IMG/VR virus record: IMGVR_UViG_3300037504_000748
Coordinates: 1 to 59,722 of that record
From: a virus
DNA length: 59,722 nucleotides
Reading direction: 5' to 3' (one strand)
Shown here: one piece after another, positions 1-59,722 of the stretch
Layout: every line of letters begins with the position of its first letter
Position numbering within the stretch: the first letter of the stretch is position 1
The notes under the pieces: model-generated
The model's database searches: none
The model's input: the letters and a program-made list of their open reading frames with translations, nothing else
Told to the model about the DNA's origin: nothing
Translations under genes and position numbers: made by a program

Positions 1-127
1 CATCTTGAGCCGCCTCGCAGTCCAGTATCCGTTCAACTTGCCGATGGTGCTGCGTGTGATAAACCAGGACCATATACTGACGGAGAAAAGACGATGAGAA
101 CGGACATCGCGTTGTTGGGCGGATGCC
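1..127. repeat. Terminal direct repeat, circular assembly overlap (left copy)
   Basis: These 127 bases are identical to 59596-59722. An exact overlap of 127 is what an assembler using k=127 leaves at the ends of a circular or circularly permuted molecule, so this is more likely an assembly overlap than a physical terminal repeat. It joins the right-end early genes directly to the attC region. Confidence 0.9.
2..97 (+). CDS. 3' end of coiled-coil early protein (copy of the right-end gene)
   Basis: This is the last part of the 88-aa gene at 59426-59692, present here only because the contig ends overlap. The frame is open from base 2 to the TGA at 95-97. It should be counted once in the circular genome. 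Confidence 0.8.
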   Translation: MLSRLAVQYPFNLPMVLRVINQDHILTEKRR

Positions 128-130
128 CAA
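113..130. other. GTTGGGC core site with small inverted repeat at the head of the cassette array
   Basis: GTTGGGC at 114-120 matches the GTTRRRY core of integron sites and precedes the first cassette-like gene. TTGGGC-ggat-GCCCAA forms a short perfect hairpin across it. No convincing left half of an attC is visible upstream, so it may be a remnant or an attI-like first site rather than a full attC. Confidence 0.45.
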
Positions 131-146
131 AGAATAAGGAAACACA

Positions 147-398
147 ATGAAAGAGATCACAGTCACAATACAGGCATTCGACAAGGCTATCGAAGCCCTG
201 GCGTTCTACGCCAACCCCGAAAGCTACCACGCAATTTCAATCTTCGGGGATCGCCCGTGCGGGGAATTTGCCGACGATATGGACGAAAACCACGGTTTTG
301 ACCTATATGATAGGCCCATGCCGGGAAGCCGCGCAAGAGAAGCGTTGCGCGCAATGGGAATCAAAGTGGGCGGAACAGCAGAGGACGATGACACCTAG
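147..398 (+). CDS. Small hypothetical protein, cassette gene 1
   Basis: The 83-aa product is acidic and has no motif I recognise. AAGGA at 136-140 supports the ATG at 147. The TAG at 396-398 abuts the first attC-like site, and the gene begins 26 bp after a GTTGGGC core. This is the standard packing of an integron gene cassette: core, short leader, one ORF, attC. No promoter of its own is visible. Confidence 0.65.
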   Translation: MKEITVTIQAFDKAIEALAFYANPESYHAISIFGDRPCGEFADDMDENHGFDLYDRPMPGSRAREALRAMGIKVGGTAEDDDT

Positions 399-460
399 CC
401 CACCCAAACCCACCAAGATCAGCGGCGCCGAAGGCGTCCGCCTGCATCGCCTTGTTGGGC
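398..460 (+). repeat. attC-like recombination site 1
   Basis: It ends in GTTGGGC (454-460), a perfect GTTRRRY. The left simple site is degenerate (GCCCACC/ACCCAAA instead of GCCCAAC). The inner arms AGCGGCGCC and GGCGTCCGCC pair with one extrahelical base, typical of folded attC bottom strands. It lies between the stop of gene 1 and the ribosome site of gene 2. Confidence 0.7.
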
Positions 461-478
461 GAGGAGGAGTAAGAAATC

Positions 479-727
479 ATGAGCATGAATGTCATCGACA
501 TCATTGCGGCAGTGCTGGCCGAGCACCAGGAGACACTGGGGGGCCATATCGCGCTCGCCGAAATCACCAGCGAACGTAAAGGACGCTCGCAGCCAAGCGA
601 TGTGCCTGGCGTTTCCACGGAATGGGTGGAGCAGTTCGGCGACGAGGCCGCCGGCGTGCCGTACCACGGAAACGTGTACATTGAACTGGCCCCAGGCCAG
701 TACGGGCGCTTTGAGTTTCAAACCTAG
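479..727 (+). CDS. Small hypothetical protein, cassette gene 2
   Basis: An 82-aa protein with no recognised family. GAGGAGGAG at 461-469 begins right after the attC core, and the ATG is at 479. The middle is consistent with a small soluble mixed alpha/beta protein. The stop overlaps the first base of the next attC-like site. Confidence 0.7.
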   Translation: MSMNVIDIIAAVLAEHQETLGGHIALAEITSERKGRSQPSDVPGVSTEWVEQFGDEAAGVPYHGNVYIELAPGQYGRFEFQT

Positions 728-788
728 CCCACCCAAACCCACCAAGATCAGCGGCGCCGTAGGCGTCCGCTGCATTGCCTTGTTGGGC
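727..788 (+). repeat. attC-like recombination site 2
   Basis: Nearly identical to site 1 along its length. GTTGGGC is at 782-788. The inner arms AGCGGCGCC and GGCGTCCGCT pair over the whole arm with a single extrahelical base and a three-base loop (gta). The near identity to site 1 suggests capture from the same source array or duplication. Confidence 0.72.
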
Positions 789-829
789 GGCGATGCAACG
801 CATTTACCAAGCCCATCGGAGAAAAACAC

Positions 830-1171
830 ATGGACCTCAGTATTGACATGGCCGCCGTGCAGGCGGCGGTGAACGAAACCATCACGAAGCAGGTCGCAAA
901 CGCCGCAGTGGGGTATGAGACACAGCAAGCCATCGCGGATGCAATCGGGGATGCGTTTGCCAGCGGAGCGGTCATGGATGCAGTCACCCAAGGGGTGCAG
1001 AGAGCCGACCTAGACGGCATCGCGGATGCCATCTCAAAAGAGATCACAAGGACGGCGGCCAAGATGGCCACTGTAGTCATGCGGGAAGCCATGGTTGATG
1101 CTGTGTGCAAACTCCGTAACATCTACACTGATGAGGCTAAGGCGCGGGTTGCCGCTGAGCTTTCACGCTAG
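830..1171 (+). CDS. Alanine-rich helical hypothetical protein, cassette gene 3
   Basis: The 113-aa product is rich in Ala, Asp and Ile and is predicted by eye to be almost entirely amphipathic helix. No family is recognised. GGAG about 9 bp before the ATG supports the start. It is flanked by attC-like sites 2 and 3 and fills a single 447-bp core-to-core unit. Confidence 0.7.
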   Translation: MDLSIDMAAVQAAVNETITKQVANAAVGYETQQAIADAIGDAFASGAVMDAVTQGVQRADLDGIADAISKEITRTAAKMATVVMREAMVDAVCKLRNIYTDEAKARVAAELSR

Positions 1172-1174
1172 GCT

Positions 1175-1235
1175 GCCCAACCCCAAGCGGTCAGGCGCGC
1201 CGCGAAGCGGTCCGCCTGCAGCGCCGTTGTTCGGC
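1175..1235 (+). repeat. attC-like recombination site 3
   Basis: GCCCAAC at 1175-1181 is a perfect left site. The right core GTTCGGC (1229-1235) has one departure from GTTRRRY. An inner pairing GCGGNCC/GGTCCGC is visible. It begins 4 bp after the stop of gene 3. It is the most diverged of the six sites and may be less active. Confidence 0.6.
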
Positions 1236-1252
1236 GGCAGATTGGAGATTAC

Positions 1253-1564
1253 ATGAGACGCTACAGGGACAATTACGCCAACCCGGTAGCCGACCAGTGG
1301 TATCGATCGCTCGATGTTCACAAACGTCTTTTTCTGAAAGAGACGTTTGTGGATGTATGTGGGCTATCCTGGGAGACTGCTGGGGTATGTCTCAATATGC
1401 GCGAACGCATTGCGATTTATCACACCAAACTCGTTGCGGAGGGCGTCATCCGGTCGCGTGGGCACGGGGCTCAGCTGCCTAACCCCACCGGGATCATCGA
1501 CGCGTTAGCGTCCGCTGCATTGCCTTGTTGGGCGGTGCTTACGGAAAGGGAAGATCATGGATAA
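1253..1564 (+). CDS. Hypothetical protein reading through an attC site, cassette gene 4
   Basis: TTGGAGA precedes the ATG at 1253. The 103-aa frame does not stop before the attC but runs through it, so about the last 28 residues are encoded by attC site 4 and the leader of the next gene, which it overlaps by 8 bp. The first 75 residues look like a normal small helical protein. An alternative 61-aa frame (1297-1482) stops inside the left attC site but has a poorer start. No family recognised. Confidence 0.55.
   Translation: MRRYRDNYANPVADQWYRSLDVHKRLFLKETFVDVCGLSWETAGVCLNMRERIAIYHTKLVAEGVIRSRGHGAQLPNPTGIIDALASAALPCWAVLTEREDHG
1477..1533 (+). repeat. attC-like recombination site 4
   Basis: GCCTAAC at 1477-1483 and GTTGGGC at 1527-1533 match RYYYAAC and GTTRRRY exactly. 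The right half from GCGTCCGCT onward matches site 2 almost base for base, while the left half differs. The site lies inside the reading frame of gene 4. Confidence 0.68.
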
Positions 1565-1784
1565 TAAGTTACGCCAAAAGCTCAAAGAGATCGAAGAGGA
1601 GCTTACGCGACTAACGCATAATGGCGTGCCTACCTGGATGGATTCAGGCAGGCTGGACGTTGGCATACAAGCAATGATGATCGGCTTGGCTGTGAAGGAC
1701 TACGACAAACGGCACTCGGAGGGCATTACCGACGAGTCGCCAGAGTTCGGACCCGGCGGACCACGGGAAAACAGCGGGGCCTGA
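1557..1784 (+). CDS. Small hypothetical protein, cassette gene 5
   Basis: A 75-aa protein with a charged N-terminal helix (KLKEIEEELTRL) that could form a short coiled coil. AAAGGGAAG precedes the ATG at 1557. It overlaps the readthrough end of gene 4, and its stop is 3 bp before attC-like site 5. Function unknown. Confidence 0.65.
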   Translation: MDNKLRQKLKEIEEELTRLTHNGVPTWMDSGRLDVGIQAMMIGLAVKDYDKRHSEGITDESPEFGPGGPRENSGA

Positions 1785-1787
1785 TCC

Positions 1788-1846
1788 GCCCAACCACCAA
1801 GATCAGCGGCGGCGGAGCCGTCCGCTCTGAATCGTCCTTGTTGGGC
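1788..1846 (+). repeat. attC-like recombination site 5
   Basis: This is the best example of the six. GCCCAAC (1788-1794) and GTTGGGC (1840-1846) are exact reverse complements and exact consensus matches. The inner arms AGCGGCGGC and GCCGTCCGCT pair with one extrahelical base. The spacer motif CACCAAGATC is shared with sites 1, 2 and partly 6. Confidence 0.78.
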
Positions 1847-1865
1847 GCATACGAGGGAGAAGCGA

Positions 1866-2165
1866 ATGCAACGCAGACATACACACACCATACGCGACGG
1901 GCGCGTGACCCGGTTCGCTGAGTCATTTACCGGCACCGGCCGCGACGCTTTCGGGCGAATCTACGAGGACGAGGCCGTCGGACCATATGAGGTCAGCGCA
2001 TCGCGCAGCGAGGTGAGGGTGCACTATGCTAGAATCGCACACCCGAATCGCCTGCCTGAGTTCGTTGCCGCGCTTGAGGCGGCATGGAATGAGCACGAGC
2101 ACTTACTTGCGTGCGACGGCAGGCCGAAGGACGGCGATAATGGCGAGCCGCGCGACTGCGGCTAA
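1866..2165 (+). CDS. Small hypothetical protein, cassette gene 6
   Basis: A 99-aa protein without a recognised domain. GAGGGAGAAG ends 4 bp before the ATG. The last codons and the stop overlap attC-like site 6, a common arrangement in gene cassettes. Confidence 0.65.
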   Translation: MQRRHTHTIRDGRVTRFAESFTGTGRDAFGRIYEDEAVGPYEVSASRSEVRVHYARIAHPNRLPEFVAALEAAWNEHEHLLACDGRPKDGDNGEPRDCG

Positions 2166-2216
2166 TCCACAAGATCAGCGGCGCGGTAACGCGTCGACTG
2201 CAGCGCCTGGTTAGGC
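2160..2216 (+). repeat. attC-like recombination site 6 (last)
   Basis: GTTAGGC at 2210-2216 is the classic integron core sequence. The left site GGCTAAT is degenerate. AAGATCAGCGG is shared with sites 1, 2 and 5. No further attC-like site was found to the right, so this ends the array. Confidence 0.65.
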
Positions 2217-2238
2217 CCGGGCAGAGAGGATAAGAACA

Positions 2239-2625
2239 ATGCGTATCCCACCAAGTTACGAAGAAAGAACCATACTACTCGAGCACATCGCCAACGAGGT
2301 CATGGATCATGTGATGCCGGCGCGAAGGAGTGCCGGTGTTGAAGCGACCGACAATCACGCGCTTGTGCGCGCAATCGTGGACAAGACGTTGTGGGAACTA
2401 GAAGAACGCGAGGCAGAGAACCCGATCGACGTCTGCGGAGTACATAATGCGCGCATCGTAGACGAGTGCAGTAACGATGGAATAACACTTGATGAATGGG
2501 TGAAGGACATGGCGGACAAGCTCCGTAACTTTAGAGAAAAGGTGGAGTGTACTGACATGCCAAGCACTATGCTGCCCGGCGATTGGGATGAACAGTTCTT
2601 TGCTTTTCTCGGCTTACAAGAATAA
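2239..2625 (+). CDS. Hypothetical acidic protein
   Basis: A 128-aa acidic, largely helical protein starting after AGAGGATAAG. It follows the last attC-like site and has no attC of its own, so it may be an original phage gene at the array border. No domain recognised. Confidence 0.65.
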   Translation: MRIPPSYEERTILLEHIANEVMDHVMPARRSAGVEATDNHALVRAIVDKTLWELEEREAENPIDVCGVHNARIVDECSNDGITLDEWVKDMADKLRNFREKVECTDMPSTMLPGDWDEQFFAFLGLQE

Positions 2626-2636
2626 AGGACAGCGAC

Positions 2637-3125
2637 ATGGAAACTAAGGATCAGATCATCACCCGTCTGGAGCGTGCTGCGTCGAACAACTGGGATTCGG
2701 CCAACGCTGCACAGGACAGCGCTGATCGGTACAGGCGAGAACGCGACGCGCTGCGTGAGGCCTTAGCGAGTATCTTGGACATGGCCGATCGACCGACCTG
2801 CGCCGAATTCACTGCTCATGCACTACGCATCGCTCGTGATGCACTCAATCCCAGTCGATCCAATGAAGAACCCGAGCGCACGACTGTATGGCAGGAGACG
2901 AAAAACAATTTACCAGCTATCGGAGCCCCGGTGATTCTGTGCAACCCAAATGAGTTCGAAAATTACCCGTTCGACGATCGCTCACGCTGCCGTCAGGAAG
3001 CAGCGTACTTCAACGTTATAGGAGGGGTCGGTTGCTGGAGTACCTTTGGAAGGCGCAGCGTCCCGCTCGTCAGCTTCCCATACTGGGCACACATGCCGAC
3101 GCTACCCGAATCGGACATCGAATAA
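2637..3125 (+). CDS. DUF551-like protein with coiled-coil N-terminus
   Basis: The 162-aa product has a helical N-terminal part with a likely coiled coil (SADRYRRERDALREAL), then a domain starting at WQETKNNLPAIGAPVIL and ending in PYWAHMPTLPE. That spacing of W, LP and the closing WxxLPE matches DUF551, common in small phage and prophage early proteins of unknown role. AAGGACAG precedes the ATG, 11 bp after the previous stop. The family call rests on these motifs only. Confidence 0.7.
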   Translation: METKDQIITRLERAASNNWDSANAAQDSADRYRRERDALREALASILDMADRPTCAEFTAHALRIARDALNPSRSNEEPERTTVWQETKNNLPAIGAPVILCNPNEFENYPFDDRSRCRQEAAYFNVIGGVGCWSTFGRRSVPLVSFPYWAHMPTLPESDIE

Positions 3126-3142
3126 CCAGGAAAGGATCCTGC

Positions 3143-3205
3143 ATGTCACAAACACAACCCCACTCAACCTCTGCGCCCGCGAAACGAAGGAGATCTGAAC
3201 AGTGA
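3143..3205 (+). CDS. Putative 20-aa basic peptide
   Basis: AGGAAAGG sits 7 bp before this ATG. The peptide ends in a basic run (KRRRSEQ), and its TGA overlaps the GTG start of the next gene (GTGA), suggesting translational coupling. It may be a leader peptide rather than a functional protein. Confidence 0.4.
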   Translation: MSQTQPHSTSAPAKRRRSEQ

Positions 3206-3363
3206 GTAAGGCACAAGAGGATCTGCGGGAGCGCCTGGAGAACGCAATCACCGCAGCAACGCAAGAGTGGGACCTCTGCGCATATGACATTGTTGGTGTG
3301 CTGTGTTGTTTATTATTCTGCTTCCAACACCAAATCGACTCTCTAGACGAAGGAGACAACTGA
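3202..3363 (+). CDS. Small hypothetical protein, GTG start
   Basis: AAGGAG at 3187-3192 supports a GTG start at 3202 for a 53-aa product. An N-terminal helix is followed by a hydrophobic Cys-rich stretch (VLCCLLFCF) that could insert in the membrane. Its TGA overlaps the next ATG. No family recognised. Confidence 0.5.
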   Translation: MSKAQEDLRERLENAITAATQEWDLCAYDIVGVLCCLLFCFQHQIDSLDEGDN

Positions 3364-3554
3364 TGTCCAGGTTCTTCAACATCTGCTGCCTGAGGGCTGG
3401 GGTCGAACCTTCCCATAGGCAGTGGCGGAAATTCCTGAAGGGGCAAGGCTCCGCATATCATTACGCCATTCAGAGCGGCAATAAGAAACGGGCCCGCGAC
3501 GTGATCCGAGAGCACCGACCCGCAACGAAGCTTGAAACGAAACGGTTGATATGA
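3363..3554 (+). CDS. Small basic hypothetical protein
   Basis: A 63-aa basic protein. The ATG overlaps the preceding stop (TGATG), with GAAGGAGAC just upstream. A longer in-frame ORF begins at 3303, but that ATG has no ribosome site. The 3' end contains one copy of AACGGTTGA (3541-3549). Confidence 0.6.
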   Translation: MSRFFNICCLRAGVEPSHRQWRKFLKGQGSAYHYAIQSGNKKRARDVIREHRPATKLETKRLI

Positions 3555-3718
3555 TCGCATCGGCCGACGACTACAACCTGCGTGTGCCACCGGTAGTCCG
3601 GCTCCCTGAGCCGTGCCTCTGCGGCGCCCCGGACTGCCCTGTGTGCTTCCCATACTCTTGGCGCGAGTCGCGGGCCGACGAGATAGGTAGCGACGATGAC
3701 GATGACGATGAATCGTAA
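3551..3718 (+). CDS. Small Cys-rich protein with acidic tail
   Basis: The 55-aa frame overlaps the previous stop (ATGA). It has four cysteines in PCLCGAPDCPVCF, arranged like a tiny zinc-binding knuckle, then an Asp run (DDDDDDE) at the C-terminus. Metal binding is inferred from spacing only. Confidence 0.5.
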   Translation: MIASADDYNLRVPPVVRLPEPCLCGAPDCPVCFPYSWRESRADEIGSDDDDDDES

Positions 3719-3830
3719 GCGATTCGATCATCTGACGCTGGCATTGGCAGCTATCACGTGGCTGCTGGCACTGACTCTACTGGTCGTTGCCATCCAATGG
3801 CTATCAGGACCAGTAGGTCAACCGTTGTGA
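3696..3830 (+). CDS. Small single-span membrane protein
   Basis: A 44-aa product beginning inside the end of the preceding gene. Basic residues near the start (NRKR) are followed by about 21 hydrophobic residues, giving one transmembrane helix with a probable N-in orientation. AGGTAG upstream of 3696 fits that start; 3708 is an alternative. A TCAACCGTT copy overlaps its last codons. Role unknown. Confidence 0.5.
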   Translation: MTMTMNRKRFDHLTLALAAITWLLALTLLVVAIQWLSGPVGQPL

Positions 3831-3846
3831 GCCCGGCTAGTCGGGC
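3831..3846 (+). terminator. Weak hairpin after the membrane peptide gene
   Basis: GCCCG-gctagt-CGGGC directly follows the stop. There is no T-run, so it is only a weak terminator or mRNA-end candidate. Confidence 0.3.
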
Positions 3847-3919
3847 GTCAAATCTAGTTGTTGCCTTCTGCCGAGACGCGGGGATACTAGAGGTATCATC
3901 AATCATCATCAAGGAGACC

Positions 3920-4144
3920 ATGATGAGTGACCGCCCCTATCCACAACGCTCTGTCCAGACGTCATTGACGCTGGCCTTACGGGCTCGCGAGAGCCTGGTC
4001 AAAGCGCTCAATGATGTCCGTCATCTGGACAACGTTGCAGCGACTCAGCCTGCTATCGATTGCGCAGAGGTGGCCATGTCGGCCCTACTGCGGCAGTTGA
4101 TCGAAGTGATCGAGGACCGAACCGATCACCCGCGTCGCAGGTGA
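3920..4144 (+). CDS. Small helical hypothetical protein
   Basis: AAGGAGACC precedes the ATG at 3920, giving 74 aa. The frame is open further upstream but without a ribosome site. The product is mostly helical and ends in basic residues (HPRRR). No family recognised. A strong hairpin follows at 4152. Confidence 0.65.
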   Translation: MMSDRPYPQRSVQTSLTLALRARESLVKALNDVRHLDNVAATQPAIDCAEVAMSALLRQLIEVIEDRTDHPRRR

Positions 4145-4151
4145 CTGATCT

Positions 4152-4185
4152 GAGGAAGGGGCGGCCCATGAGCTGCCCCTTCCTC
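4152..4185 (+). terminator. Hairpin terminator of an early unit
   Basis: A 14-bp stem, GAGGAAGGGGCGGC paired with GCTGCCCCTTCCTC (one G-T), with a CCATGA loop. No clear T-run follows. A related hairpin occurs at 4488-4511, and each separates a gene from the next promoter. Confidence 0.6.
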
Positions 4186-4211
4186 CGAGCGCCGATCCGA
4201 GCGATTGGTTG

Positions 4212-4239
4212 TTGCCCTCCTCCCTAGTCGCCCTATCAT
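4212..4239 (+). promoter_or_regulatory. Sigma70-type early promoter
   Basis: TTGCCC, 16 bp, TATCAT, followed by GGCATAAGGAGAAC and the ATG at 4260. It belongs to the early promoter family repeated at 4521, 4825, 5108 and 5605. Confidence 0.75.
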
Positions 4240-4259
4240 ATAGGCATAAGGAGAACAAC

Positions 4260-4472
4260 ATGACCGCTCAGAACTACACCGCGATCGCGGCCGACGGCAG
4301 CTGCATCACAGGCACTGCCCGGGACTGTAAGGAAGCCTGCTGCGCCATTCGCCGCAGCGCATCTGCTCTTGGCAAAGACATCGTCTGGGCTTTCGTCGGA
4401 AACGCCTACTGCCAATACACCCCCGCTGAAATCGCCGAGATTGCAGGGGTGGAAGATTCCCGCGAGTTCTGA
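4260..4472 (+). CDS. Small Cys-containing early protein
   Basis: A 70-aa product with its own promoter and AAGGAG 6 bp before the ATG. It carries a CKEACC cluster. The frame extends in frame into the promoter (to 4209), but that part is not transcribed. No family recognised. Dedicated promoter and terminator suggest strong early expression. Confidence 0.72.
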   Translation: MTAQNYTAIAADGSCITGTARDCKEACCAIRRSASALGKDIVWAFVGNAYCQYTPAEIAEIAGVEDSREF

Positions 4473-4487
4473 TTCGCAACGGCCAGA

Positions 4488-4511
4488 GGGGGCGGCCTAT
4501 GAGCTGCCCCC
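4488..4511 (+). terminator. Hairpin terminator of an early unit
   Basis: GGGGGCGGC-ctatga-GCTGCCCCC, related in sequence to the hairpin at 4152-4185. It lies between the stop at 4472 and the promoter at 4521. Confidence 0.55.
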
Positions 4512-4520
4512 GATTGGTTG

Positions 4521-4549
4521 TTGCCATGGTCTCTGCCGTGCCCTATACT
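4521..4549 (+). promoter_or_regulatory. Sigma70-type early promoter
   Basis: TTGCCA, 17 bp, TATACT, then AGACATAAGGAGAAC before the ATG at 4570. It shares GATTGGTTGTTGCC upstream with the 4212 promoter. Confidence 0.75.
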
Positions 4550-4569
4550 ATAGACATAAGGAGAACAAG

Positions 4570-4812
4570 ATGAGTCAGAACAGCAGCCGGCCCAGCGACA
4601 CCTTCCTCAAGGCCTTCGCCATTGCCCGCATGATCCACCCCAACACGGTTGTCAAAGGCGATGAGCGCGGTTACACCCTTTGCGTCGGACGTCGAGCCGA
4701 CAACGACATGCGTCTGGAAGATGCGATGCAACGCGCGCTGGGTGTCGCCTCCTGGAAGATCGGCGTTTGCGCCGATTGCGTCGGTCCCGAAGTCAAGATC
4801 GTCAACATCTGA
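4570..4812 (+). CDS. Small early protein
   Basis: An 80-aa product from its own promoter with AAGGAGAACAAG before the ATG. Mixed alpha/beta character. No domain recognised; the pair CADC near the C-terminus is the only notable motif. Confidence 0.72.
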   Translation: MSQNSSRPSDTFLKAFAIARMIHPNTVVKGDERGYTLCVGRRADNDMRLEDAMQRALGVASWKIGVCADCVGPEVKIVNI

Positions 4813-4824
4813 AAAACAAAGGGG

Positions 4825-4852
4825 TTGCCCTCCCCCGCAGCCGCCCTATCAT
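4825..4852 (+). promoter_or_regulatory. Sigma70-type early promoter
   Basis: TTGCCC, 16 bp, TATCAT, then the same AGGCATAAGGAGAACAAC leader as at 4212. The two leaders are nearly identical, which suggests duplication of a promoter and ribosome-site module. Confidence 0.75.
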
Positions 4853-4872
4853 ATAGGCATAAGGAGAACAAC

Positions 4873-5064
4873 ATGACCCCTTCAATTCTCGACTTCGCCC
4901 TCGACCTGGCCATCGACGCCATGAACGACTACGACCTGGAAGCCAGCTCTGAATCAGGCATGCAGAGTGTGTTGGACCACGTGGTGGACCAGATCGAGGA
5001 AAACGGCTTGGACCCCGATGAGCTGAATCTCGATGAGTTGAAGGCGCATATTCGCAAGCTGTAA
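4873..5064 (+). CDS. Small acidic helical early protein
   Basis: A 63-aa strongly acidic helical product with its own promoter and AAGGAG. Repeated LDxDELNLDEL-type acidic turns could mimic DNA or bind a host regulator; that is only an idea from charge. A perfect hairpin follows. Confidence 0.72.
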   Translation: MTPSILDFALDLAIDAMNDYDLEASSESGMQSVLDHVVDQIEENGLDPDELNLDELKAHIRKL

Positions 5065-5070
5065 CCCCGC

Positions 5071-5096
5071 CAGGCAGGGCTGGCCGGCCCTGCCTG
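5071..5096 (+). terminator. Hairpin terminator of an early unit
   Basis: CAGGCAGGGC-tggccg-GCCCTGCCTG, a perfect 10-bp stem 6 bp after the stop. No T-run follows. Confidence 0.6.
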
Positions 5097-5107
5097 CCAG
5101 AAAGGCG

Positions 5108-5136
5108 TTGCCTGGCTGCCTGCTCTGTAGTATACT
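5108..5136 (+). promoter_or_regulatory. Sigma70-type early promoter
   Basis: TTGCCT, 17 bp, TATACT, then GTAGACATAAGGAGAAAGAC and the ATG at 5157. Confidence 0.75.
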
Positions 5137-5156
5137 GTAGACATAAGGAGAAAGAC

Positions 5157-5351
5157 ATGAGAGCCACCGTCCACCACGCCCTCCCCTCAGGCCGGACCTC
5201 GAAAACCATCATTGAGGCCGATGCGGCTACCATTTTGAGCCACGTCCAGACCGCCGCCAACAAGGCTGCCCGCGAGGTCGTGACCGTGTGGTTCGACGGA
5301 AAGGCTTTCAAGGGCCTGCCCTCCAACATCCGTGTTGACATCGAGAATTGA
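5157..5351 (+). CDS. Small early protein
   Basis: A 64-aa product with its own promoter and AAGGAG. Family unknown; a small alpha/beta fold is plausible. The promoter of the next gene begins inside its last codons. Confidence 0.72.
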   Translation: MRATVHHALPSGRTSKTIIEADAATILSHVQTAANKAAREVVTVWFDGKAFKGLPSNIRVDIEN

Positions 5352-5362
5352 ACAGGTACAAT
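5335..5362 (+). promoter_or_regulatory. Sigma70-type promoter inside the preceding gene
   Basis: TTGACA, 16 bp, TACAAT. The -35 is within the last codons of the 5157-5351 gene and the -10 follows its stop. GGCATAAGGAGAACG then leads to the ATG at 5384. Confidence 0.7.
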
Positions 5363-5383
5363 TCAGGCATAAGGAGAACGAAC

Positions 5384-5587
5384 ATGCCCAACGCCACCGA
5401 CATCATGACCGCTCTGAAGCATCTGAACGACATGGCTGCGGAGCAGGACCCATTAGGTCCCTCTCACGATCTGGCTGCGAGCCTTTTACAGGAGTTCCAG
5501 AGCTATTGCAGAATCCATAAGCTGGGGCCTGCAGATGAGGTCGAGCTCAATCCAACGCTGTTTGCCGATAAGGGACCGTCGTCCTGA
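5384..5587 (+). CDS. Small early protein
   Basis: A 67-aa mostly helical product with AAGGAGAACGAAC before the ATG and its own promoter. No family recognised. Confidence 0.72.
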   Translation: MPNATDIMTALKHLNDMAAEQDPLGPSHDLAASLLQEFQSYCRIHKLGPADEVELNPTLFADKGPSS

Positions 5588-5604
5588 GCACCAGCAAATA
5601 GGGG

Positions 5605-5632
5605 TTGCCCTCCCGAACAGCCCTCTTATATT
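5605..5632 (+). promoter_or_regulatory. Sigma70-type early promoter
   Basis: TTGCCC, 16 bp, TATATT, then GGGGCATAAGGAGCAC and the ATG at 5653. Confidence 0.75.
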
Positions 5633-5652
5633 GGGGGCATAAGGAGCACACA

Positions 5653-5778
5653 ATGACTAACATCGTCGCTTGGGAAGTCACCGTGAACGGCAAGACAAGC
5701 TCTCACGCATCTATCCAACTCGCAATGGACCACATGCGAGTCAATGGCACTGGAACCATGAAGGCAGTCTGGGGTTGA
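5653..5778 (+). CDS. 41-aa early peptide
   Basis: The frame opens at an ATG 6 bp after AAGGAGCA behind a clear promoter. The product begins MTNIVAWEVTVNGKT and has a short helix with LAMDHMRV. The VTVNGK motif recurs in the next gene (LTVNGRK), so the two may be diverged paralogues. Its stop overlaps the next -35 box. Confidence 0.6.
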   Translation: MTNIVAWEVTVNGKTSSHASIQLAMDHMRVNGTGTMKAVWG

Positions 5779-5802
5779 CCCTCACACTACACTCCAGACA
5801 AT
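5775..5802 (+). promoter_or_regulatory. Sigma70-type promoter overlapping a stop codon
   Basis: TTGACC, 16 bp, GACAAT, then ACAGACATAAGGAGCC and the ATG at 5823. The -35 shares bases with the TGA of the 41-aa gene. Confidence 0.65.
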
Positions 5803-5822
5803 ACAGACATAAGGAGCCAACC

Positions 5823-5975
5823 ATGCGTTTTGAAATCGGAGCCCGACTCACCGTCAACGGCCGCAAAGGCGAGATCATCAACTTCGCCGACACCTGGGAA
5901 TTCGTGGTCGAATGGGACGATGGCGAAGTCACCGTCATCACCGATGAGGAGCCCGGCCTGCTGATCGATTGCTAG
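5823..5975 (+). CDS. Small SH3/KOW-like beta protein
   Basis: A 50-aa product. NGRKGEIINFADTWEFVVEW followed by DDGEVT resembles a small five-strand barrel of the KOW/SH3 type that binds nucleic acid or protein. The assignment is from strand pattern only. Own promoter and AAGGAG. Confidence 0.7.
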   Translation: MRFEIGARLTVNGRKGEIINFADTWEFVVEWDDGEVTVITDEEPGLLIDC

Positions 5976-6004
5976 TTGACTCGGCTTGCCCCGGCCTGTA
6001 TAAT
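5976..6004 (+). promoter_or_regulatory. Near-consensus sigma70 promoter
   Basis: TTGACT, 17 bp, TATAAT: the closest to consensus in this block. Transcription would give a leader of about 75 nt before the ATG at 6086. Confidence 0.8.
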
Positions 6005-6085
6005 AGGGGCATGCACAGCCAAGCATTCAAAAGGCTCCACGGCAACCCCGCCGGCTCAACCATCCTTCAGAAAGAGGAGAGCATC

Positions 6086-6379
6086 ATGACCAAGATCGTC
6101 AAACCTACCACCGAGCGCAAGCTCGTCACCCTCACCGACGCCCAGAAGGGCACAGCCAAGCTCTGGTCAACCGTTTACAAGGGCAGCTCCAAAGGCAAGA
6201 TCTTCGACGCATCCTTGCCGAAGAAGTTCACCCTGCAAGACGTCCTCGAAGCCGTCCCGTCGCTGAAGCCGTTCAATGCGCGTCGATTGCTTCGGACCCT
6301 GCAACAAGACGGTTTGCTTTTCGTGGTCGATATCCTGGATCACAACACGTACGTGTACTCGTGGAATCCGACCCTGTGA
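6086..6379 (+). CDS. Basic early protein, possible DNA-binding fold
   Basis: A 97-aa product. AGAGGAGAGC supports the ATG at 6086; an in-frame ATG at 6011 lies too close to the predicted transcript start. The second half (FTLQDVLEAV, RRLLRTLQQDGLL, then a beta hairpin) reads like a winged-helix domain, so nucleic-acid binding is possible. Contains TCAACCGTT at 6167-6175. A large inverted repeat follows directly. Confidence 0.7.
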   Translation: MTKIVKPTTERKLVTLTDAQKGTAKLWSTVYKGSSKGKIFDASLPKKFTLQDVLEAVPSLKPFNARRLLRTLQQDGLLFVVDILDHNTYVYSWNPTL

Positions 6380-6451
6380 AATTTTTGCGATTTACATCAC
6401 CAGTGATAGTTTGCAGAGATAACTTACACTGGTGAACTAGATCGCAAAATT
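6380..6451. repeat. Nested inverted repeat between early genes
   Basis: Outer arms AATTTTTGCGAT and ATCGCAAAATT enclose inner arms CACCAGTG (6398-6405) and CACTGGTG (6427-6434). The 72-bp element begins at the stop of the previous gene and ends 13 bp before the next -35. It could be a terminator, a transcript stabiliser or an operator. The A/T-rich outer arms give no clear U-run for plus-strand termination. Confidence 0.6.
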
Positions 6452-6463
6452 AAAAATTGGCGC

Positions 6464-6491
6464 TTGCCACAGTTTTGGAACCCGTTATACT
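6464..6491 (+). promoter_or_regulatory. Sigma70-type promoter for the 6561 gene
   Basis: TTGCCA, 16 bp, TATACT, with a tandem CGATCATT repeat just downstream of the -10 near 6500. The leader to the ATG at 6561 is about 60 nt. Confidence 0.7.
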
Positions 6492-6560
6492 CAAGCTTTC
6501 GATCATTCGATCATTCAAAAGGGCGGCCAGCCCTCAACCCTCCGAGAAAGGAGACCAACC

Positions 6561-7049
6561 ATGGCCAAGGAGTACAAGAGCTTCGCAATCGGCGTCAGCA
6601 AAGCCAACAAGCGCAAGCACGAGGCCCTCACCGGGCTCGCCGACAAACTCGGCTGCAAGCCCAGCAATCTCGTCTGGCTCGCCATCGACAACCTGCTGCA
6701 GAACCCGCCTACCACCGCCCCTGCCGGCGCTGCTCCGAGCGTGGGTACCGCCAGCGGCTTCTGGGTCCGCCCCGTGATGGAAGATGGTCGCGCCGTCGAT
6801 GTCGAGATCGTCGAAGTCGCCAATCGCAGTGACGCCGAAGGCCGCACTTTCCTGCGCTACAAGAGCGGCGATGCCAAGCTGCGCAACCGCGCCCTCAACC
6901 AGGCCAAGCGCGCCGCGGCCTTCGACTGCCAGATGCTGGGCATCGAGTTCGATGAAGACAACATCCTTCTGCTCGACATCCCCGAGGAGGACGCCGATAC
7001 TGAGGACGCCGATACTGAGGGCGCCGATGCTGAGGACGCCGGCGAGTAA
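6561..7049 (+). CDS. Putative DNA-binding protein with acidic repeat tail
   Basis: A 162-aa product. Residues 1-50 (SFAIGVSKANKRKHEAL, then SNLVWLAIDNLL) resemble a ribbon-helix-helix unit. A middle domain of about 70 residues follows. The C-terminal tail is built from an EDADT repeat encoded by 15-bp tandem DNA repeats. AAAGGAGACC precedes the ATG. With its own promoter, dyad and strong terminator it is a good candidate for a regulator or abundant DNA-binding protein. The family call is inference. Confidence 0.7.
   Translation: MAKEYKSFAIGVSKANKRKHEALTGLADKLGCKPSNLVWLAIDNLLQNPPTTAPAGAAPSVGTASGFWVRPVMEDGRAVDVEIVEVANRSDAEGRTFLRYKSGDAKLRNRALNQAKRAAAFDCQMLGIEFDEDNILLLDIPEEDADTEDADTEGADAEDAGE
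6987..7043 (+). repeat. 15-bp tandem repeat coding an acidic tail
   Basis: GAGGACGCCGATACT occurs twice exactly (6987-7001, 7002-7016), then once with two changes (7017-7031), then a partial unit. It stays in frame and codes EDADT repeats. Copy number could vary by replication slippage. Confidence 0.8.
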
Positions 7050-7083
7050 GGTTTAGAGCCTACTGCCCCTCGACACAACATAA

Positions 7084-7117
7084 GCCTACCCGTTTCAACG
7101 GGTAGGCTTTCTTTTTT
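7084..7117 (+). terminator. Rho-independent terminator
   Basis: GCCTACCCGTT-tc-AACGGGTAGGC, a perfect 11-bp stem, followed by TTTCTTTTTT. It separates the early one-gene units from the queC operon and is the clearest intrinsic terminator in the window. Confidence 0.92.
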
Positions 7118-7154
7118 CATCGCCCACCACACGAACCTTATCAAGGAGGTCGTA

Positions 7155-7901
7155 ATGACCACAGCTCTCGTTGTCCTCAGCGGCGGACAGGATTCTACTA
7201 CTTGCCTCGCCTGGGCACTCGCCGAGTTCGACACAGTACACTGTATCTCATTCGACTATGGCCAACGCCACGCTATCGAGCTCGAAAGCGCTAAGCAAGT
7301 CGCTAAACTGGCAGGCGTCTCTGAAGAGCGCCATCACTTCATCAAGGTTACTGCTCTTGCCGAGATCGGTGGAGCTGCTATGCTTGCCGGTGTCGCTCCA
7401 AAGGAAGGCGAAACGGTTGGTTCAGAAACCAGTTCTGGTTTGCCCAACACCTTCCTGCCCGGCCGCAACCTGATCTTCCTGACGCTCGCTAGTGCGCTGG
7501 CATACAAGCTCGGGATCAGCGACCTTGTCACAGGTGTCTGCCAGACCGATTACTCAGGGTATCCTGATTGCCGTCTCGAAACCATACAGCAACTCGAGCA
7601 CGCAATTACCTTGGGCATGTCCTACGACATCAACATCCATACGCCTCTCATGGACCTTACCAAAGCTGAAAGCGTCGATCTAGCGATGGAGCTGGCCATA
7701 GCGTTCGGCTCTGATGTCCCTGTGCAACAAATGCTCGCACACAGCCACACCTGCTATAACGGCCTGTTCCCTCCCTGTGGTGCCTGCCCGGCTTGTGAGC
7801 TGCGGCTTATGGGCTTCAAGGAGGCGGGCGTAGTCGACCCTGTTCTCACGCGCGCGTTCACGGATAAGGGCGAAAACATCCCCGAGAAGTACAACATTTA
7901 A
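7155..7901 (+). CDS. queC: QueC, 7-cyano-7-deazaguanine (preQ0) synthase
   Basis: QueC converts 7-carboxy-7-deazaguanine to preQ0 with ATP and ammonia. The 248-aa product has the PP-loop SGGQDS at residues 9-14 and the C-terminal zinc site C-x7-C-x2-C-x2-C (CGACPAC region). Length matches bacterial QueC. AAGGAGG at 7143-7149 precedes the ATG. No amidotransferase (Gat) domain is fused, so the end product is probably preQ0, not archaeosine-type base. The other pathway genes lie at 14.0 kb and 20.7-23.8 kb. No promoter is visible in the short gap after the terminator. Confidence 0.95.
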   Translation: MTTALVVLSGGQDSTTCLAWALAEFDTVHCISFDYGQRHAIELESAKQVAKLAGVSEERHHFIKVTALAEIGGAAMLAGVAPKEGETVGSETSSGLPNTFLPGRNLIFLTLASALAYKLGISDLVTGVCQTDYSGYPDCRLETIQQLEHAITLGMSYDINIHTPLMDLTKAESVDLAMELAIAFGSDVPVQQMLAHSHTCYNGLFPPCGACPACELRLMGFKEAGVVDPVLTRAFTDKGENIPEKYNI

Positions 7902-7905
7902 GGGG

Positions 7906-7933
7906 TTGCTTTTTCAGAGTCTGACCCTATAAT
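7906..7933 (+). promoter_or_regulatory. Sigma70-type promoter of the thyX operon
   Basis: TTGCTT, 16 bp, TATAAT, 5 bp after the queC stop. Together with the 5' stem at 7942-7982 it starts a long run of close or overlapping plus-strand genes. Confidence 0.75.
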
Positions 7934-7941
7934 TTAGACTC

Positions 7942-7982
7942 GGTAGGCGCGTTGCCTATTTCGCGTGTGCGGCGCGCCTGCC
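7942..7982 (+). other. Stem-loop in the leader of the thyX operon
   Basis: GGTAGGCGCG pairs with CGCGCCTGCC (one G-T) around a 21-nt loop, starting about 8 nt after the -10. It would form in the 5' leader of the transcript. It does not match a riboswitch class I know, so a structural or stabilising role is only a guess. Confidence 0.5.
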
Positions 7983-8006
7983 TTATTTCCTTCTCAATGA
8001 GGAACT

Positions 8007-8432
8007 ATGAAAACCATCAACGAGCATATCCGCGACCACCTGTTCTCCCAATCACTGGTCGAAGAACATGGTGACAGCCTCCGCCCCGTCAAGCAAGAGC
8101 AAGCGCGAGCACCCTTCCCGGCTGCAGCTGTGCTCAAGCTATGGAAAACGGAATGGGTCCCCGAGTTCGAATGCTACATGCGCAACCGTTTCGTTATGGG
8201 CGCTTTGCGATACGGGACAATGGCGGAAAACAAAGCCCGTAGAACTCCCTACGATCGCGTTTCCAGCATGATCAAACGGTTGCAATCCTATCGGGCGAGC
8301 GGCAATCTTGAGCACCTGGTTGACGTGGCCAATCTGGCTATGCTCGAATTCGACCAGACTATTCACCCACAGGCCCACTTCGAGGCTCTGGACGGCGATC
8401 GCCGTATAGGCACAGAAAGACATCCATCATGA
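8007..8432 (+). CDS. Putative MazG-like nucleotide pyrophosphohydrolase
   Basis: A 141-aa helical product. The central part (RFVMGALRYG, then MIKRLQSY, then LEHLVDVANLAMLEF) resembles the all-alpha NTP pyrophosphohydrolase-type proteins found beside phage nucleotide genes. The usual E-x-x-E-x12-E-x-x-D metal site is not clearly present, so activity is uncertain. AATGAGGAAC precedes the ATG, and the last codons overlap the thyX start. A role in cleaning or steering dNTP pools fits the neighbour. Confidence 0.5.
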   Translation: MKTINEHIRDHLFSQSLVEEHGDSLRPVKQEQARAPFPAAAVLKLWKTEWVPEFECYMRNRFVMGALRYGTMAENKARRTPYDRVSSMIKRLQSYRASGNLEHLVDVANLAMLEFDQTIHPQAHFEALDGDRRIGTERHPS

Positions 8433-9049
8433 AGGTCGTTCCCCAGTCCGCCACCCTGCTCCATATCACTGAAGACGCCAGCCGTCTCATTGAGCGAGCT
8501 GGTCGTGTATGCTATAAGTCGGAAGACAGAATTTGCGAGGGCTCTGACGAGCGGTTGATCAACGGGACTCTTTGCGCCCGTGGTCACCTGTCTGTGCTCG
8601 AGCATGCCACCGCCACTTTCCTTTTCGTGACCGACCGAGGCGTCTCTCATGAGCTGGTGCGTCATCGTATCGCCGCCTACAGTCAAGAAAGTACTAGATA
8701 CTGCAATTACGGCAAAGACAAATTCGGCCAGGAAATTACCGTCATCGAGCCTCCTTTCATGACCGAGAAAGGTGCAATGTTGTGGCAGGGTACGATAGAG
8801 GAGACCGAGTCGAGCTATCTTGCCATGCTCGAAGCTGGTGAGCCTCCTCAGATCGCCCGCAGTGCGCTGCCTACCTGCCTCAAAACCGAAATCGTAGCGA
8901 CCATGAATTTTCGCCAATGGTTGCACGTGATCGAACTTCGCACGTCGTCCGCTGCCCATCCTCAGATCCGCGAACTCATCGGCATGGCCGCTGATCAACT
9001 GGCTGCGTCCTGCCCGATTATCTTCGCCTCAGCCGAGCGTACCGACTAA
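8429..9049 (+). CDS. thyX: ThyX, FAD-dependent thymidylate synthase
   Basis: ThyX makes dTMP from dUMP with methylene-tetrahydrofolate, FAD and NADPH. The 206-aa product has the signature RHRIAAYSQESTRY at about residues 78-91 (family motif RHRxxSxNxxSxRY with a common variant) and the flanking HLSVLEHATATF. The ATG overlaps the previous stop region and the TAA overlaps the next ATG, so translation is coupled. Confidence 0.95.
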   Translation: MKVVPQSATLLHITEDASRLIERAGRVCYKSEDRICEGSDERLINGTLCARGHLSVLEHATATFLFVTDRGVSHELVRHRIAAYSQESTRYCNYGKDKFGQEITVIEPPFMTEKGAMLWQGTIEETESSYLAMLEAGEPPQIARSALPTCLKTEIVATMNFRQWLHVIELRTSSAAHPQIRELIGMAADQLAASCPIIFASAERTD

Positions 9050-9405
9050 TGAACATCGATAAGTTTGAACACCTATTCGACCAAGCTATAAGAAACCCGC
9101 TGCTGCATCAGCCATGGCCGTCACGCTCGGGTTGGTATCTTTTCATGAGTGACGGCACGTGGCACATGGTGTATTTCTATGCACGGAAAGGCGTCAGGCG
9201 CCCGCGTGGAACCGCCCTGAAATCCCCCAAGCACTGGCGCAACGGCAAGTTCTGTCGCCTGCTCGGACCAGGTGTTCTGAGGGAGCTCGACAAGCTATGC
9301 ACAATCATACTGATAACTGACCGTTCAGCGTACGGTATTTGTCTCGCGATTGAGAGCGCCCTACACGAGAACCTTTCACCCAATAACCGTAACATGGACC
9401 GATAG
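9049..9405 (+). CDS. Hypothetical protein
   Basis: A 118-aa basic protein whose ATG shares a base with the thyX stop (TAATG). The middle is beta-rich (SGWYLFMSDGTWHMVYFYA). No family recognised. It is part of the tightly packed thyX operon. Confidence 0.65.
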   Translation: MNIDKFEHLFDQAIRNPLLHQPWPSRSGWYLFMSDGTWHMVYFYARKGVRRPRGTALKSPKHWRNGKFCRLLGPGVLRELDKLCTIILITDRSAYGICLAIESALHENLSPNNRNMDR

Positions 9406-9412
9406 GAGTATC

Positions 9413-9814
9413 ATGGCTGACATCACACAAGATCCCGATCGTATCAAGCGTGACTTCCTCAGGGAACTGGAGGAGAAGGTCGCTGTCGCCTACGAGTTCA
9501 AACAATTCATGGTCATGGTGCGCACTAACGTCTTTGTGCCTCTGCATCTGCTAACACCTGTCGGCGCCCGGTGCATGGCGGTCGCCCGTGCTCTCGAGTT
9601 TATCGACACCGTCGTCGAAAAGGATCAGGGCGAAGACGTAGAGTTGATCATCCTCACCGTGCTGGGTAAATCTGTCATGAACTCTGTCGGCGATATGTGG
9701 CAAATGGACATCGTCGACGAGCTAAATGCCGGCGGTGATATCGACATGATCGCACATGGCCAGGAAGGCTATGACGAATACGGCAATCAACTTCCGATAA
9801 AGGATACACCATGA
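9413..9814 (+). CDS. Hypothetical protein
   Basis: A 133-aa acidic helical protein. TAGGAGTATC supports the ATG at 9413; the frame is open from 9350 but without a ribosome site. The TGA overlaps the next ATG (ATGA). No domain recognised. Confidence 0.65.
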   Translation: MADITQDPDRIKRDFLRELEEKVAVAYEFKQFMVMVRTNVFVPLHLLTPVGARCMAVARALEFIDTVVEKDQGEDVELIILTVLGKSVMNSVGDMWQMDIVDELNAGGDIDMIAHGQEGYDEYGNQLPIKDTP

Positions 9815-10023
9815 ACAAGCCTCATGAACAAGCGATTTTCCTATTGCAAGAACGTATCAAGCGACTGCAATCCGGGATTGGTCGGGCGAAAGCCCTCGGG
9901 CGTATTCCGTACAAGACGGACAAGTCTATCAGTCTCGGTGAATACATTTGCCTGTGCCAGGAAAATATCCAGGAGGTGCTCGACAGCATCAAGGCTCTGA
10001 AAAAGGCCCAACGAGATGGATGA
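9811..10023 (+). CDS. Small coiled-coil protein
   Basis: A 70-aa, mostly helical protein with heptad-like leucines (LLQERIKRLQ; IQEVLDSIKALKKA). ATGA overlap with the gene before and an 8-bp overlap with the next indicate translational coupling. Function unknown. Confidence 0.65.
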   Translation: MNKPHEQAIFLLQERIKRLQSGIGRAKALGRIPYKTDKSISLGEYICLCQENIQEVLDSIKALKKAQRDG

Positions 10024-10318
10024 TTGTAGCATTGGATGTCACGTTGACTGCCCAGATGGAGAGATGTTCCTACGAATGCTACGTCTCGGCGAGGACACGG
10101 CTGATCATCAGGAGCAAAAACTACTGGACGAGCAGCTCGCTGAGTCCGCGGGTTACATCGAGATCGCTGACGACGAAGAAGACCACTCGTGCGGTCTCAA
10201 CACGGACGAAGAAGAAGAGCCGCATAACACTCTCCTCGACGAGAACGGCATGAGTGAGGTGGGCTGGGCCGACCTTTGGATTCAAAGATTTGAAGATGAT
10301 GAGGTGGATGATGGATGA
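10016..10318 (+). CDS. Very acidic hypothetical protein
   Basis: A 100-aa product in which roughly a third of residues are Asp or Glu, including DDEEDH and DEEEEP runs. The N-terminus has CSIGCHVDC, a possible metal knuckle. Such charge is typical of phage proteins that mimic DNA or bind basic proteins; this is inference. The 3' end overlaps the ligase start. Confidence 0.62.
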   Translation: MDDCSIGCHVDCPDGEMFLRMLRLGEDTADHQEQKLLDEQLAESAGYIEIADDEEDHSCGLNTDEEEEPHNTLLDENGMSEVGWADLWIQRFEDDEVDDG

Positions 10319-11351
10319 TTCGCTACTACCACTCACCAAGTTCGATATTGGCAAACCACTCAAAGCGTCGAACGATGTGCTACCTCTCAACCACCCCGAC
10401 ATCCCTTACCCAAGAGGGATGGTCAGCTCGCCGAAAATCGACGGCAATCGTGGCATGGCGATATGCGGTCGACTTCTATCATCGTCTGGCAAGGAACCTC
10501 GCAATGAACGGTTCCACCGACGGTTTGCTGCGCTTCGCGGGTTCGTAGCTAAATACGATATCATGCTGGACTACGAGGTGTACGCTCCGTCTCTAGCGCA
10601 TCACGCCGAGCTGTCAGGAGTGCTCAACTCGTATGATCAACCGTTGCCCGATGATTTGGCTCTCTACGTGTTCGATGGGTGCTTTCGAAACCAGTACTTG
10701 AACCAGTGCCAGGACACTCCTTTTCGGCAGCGCATTGATATGTACCACTCGTTCGTTGTGGCTCTGGACGACCCGTCCGTACGTGCCGTAACTCAGCGGC
10801 GAGTATGTGACGCGCAGCATGCCTCAGATTTGTTCAATCAAGACATTGCAAACGGGTTGGAAGGCTCGATGCTCAGAGCCCTTGATATCTGGGCAGGGCA
10901 ACGTGGGCCCTGTGGCGGATGGTATAAACACGGTCGAGCCACCAACAAACAGGGTATCATCTACAAGGCCAAGCTGTATGCGACCCATGACGGGCGCATT
11001 ACTGAGGTCGTTCAGAGGCGTGAGCTCAAGCCGGACTACCCACGTGAAAGAAACGAGTTTGGCGACTTGAAAGGCACCTACCCTAACGACGCATACACCC
11101 TGATCGAGGAAGCTGGTGCATTCCGCGTGGAATACGACGATCCTAAGACAGGTCAAACACAATCCTGTCTCTTAGGGTGGGGCAAAGGTTTTCCGCGCCT
11201 AGATCGCGTAGGATTTTGGCGAGAACGCGATAACTTGCTAGGTAAATGGGTGGAATTCAGTCATATGCCCCACGGGGCCGCGTCAGGGGGAAAGGCTCGC
11301 CATGGCCGCCTGATTCGATTCCGTGAAGATCTCGAAGGACAATCACAATGA
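10311..11351 (+). CDS. ATP-dependent DNA ligase
   Basis: Seals nicks during replication and repair. Motif I is KIDGNR, with Lys42 as the predicted adenylated residue. Motif IV is EGSML, and motif V is YKAKLY near residue 220. The oligonucleotide-binding fold follows. At 346 aa it is close to T7 ligase. GAGG at 10301-10304 best fits the ATG at 10311; 10308 and 10254 are in-frame alternatives. It overlaps the acidic gene before and ends by overlapping the next ATG. Confidence 0.92.
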   Translation: MDDSLLPLTKFDIGKPLKASNDVLPLNHPDIPYPRGMVSSPKIDGNRGMAICGRLLSSSGKEPRNERFHRRFAALRGFVAKYDIMLDYEVYAPSLAHHAELSGVLNSYDQPLPDDLALYVFDGCFRNQYLNQCQDTPFRQRIDMYHSFVVALDDPSVRAVTQRRVCDAQHASDLFNQDIANGLEGSMLRALDIWAGQRGPCGGWYKHGRATNKQGIIYKAKLYATHDGRITEVVQRRELKPDYPRERNEFGDLKGTYPNDAYTLIEEAGAFRVEYDDPKTGQTQSCLLGWGKGFPRLDRVGFWRERDNLLGKWVEFSHMPHGAASGGKARHGRLIRFREDLEGQSQ

Positions 11352-11572
11352 ACGCAGACAAGGCAAAACGATGTGCGCGCTGGGCGCATTCCCTGTGGCC
11401 TCGCATAGCTTCACTGGCTGAACAAGCAGGGGGCTTCCGGGCCCTCGAAAGACATCTGCACGTCGCAATCGGCTCCTTCAATCGGTACAATCTCGGCGAG
11501 AGCGTACCTACGAATGCTACTCTCGACAAGATCGAGCAAGGTCTCGACAACATAGCCAACGGAGAGACATAA
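11348..11572 (+). CDS. Small putative helix-turn-helix protein
   Basis: A 74-aa product. FRALERHLHVAIGSFNRY followed by TNATLDKIEQGL has the spacing of a Cro/repressor-type helix-turn-helix, but it is short and divergent. It is coupled to the ligase (ATGA) and to rnhA (TAATG). It could be a small regulator or just a structural helix bundle. Confidence 0.55.
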   Translation: MNADKAKRCARWAHSLWPRIASLAEQAGGFRALERHLHVAIGSFNRYNLGESVPTNATLDKIEQGLDNIANGET

Positions 11573-12111
11573 TGATACACATATATACGGATGGTAGCGC
11601 CTCGCGCATAGGTGTGACCTGCTACGGCGGGTGGGCCGCTCTGCTCATCGACGACGACGACAACGCACTGATGCTAGGACAAGGCGTCAGAGACACTACC
11701 AACAACCGAATGGAGCTGACAGCAATTGCTGAAGGACTCGAAGCGATGATCCGTTCAGAGCTCGTACGTGTGTTCTCTGACTCCCAGTACTGTGTTCGGT
11801 CCATCAACGAGTGGATCAACGGTTGGCGGAAGAGAGGCTGGGCAAAGGCTGACGGGGGTCGTGTCAAAAACATCGATCTGATGGAGCGTCTTTTCGAACA
11901 AAAAACACGCCTGACAGTCGACGCAAAGTGGATTAAAGGGCACAACGGCCACAGGTATAATGAGGCCGTCGACGAGTGGGCTGTTTTTATGCGCTATGCC
12001 GCGGGCGACGCGGGCGACACATTGGACACGGAGACGATCCGCGGTCCTCTGGATTATGTTCTCGGCGAGGTCGACTACCAAATTACGACGCATGAGATAC
12101 ACCGCGGTTAG
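11572..12111 (+). CDS. rnhA: Ribonuclease HI
   Basis: Degrades RNA in RNA-DNA hybrids, for example primers. The acidic residues are in place: D7 (YTDGS), E48 (NNRMEL), D70 (SDSQY) and the late Asp in GHRYNEAVDEWA after the conserved KGH. The length, 179 aa, has about 25 extra residues at the C-terminus compared with E. coli RNase HI. It sits between ligase and helicase genes in the replication operon. Confidence 0.95.
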   Translation: MIHIYTDGSASRIGVTCYGGWAALLIDDDDNALMLGQGVRDTTNNRMELTAIAEGLEAMIRSELVRVFSDSQYCVRSINEWINGWRKRGWAKADGGRVKNIDLMERLFEQKTRLTVDAKWIKGHNGHRYNEAVDEWAVFMRYAAGDAGDTLDTETIRGPLDYVLGEVDYQITTHEIHRG

Positions 12112-12113
12112 CT

Positions 12114-12257
12114 ATGAGATACTGCGTTGCATGTCTACTTGGTCTTGCTCTCTCAGGGTGCTACATGCGCCCCAGCAGTGAAACGGTGCTTGAGCAAGAG
12201 GCGTTTCAGCAGTCGTACCGCGCCGACCGGCCTTTTTACACTCTGTACGAGAGATAA
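12114..12257 (+). CDS. Small lipoprotein candidate
   Basis: A 47-aa frame two bases after rnhA. It begins MRYCVACLLGLALSGC: a short basic start, a hydrophobic stretch and the lipobox LSGC, then about 30 residues of mature chain rich in Tyr, Arg and Glu. The ribosome site is weak. Early, small outer-membrane lipoproteins of this kind in other phages block the receptor (T5 Llp is the known example), but the function here is inferred only from location and lipobox. Confidence 0.5.
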   Translation: MRYCVACLLGLALSGCYMRPSSETVLEQEAFQQSYRADRPFYTLYER

Positions 12258-12259
12258 CA

Positions 12260-12655
12260 ATGGGTGACCCCTCTTCGAACACAATCGACGCCGAGCAAGT
12301 CTTCAAAGAAATGAAACGACTGCAGGAGGCGGTGCAGCACTTCATAGACATGATCCACGGTCTAGCCAAAAACGACGACCACGCTCTGGATTTATACGAT
12401 GCGGTGCAGAAGATCAATGTCAGTGCTGCATTATTAGGTCAGGCGGCCGCAAATTGCACGCGACAGCCTGTTGAGAGCGATGCCATACTCGAAGCGCTGC
12501 TGGCATGGATGGCTCAACTATACAGGGTCATTGAACAACCAGTGCCAACCTACTCAGCGGCCGTAGTGTTATACAAGTTCCTGCGCTCTTCCAAGGAAGA
12601 CACAGAGCTGCTTGTGCGCCGCCTCACAGGTCAACCGTTGGATTCTTTTCAATGA
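12260..12655 (+). CDS. Helical hypothetical protein
   Basis: A 131-aa alpha-helical protein immediately upstream of and overlapping the helicase gene by 4 bp. No family recognised. It contains TCAACCGTT at 12631-12639. Confidence 0.65.
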   Translation: MGDPSSNTIDAEQVFKEMKRLQEAVQHFIDMIHGLAKNDDHALDLYDAVQKINVSAALLGQAAANCTRQPVESDAILEALLAWMAQLYRVIEQPVPTYSAAVVLYKFLRSSKEDTELLVRRLTGQPLDSFQ

Positions 12656-14031
12656 CCGATCAACTGAAGCCGTATCAAGACACTCTTTCTAAACGGGTAC
12701 GCAGAGATCGTAGTCTGATCAGCTTACGGTATGGTGCCGGCAAGACATGGGTTGCTCTCATAGCGATACAACGGTTGATATCGACCCTGGGAGATCGCGA
12801 CTATGGATGTGCCGCGCTCTGGTTCACTAAAAACCGTCTTGCGGGCACAGCTGTTGACGAAATCCTCAAACGCAGTTCATACCTTCCGGAGAAATGGGAA
12901 GATATGGACGGACCTCCGCAACCTTATTCCATTGTTGTTATTCCGCATACATGGATCCGTACCCGCACCAAAGAAATCAAACAGCTTATCCTTCATCACA
13001 AACCCGCATGCGTGACTTTCGACGAGTCCACCAAAATCAAATCCCCGAGTACCAAGATAAGTACAGAGCTCCACAAACTTGCCGGAGTACATCAGACCGC
13101 GGTACCTAAGGGACTTCGTCTGTGTCTGACTGGCAACCCCTGTCCAGAAGGGCCGCACGAATTTTGGTCCCAATTCCAGTTCCTCTATACATATGGAAAT
13201 CCTCTTGGCAATACTTATTACCGCTTTCTCAAAAAGTGGTTTATCCAGCTCGACCATGATAGGGTTTTGAACGCGCTTACCAGGAAACGGTTCTGGGAGA
13301 CTGTCAAGAAGCATACGCTCTACATGAACAAGGCTGAGTGGGCAGAGTATAAGAGAGAGTATGGTCTCGAAAAGAATTATGTCACTCTCACCTATACCCC
13401 GTCCGCAGAGCAGATCAAGCTTATGAAGCAGTTGCAGAATGAGTGGTCGCTACCAACCGGGGATGGAGGTGACGAAGAATGGTACGACTACTCGTTGACA
13501 GTGGGTGCTAAGGCGCTACAAATATCCAACGGCTTTTACTATTCAGAAGAGAGGGAAGTTGTATATCTCAAATCATCCCCCAAGGCCGACCTTCTCTGCG
13601 GCACGCTGGAAGACTTGCTCAATGAGGCTTCTCGCCAAGTCATCGTGTGGTTTCATTACGACGCAGACCGCCGTATGCTCATCCAGAAGATGCAACGCTT
13701 TATCGAATACGGGATCGCTATCGGTCCATCAGAAGAGGAGCTTCATAGGTTCGAGCGCGGGGAAGCGCGTATCATTCTCATGCCGGTCACAGTTTCAGAG
13801 GGCTTCAACGAACTTGTTGTTGCAGACACACAGATCTTTTTCACCAACACCTACTCCCAAGAGATGCGCGATCAGGCCGAGCATAGAATCGATCGTCTAT
13901 CCCAGCAATCGCCAACGGTCACGTATATCGATCTCGTGGGCGAAGGGATGCGGGACGACGAAATGCGTATCGCCGTAGCAGCTAAAAACCCTGAACTGAT
14001 CGCGCACGCAGTGCGGTCAATACTACCCTAG
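12652..14031 (+). CDS. SNF2-like superfamily 2 helicase
   Basis: A DNA-dependent ATPase of the phage SNF2-like type, probably for replication or recombination. Motif I is RYGAGKTW (residues about 26-33), motif II DEST, motif III LTGNP, and the C-terminal RecA lobe ends in QAEHRIDRLSQ (motif VI). At 459 aa it contains both core lobes and little else. ATGA overlap with the gene before. It is followed after 9 bp by queD with its own AGGAG. Confidence 0.9.
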   Translation: MTDQLKPYQDTLSKRVRRDRSLISLRYGAGKTWVALIAIQRLISTLGDRDYGCAALWFTKNRLAGTAVDEILKRSSYLPEKWEDMDGPPQPYSIVVIPHTWIRTRTKEIKQLILHHKPACVTFDESTKIKSPSTKISTELHKLAGVHQTAVPKGLRLCLTGNPCPEGPHEFWSQFQFLYTYGNPLGNTYYRFLKKWFIQLDHDRVLNALTRKRFWETVKKHTLYMNKAEWAEYKREYGLEKNYVTLTYTPSAEQIKLMKQLQNEWSLPTGDGGDEEWYDYSLTVGAKALQISNGFYYSEEREVVYLKSSPKADLLCGTLEDLLNEASRQVIVWFHYDADRRMLIQKMQRFIEYGIAIGPSEEELHRFERGEARIILMPVTVSEGFNELVVADTQIFFTNTYSQEMRDQAEHRIDRLSQQSPTVTYIDLVGEGMRDDEMRIAVAAKNPELIAHAVRSILP

Positions 14032-14040
14032 GAGAATCAC

Positions 14041-14634
14041 ATGTACACGGTCAAGAAATCGATTGACATCGACTTCGCCCATCACGTTGATGGTCATCTC
14101 GGCCCTTGCATCAACATTCACGGTCACACCTGGAAGTTTGAACTCGAGGTGGAAGCAGAGGAGCTAGATGAGCACGGGTTCGTCATTGACTTTGGCGACC
14201 TCAAACGTGAAGTGCTGCAGCCTGTCCATCAAATGCTCGATCACGGTCTTCTGATCAGCGAAGCGACTATCGCTATGTGCAGCGCCTCTCTCACCCAACT
14301 CGGAAGGGTGCTCACCAACACCCGTAATAGCGAAGACGTGGCCGCACTCGAGAGGATAGGCGCAGAGACCAACCGTTGGTTGTTTCGTAGCGCACGGGTA
14401 AACTCCACTGAAGAAGGTTTGAATGGTGCTTACGACGTCGATATGGGAGGTATGAAGGTTATTATTTTCCCGCAAGCACCTACTTCAGAACGCATCGCCC
14501 GTTGGCTTGCTCGTTTGGCAGATAAACGTCTGGTACAGTCCGGCCGCTATGTCAATCTCTATTACATCACCGCATCCATTTACGAGACTATGCACCCCGT
14601 CAATTCGGTCGCCTCTTACCGCTTACTTGTGTAA
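14041..14634 (+). CDS. queD: QueD, 6-carboxy-tetrahydropterin synthase, with an insertion
   Basis: QueD makes 6-carboxy-5,6,7,8-tetrahydropterin, the second step to preQ0. Zinc ligands are visible as H14/H15, H27 and H29 (HGH), with C23 as the catalytic Cys candidate. PTSERIARWL near residue 155 carries the conserved Glu of the family. The usual length is about 120 aa; here 197, because roughly 60-70 residues are inserted between the two halves. AGGAGAATCAC precedes the ATG. Confidence 0.9.
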   Translation: MYTVKKSIDIDFAHHVDGHLGPCINIHGHTWKFELEVEAEELDEHGFVIDFGDLKREVLQPVHQMLDHGLLISEATIAMCSASLTQLGRVLTNTRNSEDVAALERIGAETNRWLFRSARVNSTEEGLNGAYDVDMGGMKVIIFPQAPTSERIARWLARLADKRLVQSGRYVNLYYITASIYETMHPVNSVASYRLLV

Positions 14635-14666
14635 GCAATTCGTTCGGAATACTGGAAAAATAAGAC

Positions 14667-14693
14667 TTGATCTTGGTTTTCAGTGGTTACAAT
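14667..14693 (+). promoter_or_regulatory. Possible promoter upstream of the 14721 gene
   Basis: TTGATC, 15 bp, TACAAT in an 86-bp gap that is more AT-rich than its surroundings. The spacer is short, so it is a moderate candidate. Confidence 0.4.
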
Positions 14694-14720
14694 TATTGAT
14701 CCATCTTGAAGGAGCCCACA

Positions 14721-15173
14721 ATGGACCAGCTGCCAAAGGGCGAAATCCCCGACATCAATGAGGACGAAGAGGATATGCTCTCCGGTCTCAACTTGGATCT
14801 GCTCGCCGAAGATGCAGACGCAGACGCAGACGAAACACCTGAACCCCCTTCTTTTAGAAGACGCTTCTTCCGAGGGGAGTTTGTGCCTTTGACCAATTAT
14901 CCTGAAGGCGTAACCGAAGCATCGACTGCTGATGAGGGGGAAGAAACTACTCCCCTTGCTGATTGCGTAGTACCGGATAAGGAGGCTGACAAGAAGACTG
15001 AAATCTTCTACATTGGTCACGAGCGTACTCGCAAAGAATTTCGTGCCTTCGTCAACAAGAACCATCTCAATAAGTCACGCATCGTGACTCAGCTGCTCGC
15101 TGCTTTTATGAAAGGAGGAGTCACCCGTGACGGGCGCGTTGAAGTGCCGTCTTGTTTGATCGATCTACGTTAG
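14721..15173 (+). CDS. Acidic protein with possible ribbon-helix-helix C-terminus
   Basis: A 150-aa product. AAGGAG supports the ATG at 14721. The first half is acidic and probably disordered (EDADADADE). The last third (KTEIFYIGHERTRKEFRAF, NKSRIVTQLLAAFM) fits a strand-helix-helix unit. It could be a regulator or an accessory of the recombination genes that follow. Confidence 0.62.
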   Translation: MDQLPKGEIPDINEDEEDMLSGLNLDLLAEDADADADETPEPPSFRRRFFRGEFVPLTNYPEGVTEASTADEGEETTPLADCVVPDKEADKKTEIFYIGHERTRKEFRAFVNKNHLNKSRIVTQLLAAFMKGGVTRDGRVEVPSCLIDLR

Positions 15174-15181
15174 GAAGAAGT

Positions 15182-16291
15182 ATGACCCTTTTCAATGAGG
15201 CAACCCCAATCTCCCTTGACGCTTTGATGGTAGAAGGGGAGCAGATGACAGCGATGGAAGTATTTTCCATGTGTCGTCTGGATGAATACACGCAATCAGC
15301 TATCACAACCTGTATGCGTTGCGATATGAAGTTTTTCTTGCGCTACATACTGGGGATCACTCCCAGAGGTTTCAATAAGAATTTCCTTGTAGGCAAGATG
15401 GTACACAAATTCTTTGAGCTCTCTCTCGTCCCTCTCGTCAACGGTGAAAACATTGCGCCTGTCCTTCAGAAAGCAATGTTCAAATGGGACAAGATGATTG
15501 AGAAGATTCTCGAAGATAGCGATCTAGTAGGCGGCAACGATATGCACGCCCTCAATTACGCCCGCGCACAATCCACTGCAATGTGTCGGGCATGGCTAAC
15601 TCTCCACGGGGATGCTTTCGCCGACAAGTATGAAATCGTTTCCGTAGAACAGACTGTTCGTGCTACCGAAGACCCCAAATTCGAACACTTTATTTATCGC
15701 TGCGCAGGTCAGATGGACGGCGTACTGCGCGAGAAAGAAGATAAAGAAAAGTGGTGGTTGATAGAGCATAAGTCCCGTTCCCAAATCAACGCTCTCAATC
15801 AATTCGATCTCATGACCGACTTCCAGGCAAACTTCTATATTGCTTTGGCTGTCTTCCGTCTGGCCGAGTTCCTCCAGCAGTATTCTGATATCCAAGGTAC
15901 ATGGATGGGCTTTCTGTTCAATGCTATCAAGAAACCTCAACATCGTGTCAAGAAAGGCACCAACGATTACGAAGAGCTGGCCGGCCGTATGTACGAAGCA
16001 ATGCTCGGTGATCCTGACGGGTACTTTTTCCTTGATCGTGTATCGGTCGATATGGACACGGTTATTATGGCCATGACTGATGCCCGGCTCATGATCGATT
16101 ACATCAACTCCATGGTACCGGAGAAAGTCATTCGCCGCACTACTGCATGCGCTGACTACGCAGGATGCGAATATAAGCCCCTTTGCCAACACGGTGCAGT
16201 AGCTGTCGATCTCGACTCCATCATCTACAATCCTAACATCAACCTCTATCAGGGTAAAGCTGCTCACGAAGAGCTCAAGGAGGAAACATGA
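15182..16291 (+). CDS. PD-(D/E)XK nuclease with Fe-S cysteines (RecB/Cas4-like)
   Basis: The 369-aa product opens with SAITTCMRCDMKFFLRYILG, the Cys-containing entry of the Cas4/AddB nuclease family. It has GQMDGV and LIEHKS as the catalytic D...ExK, and closes with CADYAGCEYKPLC, which with the N-terminal Cys would hold a 4Fe-4S cluster. GGAAG precedes the ATG at 15182. It overlaps the Sak4-like ATPase by 4 bp; exonuclease plus annealing ATPase plus SSB form a phage recombination module. Confidence 0.85.
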   Translation: MTLFNEATPISLDALMVEGEQMTAMEVFSMCRLDEYTQSAITTCMRCDMKFFLRYILGITPRGFNKNFLVGKMVHKFFELSLVPLVNGENIAPVLQKAMFKWDKMIEKILEDSDLVGGNDMHALNYARAQSTAMCRAWLTLHGDAFADKYEIVSVEQTVRATEDPKFEHFIYRCAGQMDGVLREKEDKEKWWLIEHKSRSQINALNQFDLMTDFQANFYIALAVFRLAEFLQQYSDIQGTWMGFLFNAIKKPQHRVKKGTNDYEELAGRMYEAMLGDPDGYFFLDRVSVDMDTVIMAMTDARLMIDYINSMVPEKVIRRTTACADYAGCEYKPLCQHGAVAVDLDSIIYNPNINLYQGKAAHEELKEET

Positions 16292-17187
16292 ACAATCAAA
16301 TCGGTGACCCTGCTCCCGAACCTAAATCACAGGAAGAGCAGCTGCTCATAGCCGTCCTGCCCGGTAAGCCGCGTCCCCCTAAAAAGCATCTCGAAGGTGG
16401 TGTCTTCTGGTTATACGGCGACATGAAGATCGGTAAAACGACTCTCGCCTCTCGCTTCGATGGTGTGTGGTTTCTGGCTACTGAGAAGGGCCAAGACTTT
16501 GTCAAATGCCGCGAGCCAACGGTCATCACTTCTTGGGCCGGCTTCGTCAAGCTGGTGCACGTCCTCTGCACAACCAAGCCCGAGAAGTTCGCTGACGGAG
16601 AACCGATCAAATGGATCGCCATCGACGTTTACGGTGATCTGTATCGTATGTGCATGGAGCATACGAATCATAGCCTCGGTGTCGAAGACCCTTCAGAACT
16701 CGGACATGGTAAGGGATGGTCGCGTTTGCGCAACCACTTCTTCCAAACCATGAACAGGCTGCGCCGTGAAACCCCCTACGGCATCATCCTCATCGATCAC
16801 CGCAGAATTACGCAATTCGAAGCTGCAGGTAAAAAACAAAATCGTATAGAGCCAAGCGTAGGCGCTGCGGGTTACGATTGGGCAAAGAAGAACGCCGATC
16901 TCATCGCATACGCTGCGATTACCCAGGTCGCTGAACGAGTCGACGGTCAGCCTACGGGAAACATACTCGAGAAGCGAGTTCTCTACACCCATCCCAATAT
17001 CTCATTGGTGGCTGGTGGACGCTTTCATGAAGCACTTCCCGCCGTCATTGACCTCTCTTCTGACCTCGTTCTGGATAAGCTCCAGAATCGCGAACTCAAG
17101 GAAGAGAAACTTCAAAGCGACTCCCTCGAAGAGGCAAACATCCGCGCGCCTACTGTTGACGGAGAAGCTGCGAGCGAACTCGGGTAA
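16288..17187 (+). CDS. RecA-fold ATPase, Sak4-like single-strand annealing protein
   Basis: A 299-aa product with Walker A GDMKIGKTT at about residues 44-52 and a Walker B-like WIAIDVYGD; IILIDHR follows. The size and RecA-like core fit the Sak4/phage nucleotide-binding family, which promotes annealing with SSB. It is encoded between the PD-(D/E)XK nuclease and SSB, with AAGGAGG before the ATG. The C-terminal 40 residues are charged and probably flexible. Confidence 0.8.
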   Translation: MNNQIGDPAPEPKSQEEQLLIAVLPGKPRPPKKHLEGGVFWLYGDMKIGKTTLASRFDGVWFLATEKGQDFVKCREPTVITSWAGFVKLVHVLCTTKPEKFADGEPIKWIAIDVYGDLYRMCMEHTNHSLGVEDPSELGHGKGWSRLRNHFFQTMNRLRRETPYGIILIDHRRITQFEAAGKKQNRIEPSVGAAGYDWAKKNADLIAYAAITQVAERVDGQPTGNILEKRVLYTHPNISLVAGGRFHEALPAVIDLSSDLVLDKLQNRELKEEKLQSDSLEEANIRAPTVDGEAASELG

Positions 17188-17243
17188 GCCCGCGCCCGGT
17201 TCGTCCTGTTAGGGCAATCACAGAAACAGACAAGGAGCTCACT

Positions 17244-17756
17244 ATGTCTGAAGGAAAAGACCCCCTCAACGATGACAACCTCGAAGGTGTCGATATGGGG
17301 TTGATGCCGGACGGCGCCAACGACGATCTCGACGGCCTGGATGATGTCTGGGGAGCTGGTCAAGAGCAGGTAGCCAAGGGCGAACCCCTCGGCACCTTCC
17401 GCGTCCAGATCGAGAAGGCTACCGTCGGCCGTTCCAACAGTTCGGGTCGTCTCCAGATCCATTACGAACTGACGGTCTGCGGCGAGCATGAATCCGCAGG
17501 TATTACCCTGCACAAGTACGATGGACTGGGCACGCCCCAGCAGGCCTCGATTACCCAGCGCCAGCTGGCCGCTCTCGGTGTCAACACCGGGCAGGTCAAT
17601 GGCAAGCAGCTGCCAGGCGTACTGCTGGCTCTGCAGGGTTCCGTGGTTGAAGTCATGGCCCGGAAAAACGGCGACTTCTACAACATCTACTTCCAGAAGG
17701 TGATCAACACCGAAGCGGACGGCATTGCTGCTGACGCCGGTGAGCCTCCCTTCTGA
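17244..17756 (+). CDS. ssb: Single-stranded DNA-binding protein
   Basis: The 170-aa product has an acidic N-terminal extension of about 45 residues, a beta-rich domain consistent with an OB fold (FRVQIEKATVGRS, LQIHYELTVCGE, VVEVMARKNGDFYNIYF), and a C-terminal tip DAGEPPF like the partner-binding tail of bacterial SSB. It follows the Sak4-like ATPase and is closed by a stem-loop. Assigned by tail, strand pattern and context. Confidence 0.75.
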   Translation: MSEGKDPLNDDNLEGVDMGLMPDGANDDLDGLDDVWGAGQEQVAKGEPLGTFRVQIEKATVGRSNSSGRLQIHYELTVCGEHESAGITLHKYDGLGTPQQASITQRQLAALGVNTGQVNGKQLPGVLLALQGSVVEVMARKNGDFYNIYFQKVINTEADGIAADAGEPPF

Positions 17757-17763
17757 TCAGCCC

Positions 17764-17793
17764 CCTCCCCTAAGGAACCAACCTTAGGGGAGG
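17764..17793 (+). terminator. Strong hairpin after ssb
   Basis: CCTCCCCTAAGG-aaccaa-CCTTAGGGGAGG, a perfect 12-bp stem 8 bp after the stop. No T-run, so it may protect the transcript end or attenuate expression of the primase gene downstream. Confidence 0.65.
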
Positions 17794-17814
17794 TCCTTCC
17801 AGCGCGGATTCCAC

Positions 17815-20751
17815 ATGGACAATGATAGCCATTTACTCGACCTCGAACAAGGTTTCATGGTCGAGTTCACTCGCCCCAATCAAAACGTATATTGCCCGCA
17901 CTGTGAGACGGAAGGTGAGTCCAAATCCCCTTCCTGTTCTGCGAACATCAACGGTTACTATCGATGTCAGTCATGCGGCAAACGTGGATACGTAACACAG
18001 TTCTACGCCGCTAAGATGGGTATCTCTACGCGGGAAGCAAGAGATAAACTCCTTATCCGCGATGCCCACCGTAGAAACGCATTGACAAACTGCCTTCGTG
18101 ATCTGGAATACGAACTCAGAGAACGTAAAAGCAAGTCATCGTTATCTACTGACGTAGTAAATGACACGGCACAGATACTCCGGACACATGCCAAGTGGCT
18201 TCCTTATCTCGTTGAGGAACGCTGCCTGACTACAGATACCATCGTCCAGTTCGATCTCGGCGCTGATGAGTATCGCATTACAATCCCTGTGTATGATGAA
18301 GACATGGACGTGCGTACTATCCGGCGCTACGACCCAAATTGTGCCGATCAGAAGATGGTCAACCATATTCTCGGGGACAACACCCCTTCTCTCTACCCCC
18401 TGCAACGTTACGACGAAATCGCAAACGGAGACACAGTCATTATCTGTGAAGGTGAATTCGATTGCATGATGCTCTGGCAGGCGGGTTTCAAAGCACTCAC
18501 CAATACTGGCAATGCAGGGGTATGGTTACCCGAGTGGACAGAGAAATTGATGAGTGATCTTCCCCGCTGCAACTTCATCATTATCTTTGATGTCCATGAC
18601 AAGAAGATGGACTACGGCCAACGCATGGCCAAGAAGGTAGCGAAGGACCTGGCCGCTGTCGGATTGACCGTTAGTATCGCAGAACTGGATCTACCTACCG
18701 CCTATCGCGGAGGGGATATATCCGATTACTTCGCTAAGGAGAAGCGGACCTCTGAGGAACTGCAGCATTTGATTGATAATACTACGCCTATAAAGGCTTC
18801 AGATATTTCCCGCGAGGATATATATCCACCTGAATTAGAAGAAGAGGAGAGGAGTAGCAAAAAAGCTACAAAGACACCAATTTCATTTCAAACGCTTGCA
18901 AATGCTACGCACGCGCGTTACTACCACGAACCCATCCGAATCAAAGGTCTCGTAGCAGGTAAGCGGGTATCTCCCTATATCGTACCTAGTCGCTACACAG
19001 CAATCATCAAGACCTCTGAAGACGAATCAACGGTTGATAAAACGATTCGACCTACTGACGCTGTCGTGCTGCAGCTGCTTGATTGCTCAATCACAGCTCA
19101 AAAAGAAGTGCTTCGTCAGATGGTGGGTGCCCCTCGCGGCGCCGCAGTTCGTATCATGATTCACGACACAATGAATGTCGAGGAGATTTATCTTATCCCC
19201 GCAGTCGGTACAGATAGTGAGGAAGGTCCCTATGTCATGCGGACGGCCTACTACATCGGTCACGGTATCGCCACGAATCAGGTATATGAATTCCGGGGTA
19301 TTACTCTCCCTGACCCGCGTTCGCAAGCCGCGACCCATCTCCTCCACGTCGCGATCAAATCTGAAACAGAAATCGAAACCTTTCAGCTTGCACCTGACGA
19401 TGTAACTGAACTTCGTAGGACCTTCCACAGCCTTAATGTGATGGATAAGCTCGAGGAGATTGCAGATGATCTATCAGACCATGTTACACATATCTACGGC
19501 CGACGTGACTTGCATATTGCGATTGACCTTGCTTTCCACTCCGCTCAGGGAATCGTGTTCGATGATATACCTTTGCGAAAAGGATGGGTCGAATTACTAG
19601 TACTTGGTGACACTCGGACAGGTAAAGGATTTGTCACGGAAGGCCTCACTCGGTTCTATCGAGCGGGAGAGGTTGTTTCTGGCGAAAACGTATCACTAGC
19701 TGGTCTCATCGGCGGCCTTCAGAGAATCGGTGACAGATGGTCTCTTGTATGGGGCAAGATCCCCCTCAATGACAGACGACTTGTGGTTATCGATGAAGCC
19801 ACCGGTTTGGGTCATCAGGACATTGCCAGAATGTCCAGAATACGATCTGAAGGTATCGCAGAGATTACCAAGATCATCTCGGAGAAAACTACAGCTCGAA
19901 CTCGTCTCATATGGCTTGCAAATCCACGAGCTCACAATGATTCCACCCCCCGAATGATCGCAGACTACGATCACGGGGTCCAAGCGGTCGCGGAATTAGT
20001 TGGCGCCGCAGAAGACATCGCACGCTTCGACATGGTGCTCATTGTCGCACAGAACGAGGTCAATACAGATACTATCAACACGAAACATGTCAGCTCTAAA
20101 GCCCAGAAATACACGCAACCGTTATGCCAGAAGCTTCTTGCCTGGGCGTGGTCACGTAAGCCTGATCAGATCACTTTCACATCGTCTGCGCAGGCCACTA
20201 TCCTCAAGGCAGCTATAGCTCTCGGTCACCAGTTTAGTCCCCACGTTTGCCTCATCCAATCAGAAGATGTCCGCTTCAAGATCGTCCGCATCGCTACAGC
20301 GGCTGCCATGCGTACTTTTTCTGCATCAGAAAATGGCGAAGAAGTTGTCGTCGATGAATACCATGTGACGTTCGCTTACAACTTCCTTCATTACATCTAT
20401 TCGAAACCCTGTTGTGGCTACAGCAATCTCTCTGCTATTCACAAAGAGAGGGCTACTCTTCGTGATCCGAAGCTTGTGTTTCACACGCTGAAGAAGGCAG
20501 TCCAGATGTCTAACAACCAGACGAATATGATGGACCTTATCGACGGTTTACTCGAGCATCGCAAGCTCACCGGAACTGACTTAGCTGACTTCACAGGTAT
20601 TGATACTTTCCAAATCCGCACAATCATTTCCGACCTCGTGCGCTCACGTGCTCTTATCAAAGAGCACTCCTACTACATCAAGAAACCCGCATTCAAAACA
20701 TTTCTCAGCGCCCTGAAAGCTCGCTTATCGAATGAAGGAGTCACAACATGA
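17815..20751 (+). CDS. Primase fused to an MCM-like AAA+ helicase
   Basis: The 978-aa product makes primers and probably unwinds DNA. The N-terminal zinc ribbon has C27, C30, C51 and C54. A TOPRIM domain follows (IICEGEFDCMML near residue 210, then IIFDVHD). After a linker of about 200 residues comes an AAA+ module with Walker A GDTRTGKG near residue 600, SGENVSLAGLIGG, Walker B VVIDEATGL and TARTRLIWLANPR. These resemble MCM/SF6 motifs (a SAEG/GLTA-like loop and a sensor 1 ANP) more than the RecA-fold DnaB/T7 gp4 type. A helical C-terminal part reads like a winged helix. Confidence 0.85.
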   Translation: MDNDSHLLDLEQGFMVEFTRPNQNVYCPHCETEGESKSPSCSANINGYYRCQSCGKRGYVTQFYAAKMGISTREARDKLLIRDAHRRNALTNCLRDLEYELRERKSKSSLSTDVVNDTAQILRTHAKWLPYLVEERCLTTDTIVQFDLGADEYRITIPVYDEDMDVRTIRRYDPNCADQKMVNHILGDNTPSLYPLQRYDEIANGDTVIICEGEFDCMMLWQAGFKALTNTGNAGVWLPEWTEKLMSDLPRCNFIIIFDVHDKKMDYGQRMAKKVAKDLAAVGLTVSIAELDLPTAYRGGDISDYFAKEKRTSEELQHLIDNTTPIKASDISREDIYPPELEEEERSSKKATKTPISFQTLANATHARYYHEPIRIKGLVAGKRVSPYIVPSRYTAIIKTSEDESTVDKTIRPTDAVVLQLLDCSITAQKEVLRQMVGAPRGAAVRIMIHDTMNVEEIYLIPAVGTDSEEGPYVMRTAYYIGHGIATNQVYEFRGITLPDPRSQAATHLLHVAIKSETEIETFQLAPDDVTELRRTFHSLNVMDKLEEIADDLSDHVTHIYGRRDLHIAIDLAFHSAQGIVFDDIPLRKGWVELLVLGDTRTGKGFVTEGLTRFYRAGEVVSGENVSLAGLIGGLQRIGDRWSLVWGKIPLNDRRLVVIDEATGLGHQDIARMSRIRSEGIAEITKIISEKTTARTRLIWLANPRAHNDSTPRMIADYDHGVQAVAELVGAAEDIARFDMVLIVAQNEVNTDTINTKHVSSKAQKYTQPLCQKLLAWAWSRKPDQITFTSSAQATILKAAIALGHQFSPHVCLIQSEDVRFKIVRIATAAAMRTFSASENGEEVVVDEYHVTFAYNFLHYIYSKPCCGYSNLSAIHKERATLRDPKLVFHTLKKAVQMSNNQTNMMDLIDGLLEHRKLTGTDLADFTGIDTFQIRTIISDLVRSRALIKEHSYYIKKPAFKTFLSALKARLSNEGVTT

Positions 20752-21470
20752 CCGAGAAACTCTATCGCATCGTCGAAATTTTCGACAGCGTCCAAGGCGA
20801 AGGACCTCAAGTAGGTATCCCGATGACTTTCGTTCGCTTCGCATGGTGCAACCGTGCTTGCGTATTCTGCGACACCCAATTCAACAAGCCGGCTTTTACA
20901 GGTACAGCCCGGCAGGTCGCGCAGATCATTGCCAACAGTAAACCTACCTGGGTCCTCTTTACAGGCGGCGAACCTCTAATGCAGCTCGATTGCCATCTTA
21001 TCGGTGCTGTCCGCCGTGCATGCGGCAAGAAGGTCAGGTTCGCCCTCGAAACTAACGGTTCACTATGGAATGATGTGTTGTACGACATGGACTTCATCAA
21101 CATCAGTCCTAAAGCTCATCCTATGGATGAGGACATTGCCTTCCATATCTCGAAACGTATCATCGATGCTGCCAAGGATCCCGCCGGGCTGGTCATCAAT
21201 TCCGTCCGCTATTCACTCGATAAGGAGGTCATCGGGGACCCTGAAACGTTCGAACCGATCGACATCAAGGCGGAATGTATCTGCTTCAGTCCTCTCTTCT
21301 TCCCGAAGGAAGAGCTGCCAGGGGGATGGAAGGTTGGTGACGGCTACGGTGCTCTCGAAGGTGATCCTGATGAGAAAGCTCTGAAGATTTGCACCCTGTT
21401 GGTACAGAAATTCAAGCTCAAAAACGCCCGGCTATCCCTCCAACAGCATAAGATAATGGGTGTGCGGTGA
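20748..21470 (+). CDS. queE: QueE, 7-carboxy-7-deazaguanine synthase
   Basis: Radical-SAM enzyme that contracts the pterin to 7-carboxy-7-deazaguanine. The cluster motif CxxxCxxC is at residues 34, 38 and 41 (CNRACVFC). VQGEGPQVGIP before it and FTGGEPLMQ after it are typical of QueE. 240 aa, normal length. The ATG overlaps the primase stop (ATGA) with AAGGAG upstream. Confidence 0.95.
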   Translation: MTEKLYRIVEIFDSVQGEGPQVGIPMTFVRFAWCNRACVFCDTQFNKPAFTGTARQVAQIIANSKPTWVLFTGGEPLMQLDCHLIGAVRRACGKKVRFALETNGSLWNDVLYDMDFINISPKAHPMDEDIAFHISKRIIDAAKDPAGLVINSVRYSLDKEVIGDPETFEPIDIKAECICFSPLFFPKEELPGGWKVGDGYGALEGDPDEKALKICTLLVQKFKLKNARLSLQQHKIMGVR

Positions 21471-21601
21471 ATCGAAAGTATTCTGTACGGAATGCTACCG
21501 CATAAATCGCTTCAAAATTCAAGGGCATACTAATCCATAGCCCACCCGTAAATCTTCAGCCAATGCATATAGCATTTTGACTACATCGCAGGAGAATCTC
21601 A

Positions 21602-22294
21602 GTGAAACCAGGCAATGACAAGACAGATCCGAAACTCGGCCTCAAGGTACATGAAGCACTATCGAGGGAGGGTCTCGAAACACCTATGGTGCACCTCGAC
21701 AAGCGCATGGGGGCCCCTGAACAGCAGGATGCTATCCAAGGGGCCATGAAGCAGATGATGCATGCACTAAACCTGGATCTGAACGATCCTTCGCTAGTCG
21801 ATACACCCGGGCGCGTGTCCAAGATGTTTCTCAATGAGTTCTTCTACGGCCTCGACTATCATTATTTCCCTCGATGCACAACCGTTCCGAATACAATGTG
21901 TGATGATAGCACCGGGTTTGTAATCGAGCCAGGTATTTCAGTCAAATCGACGTGTGAGCACCACTTCGTTGTTATCGAAGGCGTTGCCTCTGTTGCCTAT
22001 ATCCCCGACAAGGTAATTCTCGGGCTTTCCAAACTCAACCGTATTGTGGACTTTTTCTCACGCCGTCCGCAAGTGCAGGAACGGTTGACAAGCCAGATTG
22101 CCTGCACGCTGCAAACGGTACTCGACACAAGTGATGTCGCTGTAATAATCGAAGCTGTGCACTATTGTGTGCGCCATAGGGGCGTAGAGGATCAGCACAG
22201 CTACACTCGTACCGCTTCTCTGCACGGAGCCTTTCGCCTGGGCCCTCTCCGTCAAGAGTTCCTCCAATGCGCCCAGACAGGACGGTTTCAATGA
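21602..22294 (+). CDS. folE: FolE, GTP cyclohydrolase I
   Basis: Converts GTP to dihydroneopterin triphosphate, the first step of preQ0 synthesis. Signature stretches are STCEHHF, GLSKLNRIVDFFSRRPQVQE, and HYCVRHRGV, with the zinc Cys and His residues present. 230 aa. It starts at GTG (21602) behind AGGAGAATC. A 131-bp gap after queE shows nothing clear except AT-rich sequence. Its stop overlaps the next gene (ATGA). Confidence 0.95.
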   Translation: MKPGNDKTDPKLGLKVHEALSREGLETPMVHLDKRMGAPEQQDAIQGAMKQMMHALNLDLNDPSLVDTPGRVSKMFLNEFFYGLDYHYFPRCTTVPNTMCDDSTGFVIEPGISVKSTCEHHFVVIEGVASVAYIPDKVILGLSKLNRIVDFFSRRPQVQERLTSQIACTLQTVLDTSDVAVIIEAVHYCVRHRGVEDQHSYTRTASLHGAFRLGPLRQEFLQCAQTGRFQ

Positions 22295-22905
22295 CTTTTT
22301 TTCATCCGCTGCTGCCGACTCATGTGATTCGAAGTTCGGCAATCGATCACGCACACAAGATGCTCTTGCCGATGATAGAATCGCAGCACCCACTGTATTT
22401 CTTTGTCGTATGCCAGGGCGGCCGGACGTATTGGAGCTGGCTTCGTGGGGCGCTAGAAACACTTCTCAAATACCACAATCGACCGGTGGACGACTATGAA
22501 CTGTCGTTCATTCGATCCGTGTCGTACGAGAATAATCAACCGCTATCAGACGATGCGTGCTATCTATCTTCCGACGCCGGCGCCTTGGAGCGAGCTAGTG
22601 CGAACCAGCATGCTTGGGTAGTGATCGTCGACGACATCTGTGAAAGCGGGCGCACTATCGCGCGCATAAAACGATACATGGCTCAATTCTATGTGCAACC
22701 GAGCTGTGCTATGACCCTGTTTTCAAGGCACACATCCGCAACTCCTATCGCCTTCAATGCCGACAACATCTCCCATGCAGTAGAGCATACTCGCGTCTTC
22801 TCCCCGTGGGTTGTTCAGCCTTCATTGTTCTTGGTCGGCTGCGGGCTGGACCACCGCAATAAGTACCGAGATCTTCCCTTCCTCGCTTATCTCAAGGAGC
22901 ACTAA
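22291..22905 (+). CDS. Type I phosphoribosyltransferase-like protein in the deazaguanine cluster
   Basis: A 204-aa product. WVVIVDDICESGRTI matches the PRPP-binding loop of type I phosphoribosyltransferases (hypoxanthine/guanine type), and a hydrophobic strand with FVVCQGGRTYW earlier may be the PPi loop. The ATGA overlap with folE favours the start at 22291 over 22267. It ends 1 bp inside dpdA, so it is co-translated between the first and last pathway genes. It might salvage the guanine released by DNA base exchange or act on a deazapurine; substrate unknown. Confidence 0.72.
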   Translation: MTFFHPLLPTHVIRSSAIDHAHKMLLPMIESQHPLYFFVVCQGGRTYWSWLRGALETLLKYHNRPVDDYELSFIRSVSYENNQPLSDDACYLSSDAGALERASANQHAWVVIVDDICESGRTIARIKRYMAQFYVQPSCAMTLFSRHTSATPIAFNADNISHAVEHTRVFSPWVVQPSLFLVGCGLDHRNKYRDLPFLAYLKEH

Positions 22906-23759
22906 TGCACTACGTCATGATCTGTAACGCAGGGTCCTTGCACACCCCTCTCGGGATGCTGTACCCCAACTTCCTCGCTCTCGCCCAGCTCTGGCACATC
23001 CCCGAATACCGCGCAGCTGTCAAACTCAAAGTCCAAATGGGGTGCTATGTCATCCTTGACAACGGCGCGCATGAAGAAGCTGATTTCGATATCGGCGACT
23101 TCATCGACATTGTTGACGAGCTACGCCCTCCTGAAGTCGTAATGATGGACAAGGGAGGCGAGCCCAGCGATGTTAGCTTCGACATGTCCGTTGAATGCCT
23201 CACCAAAATGCGTGAACGTATTCGCGACTATCATCCGCGCATCATGATATGCCCCCAAGGCAAAGATGCTGACGATGTGGTGAGAGGCTACGAGCACACC
23301 TACAACTATTTCCAGGAAGAGTATCACACAATCATCGTTGGTGTCGGAATGGGGTACATGCAGTTTGCCGCTAATGAAGAAGAGCTGCATCAAGAGAATA
23401 CTCGCCTGCGTCTCATGGACGAGCTGGTCAAGCTTCCTGTATGGCACAACTACGAACATCATATCCTAGGTGCGCGATGGGATTCAGGGCGTTCCAAAGA
23501 ATGGTACGCGCAGTATCCCGATGTTATTCGTTCTGTCGACACGGTGAAACCTTGCACGTGCGCCTTACATCGCATGAGCTACCCCCACAAGCCATCACCC
23601 AGCCGCATCGACCTCGGGGGCCTCTCCACAGACATCGATCAATTCTTGTGGTTCAACAATATCAACCGTTTCTGCAAGTCATACGGTATTGATCACCCTG
23701 AGTGCCCTGAACAACTTGAAGTATGTCTCAATCAACTTCAGAAATGGTTAGGGTTCTAA
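22905..23759 (+). CDS. dpdA: DpdA-like DNA 7-deazaguanine transglycosylase
   Basis: A TGT-fold protein that in related phages swaps guanine in DNA for preQ0. The 284-aa product has ILDNGAHEEADF, corresponding to the DSGG(Y/F)Q active-site segment of TGT, VVMMDKGGEPSD, a GVGMGY turn, and HILGARWD with RSVDT near the end. The long zinc domain of bacterial TGT is absent, as in phage DpdA. The stop overlaps the polymerase start. With folE, queD, queE and queC it completes a pathway for preQ0-modified DNA. Confidence 0.88.
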   Translation: MHYVMICNAGSLHTPLGMLYPNFLALAQLWHIPEYRAAVKLKVQMGCYVILDNGAHEEADFDIGDFIDIVDELRPPEVVMMDKGGEPSDVSFDMSVECLTKMRERIRDYHPRIMICPQGKDADDVVRGYEHTYNYFQEEYHTIIVGVGMGYMQFAANEEELHQENTRLRLMDELVKLPVWHNYEHHILGARWDSGRSKEWYAQYPDVIRSVDTVKPCTCALHRMSYPHKPSPSRIDLGGLSTDIDQFLWFNNINRFCKSYGIDHPECPEQLEVCLNQLQKWLGF

Positions 23760-25699
23760 TGCTCGATCAATTCTATTCGGAACAAGACCTCCCCACATCC
23801 CTTAATTTCCAGCGCGTAGGGCTCGATACCGAAACTACCGGTCTCAACCCCTGGACTGGTGACAGAGTGTTCTGTCTTTCTATCGTTTTTCCAGACGGCC
23901 GTAAGATCTACTGGCATAAGGATGCGTCCCCGGGTACACGTCATATCGTAGAAAAGATCCTCAAGGACACGAATATCCACAAGGTGCTTGCTAACGCTAA
24001 ATTCGACGATCGTTTCTTGCGCTTCTCCGGTTTCCCTGCTATCAGAGGGCCAGTGTGGGATGTCCAGATATTTGGACATCTCCTCGACGGTCGTGACGCT
24101 GGATCGGGGATCTCCCTTGAGAATCTCTGCCGTAAATATCTTCCTTTTGGCTTCCGTAAACTGAAAGAAGAGATCCACAAATGGTTCGAAGAAAACGGGA
24201 TGAAAGACAAGGCGGACCTGGACTTCTCCAAGCTGCCTCTTGACCTTATCCGTCGCCGTGTCGAATCAGATGCTGAGCTTACGCTCATGCTCTTCGATAA
24301 GATGTACACAACAGTTAGAAAGCTGTTCCCTTATCTCCTCTGGATGGAGCATGCGCTGCTTCCTGTTATCATGGAAATGGAAGATCGAGGCATCCCTGTC
24401 GATCCTGTTGAGATCGAAAAGCAGTATGAATACTTTACCTATGTCATCGATGAGGTAACTGACTTCTTTGAGTGCATGACTGGTTGGCATCACTTCAACA
24501 TCAATGCCACGGCAGATCAAACAGCTGCATTCGAGATATGTAACATCATGGAGTTCCTGGAACGCGACTCTTCCACCGAGCGTACTAAAGTCAAGAAGAC
24601 TCCTAAGCTCAACGATTTCAATCTCCGGAACACACATCACCCCGCCGCTTTCATGCTGCTCGTAGGCAAAGCATGTCAGAAGATGAGAGACACATTCCTT
24701 GCACAAGCAGATCGCTTCCAGGTCGACGGCATCTTGCACGCGCAATTCAATCAAATCGGTACTTGCTCAGGACGATTCTCCTCCAGCAAGCCCAACATGC
24801 AGAACATACCAAAGGATGCAGACCATAAAGCGACTCTAACTGAAGACGAAGCGCAGGAAATGCTAGACATCACAGGTCTTCAGTTTGCCCCGCATATCAA
24901 ACGCATATTTCGTACGCGTGAGGGCTACGTCAATATGCATTCCGACAAATGTCAAGCTGAGATGTGCGTTCTCGCTCACTATGCAAATGACTCTTGCCTT
25001 TCTGAGATTGTGGAAAGCGGGCAGAATATCCACTCAGGCTTGTGCAGGCTACTCTACAACGACTTCAATGACGGCCTCAAGACCCGAACCAAAGCAACTG
25101 TTTTCGGCTACGTCTATGGGGCGGGTTTAGCAACTACAGCCAAGAAGATCAAGCAAGGTATCGAGGTAGCACGCGACGCACGAGAACGGTTGAGTTGTAT
25201 GGTTCCCGGTCTCCCTAAATGGCGTTCATGGCTCGAGCATCAGATCCAAACGCAGGGCTACATTACCACTATTCACGGACGACGGCATTATCTACGCGGC
25301 TTCGAGTCCTATAAGGCCGTGAACCGTATGTGCCAGGGTACAATTGGCGACGAGATGAAAGGCCGGATGATCGATATCGATAGATATATCAAAAGAGAAG
25401 GCATTGACGCCGGAATGCTACTGCAAGTACATGACGATATCGGTATGCAAATAGAAATAGGTTCAGCTGCAAAAGTAATTCCTGAGATCCGTAGCATTAT
25501 GGAGAGATCGCATCATAATTACAACGTTCCTTTGAGAGCCGACTGTGCTGTTACTTATACGCGCTGGGCGGATAAAATGGGTGTCGAAAACCCTGATGAC
25601 CCCTCCACGTTCGATCGTGCTGCATTCGATCGATACCTCGAACCCAAACTACGAGAAGAGGCTGAAGAATGGGCCCAACTGCAGAAAGCATATTCATAG
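23759..25699 (+). CDS. Family A DNA polymerase with 3'-5' exonuclease
   Basis: Replicative polymerase of 646 aa. Exonuclease motif I is GLDTETTGL, motif II NAKFDDRFL, and ESDAELTL fits motif III. Polymerase: GTCSGRFSSSKPNMQNIP, motif A HSDKCQAEMCVLAH, motif B RTKATVFGYVYGAG, motif C LLQVHDD. Motif A reads D-K-C-Q-A-E where D-Y-S-Q-x-E is usual. Start chosen at 23759 (TAATG overlap with dpdA, TTAGGG upstream); 23723 is an in-frame alternative. Confidence 0.93.
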   Translation: MLDQFYSEQDLPTSLNFQRVGLDTETTGLNPWTGDRVFCLSIVFPDGRKIYWHKDASPGTRHIVEKILKDTNIHKVLANAKFDDRFLRFSGFPAIRGPVWDVQIFGHLLDGRDAGSGISLENLCRKYLPFGFRKLKEEIHKWFEENGMKDKADLDFSKLPLDLIRRRVESDAELTLMLFDKMYTTVRKLFPYLLWMEHALLPVIMEMEDRGIPVDPVEIEKQYEYFTYVIDEVTDFFECMTGWHHFNINATADQTAAFEICNIMEFLERDSSTERTKVKKTPKLNDFNLRNTHHPAAFMLLVGKACQKMRDTFLAQADRFQVDGILHAQFNQIGTCSGRFSSSKPNMQNIPKDADHKATLTEDEAQEMLDITGLQFAPHIKRIFRTREGYVNMHSDKCQAEMCVLAHYANDSCLSEIVESGQNIHSGLCRLLYNDFNDGLKTRTKATVFGYVYGAGLATTAKKIKQGIEVARDARERLSCMVPGLPKWRSWLEHQIQTQGYITTIHGRRHYLRGFESYKAVNRMCQGTIGDEMKGRMIDIDRYIKREGIDAGMLLQVHDDIGMQIEIGSAAKVIPEIRSIMERSHHNYNVPLRADCAVTYTRWADKMGVENPDDPSTFDRAAFDRYLEPKLREEAEEWAQLQKAYS

Positions 25700-26280
25700 G
25701 AATCGACCCTAGCGTCCGCAAGACAGGACTAGCGATCGCAAACGGGGACGATCATATCTCTGTGCTCAAGATCAACTGCAATGATGCAGGCGCCTATCAG
25801 ACACGTGCACTCTCCATAGTCCATACTCTCGGATTGGCTATTCAGGAGGTCTTACAGATATATGATCCGAATGATCGTAAGCAGCGCCATCTTATCTGTG
25901 AGTGCCCCGAACACTTCGACAGCGAGAGGGGCCATGACTCGGCACAAAATGAGGCCGTGCAAAAGCTCTATCTCGAAGTAGGCGCCATCATTCACATGGC
26001 TCTTTACTGGCCGGGCCTCAACTCCGTCTCAGTCGTCAACCCGATCAAGTGGAAGGGTAACGTCAAGAAGCACCTGATGGTGCGCAGAGCGCAAGGGTGG
26101 ATCGAGCGTAAATACAACCAGCGCATACCTCTCTCGCAGCTTACAGATGACGCAGCAGAAGCAGCTCTTCTCGTTCGTTACTTGATGAAGAACCAGGGCT
26201 CTGTTACTGCCTTTACTACTCTTCGCAATAGCCGTAAGGCTCTTTGGCAAAAAACGGTTGACATAGAGACGATCACCTGA
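25669..26280 (+). CDS. RuvC-like Holliday junction resolvase
   Basis: RNase H-fold endonuclease expected to cut branched DNA before packaging. Catalytic acids: D in IGIDPSVRKTGLAI, E in CECPEH, and DD in LTDDAAEAALL. 203 aa, slightly longer than bacterial RuvC. It overlaps the polymerase gene by 31 bp. It is the last plus-strand gene; only 15 bp separate it from the convergent fibre gene, with no clear terminator. Confidence 0.85.
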   Translation: MGPTAESIFIGIDPSVRKTGLAIANGDDHISVLKINCNDAGAYQTRALSIVHTLGLAIQEVLQIYDPNDRKQRHLICECPEHFDSERGHDSAQNEAVQKLYLEVGAIIHMALYWPGLNSVSVVNPIKWKGNVKKHLMVRRAQGWIERKYNQRIPLSQLTDDAAEAALLVRYLMKNQGSVTAFTTLRNSRKALWQKTVDIETIT

Positions 26281-26295
26281 GCGCGGTATGTGCCT

Positions 26296-29200
26296 TCAAT
26301 CGTTTAGAGAAATCGACTCGCTCGTCGAAACGCTGATCGAGTCGATCCACACGGCCTCAGAGCTGCCAGCTGTTTCGCCGTAAATCCCTACTTTTCCTGG
26401 GCTCTGAATGAACTCGTCAGAGATCGACAGCGTATTTCCGTCCACAATCGCTATCAGATTGTTTGAGCTGTTTGAATCGTATTGAATAGACGCAGACACA
26501 AAGCTGCCCGGTATGTAGTTGATGGTAGTTGACACAAGTGTGGTTTTGCTGTTCAGACCGGTCAAACTGTCGTGCCACCAACGCACGATGCGCATTGTTG
26601 CTGCAGACGCTGACGCTGGCTCCATCTCCACGCTGTAGCAATAGATCCGGCCGTAGTATGCATCACTACTGTCCAGATGGAGTAGCAGACCGATCTTGCT
26701 TCCCACATCATCAGCTGCAAAACTCGCATCGACCGACATGTTCAGCAGACCTGGATTCGAATCCCATCGCTCGAGCCCGTACGTCGTGCATTTCGCCTTG
26801 TTGCTTTCGATATCCCAGCCGTTACCGCTCTGAATCATGATGTCCCAATGCGACCCAAGGTTCGAGTCATCAGCTCGCTCAAATGTCTCTGGGACGTAAA
26901 ACAAAGCACGCCAGTCAACATAGCCGTTGCTGGGGTCCCGTTCTCCTGGGAGAACCGCTCCAATTAGATCGTGCTGAAGACGAAGGCGTCGAGAGATATT
27001 GAACGGCGAACGTACAACCCCGTCTGTCTCGAGAACGGTTGATCGGATACGAGGGCTTGCGAACAGTCCTCCGTCCAGCAGTGATAAGTCTGTTTGACCA
27101 TATGGCAGATGTGTCAAAGTGCTGTCGTGGGCGTAGTTCGAACCTTCTGCACCAGCTTTTTCAATCCTTAGCTCCAGGTACTGTCCTCCCACATGAATTA
27201 AAGATACCCGAAGACTAATGTCGTAGCGCTCATGAGAGACATCCCTTACATTGTTCATACCCCAGTAACATATTACCTCGACAGACTGGAGGAGTGTCGA
27301 ATCGTTTTGCCACTTCTCCAAACGTAATACAGGGTCGTGATCTGCATATGAATCGTTGAGGTTGTACATACGCGACGTGTGCGGCTTAGGGGCCACGAGT
27401 AAGAAGTGCCAATCCTCAGTCGAGCAGTCGAGTTGGGCGATCACCATGTCCTCGTCCAAGGTTCCGAAGTCACCGATCGGTAGCCATTCAAGTTCAACGT
27501 AGAAATTGTTCGGGTCAGAAACAGCTGCAGTCCATTTGGCGCTTTCGATAGCTCTCGTCCCCTCTTCTGCCGGGTGCCATGTCATAGGACGCTTGCCTGC
27601 TGTTAGCATCCAGTTCTCTAGCACTAAGGGCTGACCATCAGTGTACGTCCGCATGTATAAACGCCCGCCATCTTCAAGCCTCGAGGTATATCCGGAACTC
27701 AGATCGATAGACGCACGATATTCATGCGTCCCCTTTATTGGAGCTGTCGTGTAGTAGTTTCGTACTCGGCGCGTAATATCCCTGCAATCAACCGCGTCGT
27801 CTTTGACGTTGAACGTCAAACGGTTGTACCCTGAAGTGTTCGCCTCAGCGCTTCGTGCCACAGCGGTCGCTGCGATACCTCCGGTGTTCGCAAGCGAATC
27901 GCCAACCCCTATCTCATCTTTGAATGTCATCTGATTGACAGCGGTCCAGCGTATTTCACCGTCTGCAGTCAGACGCGACGTGCTGAAATCATCGACGTAC
28001 AGAGCAGGCGTTGCTGTCAGGCCAATCTCATATGAAATCGATATACGCACAGGATCGGTCCCCGCTACGTAAAAACGCCATGTAGCTTCAGATAGCGGAC
28101 CGACAAGCGCCAGTGAACGCAAGGTCGTATCGCCGCTAGCGTCGTGCCGAATGATGCTCAATGTCGAAACTGATTCCTGCCACTCTATACGGTAGTGATA
28201 GGTAGTGGACGAGTCGTATCTCATTCGCAGCGAGAAATCGGCTGTCGTGCCCCATGCGATGGTAGCGCGAAATACCGACGTGGCACCTTTGCCCGAGTAT
28301 GAAGGCTGCCATCGCAGGGTCGTCCCCGCATTGACCGTTAGCTCACCGTCGGACGGGTAGCTCACACTCCCTGCCAGGATTGTGTAAGAGTCTTCACCGG
28401 AGACGCAGCTATCGAGAATCGTCTCCTCTGTGTCGGCTTCTATGCGACTCGAATAGCGCAAGTACCCGTAAGATACCTGCGAAGGATCCCCTATCAAGTT
28501 ATCGAATGGGTCGTACATATACACAGTGGCAAGGAGCTGAGAAGACGCGTCCTCGCCTCCGACAAGAAGCGCCATAGAGACCCCTTCGTCGGACATGTAT
28601 GGTGCCATCGCTGCCCCGACAATTTGCGTGGACCACAGGGCCGGCCCTGAATACTCCCCGATTTCGACATCATCCACAGAATTATTGACTGACGTCTCTA
28701 CCAGCTCCGTCGATCCCGGGGTGTACGCGTATACAACTGTACTCAATGTTCCGTCGGATCTCTTACCGCAGAAAACCATAACGCGATCCAAAACTTCATC
28801 GTAGCATAGGCTCGGGGATTCCAGACCGATGTACGACGCAGGCACTACGAGCCCTGATACGCTGGTCACAGAGAACGATGAAATATCCCACTCCAGCACT
28901 CCAAGATGGTACGTACCTCCTGTTGTTATCCCCCCGATGATGTACGCTTTCCCCGTATGATCTCCCGCGTGCACGTACGCGCATCCGCATTGCGTCAAAG
29001 CAAACGGCATTGTCGTAGAGGTATACGTGTCTGTGTTAGGATCGTATACGACAGCGCCCGACTGAGCGGTTGACACGTTGCTCGTTGTTTGTCCGCCGGC
29101 ATAATACGTGCGTACGTCGGCGTGAGAGGTCACAGCTAAACTATTGTCGCAGTACCCGGCGTAAGCTATGCCAGACGGTCGAGTTGTCTTCGCTGTCTCG

Positions 29201-30843
29201 GATGGTGTTCCGCTGAGGGCCGAAACCTCTGTCACTAAAGTAGTATGGCTGCCGTCAGATTTCACGCCGCCGATCAGTACGATCGAGTCTTCTGCGGCTC
29301 CTGGAGACGCGATGGCCCCTCGAAGACCATCGTGAGTAGTCAGAGAAATCACGGCAGGAGACAGCTTGAACGAACCGTACGTTTGACTGATATCAATTAG
29401 ATCAACCGTTCCTTCGCGTAACAAAGCAAGAGACGCGTTATCCGTAACAGAGGATAAACACATTGAAATATATGCAGCTGCTGACGGCAGTTCTATGCTG
29501 ATAGCTGCTTCGTATTCTACCGCAGCACCGTGATAGTCGTGCACTCTATCGCGACGTTTGCGCGCGATTCTAGCACGCCCAAGACGCGTCCACCCCGGAC
29601 GAAGTTCGTCAGGTTGCCATTGATCAAACCCGCTATTATTCAACAGGTTCGTCGCTGGCAACCCTTCGACGTACACAGCGGAGCGTTTCTGGCACGACCC
29701 AGTGGTCATCACCATTGCTGCGGAAAGTATGTAGTCCATTCTATAATTGCATGCGCCAGCATACGTCTCCGTACGTGCCAGCTCGGCCCTGGCAGCTTGA
29801 ATCTTGTTTTCTTCTGTCACAATAGAGACGCAGTTGAGAGGTGACGGGCGAGTCGAGAAATACGGGTGCAGATGAGGGCGCTTGCGCGAGCGATAGTACC
29901 TGATATACAGCTCGGGATCCCCATCCTCTTCAATTCGACGACGCTGCGCTGACAACTGGGTCTTATGCAATAACTGATCGGCGTACGTGTACAACCAGTC
30001 GTATGCGTCTTGGTCTCTCCAGCATCTGTCTCGCGATTGATATCGCGAACCGTCTCCAGCGGTTGAGTGCATATCTAACAAGAATTTAAAGTCGGCGTAA
30101 TGACCTCTGCAGCCGGTGCGCCAATACTTCAGCAGCCCAGCAACCTCTCCTGGCTGCTCTGGGTACGCGCCCTTTGATTCGGACGCACTAGGGTTGTAGT
30201 CCGCCCAGAACCAGTCAAAGACTCTGTTGCAATTGATTCCAACATAATTGACCCCGTCAGTGGACAACTGCAACTGACGAGTCAAACGGTTGAAATGAAC
30301 GATGCCGTCCGGGTTGATTGCTGGAACGAAGAAGATCGTCCATTCGTCTCGGAACGCTGCGAAGGCGTCATGCGTGCACAACAGTTCGATGCCTTTAAAC
30401 GATCCCGGCAGTCCGTCCACCTCGTTGCCATGGACCGCACAGGTGACTACGAAGTGCTTCTTGTCGCATGAACCAAGGCGGTACCCATAGATCGCTCGTC
30501 CTTCCCAGGAGTACGATAGCAAGATGGGTTCAAGATGCACATGTTTCGTGGCTCGTTCAAGCTCCGTAACGAGATCGCGAAATGTCTGCGTTGTTTCTGC
30601 AGGGTAGTAGCAAGGGTCCCGATAGATGTCGTCGTACGCAGTATACCCCGTCGTGGACGGAAATGAATACAGCTTGGGTACGTTGAATCGTGGAGAAAGC
30701 AGCACGTCCGAATCGAATCGCGGGATATCAACTCCGCACCATTCACCCGTCGGACACCACGCAACAGAGTCGCGAGAGAATTCCATGTCCAGCCAAGACA
30801 GGTCGGTATATTCTCCATGGTCACGAGGGAGATAACGTTTCAT
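26296..30843 (-). CDS. Giant tail fibre with peptidase M14 and kelch-propeller domains
   Basis: The 1,515-aa product ends the late operon. Residues about 90-370 are a zinc carboxypeptidase (M14) domain: HGNE at 138-141, NPDG at 176-179, NCNRVF, LDMHS with the third zinc ligand His259, and EE at about 344 for the catalytic Glu. Residues about 510-800 contain kelch-like blades (SIVLIGG, AYIIGG, VMVFCG, ALLVGG spaced about 50-70 apart). The rest is beta-rich, LamG/concanavalin-like. GGAGG 6 bp before the ATG at 30843 and an ATGA overlap fix the start. It probably binds and trims a surface peptide or peptidoglycan stem. Confidence 0.85.
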   Translation of the reverse strand: MKRYLPRDHGEYTDLSWLDMEFSRDSVAWCPTGEWCGVDIPRFDSDVLLSPRFNVPKLYSFPSTTGYTAYDDIYRDPCYYPAETTQTFRDLVTELERATKHVHLEPILLSYSWEGRAIYGYRLGSCDKKHFVVTCAVHGNEVDGLPGSFKGIELLCTHDAFAAFRDEWTIFFVPAINPDGIVHFNRLTRQLQLSTDGVNYVGINCNRVFDWFWADYNPSASESKGAYPEQPGEVAGLLKYWRTGCRGHYADFKFLLDMHSTAGDGSRYQSRDRCWRDQDAYDWLYTYADQLLHKTQLSAQRRRIEEDGDPELYIRYYRSRKRPHLHPYFSTRPSPLNCVSIVTEENKIQAARAELARTETYAGACNYRMDYILSAAMVMTTGSCQKRSAVYVEGLPATNLLNNSGFDQWQPDELRPGWTRLGRARIARKRRDRVHDYHGAAVEYEAAISIELPSAAAYISMCLSSVTDNASLALLREGTVDLIDISQTYGSFKLSPAVISLTTHDGLRGAIASPGAAEDSIVLIGGVKSDGSHTTLVTEVSALSGTPSETAKTTRPSGIAYAGYCDNSLAVTSHADVRTYYAGGQTTSNVSTAQSGAVVYDPNTDTYTSTTMPFALTQCGCAYVHAGDHTGKAYIIGGITTGGTYHLGVLEWDISSFSVTSVSGLVVPASYIGLESPSLCYDEVLDRVMVFCGKRSDGTLSTVVYAYTPGSTELVETSVNNSVDDVEIGEYSGPALWSTQIVGAAMAPYMSDEGVSMALLVGGEDASSQLLATVYMYDPFDNLIGDPSQVSYGYLRYSSRIEADTEETILDSCVSGEDSYTILAGSVSYPSDGELTVNAGTTLRWQPSYSGKGATSVFRATIAWGTTADFSLRMRYDSSTTYHYRIEWQESVSTLSIIRHDASGDTTLRSLALVGPLSEATWRFYVAGTDPVRISISYEIGLTATPALYVDDFSTSRLTADGEIRWTAVNQMTFKDEIGVGDSLANTGGIAATAVARSAEANTSGYNRLTFNVKDDAVDCRDITRRVRNYYTTAPIKGTHEYRASIDLSSGYTSRLEDGGRLYMRTYTDGQPLVLENWMLTAGKRPMTWHPAEEGTRAIESAKWTAAVSDPNNFYVELEWLPIGDFGTLDEDMVIAQLDCSTEDWHFLLVAPKPHTSRMYNLNDSYADHDPVLRLEKWQNDSTLLQSVEVICYWGMNNVRDVSHERYDISLRVSLIHVGGQYLELRIEKAGAEGSNYAHDSTLTHLPYGQTDLSLLDGGLFASPRIRSTVLETDGVVRSPFNISRRLRLQHDLIGAVLPGERDPSNGYVDWRALFYVPETFERADDSNLGSHWDIMIQSGNGWDIESNKAKCTTYGLERWDSNPGLLNMSVDASFAADDVGSKIGLLLHLDSSDAYYGRIYCYSVEMEPASASAATMRIVRWWHDSLTGLNSKTTLVSTTINYIPGSFVSASIQYDSNSSNNLIAIVDGNTLSISDEFIQSPGKVGIYGETAGSSEAVWIDSISVSTSESISLND

Positions 30844-32189
30844 TCGATCCTCCACGCTGCGTAGCGTTTGATCCACGACGACATCACACGGCACTCGCTA
30901 CGCCCTAGCGGCAAGCGACCGCATAACACAGCATGGACGAAGCCATCGAATGCCTGACCCCCTGATACATCCCGTCCAAGATACACGTATGGAGGGGTGC
31001 CTGACGGCATCGACCCGTTCACCTCGACTTCGATGGCCACGCCATCGACCGCAAAGATGTAGGAGGTCGTACCACCTCTCTCAGTTGACCACGACCAGCA
31101 GAATGGGATCGGTTCGAATCTGCTCCATCCTCCTGGGAACAGATGGTAGGCCTGCGTGACACCTACTGATTTCATCCATACGTACGGAACCTGATATGTA
31201 CTTGAGAACCCTATACGAATGAAGTTGCTCGTGTCGACCGCCCACTCTACGGCCACTGCTGACGGGATCGAAGGATCGTCCGATTCAATCCACGGCAAGG
31301 CGATTACACCCGCGAGATACCCGTTTTCGACGTATGGCTCGTAGTCGTTAGCTGAAGGGGGGTCTGCAGGTTGGGCAAACGAAGACAGTTTGACGAAACT
31401 GTCTCCACACGTTCCGGAAGTACCTGATGTAAACGGCACTTTTAGAAACGGCACCTCCGTATTTCCTGAGCCCACGCTCCACCAATACGGAGCCTCGATG
31501 TACACCGCAGCTCCAGCAGCTAGCATAATCCCTACGTAATGGTTGACCCCTGTGATGCTATGAGCATTCCAAACAACCCACCAATCAGATCCAGGAAGTT
31601 GTGCGAATCTCGTACTGCCGAAGTATGACGGAAGGTCGGTACCGTCCGTATCGAACGCAGTGATCCGAACGCTACTTTCAGGAGACGAACCGTCAGACAT
31701 CCGTACAAATACTTGCAGCATCCTCTTGTACGATGAACTAGACAATTCGAGCTTTGCAATGCCCGACTCAGCCGTATGTACATTGGTGAATAGTGGAGTA
31801 GTACCGACACTATGCCCAGCGATTGCAGTAGGGTCCAGCATCTGAACGGTTGTCTGGTCCGTTCTGGTTATCTCACTGTTCCATATTTTGTCAAATCCAC
31901 GATCTGTACGATCCCATGAATCCCAGTAGTTGGTAGGACAAGCGCACAGTAATCCATCGTCGTCTACCAAAGGGGAGGACGCACCACGGAGGACGAGCTC
32001 AGCCGTCCCAGGGTGGTATGTGCCGTACGGCAAATCAGCGGTGAACGCATCGGGATCGAATATAGCGTAGTCCGCACGTCCTTCAGGTGTGTCGATGACC
32101 CCAGAGCTCCTGGACTGCCATAGCCATGACGCCCCGTACATAAAGGGGTCGATATCTGCAAGAATTCCTCCTTGTTCGAGCTTACGCAT
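30840..32189 (-). CDS. Tail fibre protein with concanavalin-like domains
   Basis: A 449-aa beta-rich protein. AGGATGGG supports the start at 32189, overlapping the preceding fibre gene by 8 bp; the frame is open to 32318. The C-terminal region (VAIEVEVNGS, PPYVYLGRDVSGGQAFDGFV) fits a LamG/concanavalin-like carbohydrate-binding fold. It is coupled by ATGA to the M14 fibre gene, so the two may assemble together. Confidence 0.75.
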   Translation of the reverse strand: MRKLEQGGILADIDPFMYGASWLWQSRSSGVIDTPEGRADYAIFDPDAFTADLPYGTYHPGTAELVLRGASSPLVDDDGLLCACPTNYWDSWDRTDRGFDKIWNSEITRTDQTTVQMLDPTAIAGHSVGTTPLFTNVHTAESGIAKLELSSSSYKRMLQVFVRMSDGSSPESSVRITAFDTDGTDLPSYFGSTRFAQLPGSDWWVVWNAHSITGVNHYVGIMLAAGAAVYIEAPYWWSVGSGNTEVPFLKVPFTSGTSGTCGDSFVKLSSFAQPADPPSANDYEPYVENGYLAGVIALPWIESDDPSIPSAVAVEWAVDTSNFIRIGFSSTYQVPYVWMKSVGVTQAYHLFPGGWSRFEPIPFCWSWSTERGGTTSYIFAVDGVAIEVEVNGSMPSGTPPYVYLGRDVSGGQAFDGFVHAVLCGRLPLGRSECRVMSSWIKRYAAWRIE

Positions 32190-33603
32190 CGTCCCATCCT
32201 GACGCCGTGACCTTCCAGTCCACCCAGAAGTCCATCTGATCAATAGAGCCCTGGTTCCATACTTTCCAGTACAGCGCATCAGGATCCGTAGTGGAATCGT
32301 TCCACCACGGGACAGCACGAACCTCTGTAACCGTCACGATCACATCGCCGTTGTACATTGGGGCGTCGATTGAATCGTATATACTTAACTGATCGGTTGA
32401 AGGAGATCGTCCTGAGACACGTTGGTATTCTTGAGTCGTCTGAGTCAACCGGTATACACGGCACAACGAACCGAGATCGAATAGTCCGACATCATCAATG
32501 GTCAGTGTACCCCCCGACGCAACATCGGCTGTCAGGTGCGTCCCTCGCATCTGGCCGATGACCTGAAATAAGCGTTCGCGCTCCTCATAGTTTTCGTTAG
32601 GGTAGCACGCGAACCGAAACGTAGAGTCGAAGTTTCTAGTATTTGAGCTCGCATTGAACGCCCATATATTTGCTTGTAAAATCATTCCTCTACGACCACG
32701 CATTGCCAATAATGATGACGTAGCAGAACCCCCTGGCGTAACATTGTAAACCTTTTGTGTTTGCGTCTTGTGCCGGGTTGACAGCATTCGCCATTTCAAC
32801 GCAGAAGGTGTATCGTCGTAGCATTCGTACAACTCACCGTATATCGTACGGAACAAATGACCTACATCGTACGTTCCTACGCCCCCTGTCGAAGGAGGGA
32901 CTGAAGACATACTACGTGTGATCGACACTGAAGAAGGTCCGAATCGACACGTGCTAGGAATTACCTGATCAACTCCTGAACGAGCTATAGCATTTTCGAC
33001 CTCTAAGCCCGTAGATTTTCTCGCCACCTTGACGCTCGCGCCAGAGTTGACCTTTACGCGTACGTCGTCACTGCTGAATTCGAGCCCCCCTGAATTAGCA
33101 AGAGCCAAACGGGTGGCCCCCGTACCGTCTCCTTCAAGCCCTTGGCCCAAAGGGGTCACATCCGAGTACGACGGTGTACCGGCAATCAAAACTGTCGCCT
33201 CTGCTGTGATGTCAACCGTGATAGCGTTGTCAGTGCTATTGTAAACCGTGAAGTACAGAGTACCGTTCGCTGTATCGGCGTAAAAACGTCGAGGTTCGTT
33301 TGACGCAAGAGAAACGCTTTCACTTATTTCGAAATGCTTCTCGGCGACAAGATCGGTATATGCGTTGTCGGCGTAAACCTGGACGTACCCTCCCCCGGCT
33401 GTCGCTCCTGAAATCGACAGACTGATGTACACGAGCAAGCCATGTTGCAATTTATACGGGGACGGTGTGATCGCCACACTCGCTGACGAGTTGGCAGACA
33501 CCGGTAACCCAGACGACGAGTAGTACGTCAAGCTCCCTTTCGTTCCGACATTGTACACCGTCTGCGTAGTGCCGGCAGCGAGCGTCTTCTTGACAGATCT
33601 CAC
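32182..33603 (-). CDS. Tail fibre/appendage protein
   Basis: A 473-aa Ser/Thr/Gly-rich beta protein. The motif QTVYNVG near the N-terminus recurs as QKVYNVTPGG in the middle, suggesting two copies of the same beta domain. It is located in the fibre cluster between the tail-tip protein and the M14 fibre. No enzyme motif seen. Confidence 0.72.
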   Translation of the reverse strand: MRSVKKTLAAGTTQTVYNVGTKGSLTYYSSSGLPVSANSSASVAITPSPYKLQHGLLVYISLSISGATAGGGYVQVYADNAYTDLVAEKHFEISESVSLASNEPRRFYADTANGTLYFTVYNSTDNAITVDITAEATVLIAGTPSYSDVTPLGQGLEGDGTGATRLALANSGGLEFSSDDVRVKVNSGASVKVARKSTGLEVENAIARSGVDQVIPSTCRFGPSSVSITRSMSSVPPSTGGVGTYDVGHLFRTIYGELYECYDDTPSALKWRMLSTRHKTQTQKVYNVTPGGSATSSLLAMRGRRGMILQANIWAFNASSNTRNFDSTFRFACYPNENYEERERLFQVIGQMRGTHLTADVASGGTLTIDDVGLFDLGSLCRVYRLTQTTQEYQRVSGRSPSTDQLSIYDSIDAPMYNGDVIVTVTEVRAVPWWNDSTTDPDALYWKVWNQGSIDQMDFWVDWKVTASGWDDA

Positions 33604-33612
33604 TATGTCTCC

Positions 33613-34242
33613 TTACGACGATAACGCGTATCCATAGACGTAAATATCGGCGGTAGCAGCGGATCCCTGGGCGGTAGTCAGCGCAAAATACAGCGACGAA
33701 ATTACGTCCGTACCCGCTGCGGACGCCAGGGTCAAGGCGAGCCATTTGTCGTTGGACAGATCTACTGCGTTGTAGGCTTGCGTAGATGCGACGATCGTGG
33801 TACCGGTCTTACCTGCCCCCGTGTAGAACCCGCCTTGTGCTGTCGATAAATTGATCGACGCATTCGCGACGATGATGTCCGTCACGATGCACTTACCGCT
33901 TCCGATGCGGAACAATGAGATCGCTTGATCGTTCGTCGTATTGAAGTCGGCCCCCAAGAGTTTACCGAGCAAGACTCGATCCCACCGGACGTCGCGTACG
34001 ATTAGCTTTTCCACGGTCGTAACGGTTGAACCCTGGGTGATCTGCAATTGGTAGGTGCCGTCAGGTACGTTGAACTCGTACTCGCCGTTGCTGTCGGTCG
34101 TAAGGGGATTCGGCTTCTGTGTGACTTCATCGTCCTCGTACAGAGTCACCGCACTTCCTGCGGGCCATGTCGATACCTGTATCTGCGCCCCGTAGACGAC
34201 ATCGCCGTCCTGTTGGGCGATTAGGCCTTGCACCTTGTCCAT
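33613..34242 (-). CDS. Tail fibre protein with CNA-B/carboxypeptidase regulatory-like N-terminus
   Basis: A 209-aa product. The first 80 residues (VTLYEDDEV, PLTTDSNGEYEFNVPDGTY) are a prealbumin-like beta sandwich common in phage appendage proteins. The second half is a beta-rich Ala/Thr domain that may trimerise. A copy of AACGGTTGA at 34021-34029 lies inside (coding STV). Confidence 0.72.
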   Translation of the reverse strand: MDKVQGLIAQQDGDVVYGAQIQVSTWPAGSAVTLYEDDEVTQKPNPLTTDSNGEYEFNVPDGTYQLQITQGSTVTTVEKLIVRDVRWDRVLLGKLLGADFNTTNDQAISLFRIGSGKCIVTDIIVANASINLSTAQGGFYTGAGKTGTTIVASTQAYNAVDLSNDKWLALTLASAAGTDVISSLYFALTTAQGSAATADIYVYGYALSS

Positions 34243-34251
34243 CTGTATCTC

Positions 34252-34878
34252 CTACTTGGTTCTGAGTGCGAGTAGATGCACAGTCGCGGTAGTCGTGGAG
34301 TAGTACGAGACATCATTACTGGAAATCGAGAATTTATCTGTCTCAAATGACGAATTCGTGCCGCTATCGATCTCATCGAGAGTGACTTGATACGTGATCG
34401 CCCCATCGGTCACCCAACACATACCGACCGCATTTTTGTCGGAACTTGTTTTAGCCATCCCCAGAATCAAGTACTGACCGGGATTATCAACCGTGATATC
34501 GACCAAGGACGAGTCGCCATAGGATGACGACATCGTACCCCGACTACGCGACCAGTCGACCCACGCTACTCCGTTGCTCCCATTTGGGCGTAAGACCTTA
34601 TCTTGGTTCGTCTGAGAGGTATTCACGCCAGATGGAAAACGGAGTTCGGAAGGCTGACCGCTCCCCCCAAAGCCAAGCAGATAGCCAGCTGTTCCGTGCG
34701 CTAGCTTCGACAGCGTCACTGCATCGTTCGTAATCCCGTTGGTCGCGATCTTGTCGGCACCGCTAGCGCCTTCAGCGATCGCACGACACATATCACGAAT
34801 GCGTTTCGCCTTGCTGGAGGTGAAATACTTGCCCACCGCCAATTCGGTATCGGACGGGGGATCCCATGTAAAGGCCAT
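34252..34878 (-). CDS. Tail fibre/tip protein
   Basis: A 208-aa product with a helical N-terminus (SSKAKRIRDMCRAIAEGA), a Gly-rich middle, and a C-terminal beta domain (GQYLILGMAKTSSD, VHLLALRTK) like small C1q-like fibre heads. Context supports a virion appendage. Confidence 0.68.
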   Translation of the reverse strand: MAFTWDPPSDTELAVGKYFTSSKAKRIRDMCRAIAEGASGADKIATNGITNDAVTLSKLAHGTAGYLLGFGGSGQPSELRFPSGVNTSQTNQDKVLRPNGSNGVAWVDWSRSRGTMSSSYGDSSLVDITVDNPGQYLILGMAKTSSDKNAVGMCWVTDGAITYQVTLDEIDSGTNSSFETDKFSISSNDVSYYSTTTATVHLLALRTK

Positions 34879-34887
34879 GTAGTTCTC

Positions 34888-36666
34888 CTAGGAAAGTCGG
34901 TAGCCTTCGCTACCGTCGCTGGGCATCACGTTGCTGTCGTTGCATAGGTACCCACCGCCAGCCTTTTCTTCGTCTGTAGCAGATGAGTAATTTTCAGTAT
35001 CGACACCCTCTTCCATGAGAATCAGGTAACGAGCGTCGAATTGATAATCCATAGCAGTGAAGATATACTCTGCCGCCCCCCGACGGCGAGTCATCTCTTG
35101 ACGCTGCAGCACTTGCATCGCCCGAGTATCGTGCTCTCCTGTAGGGCTTTGCATCGCACCTGTGCTCACACGACATGCATCAGTAAGTTCAAGAGACACC
35201 CCATCTTTGGCGTCCAGCGAAAAAGTCAGAACAGTCGGTGTGTTTTTCGAACGTAGTATCCAATTATTGGCGAGAGAAGTCGCGTCCAAGTGCTGGTTCG
35301 GACCAAGCCACAAAGCGTACACTTTGTGAATACGTTCTTCGTCATATAGAGAAGCTGTTTCTGCGTCTTGCCAGATCGCCCATCCACCGAAATTGCCCGC
35401 CTTCGACTCCCCGTCGAACGGGTTGATTTGACCGTAGTAGACAATAGCAGTTGACGCGCGATCCTTCGGAGAGTCAACTGCTTTCATACTATCGGCCAGA
35501 ATGTTTTCGTCATCAGTGTAGGTAGTTATACTGTCAGTGTTTGGGCGGATCGCACGACATCTCACCTTGCCAGTGAACGGATCTGCCCACATGTGGAACG
35601 CACGGTTCTCCCCTAAACTATTCAGCAGCTCGTCACACGCCGTAGGCTTAGCGATCAATCTCGTGACTTTATAGCTTTCCATCCAAGCAGCGTTTTCATT
35701 CGAGATGTCCGTAGTGTTGATATCGGCAGTGGCGATGTTGCAACCGTTTTCTAGGATGTCCTGAAACACCGTAAGTGCAAGCTGATCGTCGTAATACAGG
35801 CACTCTTGAACAACCTCACCCGCATCGTGCTCTTCGGCGTCTGTATTGAATTGAGCACGAGTCACACTGAACGTGTCTCCGCTACGGGTAAACGACATCA
35901 CTTCAGTACCAATAGCAATATAACCGGAGGTACCGTACGCAGCTCCTTCGCCGGAGCCCACCGAGAACGAAGTCGCCGTCTCGTTGAGATCAGCACTGAG
36001 TGTTTCAGTGTTAGGGCTCGGGTACACAGACTGCTCGCCAAAAGCTTTGATCAACACATCTTGTAAGTGAATTGAGACTCTAGCCCTCTTGCCCCCTGAC
36101 GGACCTTCAATCTTGTCAATGATGTAGTATCGTGGCTTGAAATTGCTGAAATCAAACACCTGACCCGCCGAGGGGTCGACGAACCCGGTCCAGATGATCG
36201 CTTTTGCACCGCGGTAGTACGGGTTCCGACCCTTGAACTTGCCCCAATAGGTACCTTGACTCATTGGATTGTAAGTCCTGTCGGAAACATAGGGATCTGT
36301 GTCGAGATCACCCCAGGGGAAGTCTTTGATCGTAACGGTTGCCTTGCCCCTGGTGCCCAAGCCTCCCATATACGTCAGCTTCGGGGGTGATATTCGGAAC
36401 CCGCCTCGCGTCACGCACGGGATCGCGTTGTCGACATATATACCGACATCTTCGTTGTAGTAGTATGATTTCGTTGCAGGGTTATAGTTGTCTGGATCAC
36501 CGCAGTCGTTCGACCCCCGGCAGCGTGTATTGAAGCACTTACCGTCACCTGTCTGAGTTGACGTACACGGCGCGACGCCTAGAGTCTCCTGGCAAAACGG
36601 CAAACGCAGTTCCAAAATACGCAGCTGCACACGTGCAGCTGTTGCGGCCAAGGTCTCGTACGTCAT
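34888..36666 (-). CDS. Tail tip/baseplate hub protein
   Basis: A 592-aa protein downstream of the distal tail protein. The N-terminus holds a cysteine cluster (C25, C34, then GDGKCFNTRCRG, DCGD) that could bind metal or form an Fe-S site, as seen in some siphovirus tail-tip proteins. A beta-rich region follows (SFSVGSGEGAAYGTSGYIAI, VMSFTRSGDTFSVTRAQ) of the type found in hub proteins. Position and size make it the central tail-tip or hub candidate. Confidence 0.72.
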   Translation of the reverse strand: MTYETLAATAARVQLRILELRLPFCQETLGVAPCTSTQTGDGKCFNTRCRGSNDCGDPDNYNPATKSYYYNEDVGIYVDNAIPCVTRGGFRISPPKLTYMGGLGTRGKATVTIKDFPWGDLDTDPYVSDRTYNPMSQGTYWGKFKGRNPYYRGAKAIIWTGFVDPSAGQVFDFSNFKPRYYIIDKIEGPSGGKRARVSIHLQDVLIKAFGEQSVYPSPNTETLSADLNETATSFSVGSGEGAAYGTSGYIAIGTEVMSFTRSGDTFSVTRAQFNTDAEEHDAGEVVQECLYYDDQLALTVFQDILENGCNIATADINTTDISNENAAWMESYKVTRLIAKPTACDELLNSLGENRAFHMWADPFTGKVRCRAIRPNTDSITTYTDDENILADSMKAVDSPKDRASTAIVYYGQINPFDGESKAGNFGGWAIWQDAETASLYDEERIHKVYALWLGPNQHLDATSLANNWILRSKNTPTVLTFSLDAKDGVSLELTDACRVSTGAMQSPTGEHDTRAMQVLQRQEMTRRRGAAEYIFTAMDYQFDARYLILMEEGVDTENYSSATDEEKAGGGYLCNDSNVMPSDGSEGYRLS

Positions 36667-37463
36667 GACTTATAGCGTCCTACACACTTGACTGACAACG
36701 ATACATGCTGCACCGAAGAGTAGGTTGCCCTGGGTAGCTTTTTGTCGAGCTCACACCACAAAACCTCTGTAGGAGCGGTGACAGGCAATGGCTTGTAGAA
36801 GAACCCCCACTGCTCTGCGTGATCTTCGAACGGCAACCAGTTGTTTCGGTACCATGTGTTCGTCAGCCCTTTTAGAGCGATTGAGAAGTCGTACCCTTTG
36901 CGAACAATGATACGTGGCAGCTGCTGCCCGCCGTGAGTTTCGTTGCGGGTGATTTCGTTACTGCGCTGCATGAAAGGTGTTCCCTGGCCAGGCGCTAGAC
37001 CGCGTTCGCAGACCATATCCCACCCCATGTGCAGTACACCAATCTGCACTGCACCGGAGGCCCCTGTGATATAGGCGCGGACATACCCCGCATTGACGCC
37101 GTTCCAGATCTGGTAGATGCACTCATCGTCAGATGAAGGGGAAACCGAGCTGCCGAGGTTGCTCCATGTTGAACCTGCGTTGTCCGAGTATTGAAACTGA
37201 ACAGTAGCCCCGACCGTACCTAGATTGTGCCCATAGATAGCACCGTAGGTGACTAGAACGGTTGAATCCACTGCCTGGATCCATTGCGTGCCGCCCGCGG
37301 TACTCTTCCAGCGCACGTATGGCAGGTGGTCGCGGACATTCTCTTTTTGGCCGTTGTTGGCAGTGTCCTCGGACGATGCCGTGACTGTACCTGCATCGAA
37401 CATATTGAAGTAGCCGATGCGCGGGCGCATCACTGTGATATCGTCGACGATCGTGACTGGCAC
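36663..37463 (-). CDS. Minor/distal tail protein with galactose-binding-like fold
   Basis: A 266-aa product from a GTG start behind TAGGAGAG. The first half (VRWKSTAGGTQWIQAVD, VQFQYSDNAGSTWSNLG) resembles an F5/8 type C beta sandwich, and the second half fits a tail-associated domain. It lies between tape measure and hub, the usual place for the distal tail protein. Confidence 0.72.
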   Translation of the reverse strand: MPVTIVDDITVMRPRIGYFNMFDAGTVTASSEDTANNGQKENVRDHLPYVRWKSTAGGTQWIQAVDSTVLVTYGAIYGHNLGTVGATVQFQYSDNAGSTWSNLGSSVSPSSDDECIYQIWNGVNAGYVRAYITGASGAVQIGVLHMGWDMVCERGLAPGQGTPFMQRSNEITRNETHGGQQLPRIIVRKGYDFSIALKGLTNTWYRNNWLPFEDHAEQWGFFYKPLPVTAPTEVLWCELDKKLPRATYSSVQHVSLSVKCVGRYKS

Positions 37464-37464
37464 G

Positions 37465-40245
37465 CTACTCTCCTATGTTGACTGCTATAGTGCGGAAACG
37501 CCCACCGCTCTCGACGTATGTATCAATGGCCTCACCAATGTTGTCGGTGATATCTCCTACTGTGGCCACATCGGTACGACTCACGCCTTCCATGTTGATT
37601 GTCAAGGTGCCTTCGACGGCTTCTGGTGCCTCTTCGTCGACGTTACCGACCTCCGACAGTGTTGTTGCGACATCTTCAATGTTGTCTGTAGTTGCTGGTG
37701 GAGGCTGCGCTGCAACAGCACCCCCTCCCCCTGGTGCTGTAGGCGGTGCTCCGGAGCCTTTCTGAGCGCTTGTAATCGCTGCGATCTGTGCGGCGCCTGT
37801 AGCGGCAGCAAGGGCCATAGCTGGGATCGCTGCGGGCCACCCTAGCTCCATAGCTCGTGTGATGCCGATGGCCGTTGAAATCACAGCTTGAGCGACACCG
37901 AAAGCTTTGCTTTCAGCCAGTGCACTGTTGCCGGTCGCTATCAAGATCTGTTGGATGGCTAACATGGTGTTTTGCGCCATCATCAGACGAGTCATCCATT
38001 CGGCCCGCATCATGGCGGAACGCTGCTTCTCGTGTTTCTGTTGTATCTCGGTACGCTTTGCTTCGTACGCATCAATGGTTTTCGTGAGCAGATCCTCGCG
38101 CTCGTTGACGTAGGCAAATTCAGAGGATTTGAGCTCCTCCAAAAAGATTCTGCGTTCGTCGTACTGCTCGGCCAGCAGCTCCATTTCAGTAGCGAATCCC
38201 TCACGCAATGCTTCGAGCTTGGCTTGGTTTTCTTCCCTCTGTTGTTCAGCAGGGTCGTCTTCGGTACCGCCATTCATAGCGTCCATAGCTGCTTGTTGAT
38301 CTGCTTGAGCCTGACGCAGCTCCAGAAGAGCGTCTGTTTTCTCCTGTTCTGCGGCCACCTCGGCCTCGTTACGTGCTATCATCTTCTGACGAAGTTCCTC
38401 GTCGATCTCTTCGCTCTTCGCTTTGAATTCATCAATCTGTGCCTCAAGCTGTTGCAAGTCCGGCACGAGACTGCTGAACACGCCTCGGCTGCCTCTCTTG
38501 ATGCGATCGATAGCTTCCTCCATCTTAGGACCAGCATCGCCGGCGAGATAGTCTGCAGCGTCTTTGATGTCGCCCTTATAGGCTTCGATACCCTCACCGA
38601 GACCGCGGATCGAGTCGGCAACATCCTCGCTAAGATAGCTGACCATATCAGCAAGTTGATTCATCAGACCTCTAATAAGATCAAGCGTTGTACTTGCAAA
38701 CGCCGCAATGGACTGCACGATAGCCGCTAGAGGCGACTTTAAAGCCTCTTCGAAAAAGTCAGCGAAACCTTCGACTATCTCTTGCAGGTTGACAATCGCA
38801 TTGGCAAGCGGGCGAGCAAAGAACGCGTCAAAGAATGCCCCTACTTTCTGAAAGGTTGCACTTAGTCCGTCGACGACATCCGATACACTAAGCGTGCCAT
38901 CGACCAGCGCATCCATTGCCGAACCGGCCGCGTCGCCGAATTTACCCGTCTCCCCCATAAGCCAACTAAAGGCTTGACCGATCTTACTAAACCCGTCGCC
39001 GATCGTGTCCACGAGGAACATGATCGCGGCCGAGACCAGCTTGGTCGCTGCGGCCATGGCCTTGATTACGGGGTTAGCTTCTTCGATCGCTTCTTTGTTA
39101 CCGCCGAGGACACGCAGCAACTGCGTAGCAGTATCGACTACATCCCTCAGCCCGCCGGCTACACCGGAGTCGCCCAGTTCTAAATAGAGCTCTTCAAAGG
39201 CCGAACGCAACGCCTTGACCGCCCCGGCAAGATTGTCATCCATAATTCGGGCCACACGAGCAGCTGCTCCTTCGGCCGCCTGATTCTTCTCAATAAGTGT
39301 TTCCAGGGCGTCTGTTTGAGATGTGATTGCCAGCGCTGCAGCCACGTGACGTTGACCAAAGATGTCCAGCGCTTGACTTGCACCAAGATTGCGCTCTCGA
39401 AACGTCTTGAAGATATCTGTGAGCGAATGCATTTCTGGGTTGACGTCGGCAGCTGTTATTCCCATCTGCTCCAACGCCGCCCTAGCCTTGCCGGATGGAT
39501 TCAGAAGACGGGTTAGCACACCACGAAGGCCTGTACCCGCTGAACTCGCTTGAATACCGGCGTTGCCTAACACACCAAGTGCTGCCGCTGTCTCCTCGAT
39601 GGGCACTTGCAAAGCCCCGGCAACAGGGCCTACATATTCAAAAGCATCACCAAGCTGCTGCACATTGGTGTTAGCGTTATTCGCGGTCGTCAATAGCACG
39701 TCGACAACACGAGTGGTCTCGCTGGCCTGCAAACTGAATGCGCTAAGAACATTAGAGGCGATGTCGGCAGCCTCGCCTAGTTCAAGAGATCCGGCTGCTG
39801 CGAGATTCAAAGTAGCAGGTAGAGCCTCAGTTGCTTCCGCTACATCGAAACCTGCTCTAGCCAGAAACGTCATACCTTCGGCGGCTTCTGCAGCTGAGAA
39901 TCTGGTGTTCGCTCCTAGCTCTCGAACAGTATCCTCCATGATCTCCATTTGAATTGCCGTCGCATTAGTGACCCCTCGAAGTTCGGACATTTGCGACTCG
40001 AATCCTGCCATCGTCCGTATAGCGTCTCGAGCAGCTGCGAGAGCAGCGAACCCTCCTACCAATGTCCGCAGTTGACCACCTAAAGCGGAGGCCGCGGCGC
40101 GTGTTTTGCCTAAGGCTCCTTGTACTCGCTTTTGGCCTGCAGCAAAGCGCTTGTTGGAGTTCGACATTCGACCTACAGCATCAGTGTAGGTCTGCGCGCC
40201 TGCTTGAGCTCTTCGGCCGTCGATGCCTACGGAGAGGGTCGGCAT
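37465..40245 (-). CDS. Tail tape measure protein
   Basis: A 926-aa helical protein with the conserved N-terminal tape-measure region (ELGANTRFSAAEAAEGM, AADIASNVLSAFSL, VGPVAGALQVPIEETAAALG) of the TP901-1 type. There are hydrophobic segments near the middle and an Ala/Gln-rich coiled coil (about 620-780). At roughly 1.5 angstrom per residue it predicts a tail near 140 nm. GGAGAAG precedes the ATG. No peptidoglycan-cutting domain is seen. Confidence 0.93.
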   Translation of the reverse strand: MPTLSVGIDGRRAQAGAQTYTDAVGRMSNSNKRFAAGQKRVQGALGKTRAAASALGGQLRTLVGGFAALAAARDAIRTMAGFESQMSELRGVTNATAIQMEIMEDTVRELGANTRFSAAEAAEGMTFLARAGFDVAEATEALPATLNLAAAGSLELGEAADIASNVLSAFSLQASETTRVVDVLLTTANNANTNVQQLGDAFEYVGPVAGALQVPIEETAAALGVLGNAGIQASSAGTGLRGVLTRLLNPSGKARAALEQMGITAADVNPEMHSLTDIFKTFRERNLGASQALDIFGQRHVAAALAITSQTDALETLIEKNQAAEGAAARVARIMDDNLAGAVKALRSAFEELYLELGDSGVAGGLRDVVDTATQLLRVLGGNKEAIEEANPVIKAMAAATKLVSAAIMFLVDTIGDGFSKIGQAFSWLMGETGKFGDAAGSAMDALVDGTLSVSDVVDGLSATFQKVGAFFDAFFARPLANAIVNLQEIVEGFADFFEEALKSPLAAIVQSIAAFASTTLDLIRGLMNQLADMVSYLSEDVADSIRGLGEGIEAYKGDIKDAADYLAGDAGPKMEEAIDRIKRGSRGVFSSLVPDLQQLEAQIDEFKAKSEEIDEELRQKMIARNEAEVAAEQEKTDALLELRQAQADQQAAMDAMNGGTEDDPAEQQREENQAKLEALREGFATEMELLAEQYDERRIFLEELKSSEFAYVNEREDLLTKTIDAYEAKRTEIQQKHEKQRSAMMRAEWMTRLMMAQNTMLAIQQILIATGNSALAESKAFGVAQAVISTAIGITRAMELGWPAAIPAMALAAATGAAQIAAITSAQKGSGAPPTAPGGGGAVAAQPPPATTDNIEDVATTLSEVGNVDEEAPEAVEGTLTINMEGVSRTDVATVGDITDNIGEAIDTYVESGGRFRTIAVNIGE

Positions 40246-40989
40246 TAGGCTTCTCCAACGATTCGAGATGCTCTCGAATCCACTCTCGATCGGCAGTTGT
40301 CACAAGAAATGTGATGTCGTGCCGTTCTTCGGTGTCGTAAATCGCCATGAGTTCGAGCCATGCGAGTATCTCGGAGTACAGCAACGGTTGAATAGTGTGT
40401 GAGGGCCCGATCTGTCTTGATCCGGCCAGCGCGACGAAACACTCCCATGCCAGTACTGTGACGGGGTCGGACAGCTCTGGTCGCTCGTCGAGCGCGCGAG
40501 CAGATAGGCCGCGTGCTCGACGTCCTTCCAGATACTTCAGATACTTCGGGTCCCGGCCCCATGCTCGCTCCCAGATTACTCGCTGACGGACTTTCCCGCT
40601 TCGTCTTCGATCTTGGTCCGCCGATAGTTCTCTGTGCTGTTCGCAACTGCAATCACGAAGTTGTAGATGTCGGCATACTCGGAGTCTTCCAGCACCTTCT
40701 GACCGATTGCAGGAGTGTATTCGAGGGGCTGGCCTCTGTCGTCCTCGACGTTTCTCCAGTCGAGAAGCACAGTGTGCGCAATCGCTTCCTTGGACAGGCT
40801 CTCTAACGTTTCGTCGTCCAGCACGTCATGTCGCATCTGGGCCCGCAACGGTTTACCGAGCTTGCGCATGTAGCGGCGAAAAGCGGGGTTTCCAAGTCGA
40901 GCGATCTTGAATTGTATTCCTTCGGCGTAGTCGACCCAGACGCCGTTGATCTCGGTGTCAGAATCCAAACGAAGTTGACTGAGTTTCAT
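40181..40989 (-). CDS. Tail assembly chaperone G-T fusion by -1 frameshift
   Basis: Ribosomes that slip back one base at GGGAAAG leave the G frame after codon 133 and read 136 more codons, giving about 269 aa and ending at 40181. The -1 frame is open from 40591 to its stop, though it has no start codon at its head. It continues as VRQRVIWERAWGRDPKYL and ends in basic residues. Position just before the tape measure matches lambda G-GT organisation. The last 65 bp overlap the tape measure start. Confidence 0.82.
40576..40989 (-). CDS. Tail assembly chaperone, unshifted G product
   Basis: A 137-aa product of the zero frame. It is acidic and helical with RRYMRKLGKPLRAQMRHDV in the middle, like tail chaperone N-terminal domains. 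It ends only five codons after the slippery heptamer (GKSVSE). It probably keeps the tape measure soluble and recruits tail tube subunits. Confidence 0.82.
   Translation of the reverse strand: MKLSQLRLDSDTEINGVWVDYAEGIQFKIARLGNPAFRRYMRKLGKPLRAQMRHDVLDDETLESLSKEAIAHTVLLDWRNVEDDRGQPLEYTPAIGQKVLEDSEYADIYNFVIAVANSTENYRRTKIEDEAGKSVSE
40591..40597 (-). promoter_or_regulatory. Programmed -1 ribosomal frameshift site GGGAAAG
   Basis: On the minus strand the heptamer G-GGA-AAG lies in the correct phase (X XXY YYZ) of the chaperone gene and equals the lambda G/GT slippery site. The zero frame stops 15 bases later, and the -1 frame continues open for 137 codons. Confidence 0.85.
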
Positions 40990-41046
40990 ATAAGGTTCCT
41001 CTGGACTGAGAGAGGGTTGAAAGAATGCCGGGTGGAGGGGCGTAAA

Positions 41047-42237
41047 TTAGGAGGAGGGGAATCGAACGATCCGTAGGGTGATCTGTTCGGTACTGTCGAG
41101 GATGGCCGAGTAGTTCAGCTCCTGCATGACATCACTGGACTGACCGCCGGCAACGGTCTGCCCGCTCGTCAACTTGACGGTGGGCATGTCGATGATGTAT
41201 CGATTGTTGTCACCGTCTTGTATCAGGAAGGCGATTGAGGTGCTTGTCCAATCACTGAACTTGGTCAGCAGAGTGTTATCCTCGAAGTACGCCTGAATCG
41301 ATCCTGTGACGTTGCAGATTCCTTCGCCGATACTCTCGGCTCCGAGCAGGCCGATGATGTTACGCGCACGCAGATTGTTGTTGAGTTCGATGGTGACCTG
41401 CATCGCTTCGAACGAACTCTGGCTCTCCAACAAACTGGTCACATGATCGACCGCATTCATCACCGGGGTTGTAGTAGCAGTCGTGTTGGACGCGCCACTG
41501 ATTGCCGAATCAGATCGAGTTTCGTTTGAACCGAGCAGGCTGAACGAGCCGGTAATAATGGCGGCAGCAGCAACGGTCAGCGACAGCGAATTGACCTGCA
41601 TACCCGTATAAACGGCGTACTTGCTAATGTCGCTGAACTTCTTTTGGAAGCTGTAACTGTGAGCAGTCGTGCCGTTTGTGATCGAAGATCCTTGAGTGAT
41701 GGTCACGCTATCGCCAGCTGCTTCGTCAGTAAGCGTGCCACCGCTTACCACAATACCGTCGTTGTCGGCCGTGCCCGGGTCGGAAGACGACACCGACTCG
41801 ATTTTGAACAGGCCGTTGTTTGCGGTCTCAGTGAAACCTGAAACAAGCACCCATTCACCTGCGGTGTAATTGGCAAAGTCGCCATCATCACCACGAAATT
41901 CATTTGAGGCGTTGATTGCCTGAATGCCTGTGTCGGAGCTGATATCGGTCACAGCGGATGACCACGCGCTGGCGAACAATGCCGCTTTGAGAAGCTCATC
42001 ATACGTTGAGTACGAGAACTCGAAACCGATATCACCAGACGCATTCTGGTTGAGACGAATTGCATCTGAAACATTGCGATCCGGGCGAATCTCTTTCGAG
42101 TCCTCCGCAGACGTTTCAGCATGCAAGCTTTCGCTTGTGAAGCGAAGATTCTGGAGGGTGGGTGAAGTGGGAGTTGTGCCCCAAACTGACTCAGCCACGT
42201 AGGCCAGCTCGACGCGATCAGCAACAGCTGCAGTCAT
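41047..42237 (-). CDS. Major tail tube protein
   Basis: A 396-aa product with a typical tail-tube start (ELAYVAESVWGTTPTSP, LRFTSESLHAE) of the phage tube 2 family, and a large insertion of about 100 residues (DTGIQAINASNEFRGDDGDF onward) that could be a surface Ig-like domain. It is followed by the frameshifted chaperone and tape measure, as expected. Confidence 0.88.
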   Translation of the reverse strand: MTAAVADRVELAYVAESVWGTTPTSPTLQNLRFTSESLHAETSAEDSKEIRPDRNVSDAIRLNQNASGDIGFEFSYSTYDELLKAALFASAWSSAVTDISSDTGIQAINASNEFRGDDGDFANYTAGEWVLVSGFTETANNGLFKIESVSSSDPGTADNDGIVVSGGTLTDEAAGDSVTITQGSSITNGTTAHSYSFQKKFSDISKYAVYTGMQVNSLSLTVAAAAIITGSFSLLGSNETRSDSAISGASNTTATTTPVMNAVDHVTSLLESQSSFEAMQVTIELNNNLRARNIIGLLGAESIGEGICNVTGSIQAYFEDNTLLTKFSDWTSTSIAFLIQDGDNNRYIIDMPTVKLTSGQTVAGGQSSDVMQELNYSAILDSTEQITLRIVRFPSS

Positions 42238-42246
42238 GATCGACTC

Positions 42247-42648
42247 CTAGAGTGTGTCGTCATAGATGAAGGGAATAGTCAGGGTCACTTGCCACTGACC
42301 TTCTTGCCGACCGTTGTTGGTGTACGTAGGGGCTTGATAGATCACACCGTCGGCGGATGTGTTTGAGAAGATAGGTCGAATCACATCCACTAGCCCCAAT
42401 AGAGATGCGAGTCCCAATTTCAGATCACCGAATAGTTGCGCTTTGATGACCCCTGTCGTGCGATGCGATTTGACGTTACCATATTCTTTCTGCACCGTTT
42501 CTGCGGGTAGGACGGTGAGACGAGCCCACTTCGCAGCCTTCCGCTTTTCGTACGGCGCGTTATCGTACTGAGTCGGCAACGACTGAGGTGTCGCCACTAA
42601 AGTACTCCACCGCTGTGTGATTGCGTTCTGCATCGCTAAAAGACTCAT
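42247..42648 (-). CDS. Tail terminator-like protein
   Basis: A 133-aa product. The N-terminal helix AMQNAITQRWSTL and the C-terminal beta strands (QWQVTLTIPFIYDD) fit the tail terminator/DUF4128 type. It is located between the HK97 gp10-like protein and the tube protein. Confidence 0.75.
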   Translation of the reverse strand: MSLLAMQNAITQRWSTLVATPQSLPTQYDNAPYEKRKAAKWARLTVLPAETVQKEYGNVKSHRTTGVIKAQLFGDLKLGLASLLGLVDVIRPIFSNTSADGVIYQAPTYTNNGRQEGQWQVTLTIPFIYDDTL

Positions 42649-43091
42649 TGCCTGATCTCTCTTAGTCGTTGCAGATTGACAGAGACCATACCCTGAGGCG
42701 CCTGTGTGCTGCTGCCGTCCTCAAGAAAGCCGATGTACTCAAGATTGTTTTGAATAAACGAGGTATCGCCCAGCCTAATCCGTTGGGTTTCTTGGGCACC
42801 TTCTTGAACCGCCTCCTCACCGGATGTACGATCAATCGTACCGGTTTTTTGCCCGCCAACAGACGATTGCCAGTTCCCCCGTGCTCGACCTGTGTCCACG
42901 GGCGTATCTTTCACTATGCCAGCGAGTAGATCCATGTGTATTTGACGATGAAACTGCTGCCCTGCTTGGCCAACAAGATCGATACTGTCTTTCAGAAAAC
43001 GGTTGAATTGCTCGGTACTGTCTGTGAGTTGGCGGCTGAGGCGTTGCATGCGTTGTTCGGTGTTCTCGCGCTTCTGTCTTGGGTTAGCCAT
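42645..43091 (-). CDS. HK97 gp10-like neck protein
   Basis: A 148-aa product with TPVDTGRARGNWQ and the C-terminal YIGFLEDGSSTQAPQGMV, the two hallmarks of the HK97 gp10 family, which sits in the neck or tail completion complex. The overlap with both neighbours indicates coupled translation. Confidence 0.85.
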   Translation of the reverse strand: MANPRQKRENTEQRMQRLSRQLTDSTEQFNRFLKDSIDLVGQAGQQFHRQIHMDLLAGIVKDTPVDTGRARGNWQSSVGGQKTGTIDRTSGEEAVQEGAQETQRIRLGDTSFIQNNLEYIGFLEDGSSTQAPQGMVSVNLQRLREIRQ

Positions 43092-43464
43092 CGTTGCTCC
43101 TTTCGAGAATCAACTGGATGACCGCAATGGAGTCCCCGCTATAGATAGGGTTCGCCTCGACGATTCTGTACGTATCCCCTTGAAATACGAGTTCGGAAGC
43201 GCACTGATAGTCGATACCTGTGGTCGGATAGACCCAGGACTCTAATCGACTGACAACATCGTTGGATTCTGGTGACAATTGTTTGAGAGCTGGGTAAGGA
43301 GGCGCTATGTTGACCGTATGCTCAGTTTCCGCCCCCTCAGTTGTTGTGTTCGTCGTTGGGTCGAACACCTCGCTTGCCAGTGTCTTGACTGCAGCCTCGG
43401 ACCCGTACTGATCGATGAGACGAACAGCTAGCGGTACGAATGTCAGATCGAGCGCGGTAGTCAT
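43084..43464 (-). CDS. Head-tail connector/stopper candidate
   Basis: A 126-aa beta-rich product between the adaptor and the gp10-like protein. Size and order match the head-completion stopper position. No strong sequence motif, so the role is taken from context. Confidence 0.65.
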   Translation of the reverse strand: MTTALDLTFVPLAVRLIDQYGSEAAVKTLASEVFDPTTNTTTEGAETEHTVNIAPPYPALKQLSPESNDVVSRLESWVYPTTGIDYQCASELVFQGDTYRIVEANPIYSGDSIAVIQLILERSNDG

Positions 43465-43970
43465 ACTCTGTACACTCCGCCCAACCCTGTGAGGGCGCTC
43501 AAAAGGGAATGCGTCATCGAGTAGGATCGCAAGCTTGTCTTGGCGCCAGCGTATTCCTTCGTCTCCGAAATCGGCCCCAGCTTCACACTTTCTTTGATAA
43601 CGCCCGCTGCGGGATCAGATGTTTCGAGTAGCGGAGTTGATAGGGCATCGACAGCTAGCTGACAACATGCCTGCTGCAAACGGTTCGGAATCTCATCGGA
43701 ATCAATCGATCGCCCATCAGCGTAATACGCGAAGCTTCTCGGCCAATCGAGAGCCTGGGTGGTCAATCGACGCTCGCCGCCCCACTTCATCCCCCATTCA
43801 GAGTCGATGTATTGAGTCGCACGTCGAAGAGCGACCTCCTTTTCGGTGTCGGACGCGGCCGACCACGCTGAACTGCTGATGTAGTTGGTGTTGTAGGTAT
43901 CGGCATACGCGACGCTGGCGTAAGACTCAGCGTCGCTTTTGCCGGTACCATCTTCAACGACAAGCGCCAT
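43461..43970 (-). CDS. Head-tail adaptor (DnaT-like annotated family)
   Basis: A 169-aa product. The start ESYASVAYADTYN followed by helices (KEVALRRATQYIDSEW) and DWPRS is typical of phage proteins often labelled DnaT-like, which serve as head-tail adaptors. Overlaps the next gene by 4 bp. Confidence 0.75.
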   Translation of the reverse strand: MALVVEDGTGKSDAESYASVAYADTYNTNYISSSAWSAASDTEKEVALRRATQYIDSEWGMKWGGERRLTTQALDWPRSFAYYADGRSIDSDEIPNRLQQACCQLAVDALSTPLLETSDPAAGVIKESVKLGPISETKEYAGAKTSLRSYSMTHSLLSALTGLGGVYRV

Positions 43971-43976
43971 GATTGA

Positions 43977-44300
43977 TCATCCTTTCACGGGTAGCTGGAC
44001 ACCGAGAGCACTTGCGAACATCTTGCGCGCCTCGTCCACCGTCTGGGCTTTATCCAGCGAGATATCGAGCTGATACAACACGCACTTCTGGCGCATTTCC
44101 TCAACAGTCATATTGAGGATGCGATCAGCTGTCGGTTTCGCCGGTGTCTTCTTGGCGGTATCCGGCGCTTCCAGCGTCATGGTTCCGCAACGCAGGCCTT
44201 CCCTGACATCGATGGGATGAGAGACGACCCATTTACCAGCAGGGACGTCCCACACGCGGCAAAGACCCGTTTCGCGATTGAGATTGTTGTTGGAAATCAT
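43977..44300 (-). CDS. Small head-region protein
   Basis: A 107-aa product with a beta N-terminus (CRVWDVPAGKWVVSHP) and a C-terminal helix pair (MTVEEMRQKCVL, VDEARKMFASALGV) resembling HeH/LEM-like modules. It lies between cement and adaptor genes. Function unknown. Confidence 0.62.
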   Translation of the reverse strand: MISNNNLNRETGLCRVWDVPAGKWVVSHPIDVREGLRCGTMTLEAPDTAKKTPAKPTADRILNMTVEEMRQKCVLYQLDISLDKAQTVDEARKMFASALGVQLPVKG

Positions 44301-44328
44301 ATTGTCCTCGAACTAAAGGAGTAGAGGC

Positions 44329-44353
44329 GAGACTCAGGACCGTCCTGAGTCTC
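44329..44353 (-). terminator. Hairpin after the cement protein gene
   Basis: GAGACTCAGGA-ccg-TCCTGAGTCTC, a perfect 11-bp stem 9 bp past the minus-strand stop at 44362. The downstream strand is only mildly T-rich, so partial termination is expected, which would keep capsid genes higher than the connectors. Confidence 0.65.
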
Positions 44354-44361
44354 GGGGGGTG

Positions 44362-44850
44362 TCAGGACTGTCTCGACAAATAGGCGCTGTAGTTGATGCC
44401 AGAGGCAATCGTGCCAGCGACGATCGTATACAGACGCATGTATCGATACAGAGTTTCGGCGTACCAGTTGTGGAAAGGCAAGATATAGCGGCCGATAACA
44501 TCATCGGCGTTAGCATCGGATTCTTGCACTTCGGCAGCAGCCAAGGTCAGCTGCATCGCATCCACGATATTAGTATCGGTGCCGAAATCGGAGTCCGACG
44601 ACAGCTGTACAACGATCTTGTAGATCTCATCATCACTGGCGATCTCCAGCGCCGTGACATCGATCACAATGTCGCCGCGAGTGAAGCCAACACCGCTGGT
44701 GAGAGTGGACGGGCCGGTCGAGCCGAGGTCGACCACCTTGGCTGATTCGTCGACGGTGGCTGCGGCGCTGGCCGCGACGAGCCCGGCGTCCTTGAGTTCC
44801 AGATTGGCGTCGAACGTGAGGCGACCCGGAAAGGCGAGAGGAGCAGTCAT
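44362..44850 (-). CDS. Capsid cement/decoration protein candidate
   Basis: A 162-aa Ala-rich beta protein directly after the major capsid gene. VVDLGSTGPSTLTSGVGF and DIVIDVTALEI resemble Bbp16-type capsid cement proteins. AAGGAAT precedes the ATG. It is bracketed by two stem-loops. Confidence 0.7.
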   Translation of the reverse strand: MTAPLAFPGRLTFDANLELKDAGLVAASAAATVDESAKVVDLGSTGPSTLTSGVGFTRGDIVIDVTALEIASDDEIYKIVVQLSSDSDFGTDTNIVDAMQLTLAAAEVQESDANADDVIGRYILPFHNWYAETLYRYMRLYTIVAGTIASGINYSAYLSRQS

Positions 44851-44893
44851 TGGATATTCCTTATGGGTATAAAACGGTTGATGGTATGGTGTG

Positions 44894-44916
44894 GCACCTG
44901 CCTACGCGACAGGTGC
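44894..44916 (-). terminator. Hairpin after the major capsid gene
   Basis: GCACCTG-cctacgcga-CAGGTGC lies 17 bp past the capsid stop on the minus strand. It is followed within the gap by AACGGTTGA (44873-44881). Probably modulates readthrough or protects the capsid mRNA end. Confidence 0.5.
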
Positions 44917-44932
44917 GGTGAATTGCAGTGAA

Positions 44933-45859
44933 TCAGACGGTGACGGTGGCGTTCTTGATGCCGTACAGTCGAGCAGCGGCCCTGCCGTGATACACGGTGA
45001 GACCTGCGTACCACTCAACACGAGTACGATGCACGGGCTTGGTGTCGATCTCCCCGAGATCCCGAACATCCATCTCGCCGTTCTGGATGCCGTTGAGCAT
45101 GCCTTCCATCATGTCGACGACATAGATGGACGTGCCGACGTTGGAGCCACCGCCGGGGTTGACCTCGTTGAACGCCAGTACCGGGGTCTGACCGCGACCA
45201 TCGGTGGTCAGGATGGGCAGATCATTGTACTTGCTGATCTGCCGGCCGAACTCGTCCTGACCGTAGGTGATGTACCCCGTCACACTCGGGTTGCGGGCGG
45301 CACTGGTCATCAGACGGCGCATGGCGCGGCTCATAACCAAGTGAGTCGGCTCATCGACCTGATCGATCGCCTCATCGAGCTTGGCGAGGCTCAGGGCGTC
45401 GCCGCCGCTGGTCGAGCCGGCCGCGATGAGCTGACTGCCCACCAGACGCTTCTGCAGACCGTCGAACTCACGGGGGTCGGATTCGGAATCGCCCTTGATG
45501 AACTTGGTGGTCCACAGGTGAGCAAGCGCCTTGACCTTGAGGTTCTCGTGAGTCGTGCGAGTGCCCTCGCCTTGGGTCTGGATGATGTAGTTGTCAACAT
45601 CGAGATCACCGCCGGCGATCACGACCGGATCCATCACCGGGTTGAGGATACCGGTACTCTCGGTGTAGGCCTCGTTGATTCCGCGGAAGGCCACACCGGG
45701 AAGGGCGGCTTCCTGGTTGTAACGCACAGCGTTACCAGGGATGCTTTCGAACGGGAGGACGCGGAGTACGTCGCTTGCGCGAGCATACATTTCGATGATC
45801 GCCGACTTGACGACATCGGTCGTGTTGAGTTTGGCAGCTTCGACAAGGGTCATAGCCAT
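44933..45859 (-). CDS. Major capsid protein
   Basis: A 308-aa HK97-fold type protein. MTLVEAAKLNTTDVVKSAI, then VMSRAMRRLMTSAAR and the C-terminal VHRTRVEWYAGLTVYHGRA are typical of this capsid class. The scaffold gene precedes and the cement gene follows. AAGGAACAACC precedes the ATG. Confidence 0.92.
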   Translation of the reverse strand: MAMTLVEAAKLNTTDVVKSAIIEMYARASDVLRVLPFESIPGNAVRYNQEAALPGVAFRGINEAYTESTGILNPVMDPVVIAGGDLDVDNYIIQTQGEGTRTTHENLKVKALAHLWTTKFIKGDSESDPREFDGLQKRLVGSQLIAAGSTSGGDALSLAKLDEAIDQVDEPTHLVMSRAMRRLMTSAARNPSVTGYITYGQDEFGRQISKYNDLPILTTDGRGQTPVLAFNEVNPGGGSNVGTSIYVVDMMEGMLNGIQNGEMDVRDLGEIDTKPVHRTRVEWYAGLTVYHGRAAARLYGIKNATVTV

Positions 45860-45870
45860 GGGTTGTTCCT

Positions 45871-46668
45871 TTAGCGTTTATTGGTTTCGCGATATCGACG
45901 CAGGCGCTCCTGAGGAGACATCCCCTGGTCGTGAGTATGAGTGCCGCGCTTGCGGTCAGTTTTCCCGGTGTCGAAACCCTTGGCTTTCGAACCTTCAAAA
46001 GCCACTGCGAATTGGTCATCATCTTTGAGGGAGTGTACGAACTCTTCAATGGTCATGTTGGCTGTGGTGCCGGACTTTCTGGACATGCGCGGTTGACCAT
46101 CATCGCCGACAACGACAACGCTTTCGTTACCGTTTTCGTCGATGGTCATACGCACAGACGACTCGATATGAGGAAGCAACAATTTCGGGGCACGAGCGCC
46201 GGCCTCATTTAGGGCCTTCATCGCCTGTTCGACCACAAGTGCCTTGTGCAGGCGGCTTTCCAGTGTTTTCGTGCGCTCTTCGATCTTACCCAGCGCCTCT
46301 TGATGCTTTTCTGAAAGCTGCTTGGTCTTGCTCGAGTACTCACTTTCGATCTGCTTGCGCAGTGTCTCGATTTGAGTTTTGGTTTTGTCGTCCACTTCAT
46401 CGTCGAGCGTTTTCAAGCGATCGATAGCTTCCTTGGCGGTCTTGGGGTCCAGATCACCAAAAGCGGATAGTTTGGTAGCAGCACTCTTAGCAGCCTCACG
46501 CTCCTTGTTCAGTGCGCTCATCAGTTTGCCGACGTTGGCAATCTTGTGTCCGTCTCTTTCTTCTCCATCAAGGATGAATTTGCCTTGAAGGTCACCTTCA
46601 CCGGCAATGTAGTGCTCACGGAGGGGCTCATCGACGTCCTCCAGAGAGTCAATAATGAGTTTCAACAT
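45871..46668 (-). CDS. Scaffolding protein
   Basis: A 265-aa helical charged protein with a central coiled coil (about 70-150) and a basic C-terminus (RLRRYRETNKR), the capsid-binding end of many scaffolds. AGGAG before the ATG at 46668 is preferred to the open frame starting at 46704. Lies right before the capsid gene. Confidence 0.87.
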   Translation of the reverse strand: MLKLIIDSLEDVDEPLREHYIAGEGDLQGKFILDGEERDGHKIANVGKLMSALNKEREAAKSAATKLSAFGDLDPKTAKEAIDRLKTLDDEVDDKTKTQIETLRKQIESEYSSKTKQLSEKHQEALGKIEERTKTLESRLHKALVVEQAMKALNEAGARAPKLLLPHIESSVRMTIDENGNESVVVVGDDGQPRMSRKSGTTANMTIEEFVHSLKDDDQFAVAFEGSKAKGFDTGKTDRKRGTHTHDQGMSPQERLRRYRETNKR

Positions 46669-46708
46669 AGGAATCTCCTGGGCATCACGCTCAGTCGGCT
46701 TCACGCCG

Positions 46709-47740
46709 TTATTTGCCGCGCCTTTCTAGCTCGGCAAGGGTTAAAGGTTCGTTGCGTCGATCGACCATATCTGTCAAAGACCGCCCTTGACGAAACATAC
46801 GGCCGCGGCGAACCCCAAGGACTTCGTTCTGGACATCGACGCTCTGACGCTTCAGCCATTCGCTGTAGGTCGTTTTGCCCGGGACGCTCCCGTCCATACT
46901 CGCACGAGTTGATGGAGCAGGATCCTTGAGTCCGTATTCTTTGTAGCTCTTGAGAACAGGAACAGTTGTGCTCCTGCAGCGATAGTGCATGGGCGGTCGC
47001 GGCCCCTCGTTCACCGGGAACTCTTGGCCGTCCAGGGAGGCACACTCAAGTGTGGTGCGTGCGTCCAGTGTCGCAACATACTGCACCGCTTTTATTACAT
47101 CATTCTGCTGGTACGTCTCCTCACGAGCTCGCGCCGAGGCGTGTGTAATGGACGTGCGAACAATAGACTCCGCTTGACGACGACTGAGACCTTCAGTCGC
47201 ATGTCGGAAGCGTGAAGCTATCTGATCAGTAGACTCTCCCCGGGCGAGACCCGTCAGAATCGACTCGCGAGCTGCCGTTCTCACCGAAAAGCCAGCCCTT
47301 TCCCACCAATCAGATAGCACCGCACCTTCGAACGGCGACTCAACAATCATCGCACCAAGCATTCTCAAATCCGGCTGCGCAAGACCAACACGTATGGGCA
47401 GGGCTTCTTGCATCGATGCCACCTGCCAAGATACTTCCATCTTGGCAACCTCACGTACGACTTGCGCGTTGTTTACGCCGAGTTGCTTGTAACCCTCAGA
47501 AATGATTTTGCCCATGGACTTGTCGAGATATTGCAACCGCTGATTGTACTTCCAATTGATATAAGCACTGCGAGCTCGTATGTTGGCAATACGCTCAACA
47601 ACCTCAGAGTGTAACGGTTGCCAAACCGTGTTGTACAGCGTGTCAAGCAAGACCCGGGCTTCGTGCGCCTTCAAACGTTCCATGTAGAACGAATGTTCGA
47701 TGCCTTTATCGAGGAGAATTTCATTCGTTGACGGCATCAT
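46709..47740 (-). CDS. Mu F-like minor head protein
   Basis: A 343-aa product. RTSITHASARAREETYQQND followed by ATLDARTTLECASLDGQEF and PPMHYRCRSTTVPV is the Mu gpF/SPP1 gp7 signature, with CxxxDGxxF and HYxCR. These proteins assist portal and head assembly. Overlaps the portal gene by 20 bp. Confidence 0.9.
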   Translation of the reverse strand: MMPSTNEILLDKGIEHSFYMERLKAHEARVLLDTLYNTVWQPLHSEVVERIANIRARSAYINWKYNQRLQYLDKSMGKIISEGYKQLGVNNAQVVREVAKMEVSWQVASMQEALPIRVGLAQPDLRMLGAMIVESPFEGAVLSDWWERAGFSVRTAARESILTGLARGESTDQIASRFRHATEGLSRRQAESIVRTSITHASARAREETYQQNDVIKAVQYVATLDARTTLECASLDGQEFPVNEGPRPPMHYRCRSTTVPVLKSYKEYGLKDPAPSTRASMDGSVPGKTTYSEWLKRQSVDVQNEVLGVRRGRMFRQGRSLTDMVDRRNEPLTLAELERRGK

Positions 47741-49286
47741 TGCCTCGTGCGTTTTGTGCGTTTTGTGCGTTCAAATCGTTCGAATCGTTAGTCGCAGTGT
47801 TTTGGTCGTCGTCGCTCGCGAAGACCTCTTGCATACGTTTGGCCTTTTCCATCATTGCTTCTTCGGTTCGTATCATTTCGTCTTCGGCGTCCACTGTATC
47901 AGACAGTATACCGCGACGACGCCACTCCGCGATAAAGGTTTCTTGACTGAGGAGATTGTCTTTTGCGGCTGTAAGCAGCGTCTGCGCGTCGTTCCCGGAT
48001 CGGAGATCGATATAGAAGTCGCGGTCCAGTGTGATAGTGAAATCGTCGGGCAGAGATGTGTCCTGGTTCTGCCATTTGAGCATTCCGCGGATGGTATCCC
48101 TAAGGAACATTTCGGTCACACCGAGCCACTCTTCGACTTGCGTTTGATTCCGCCCTTCGTCGAGTGCGCGAGCAGTGGCGGTCTGATTACCCCCGGTCAC
48201 AAACGGTTTCATGCCGAGCACCTGCATACGATCTTCAATTGCTTTGATGTCTTTGGCGCCTGCTTCAATTGCGTCGCCCCGCCACTCGACCACTGTCAAT
48301 TGCGCATTCTCATTGGTCGTCGCTACTACAGCATTGCCGCCAACTGGTATCCCTTTGCGAATCTCGTCGTCAGTGAACCCAGAAGCAAAATAGGTGCCAG
48401 CGCGTGCGAATCGGAGAATGTTACGTTGATCGGAAGCCGACTGCCAGTGCTCCACATTGAGATAAGCAAGATCGACCAGGGGCGGCACAGCGAGTACCGG
48501 ATCCAAACTCTCGCCGTAAAACGCACTGACGAGAGGCACACTGCCATATGAATGCTCTGCCTCGTAGGTCATCTCCCAGCCGTTCTCGGTGGCCTGATAT
48601 ACCATCGTCGAATCGGTTGTGATGATTCGGATTTGCTCTGTTTCTGACGTGCTGTAGCTTGTCTCATCGGCGTCTTCAGACGTCTCGCGAATCTTGATCG
48701 CCCGCAAATACGGGCGCCCATCCGCACGATAGCCGACGAGCCATCCAATCAAGTTGAGCGGGTGTACAATTTGCGCATAGGGACGGATGCGGCTTTCTCG
48801 TTCATCAGCCAAGTTGTCAGTAAGGCTGGCGAGGGTAGGATTGTCAGCTATCTCTTCAGGGCGGTCAACAGTGTCAACGCGCGTATTGGGAAAGATCGGC
48901 AGAGCATGCACGACGCCGTAGGCGATACCGATCTCCATGCACTGCCGTCCAAAGCGCTGCAAGCTTGCTCCGCTGCCGTCGACATCATCCAACAGCGGTT
49001 TTATACGAGCGGCCGTATCATCTGGAGTGACTACCAGAGGCTGACCAAAGGGTTTCGATGCGATGAAGCGACATGTGTCAGCAAAGGCCCCGAACAAGAA
49101 CGAACGCAACACACGCGCTTGATATGATGCTGTAGGCTCTTTGTCCTCCTTGGGCAGCCAGCGTTCGCCGGCCTCACGCATTGCCTTGGTACCTCCCATC
49201 AAATCACCGATGAGATACCAATACTCCGTTAGCTGTTCGTTGTAGGCTTGATTGGCTTTGGCAATATGTGCGTTGGTATCAGCCAT
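47721..49286 (-). CDS. Portal protein
   Basis: A 521-aa product of the DUF4055-type portal family: GERWLPKEDKEPTASYQAR near the start, GWLVGYRADGRPYLRA, then the long helix and QRNILRFARAGTYFASGF. The acidic Asn/Asp/Ala-rich tail ends in NAQNARGNDAVNE. Order terminase-portal-Mu F-scaffold-capsid supports it. Confidence 0.9.
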   Translation of the reverse strand: MADTNAHIAKANQAYNEQLTEYWYLIGDLMGGTKAMREAGERWLPKEDKEPTASYQARVLRSFLFGAFADTCRFIASKPFGQPLVVTPDDTAARIKPLLDDVDGSGASLQRFGRQCMEIGIAYGVVHALPIFPNTRVDTVDRPEEIADNPTLASLTDNLADERESRIRPYAQIVHPLNLIGWLVGYRADGRPYLRAIKIRETSEDADETSYSTSETEQIRIITTDSTMVYQATENGWEMTYEAEHSYGSVPLVSAFYGESLDPVLAVPPLVDLAYLNVEHWQSASDQRNILRFARAGTYFASGFTDDEIRKGIPVGGNAVVATTNENAQLTVVEWRGDAIEAGAKDIKAIEDRMQVLGMKPFVTGGNQTATARALDEGRNQTQVEEWLGVTEMFLRDTIRGMLKWQNQDTSLPDDFTITLDRDFYIDLRSGNDAQTLLTAAKDNLLSQETFIAEWRRRGILSDTVDAEDEMIRTEEAMMEKAKRMQEVFASDDDQNTATNDSNDLNAQNAQNARGNDAVNE

Positions 49287-49560
49287 CGTTTTCTCGTTTC
49301 TCGATATAAGCCGCCCAGTCGAACTCAGTCAGCGTCCAGCCCGTTTCAAGCTCTACCCAACCGTACTCGACCAACGAGTTACTCGCTTCTTCGTAGATAA
49401 AGACGCGAGCATGGTCGCCATCGATTTCTTTGATGACCATAGGCGAACCGGGGTGCACCATAAAGTCATACTTTCGAAATTCTAGACAACTCAATAATAA
49501 TAACAGCAAAAAACCCAAAAGCAACCGGGTTACGGTTTGTTTATATGTTTCAAAACGCAT
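49279..49560 (-). CDS. Small lipoprotein/membrane protein
   Basis: A 93-aa product. LLLGFLLLLLLSC is a signal sequence with a lipobox-like LLSC, then about 65 residues of beta-rich mature domain (ARVFIYEEASNSLVEYG). Being next to the holin candidate it could be an outer-membrane spanin, although such proteins are usually Pro-rich. An 8-bp overlap with the portal gene. Confidence 0.6.
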   Translation of the reverse strand: MRFETYKQTVTRLLLGFLLLLLLSCLEFRKYDFMVHPGSPMVIKEIDGDHARVFIYEEASNSLVEYGWVELETGWTLTEFDWAAYIEKRENDG

Positions 49561-49636
49561 ATTTTGCTACCTCATAAACTGAAGATAATTGGACCCTATA
49601 TCCTAATATGACCCAGAGATAAAAGTCGCAATTATC
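49561..49636. other. AT-rich gap with possible minus-strand promoter
   Basis: On the minus strand TTGCGA, 17 bp, TATTAG precedes the lipoprotein gene. GGACCC and TGACCC form a spaced direct repeat in the same gap. It is the most AT-rich intergenic stretch inside the late arm, so an internal late promoter is plausible but unproven. Confidence 0.35.
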
Positions 49637-49828
49637 CTATAGCAATTCAGTGTCCGCGCTTGATTTTGAATTATTTTCAGGGTCCAAGGAATCAATTACA
49701 TGCCGCCGCAACTCATCCTTGACCCGCTCGGAGCCCAGCACATGAATGCCATCTGGCTTTTCCTTGACCACTAAAGCCACAAATAGCTCCTTGAGGAATA
49801 ACACGATAGCTGACCAGAATCCGCTCAT
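49637..49828 (-). CDS. Small membrane-associated protein
   Basis: A 63-aa product with one hydrophobic segment (WSAIVLFLKELFVALVV) and a charged C-terminus. Located beside the holin candidate. It may be part of the lysis cassette; family not recognised. Confidence 0.55.
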   Translation of the reverse strand: MSGFWSAIVLFLKELFVALVVKEKPDGIHVLGSERVKDELRRHVIDSLDPENNSKSSADTELL

Positions 49829-49855
49829 GGCGGGCCCCTAACGGTTGAATATCGC

Positions 49856-50092
49856 CTACTTGGCGCCAACGTCTTCGGATGAGACATCGTTGTCTCGTGC
49901 GAATTTACCGATCAGCGCGGCGGCGATGCCTCCGAAGGTGATACCACAACCCCGTAGCAGCTCGACGATCGTGGCGTAGTCGGGGTTGGTTTCCGGGTTC
50001 CCGTCCAACAGGAAACCGACGCCTCCAGTGACAGCAGAGATGAGGGCGAGCCACCCCGCAATGCTTGTCTTCCAGCTCTTCTTCTTCGACAT
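49856..50092 (-). CDS. Holin candidate
   Basis: A 78-aa product with a basic start (MSKKKSWKTS), two hydrophobic segments (IAGWLALISAVTGGVGFLL and ITFGGIAAALIGKF) and a charged tail: the usual holin layout. AAAGGAGATTTC precedes the ATG. It lies between terminase and portal with other small membrane genes. Confidence 0.68.
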   Translation of the reverse strand: MSKKKSWKTSIAGWLALISAVTGGVGFLLDGNPETNPDYATIVELLRGCGITFGGIAAALIGKFARDNDVSSEDVGAK

Positions 50093-50116
50093 GAAATCTC
50101 CTTTCAGGGATGAGTG

Positions 50117-51529
50117 TTAGAGATCTTGGCGTACCAAGAATGATTGTGTAGTACTGTGCTTGCGTTCGATGTAGTAACCGAGGGCGTCCGACAAGTGAGT
50201 CAGTGCCGGGTCTTTCTTTTTATCGATTTCACCTGATCCACCTTGTAGGAGCGAAACACCTTCAAAGTCCTTAATGAGATATGTGCACGACGGATCGATT
50301 AGCATGCGCGTCACACCGGATGCATTTCGCAATCTTGTGTTGATAGCGTTTACGCGTGCCCGCTCTGAAGGGTTGGATTTCGGCACGTCGAACCGCAGCC
50401 GGTCACCAAAGACGGGGCGGAGCTCATCTCGAATGAGGTCCCAATCCGACCCGTGCACCTTCGCTGTACCTCGCGACCCACCGGTTGCGTCGCCGTAGCA
50501 GGTGATGATTCCTTTATGGTGGCCCCAGTCGTGGATAAGCTTTCGACATACTGCCGGGGTCGTGGAGTTTCTGGGGATGTGTACTTCGCCGAGGACCGCT
50601 GTAAACTCTCTAGCAAGAGAGCCAATTCGACCCAGGTAGATGCTTTCTTGAGCCACCGCCGCCGTTCCCGGCTGGACATTGAAGTCAAAACAGAATGCAA
50701 GAGGTGCCTCGTTATTGTAGTATCCGGATAGATCCTCACATCCATGGATCTCACGATCGAAGTTGTAGTATGCGAGACCTTCGAAAGAAACAAACGATCC
50801 TTCATATTCCTGCTTGTAAACAAGGTCATCCAGCTCGCGCTTAGCTGCCTCAATCTCCTTAGGATCAAGAACTGTCGACGAATACCACGTGTAGAAACTC
50901 CATTCTTCATTCTGCAATCCTTTGGCCATCATAGCGATGTCGTAGTAGTGATTACGGCCTTCTGGCACGCCGATGAGCCATGCCCATCCTTCACGACCGA
51001 GAGTCGACACCGCAGGTCTGACGTGCAGTGTCCAGGCTACTTCCTTCATGTTGCCGTACTCATCGAGCACGATCCCGTCCACTGGCGATCCCTCAACACG
51101 TTCGGGGCGATCCATACCGACGACCTGAATGTGTGCGCCGTTCCACAACCAGATTGTACTGGTGGTCTCTTTGATGGGCTCTCGTCCGTGAGACTTGGAC
51201 AGCGCCCATTTTGGCACTAGTCTTTTGAGATCCTCCCAGTAGATTTGTTTTGCCTGTGGAAGAGTTGGCGCCCCGCATATGAAACGGCCATCATCGAAAT
51301 CGCAAAAGGTTATCGCCTTCAGCACCAGCTTGCGTTTAGCTAGCTCTGTTTTACCGGAACGACGACCGGCGCTCACGACTTTGAAGCGAGCAGGGTCGAC
51401 CCATAATGCCGCTTGTTTCCGGTGATATTTGAGCGTGGTCCACCGAGGGGGAAGTGTCAATCCGCCGACCGACTGAGGGTGATGAGCCCCTGTTTGACTA
51501 TTTCTGACGAGTGTCGATGTATGAGTCAT
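50117..51529 (-). CDS. terL: Terminase large subunit
   Basis: DNA-packaging motor, 470 aa. Walker A is SAGRRSGKTE (about residues 53-62), Walker B VDGIVLDEYG. The nuclease domain has FCFDFNVQPGT, CYGDATGGSRG and HLSDALGYYI with its acidic residues. The ATGA overlap with the gene before fixes the start at 51529; the frame is open to 51646. The Thr-rich N-terminus MTHTSTLVRN has no known role. Confidence 0.93.
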   Translation of the reverse strand: MTHTSTLVRNSQTGAHHPQSVGGLTLPPRWTTLKYHRKQAALWVDPARFKVVSAGRRSGKTELAKRKLVLKAITFCDFDDGRFICGAPTLPQAKQIYWEDLKRLVPKWALSKSHGREPIKETTSTIWLWNGAHIQVVGMDRPERVEGSPVDGIVLDEYGNMKEVAWTLHVRPAVSTLGREGWAWLIGVPEGRNHYYDIAMMAKGLQNEEWSFYTWYSSTVLDPKEIEAAKRELDDLVYKQEYEGSFVSFEGLAYYNFDREIHGCEDLSGYYNNEAPLAFCFDFNVQPGTAAVAQESIYLGRIGSLAREFTAVLGEVHIPRNSTTPAVCRKLIHDWGHHKGIITCYGDATGGSRGTAKVHGSDWDLIRDELRPVFGDRLRFDVPKSNPSERARVNAINTRLRNASGVTRMLIDPSCTYLIKDFEGVSLLQGGSGEIDKKKDPALTHLSDALGYYIERKHSTTQSFLVRQDL

Positions 51530-52029
51530 GTGGGTTCTCTCCACGACTGCAAACTGACACCGTCGACATTCATCAACGATACTTGACGCCCTACGTAGTG
51601 CTCGGCAATTATGTTGAAAGCAGCCGACGACTTCATTTCGAGCCACTCGGCATCACCCAGTCGCACGAGCAGTCGAGCTCTTTGGAAATAGTCGTTCATG
51701 TAAAGAGAGAAGTCACGTGAACAATCCGGATACGGATCCTCATCAACCCAAGCCACAACGGTCAACGCCTGATGATGAGCGAGCGTGCGCCGGATCGCGT
51801 CTTGGGTGTTTTTGTCAAAGCCTGCTTTCTTGCTTGCCGTAAGATGAAATCGATGGCATACGTACCAAGAATCGATCTCACCGGACAGCTCGACATCGCC
51901 ACTTAGCGGCAAACCCCCGCGTGTGATGGGTGCATTGCAGATACCCCATTTGAGAGCGGCATTATGCACAGCCGATACCAGCGGCGATATGACGACATGC
52001 GTTATATGGTCACCCTCGACGATCAGCAT
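51526..52029 (-). CDS. Hypothetical protein upstream of terminase
   Basis: A 167-aa product coupled by ATGA to terL. GGLPLSGDVELSGEIDSWYV and a later helix are the most distinct parts. I see no lysozyme, amidase or M15 peptidase motif. It could be a lysis or packaging accessory, but nothing in the sequence decides this. Confidence 0.6.
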   Translation of the reverse strand: MLIVEGDHITHVVISPLVSAVHNAALKWGICNAPITRGGLPLSGDVELSGEIDSWYVCHRFHLTASKKAGFDKNTQDAIRRTLAHHQALTVVAWVDEDPYPDCSRDFSLYMNDYFQRARLLVRLGDAEWLEMKSSAAFNIIAEHYVGRQVSLMNVDGVSLQSWREPT

Positions 52030-52454
52030 TACGTACCCTTCAATATGCGTGTAGTCTCACCCGCGTCGTTGCGATGAACGGGTAAAGGTCGCTGGTGTCG
52101 TACAGCACACTGCGCTTCGATCGCAGTGACCCGATTGGTCAATCGGTCCATACGGATATCCATATGACGTCGATACCGATCAGTGGATTCGATTTGCTTG
52201 TTGGTCTTGACAATGAGGACATCAATCGACTTCTGTAGCTCGGCCTGCTTCGAGTCGATCTGATTCTTGTCCGTCGCAGCTTTCCAGATCAGCCGCACGC
52301 TATACAGAAATGCTGTGCACAACATCCCAACTGCTGTGAGCGCAACCGCTGGCGACACACCGCCCTCCGCGGCTGCCTGGGCTACAGGAGCAGCGGCACC
52401 TGCCCCTGCCACAACGGAGATACTGATCAGATGAGGGACCGAAAGCATTGTCAC
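52029..52454 (-). CDS. Membrane protein with coiled coil, possible inner-membrane spanin
   Basis: A 141-aa product. Hydrophobic segments at about 10-28 and 35-58, then a long amphipathic helix (DSKQAELQKSIDVLIVKTNK and MDIRMDRLTNRVTAIEAQC) suited to a coiled coil in the periplasm. That layout resembles Rz-type spanins; the partner could be the 93-aa lipoprotein at 49279. Overlaps the next gene at one base. Confidence 0.55.
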   Translation of the reverse strand: MTMLSVPHLISISVVAGAGAAAPVAQAAAEGGVSPAVALTAVGMLCTAFLYSVRLIWKAATDKNQIDSKQAELQKSIDVLIVKTNKQIESTDRYRRHMDIRMDRLTNRVTAIEAQCAVRHQRPLPVHRNDAGETTRILKGT

Positions 52455-52477
52455 AATAGCCCTTTCCTAGCGATTGA

Positions 52478-53344
52478 CTATTTCGTCACCGGCTGAGTCT
52501 TGTACGGGTTCGAGGCCGGCAATTGATTTGAGATACCGGCTTTGTGTGCAAGAAACGCAAAGATCCTCTGTCGCTTCTTGGTGGTCATGAAGTTGCTGTC
52601 ACCGGCGGCGATGATGACGTCCATGCCGACGATCGTCTGCGTAGGTGTAGCGCTGAGCCCTAGTGACAGATCGAGACTGTCAGTGGTGTCGAACGCTGAC
52701 CCGCTACCTTGCCACGTGGTGTCTTCATCTTCCTTGACGTCATCGACCCACGCCTCGACAGTGTCGTTGGCAGGAGACCAGCGCCCCGCAACCACATAGG
52801 TCGTTCGGGAGTCAGTAACCAGATCTGTGGATCCAATTGTAGCTGCGTAGGAATCGGCGTCAAGAATCCTCCCGCCAATTTGCAACGCATTTGGCGCGGC
52901 AGCACCAGAGTCGTCAATGATCATAGCCAGGCGCCCGCTAGATGTGCTGGTGCCGGTGCTGACATTGAGAAAGGTTCTGTTCGCGGCGTCAGCCGACCCT
53001 GGCTGGATAACGGTGAATACCCACACGTCAGCTGCGGCGTTAGTAAACGTGAGCCAGTCACCCCCGTTTGAGGCGTCCTCATCGAAGTTCTTACTCTGGC
53101 CGCACGACCAAGCAGGCAGGTTATTTATTGCGCCCAGGGAAGGTTCTGAATCGCTGAAAGGATCAACACCAAAATTGCCTTTCTGTGGGTCCCATCCTTG
53201 CCATAGATCGCTACCATCAATGCTGACACCATTATTGACGTCGAGCCAGCCGATGATATCGTCGTCGTCAAGAGGGGTCCATAGGGGTCTGCCAAAAGCA
53301 GACACAGTCCCTACAGTCCCGCGAACACCTTGAATACCCTTCAC
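52478..53344 (-). CDS. Concanavalin/LamG-like virion protein
   Basis: A 288-aa beta-rich product. IIGWLDVNNGVS, VWVFTVIQPG, TYVVAGRWSPANDTVEAWVDD and the closing MDVIIAAGD fit a LamG/concanavalin-like sandwich with a short helical end (KRQRIFAFLAHKAG). It probably decorates the capsid or tail; far from the fibre cluster, so perhaps a head fibre. Confidence 0.65.
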   Translation of the reverse strand: MKGIQGVRGTVGTVSAFGRPLWTPLDDDDIIGWLDVNNGVSIDGSDLWQGWDPQKGNFGVDPFSDSEPSLGAINNLPAWSCGQSKNFDEDASNGGDWLTFTNAAADVWVFTVIQPGSADAANRTFLNVSTGTSTSSGRLAMIIDDSGAAAPNALQIGGRILDADSYAATIGSTDLVTDSRTTYVVAGRWSPANDTVEAWVDDVKEDEDTTWQGSGSAFDTTDSLDLSLGLSATPTQTIVGMDVIIAAGDSNFMTTKKRQRIFAFLAHKAGISNQLPASNPYKTQPVTK

Positions 53345-53355
53345 TTGGTGCCCCT

Positions 53356-53694
53356 TTATCCGTTGAAGTGCACCTGCGCGATAGCGGCGACAGTCGATCC
53401 GTCCAGCGATTCGACGTAGACGCTCGATGCATCGACAGGAATGGTCTCTTCGACACCGGCAGCCACGTGGGCGTTGCAGGCATCAGCAGCGTGACCGTGT
53501 TGAAAAGCCTCGCGATCGGTACCGTCAGCTATCGTCGCCCGGATCTTGACATCGAGGATCTGATTCGAGCTCAGGCCGCTGGAGCTCGCAACGGTTGACA
53601 GGATCAAACTCAGCAGGGTGGCCGCCGAGCCCGAGACTGGAATTGTGATCGCTACCGTCAGGTACCGATCGCAGGTTGTCAGGTTGCTGTTCAT
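53356..53694 (-). CDS. Small virion-type protein
   Basis: A 112-aa product. AAGGAAACCAAC precedes the ATG at 53694. Beta-rich, with YLTVAITIPVSGSAATLLSL at the N-terminus. Its first 170 bases overlap, in another frame, the 3' part of the preceding gene. It ends just before the LamG-like gene and may be its partner. Confidence 0.6.
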   Translation of the reverse strand: MNSNLTTCDRYLTVAITIPVSGSAATLLSLILSTVASSSGLSSNQILDVKIRATIADGTDREAFQHGHAADACNAHVAAGVEETIPVDASSVYVESLDGSTVAAIAQVHFNG

Positions 53695-54067
53695 GTTGGT
53701 TTCCTTCTTCTTCGTTCTCTGAAAGAGGGACAGTGGCTTCGAGTTGACTGAGTTGTGCAAGTCCTCGTCGCACAAGCTCTGCAGGATCCTCGGTGCTCTG
53801 ATTGTCGGCGGGTTCGATCGTCGCCTTGCCAATGAGAGGCTTGATGTATGCATCGTAGAAAATCAACGGGTTATTGTCGAATGCTTCCTGGGCTGCCTCA
53901 TAGAATTTCTGGAGGTTATGCGGGTCCTGGCAAAGAACATCAAGAGCACCTACCATAAGACGACGGCCGTCTGTAACGATGGGTTGCTGCACACCGTTTT
54001 TGACTTGCAGAGCCTGTTCTTTTATTTTGGAAAGAAATTCCCCTGTGCCCATTTCATGAATGTTCAT
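53525..54067 (-). CDS. Hypothetical protein, small terminase position
   Basis: A 180-aa product. The first 115 residues are helical and look like real protein (EFLSKIKEQALQVKNG, NLQKFYEAAQEAFDNNP). The last 55 are low-complexity and coincide with the start of the next gene, an overlap of 170 bp, large for this genome. No terminase small subunit was recognised elsewhere, so this is a candidate by position only. Confidence 0.5.
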   Translation of the reverse strand: MNIHEMGTGEFLSKIKEQALQVKNGVQQPIVTDGRRLMVGALDVLCQDPHNLQKFYEAAQEAFDNNPLIFYDAYIKPLIGKATIEPADNQSTEDPAELVRRGLAQLSQLEATVPLSENEEEGNQHEQQPDNLRSVPDGSDHNSSLGLGGHPAEFDPVNRCELQRPELESDPRCQDPGDDS

Positions 54068-55583
54068 ACAGAACCTCCCGCCCTAGAACATCATCGATAG
54101 TGTAGATGCCCTCTCTTCCGTATCTGCTCACCCACCGGTTATACCCGGTTCCTACGATGAACTCTTTAGTTCGTTTGTCCATATTGAAGGTAGACTGGAT
54201 GAACGCGTGCACCTGCATAGTGCGATAACGGTGCATGAATATATCCATGATCGACGCGTACCAAGTCTTTGTGTCTTCGGCCACAAACTCATTGACGAAA
54301 TCTAGCCAGTAGCCTTCCTCGTCACAGCGGTCCATGTCGATCTCAAGTTCCATCCATCCTTTATCCCTTTGCGCACTCCACCCCACAAGGGGAAGGAGAC
54401 GGTAGAACAGGGAAGCTTCCACATTGACGGGCTTGCGGGAGACAGGTGCTGTCTTCCATTCGCCACCGTTATCGGACATGTGTTTCTTCCAGCGAATGTT
54501 GACTCGCTCACGCGGAAGATTGTGCGTCGTTTCGAACATCCGCTCCATAATCATAGTACGGCTTCGGCGGTATTGTTGGCGCTCCCAGTCCGCATGATAG
54601 CGAGACACATTACCGAGGCACACGAGGCCCTCAATTAGGTCGATATGTCTTCGGCTGATGAAGAGCTGCTGGACGTCAGCGTCAATGACATCATCATCAG
54701 CCTGCTGCGCGTAACGGTTCCATATAGAGTGCCACTCGACAGGTGAGTTCAGATACCCGTCTAGTGCGCCTGGCAGTCCTAGCCCGACCATGATCGCCGT
54801 TACGTAGGAATTATCGATAGAGGTCGTCCTGATCTGTCGTCCCCACTCGACCACCCTTTCATGTACATTGGCGGGTATTTGAAATCTGACTTTTTCTTTC
54901 CATAACCGGTAGGAGAGGCACTCACGTTCTTTATTATTGCCGCCATTCTGGAACTTGCGCTTCCAGACATGGCGCTGGTTGAGAGATTCGACATCATACG
55001 GAGTTCGAACTTTGGCTGGGCGCAACATTGTTCCGAGACAAGCCACCGCAGCCAGCCACCTATCGGGCTCATCCGGGAACATTCCAATAAGCCACCCGGG
55101 AACCCATATTGAAATGGTTTTGACGGGGCGTGGTATGCAGCGGAACATCTCGCATACGTAACGCGGGCAATTCGAACCAAGAAAGTGCGTGTGAATTGCA
55201 CGACTAGCGACATTGTGTGTTGCATATATCGTGTGCTTCTCTTCCCCGGTAATGGTATTGTAAATGGTGTACCAGTCCGAGTTACCCGGCTCCAAACAGT
55301 CGATGATCTCTTTCGCATAAGGCATATCCCTGATAATCCAGGTGGACAAACAAGGGCGTTCACCGTACGGATGCACGAAAGGAGCCATGACCTTATTCAA
55401 GGGAAGATTGTCGGACCAGTCAGGATCAATATAAGAGGGATCAACGCCTGCTCTGTTGAGCGCGTCAGTGATGGAGATACCCTTTTCAAGTCGGAGCTCA
55501 AGGGCGTCCTGGGTCATATAGACTTTTCGCCCATGACTTCCTACCATCTCAACAAGACGCACATCAACCATCGCTCTCGTCAT
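54054..55583 (-). CDS. Large hypothetical protein at the head of the late arm
   Basis: A 509-aa product rich in Trp, Tyr and Arg, mostly helical, without recognised motifs. Start could be 55583 or 55571 (both ATG, both with weak ribosome sites). It overlaps both neighbours by 14-20 bp. Being the first large product of the late arm it may be a regulator, packaging factor or internal virion protein. Confidence 0.65.
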   Translation of the reverse strand: MTRAMVDVRLVEMVGSHGRKVYMTQDALELRLEKGISITDALNRAGVDPSYIDPDWSDNLPLNKVMAPFVHPYGERPCLSTWIIRDMPYAKEIIDCLEPGNSDWYTIYNTITGEEKHTIYATHNVASRAIHTHFLGSNCPRYVCEMFRCIPRPVKTISIWVPGWLIGMFPDEPDRWLAAVACLGTMLRPAKVRTPYDVESLNQRHVWKRKFQNGGNNKERECLSYRLWKEKVRFQIPANVHERVVEWGRQIRTTSIDNSYVTAIMVGLGLPGALDGYLNSPVEWHSIWNRYAQQADDDVIDADVQQLFISRRHIDLIEGLVCLGNVSRYHADWERQQYRRSRTMIMERMFETTHNLPRERVNIRWKKHMSDNGGEWKTAPVSRKPVNVEASLFYRLLPLVGWSAQRDKGWMELEIDMDRCDEEGYWLDFVNEFVAEDTKTWYASIMDIFMHRYRTMQVHAFIQSTFNMDKRTKEFIVGTGYNRWVSRYGREGIYTIDDVLGREVLYEHS

Positions 55584-55809
55584 ACCCCATGACAGCTTCC
55601 ATCAGGTGCTTTGAACGGTTGCCAAGTTGCTCTACCAGGCCTGCGACATGTATGAAGTTACCTTCGACTCTGGAGGTAGTCGTGAATTCGTCGTGCTCGA
55701 TATCACCTTCACTCCTGTATTGGCAGGAGACAGCAATGCTCGAACAGCGTGAACAGAGCTCATCCAAAAGCTCGTCGGTGGTCACACCTATCAACACCGG
55801 GTTTTTCAT
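55564..55809 (-). CDS. First small gene of the late arm
   Basis: An 81-aa product. TAGGTGAGC precedes the ATG at 55809; a GTG at 55815 is an alternative. It contains a C-x2-C and a further Cys (ELCSRCSSIAVSC) and is acidic. Unknown function; first gene after the divergent control region. Confidence 0.6.
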   Translation of the reverse strand: MKNPVLIGVTTDELLDELCSRCSSIAVSCQYRSEGDIEHDEFTTTSRVEGNFIHVAGLVEQLGNRSKHLMEAVMGYDESDG

Positions 55810-55830
55810 GCTCACCTATTGCACTCCATA

Positions 55831-55859
55831 GTCGACCAAGTTGCAACCGTGGTCGACCA
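55831..55859. promoter_or_regulatory. Operator-like direct repeats beside the late promoter
   Basis: GTCGACCA occurs at 55831-55838 and again at 55852-55859, spaced 21 bp, two helical turns. The second copy touches the minus-strand -10 box. Each is part of a near-palindrome (TGGTCGACCA for the second). The layout suits a regulator of late transcription. Confidence 0.5.
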
Positions 55860-55889
55860 TTATAGTACAGGATAGCGAAAAAAAATCAA
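55859..55889 (-). promoter_or_regulatory. Putative late-arm promoter
   Basis: On the minus strand TTGATT, 19 bp, TATAAT (-10 at 55859-55864) points to the late arm, 50 bp before its first start codon. The spacer is long for sigma70, so help from a phage activator is possible. Confidence 0.5.
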
Positions 55890-56182
55890 CGTGTTTTTTG
55901 GTTTTTCAAATTTTTTCAGTTGTTACAAACACCCGTCCTATTTCATCTTACTTTTATATATAGTTTCCGAGTATCATATTTTTATATATCAACATCCAAA
56001 AAATTTCAAATTTCCTTTCTGATTTTCTCTCTTATTTGAGTGATTGCTTGAGGAGGAGGAGGAGTAGTATAGAAAAGAAATAATCTAATTTTTTGGAAGT
56101 TATTATATATATAAGTATATCATATAACATATAGCCAATTCAGCATTTCTGCTGCTTTACTTTCCTTTCTTGATTTTCTGGC
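55890..56182. other. AT-rich noncoding divergent region, origin candidate
   Basis: About 290 bases without a convincing gene. Poly-T/A runs, TATATATAG, TTTTATATATC and ATTATATATATAAGTATATC make it the most AT-rich stretch of the genome, between the divergent late arm and early genes. It may be an unwinding element or origin. GAGGAGGAGGAGTAG near 56050 is a purine run with no following gene. Confidence 0.5.
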
Positions 56183-56210
56183 TTGACTCGCTTTTCTTCC
56201 CTCATATAAT
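56183..56210 (+). promoter_or_regulatory. Strong sigma70 promoter for the right early genes
   Basis: TTGACT, 16 bp, TATAAT, 43 bp before the GTG at 56253. Confidence 0.8.
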
Positions 56211-56252
56211 AAAGAACAGCACTTCACCCATCGTACCCAGGAAAGGGACCCC

Positions 56253-56672
56253 GTGGCAGCTACTTCCACCCCAATAATCCTCACCTGCCCTCTGCACGAT
56301 GGCACAGATCCCGACTCCCCGCTTGACCCTACTGTTTGTAGGGTCTTCGGGACGTTTTCCACGGCTAAGCGAGCCTGGATCGCCGCCGTCCAGCTCATAG
56401 AAGGCGTCTATCAGAAGCCCAATGGGCAGCTCTCCATGCCGCGATTCGAGATTGACGATGATCGGTCGGACTGGCATGCTTACTGGAAGTATACTAAGAG
56501 AGGGTGCGTGGGAATCCTACGGCGCAAGCACTCGGTTTTCTATGTGCGCTCGGATTACACCTACTTTAATCGCCCCAGCTGGTCGCCTCTCAGCGACCTC
56601 GAGACCGACATCCCCACTGCTGCCATCCGCTACGAAGAATGGCGCAACCCGAAGGTGATAGATGGGGGTTGA
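56253..56672 (+). CDS. Early hypothetical protein
   Basis: A 139-aa product with GTG start behind GGAAAGGGAC. Mixed alpha/beta with many aromatic residues (RSDWHAYWKYTKRG, SVFYVRSDYTYF). No family recognised. It is the first gene after the divergent region, so likely among the earliest expressed. Confidence 0.7.
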   Translation: MAATSTPIILTCPLHDGTDPDSPLDPTVCRVFGTFSTAKRAWIAAVQLIEGVYQKPNGQLSMPRFEIDDDRSDWHAYWKYTKRGCVGILRRKHSVFYVRSDYTYFNRPSWSPLSDLETDIPTAAIRYEEWRNPKVIDGG

Positions 56673-56696
56673 CACCCCTCAAGACTGGTGTATAAT
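56669..56696 (+). promoter_or_regulatory. Near-consensus sigma70 promoter
   Basis: TTGACA, 16 bp, TATAAT. The -35 overlaps the stop of the previous gene. Transcript leader of about 60 nt before the ATG at 56765. Confidence 0.85.
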
Positions 56697-56764
56697 ACAG
56701 ACAGATGCACACGACAACCACCTATCAACCAACCACCCGCCCCACAGGGGCACAGGAGACCATC

Positions 56765-57013
56765 ATGCACACCACCAATCCGAGCACCGTCACTGCCGCA
56801 GACCATAACATCATCGCCATCGCCGTCGGCACCCCGTACCGGGGGGATGGCCTGCTGGTCAACGTAGGGTCCGCGCATGTACGAACTGGCGACCATGTCC
56901 GTGTCTACACCGACGAGGACGCCTACATCGCGCGTACTGACGACTACACGCTGATGCAGATAGTCAAAGAGCCGGTCACGAACATCGTCACGGTCGTCGA
57001 CCACGGTGCCTGA
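56765..57013 (+). CDS. Small early protein, beta-rich
   Basis: An 82-aa product. CAGGAGACCATC precedes the ATG; the frame is open from 56705, but that ATG lacks a ribosome site. Alternating strands (LLVNVGSAHVRTGDHVRVYT) suggest a small barrel. Unknown role. The leader ACCAACCACCCGCCCC with GGGGCACAGGAGACCATC recurs before the next gene. Confidence 0.68.
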   Translation: MHTTNPSTVTAADHNIIAIAVGTPYRGDGLLVNVGSAHVRTGDHVRVYTDEDAYIARTDDYTLMQIVKEPVTNIVTVVDHGA

Positions 57014-57061
57014 CCACACCAACCACCCGCCCCAAACCAGGGGCACAGCAAGGAGACCATC

Positions 57062-57592
57062 ATGCCCGCCATCCCACACAATTCTGATGACCTCTTCGAG
57101 GTCATCATGGATCTGCTCTCATGCAAGAGCGACATCCTTGCAGGCGGAAGAGCCCTGCAACGCGAAGCCGCTAGGCAAGGCGGTGACGACATGCCTGACG
57201 TGGTGGACGCCACGGGACGGGTCGCTGCTGCTATCCGCGCGTTGGAGACCGCGCACGCCGCTGCCTTGCATGACAGGATCGTGCAGGCCGTCGTAGACGA
57301 CGGATTGGCCGAATACAGCACAACCGGCCTCGGTCACTATATTAGAGGCGGATGGCTCATCTGCACCCGCCAAAACCGGTATCTCATGGTTGGGCGCAGG
57401 TCTGTCGGCGCCGTGCGGGTCGACCAGGACGGGGTGATCATCAGCCGTATCGGCGAGACCCCTCCGAGGAGGTATTGCACACCGGGGTTTTGCTTCGAGG
57501 TACCGGGGATGGCGATCGGCCAAGCGATCCCGAGCCCTCTGGATATATCAGCCGCGAAATCGGGGCAAAAGATGATGCCTTGGGCCGGCTGA
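57062..57592 (+). CDS. Early hypothetical protein
   Basis: A 176-aa product after AAGGAGACCATC. Helical N-terminal half; the C-terminal half is beta-rich (YIRGGWLICTRQNRYLMVGR). Starts with the same leader as its neighbour. No family recognised. Confidence 0.68.
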   Translation: MPAIPHNSDDLFEVIMDLLSCKSDILAGGRALQREAARQGGDDMPDVVDATGRVAAAIRALETAHAAALHDRIVQAVVDDGLAEYSTTGLGHYIRGGWLICTRQNRYLMVGRRSVGAVRVDQDGVIISRIGETPPRRYCTPGFCFEVPGMAIGQAIPSPLDISAAKSGQKMMPWAG

Positions 57593-57639
57593 TAGGAAAC
57601 ACACTCGCCCCACGGGGCATAGCACAAGGAGACATCGTC

Positions 57640-57960
57640 GTGTCTATTGACGACCACATTGACCAAGCTCAACTTAACGACGCCATCGCCGAGCTTGAAG
57701 GCACACCTAAGTGTGAGGAGGACATGCATCCACCCACCACTTACGTCTACATCACCTTCGGTCAACGCCACACTCACTCGCTACCTAAGCGACCAACGTT
57801 TGACAAGGACTGTGTCGCGCGCATCAAGTGTCGCAATTACAGCCACGGCAGGGAGCGTGCCTTCCAACTATTCGGCGACAAATGGCACAACGCCTATGCC
57901 GCCGAAGAATTCGACCCCTCCATCATGCGATACTACCCGAGAGGAATTATCGATGTCTGA
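57640..57960 (+). CDS. Early protein, GTG start
   Basis: A 106-aa product. AAGGAGACATCGTC leads to GTG at 57640; the frame is open further upstream inside the previous gene, but only this start has a ribosome site. Basic centre with CVARIKCRNYSHGRE. No family recognised. Ends by overlapping the next ATG by 8 bp. Confidence 0.62.
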   Translation: MSIDDHIDQAQLNDAIAELEGTPKCEEDMHPPTTYVYITFGQRHTHSLPKRPTFDKDCVARIKCRNYSHGRERAFQLFGDKWHNAYAAEEFDPSIMRYYPRGIIDV

Positions 57961-58030
57961 TCGCTACGCGGGAGCGGTATCCGTTTCAGCCCACGATCTA
58001 TTCAATCACCCCACGACCACCTCTCTTTGA
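57953..58030 (+). CDS. Putative 25-aa peptide
   Basis: GAGAGGAATTATCG precedes an ATG overlapping the previous gene. The short frame ends 14 bp before the next ATG. It may be a coupling leader rather than a protein. Confidence 0.3.
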   Translation: MSDRYAGAVSVSAHDLFNHPTTTSL

Positions 58031-58043
58031 AAGGAGAACCATC

Positions 58044-58376
58044 ATGAATACCGAAGTCCAGATCTTACTCGACAGGATCGAGGTCAAAGTCGGCCGCACG
58101 ATCAATCTTGGCAACTATGAGAGCATGAGAGTCGACTGCACTCTGTCGGCAAGCCTGCGCGATAAAGACGGTCAACCGTTGACAAATCAACGCGGCTGTC
58201 TGGCCGAGGCCCATGAACGGTTGACCAAAGAGTGCAACCTCAAGCTCGACGAACAGGTCGACCTCAGCCTTAGAGCCCTCCAGAAAAAGGTGAACCAGGG
58301 GCGCTTTGAGGAAATGCTTGAAGAAACAGGTCTCAGCGAGGATGATGTTCGCGAAATGCTCCAGGGCCGTCTGTAA
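58044..58376 (+). CDS. Early helical protein
   Basis: A 110-aa product after AAAGGAGAACCATC. A beta start (QILLDRIEVKVGRTINLGNY) then long charged helices, ending in LSEDDVREMLQG. Two copies of the AACGGTTGA motif, in opposite orientation (58172-58180 and 58216-58224), lie inside. Unknown function. Confidence 0.7.
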   Translation: MNTEVQILLDRIEVKVGRTINLGNYESMRVDCTLSASLRDKDGQPLTNQRGCLAEAHERLTKECNLKLDEQVDLSLRALQKKVNQGRFEEMLEETGLSEDDVREMLQGRL

Positions 58377-58381
58377 ACCGC

Positions 58382-58412
58382 CCGCCCGAGCGACCCTCAC
58401 TCGCTCGGGCGG
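58382..58412 (+). terminator. Hairpin terminator
   Basis: CCGCCCGAGCGA-ccctcac-TCGCTCGGGCGG, a perfect 12-bp stem 5 bp after the stop. No T-run. Confidence 0.7.
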
Positions 58413-58446
58413 ACCCAGCACTACCTGCCAATTATAGGAGACCATC

Positions 58447-58740
58447 ATGCCCGACCCCATCCCCACCCACTTGACGCACCTCGAATGGTATCCGCCTCAC
58501 CAGGCCTGGTTGCGCGACCAGGGCCTGCCGCACCACGATCCCGGCGATGCAGAGCCGTGTCGCGCCGACCTGCGTGGCGTCGATCTCTCCGGCGTCGATC
58601 TCAGCGGCGCCAACCTGGACGGCGTCGACATCTTCGGCCGACACAGCTCCGCAGACCTCACCCGCGCCGACCTAACCGACTCCCGGCTAATCGGCGTCAA
58701 CCCCGCCACGGTGCTGCGCTGCATGGGCGTCCTGATCTGA
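58447..58740 (+). CDS. Pentapeptide-repeat protein
   Basis: A 97-aa product. From about residue 37 it follows A(D/N)LXX repeats: CRADLRGVDLSGVDLSGANL, then DLTRADLTDSRL. Such right-handed beta helices mimic DNA; larger relatives (Qnr, MfpA) bind DNA gyrase. With about 8 repeats it makes two turns, too short for a classic gyrase binder unless it forms a dimer. TAGGAGACCATC precedes the ATG. Confidence 0.8.
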   Translation: MPDPIPTHLTHLEWYPPHQAWLRDQGLPHHDPGDAEPCRADLRGVDLSGVDLSGANLDGVDIFGRHSSADLTRADLTDSRLIGVNPATVLRCMGVLI

Positions 58741-58764
58741 CCCTACCCACCACAGGAGACCACC

Positions 58765-59004
58765 GTGGAACCGATGACCATTTGCCTCTGGGCACTCTTC
58801 GTCCTGGTCCTGATCGCCAGCAATCGATGGGCCGCCGCTGCAGACCGCTGCCACGATATGCAGCAGCAGTTGCAACACGCGGAGGATCGCATCGCCGGCT
58901 TGCAGTACCTCCTACGGTGCCATGTCGCCGACATCGAGCGTTTGGAGTCGCAGGTATCGGCGATATCGCATTCTCTGGACGTGGTAAGACATGACCCGCA
59001 CTGA
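58765..59004 (+). CDS. Small membrane-anchored coiled-coil protein
   Basis: A 79-aa product from GTG behind CAGGAGACCACC. A single N-terminal transmembrane segment (ICLWALFVLVLIAS) is followed by a coiled coil (MQQQLQHAEDRIAGL, IERLESQVSAI). Similar in layout to Rz-type inner-membrane spanins, but located among early genes. Function unknown. Confidence 0.62.
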   Translation: MEPMTICLWALFVLVLIASNRWAAAADRCHDMQQQLQHAEDRIAGLQYLLRCHVADIERLESQVSAISHSLDVVRHDPH

Positions 59005-59051
59005 CTCCGTTTTCGGATCACAAGCCAGGAGATTAGAACAGGAGATACACC

Positions 59052-59321
59052 ATGCACGCGAGACCAATGACATACGCCCCGCCCGGCCAGATCTCCAGCC
59101 TGATCCGAGAGACACGGGCCAGGTATGAGTCCGGCACCCCACCCCATCGGATCGCCTACTGGCTGGCTGAGCGCCTGGACCGCATCCGCGCCCCGCGTCA
59201 GTGGTGCCCGGTCGACTCTGCCGGATGGCTGCGACTGGATTACTGCGATGTGCTGGGTATCGTCCACTCTATTCTGGGGGTTCGGTCCTCACCTTTCGAC
59301 GCGCCCGACCCGGTCTCCTGA
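59052..59321 (+). CDS. Early hypothetical protein
   Basis: An 89-aa product with CAGGAGATACACC before the ATG. Helical N-terminal half (ISSLIRETRARYES, RIAYWLAERLDRI). No family recognised. Confidence 0.65.
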   Translation: MHARPMTYAPPGQISSLIRETRARYESGTPPHRIAYWLAERLDRIRAPRQWCPVDSAGWLRLDYCDVLGIVHSILGVRSSPFDAPDPVS

Positions 59322-59374
59322 CGGGCGTGTCCGCCGGAGTGGTGCCCGGCTCGCTGGTCGAGCGACCCTGTCCA

Positions 59375-59400
59375 CCCGGTCCCGCGTAGTGCGGGCCGGG
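59375..59400 (+). terminator. GC-rich hairpin
   Basis: CCCGG-t-CCCGC-gtagt-GCGGG-CCGGG, a 10-bp stem with one bulged base in the gap after the 59052-59321 gene. No T-run. Confidence 0.45.
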
Positions 59401-59425
59401 CTGAGGCAGTGAGAGGAGAAATGAC

Positions 59426-59692
59426 ATGAGAGGGTACCTGGATACCATGGACGCCTATGACGAGCGGTGCCCAAAACGCAACCAACGCAAGCGGGTCGAC
59501 ATCCTGCAGGAGAACTGCGATCGCATGGAGGCACATATCGAACATCTCAAATCGGATCGCGACAAGTGGCGGCGCAGAGCCGAGGCGGCCCAGCACATCT
59601 TGAGCCGCCTCGCAGTCCAGTATCCGTTCAACTTGCCGATGGTGCTGCGTGTGATAAACCAGGACCATATACTGACGGAGAAAAGACGATGA
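59426..59692 (+). CDS. Small coiled-coil protein before the attC array
   Basis: An 88-aa product with GAGAGGAGAAATGAC before the ATG. A central coiled coil (LQENCDRMEAHIEHLKSD) is followed by a hydrophobic C-terminal part. Its last 32 codons are repeated at the window start because of the assembly overlap. The GTTGGGC core that opens the cassette array lies 16 bp after its stop. Confidence 0.68.
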   Translation: MRGYLDTMDAYDERCPKRNQRKRVDILQENCDRMEAHIEHLKSDRDKWRRRAEAAQHILSRLAVQYPFNLPMVLRVINQDHILTEKRR

Positions 59693-59722
59693 GAACGGAC
59701 ATCGCGTTGTTGGGCGGATGCC
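59596..59722. repeat. Terminal direct repeat, circular assembly overlap (right copy)
   Basis: Exact copy of bases 1-127. Position n on the left equals n+59595 on the right. Confidence 0.9.

Follow-up and report, generated by a model that had tools for sequence, protein, structure and literature searches.

The window, the whole stretch of 59,722 nucleotides analysed here, is a closed siphophage genome whose gene arms are convergent, as in phage tf. It carries genes for recombination, ligation and packaging as well as the 7-deazaguanine genes FolE, QueD, QueE and QueC, the features needed below being:

10308..11351, +, ATP-dependent DNA ligase (PHROG 114)
15182..16291, +, PD-(D/E)XK exonuclease, a phage recombination gene (PHROG 1218, Pfam PF12705)
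16288..17187, +, Sak4-like recombinase (PHROG 124)
22905-23759, candidate transferase for 7-deazaguanine insertion
50117..51529, -, terminase large subunit (PHROG 2)

PHROGs and Pfam scans of part of the predicted genes detected no integrase, repressor or partition (parABS) gene. PHROGs scans, again of part of the predicted genes, detected neither Gam nor Abc2, although the absence of RecBCD inhibitors from PHROGs is a weak sign, given their small size and rapid evolution.

A dispersed octamer

The 9-mer AACGGTTGA occurs 23 times in the window (16 plus, 7 minus), and all 23 copies of the preliminary description proved exact in position and strand. Markov models of orders 1-4 predict 0.45, 0.61, 0.89 and 1.39 copies, and under every one of these orders AACGGTTGA is the 9-mer with the highest z; the Markov count proposed earlier as a check is thus exceptional. 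Beyond the 23 there are 13 further AACGGTTGN sites, not ten as first counted, with C (7), G (3) or T (3) as ninth base, and the core is therefore the octamer AACGGTTG, after which A is preferred. The octamer has 36 copies, 24 plus and 12 minus, versus 2.8 expected (z 18.8), and overall the motif is enriched 13- to 26-fold. The copies, all exact matches, are:

3541..3549, +, AACGGTTGA, intergenic
3818..3826, -, AACGGTTGA, intergenic
6167..6175, -, AACGGTTGA
7412..7419, +, AACGGTTG, then G
8183..8190, -, AACGGTTG, then C
8275..8282, +, AACGGTTG, then C
10637..10645, -, AACGGTTGA
11818..11825, +, AACGGTTG, then G
12631..12639, -, AACGGTTGA
12770..12778, +, AACGGTTGA
14370..14377, -, AACGGTTG, then G
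19029..19037, +, AACGGTTGA
20116..20123, -, AACGGTTG, then C
21879..21886, -, AACGGTTG, then T
22080..22088, +, AACGGTTGA
23662..23670, -, AACGGTTGA
25185..25193, +, AACGGTTGA
26253..26261, +, AACGGTTGA
27034..27042, +, AACGGTTGA
27819..27826, +, AACGGTTG, then T
29402..29410, -, AACGGTTGA
30285..30293, +, AACGGTTGA
31845..31852, +, AACGGTTG, then T
34021..34029, +, AACGGTTGA
35741..35748, -, AACGGTTG, then C
36334..36341, +, AACGGTTG, then C
37257..37265, +, AACGGTTGA
40383..40391, +, AACGGTTGA, intergenic by our gene calls
42998..43006, +, AACGGTTGA
44873..44881, +, AACGGTTGA, intergenic
47613..47620, +, AACGGTTG, then C
49840..49848, +, AACGGTTGA, intergenic
53590..53598, +, AACGGTTGA
55614..55621, +, AACGGTTG, then C
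58172..58180, -, AACGGTTGA
58216..58224, +, AACGGTTGA

The motif has sharp edges at 8-9 bp, its flanks carry no information, and substitutions within it are almost never tolerated, the last base excepted. All reading frames are used. Shuffling synonymous codons (300 shuffles, maximum 3 copies) leaves 0.6 copies of the 9-mer in genes versus 18 observed; codon usage was accordingly rejected as the cause, and there is strong support for the earlier proposal that selection acts on the DNA, whatever the frame and both inside and outside genes. Noncoding copies are not confined to the two gaps first reported, five 9-mers being intergenic by our gene calls (3541, 3818, 40383, 44873 and 49840). A mobile or duplicated element was discarded, the flanks of the copies having nothing in common, as was a symmetric operator TCAAC-S-GTTGA: C before the octamer is not favoured, preceding 10 of the 36 copies (counted as the 9-mer CAACCGTTG), about its base frequency. 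A HIP1-type host repeat was likewise dismissed (GCGATCGC, 5 versus 2.4), and a cyanobacterial host is not supported, none of 59 cyanobacteria being strongly enriched in a check that sampled this group only.

Strand-wise spacing and gene context

On each strand the copies follow one another at intervals of about 2 kb, with no single period among the plus copies or among all copies pooled. The 24 plus-strand sites are never closer than 781 bp, a minimum reached in 0 of 5000 simulations, and the smallest minus-strand gap is 1738 bp (P 0.001-0.01). Same-strand pairs are correspondingly depleted, both below 500 bp (0 versus 5.7 expected, P about 0.002) and below 1500 bp (6 versus 17, P about 0.001). 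Opposite-strand pairs below 500 bp number 5 versus 4.8 expected; the strands are thus independent, and the nearest opposite copies lie 43 bp apart without any avoidance. This same-strand repulsion with independent opposite strands is a new feature, as would be predicted for a word whose two orientations are read independently of each other.

Neither gene boundaries nor reading frame has a bearing on where the motif lies: 11-17% of copies lie within 40 bp of a gene boundary (11% for AACGGTTG) versus 16% at random, and the intergenic share of 14-22% is also that of random sites. Orientation of the octamer is 10:10 in the early arm and 14:2 in the late arm. The late-arm count of the preliminary description, 9 of 10 exact 9-mers on the plus strand and so antisense to transcription, is correct, yet the bias is weak: with a TGA stop in its sense frame 0, the 9-mer would by codon constraints alone be antisense about 74% of the time.

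Dispersed octamers in other phages

Comparison of the capsid, portal, terminase and tape measure proteins links about 100 records to this phage, with protein identities of about 30-66%, and the motif is not enriched in them. It had been suggested that lack of the motif in close relatives would speak against it; it is indeed absent from these distant records, but no close relative, with the motif or without it, was found. Among unrelated phages in IMG/VR none with AACGGTTG was found; G057, promising at first with 6 copies, was rejected on its AACGGTTG count (11 versus 10 expected). A scan of IMG/VR for inverted 9-mer pairs gave 36 matches, many of them one sequence in several contigs and several in hairpins, and the seeming excess of 42-44 bp pair spacing was due to the repeated contigs.

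A parallel exists with another word. Phage G179 (IMG/VR) has 53 copies of the octamer CGGTGTTG, 27 and 26 on the two strands, versus 5.5 expected, with same-strand pairs below 500 bp depleted (3 versus 13, P 0.0007) and opposite-strand pairs not (11 versus 13.6). Its relative G180 has 41 copies, in which same-strand repulsion is not seen. In G021 CGGTGTTG is the top octamer (9 versus 1.5 expected); this phage shows no DNA similarity, and no more than a single protein is weakly similar. When G179 and G180 are aligned, 5 of 24 sites are conserved, compared with 12% for any octamer, so what persists seems to be the density of the octamer, not its positions. Like AACGGTTG, CGGTGTTG in G179 and G180 is dispersed, on two strands and gene-independent, and in G179, though not in G180, it shows the same-strand repulsion; the octamer sequence is nevertheless different, and these phages have only a handful of distant proteins in common with the one studied here. 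Two other words were rejected, both on one strand: TATGTTGA of G031, clustered within genes, and ACAGAAAG of G180, intergenic.

Candidate readers of the octamer

The closest formal match to AACGGTTG is Chi in phage P1. There Chi (GCTGGTGG) is the top octamer, with 50 copies versus 7.1 expected (z 15.7; 31/19 on the two strands), 14% of them within 40 bp of a gene boundary versus 12% at random. Chi in P1 and T5-like phages and AACGGTTG are alike sharp octamers on both strands, similarly over-represented and without a link to gene boundaries, and the 3' half is GT-rich in both (GGTTG in AACGGTTG, GGTGG in Chi). However, the words differ, those known so far for Chi are G-richer, and P1 Chi shows no same-strand repulsion. 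Taken together, the strand-wise spacing and the comparison with P1 point, in our view, to a recombination signal, a reading absent from the preliminary description. Specifically, the reading we favour over all others is that AACGGTTG is a Chi-like signal of the host's RecBCD/AddAB-type enzyme, a proposal to which we give a little less than an even chance. A host helicase-nuclease of the RecBCD, AddAB or AdnAB kind would move inward from a DNA end and read the polar word on one strand, whereupon degradation of phage DNA would halt and recombination begin; the phage would have gathered copies on each strand at roughly 2 kb intervals and, copies being present on both strands, an enzyme from either side would soon encounter a correctly oriented one. 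The host genome would then use the same octamer, and the benefit to the phage would be protection or recombination. Phages that bear a recombinase and no RecBCD inhibitor over-represent Chi, and virulent T5-like phages do likewise (PMC3784561); Sak4 and the exonuclease, with no Gam or Abc2 detected in the part of the predicted genes scanned, fit this group. As a Chi-like word the sequence has no earlier report; a literature search for the motif by name found no papers.

Some of these properties would also suit a phage-directed nickase cutting one strand at AACGGTTG, as in tf, Rembedalsseter, phiKMV and T5. The nick motifs TACTRTGMC and WACTRTGAC (tf, Rembedalsseter) are likewise sharp, asymmetric, 9 bp long and dispersed through genes; nick-motif phages avoid short same-strand gaps (minima 574, 721, 1115 and 2239 bp; in tf, 0 pairs below 721 bp versus 2.8), and our phage encodes its own DNA ligase and has convergent arms resembling those of tf. 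Yet known nick motifs are strictly one-stranded (14:0, 14:0, 9:0 and 0:9) versus 24:12 here, tf sites adjoin gene starts (43% within 40 bp of a boundary versus 15%) whereas AACGGTTG sites do not, and opposite-strand copies as little as 43 bp apart would risk double-strand breaks, so that we regard nicking as unlikely. Similarly improbable is a polar signal at about 2 kb per strand for a phage-encoded machine, such as a lagging-strand start point or a packaging or translocation mark. Per-strand spacing with opposite-strand independence would agree with it, as would different octamers in phages whose replication genes differ, but G021 has the octamer of G179 and essentially no common proteins, which a host reader fits better. 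Primase sites are 3-5 bases long, and no phage machine working with such an octamer is known to us. The packaging or chromosome-organising signal of the preliminary description keeps a place among the candidates.

Its two other suggestions fare worse. Repressor sites silencing a prophage, whether stoperators or dispersed operators of the P1 C1 type, would be dispersed and asymmetric, as are the stoperators of cluster A mycobacteriophages with more than 20 copies genome-wide, and 9 of the 10 exact late-arm copies do have one orientation. Stoperators, however, are 13 bp long, intergenic, oriented with transcription and accompanied by a repressor gene; in the cluster A phage Bactobuster 88% are intergenic and 94% within 40 bp of a gene boundary, and 75% of P1 C1 sites are intergenic, against the random-like 14-22% and 11-17% of AACGGTTG. 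With mixed (10:10) early-arm orientation and no integrase, repressor or partition gene detected in the part of the predicted genes scanned, we hold this reading to be very improbable. Still less credible is a modification motif, for example for 7-deazaguanine insertion by the candidate transferase: FolE, QueD, QueE and QueC are present, but being a target gives no cause for a 13- to 26-fold enrichment, G180 has its comparable 41 octamers without detectable QueC, QueE or FolE, and G184 has QueE and FolE but no such octamer. To our knowledge, modification in the deazaguanine phages examined to date falls in short GA or GGC contexts. The title of Olsen et al., as cited in PMC11780129, names a single GA motif.

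More broadly, we tentatively suggest a class of phage 'octamer ladders', in which different polar octamers (AACGGTTG, CGGTGTTG) are spaced per strand and turn over in position at a kept density; these might reveal the Chi words of uncultured hosts or else an undescribed phage-encoded system of strand-specific processing. Only a few bacteria have known Chi-like words, and in most Proteobacteria none has been identified (PMC8022716). If phage-enriched octamers report host Chi, phage genomes would offer a direct readout of it, uncultured hosts included, and the octamers could also help in host assignment. With the strand-wise spacing rule, a simple statistical test, any phage collection can be screened for polar DNA signals. 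AACGGTTG, CGGTGTTG and GCTGGTGG all match NNNKGTKG, a pattern noticed post hoc.

Copy number and spacing of the motif

The 9-mer, the octamer AACGGTTG followed by A, was found again exactly at all 23 coordinates of the preliminary description, against 0.45-1.4 copies expected under Markov orders 1-4, and under these orders it is the top over-represented 9-mer of the window. Within genes, 18 copies stand against 0.6 under synonymous-codon permutation (maximum 3 in 300 shuffles). The core of the motif is the octamer, with 36 copies split 24:12 between the strands; A is preferred at position 9 (23/36), C, G and T are likewise above chance, the other positions show no notable tolerance of substitution and those flanking the copies carry no information. 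The motif is very probably a selected, strand-specific DNA signal.

Same-strand copies of AACGGTTG repel each other. The minimum gap is 1738 bp on the minus strand (n=12; P 0.001-0.01) and 781 bp on the plus strand (n=24), a post hoc threshold reached in 0 of 5000 simulations. At the fixed thresholds, which are not post hoc, there are 0 same-strand pairs below 500 bp versus 5.7 expected, and 6 below 1500 bp versus 17; opposite-strand pairs are at chance level (5 vs 4.8; 12 vs 14.4), the nearest lying 43 bp apart. Since the spacing rule acts per strand, the reader of the motif would take the two orientations as separate signals. Codon constraints account for part of the orientation bias in the late arm (14:2).

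Comparison with known signals and a possible mechanism

With one gene caller applied to all genomes and a cut-off of 40 bp, 17% of the exact 9-mers (random 16%) and 11% of the octamers lie near a gene boundary in the window. This random-like placement is shared by the host Chi word in phage P1 (14%; random 12%) and differs from the strong link of the stoperators in the cluster A phage Bactobuster (94%; random 18%), making the stoperator reading of the preliminary description unlikely. P1 C1 operators reach 38% (random 13%), and 75% of them are intergenic. The nicks of phage tf, 43% of them near boundaries (random 15%), are all on one strand, and the four nick-motif phages are strictly one-stranded (14:0, 14:0, 9:0 and 0:9), in contrast to the 24:12 of the window octamer. 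Among the kinds compared, only Chi matches the window in both boundary and strand use. In P1 it is the top octamer (z 15.7) and a useful positive control for scans of dispersed octamers. Chi has been described as over-represented in phages that lack RecBCD inhibitors, virulent T5-like phages among them (PMC3784561).

We therefore tentatively read the motif as a candidate Chi-like signal, at somewhat under an even chance; the sampling for host enrichment covered cyanobacteria only. A RecBCD/AddAB/AdnAB-type enzyme would enter at a DNA end and degrade until it met the word in the right orientation. The exact 127-bp repeat at the start and end of the window (1-127 = 59596-59722) shows the genome to be closed, at 59,595 bp. 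If the chromosome ends are assumed to lie near the divergent gap at ~56 kb, and the polarity is that of Escherichia coli Chi, entry beside the terminase would bring an enzyme to the plus copies, beginning at 55.6 kb and going downward; a second enzyme, entering from the other side, would meet minus copies at 58.2, 3.8, 6.2, 8.2, 10.6 kb and onward. Minus copies are absent across 22 kb (35.7-58.2 kb), the stretch that this second enzyme would reach last. Given these assumed ends and polarity, the layout agrees with two-sided entry. A polar signal encoded by the phage itself and nicking at the motif each have a small chance of being the explanation, and a DNA modification target, also proposed earlier, is unlikely.

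Relatives and other phages

Portal, capsid and terminase relatives (~30-66% protein identity; 24, 16, 11 and 50 records counted) are without the motif, which thus belongs to the window phage or to near kin outside the collections. The closest syntenic fragment (G027, 11.7 kb) holds one AACGGTTG and no AACGGTTGA. Among ~60 phage records surveyed, an octamer dispersed over both strands at z>12 occurs only in the window, P1 and the related phages G179 (a capsid relative) and G180.

Enriched words in other phages
GCTGGTGG (host Chi): P1 (L156-L157), 50 copies vs 7 expected
CGGTGTTG: G179 (L267-L269), strands 27/26, 53 copies vs 5.5 expected
CGGTGTTG: G180 (L270-L272), 41 copies
AACAGAAAG: G180 (L270-L272) and phage G174 (L292), almost solely on one strand

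In G179, CGGTGTTG has no gene-boundary link and shows the same strand-wise repulsion as the window octamer (pairs below 500 bp: same-strand 3 vs 13 expected, P 0.0007; opposite-strand 11 vs 13.6); the 41 copies of G180 show no same-strand repulsion. These two phages share 44 proteins (mean identity 69%), and only 5/24 CGGTGTTG sites are conserved in their alignment, versus 12% for any octamer, so that density, not position, appears to be kept. A further phage, G021, has 9 copies of CGGTGTTG versus 1.5 expected; it is not similar to G179 in DNA and shares with it one weakly similar protein at most. The words of the window, G179/G180 and P1 all match NNNKGTKG, a resemblance between sequences noticed post hoc that may serve as a lead only. 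AACAGAAAG and its core ACAGAAAG, 89% intergenic in G180, are probably a regulatory or translation leader.

Gene content and other repeated words

The early and replication genes point rightward, starting at 56.2 kb and continuing across the join as far as 26.3 kb; the late genes point leftward, from 55.8 to 26.3 kb. The genome encodes Sak4, a PD-(D/E)XK exonuclease, PolA, a primase-helicase, an ATP-dependent ligase, RNase H, a RuvC-like resolvase and the preQ0 pathway genes FolE, QueD, QueE and QueC. Scans of the proteins from a subset of the predicted genes revealed no integrase, repressor or partition gene, and the window stretches tested have no DNA-level match in known phages.

Other features of the window
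4245, 4555, 4858, 5142, 5368, 5638, 5808 (+): CATAAGGAG, placed exactly 15-16 bp upstream of each of seven small early genes in a row; a standardised ribosome-binding leader
112-2172 and 59707: TTGTTGGGCG and AGATCAGCGG, repeated in gaps before several early genes; an intergenic unit that recurs in the first early operon
22905-23759 (+): 284-aa protein adjoining the preQ0 genes, preceded by a phosphoribosyltransferase gene
26296-30843 (-): late protein of 1515 aa

By eye, the 284-aa protein resembles DNA guanine transglycosylase (DpdA); its sole match is PHROG 20335 (unknown function), and tblastn found no relative in the phage collection. The late protein, likely tail-associated, carries a zinc carboxypeptidase (M14) domain near its N-terminus and kelch-like repeats.
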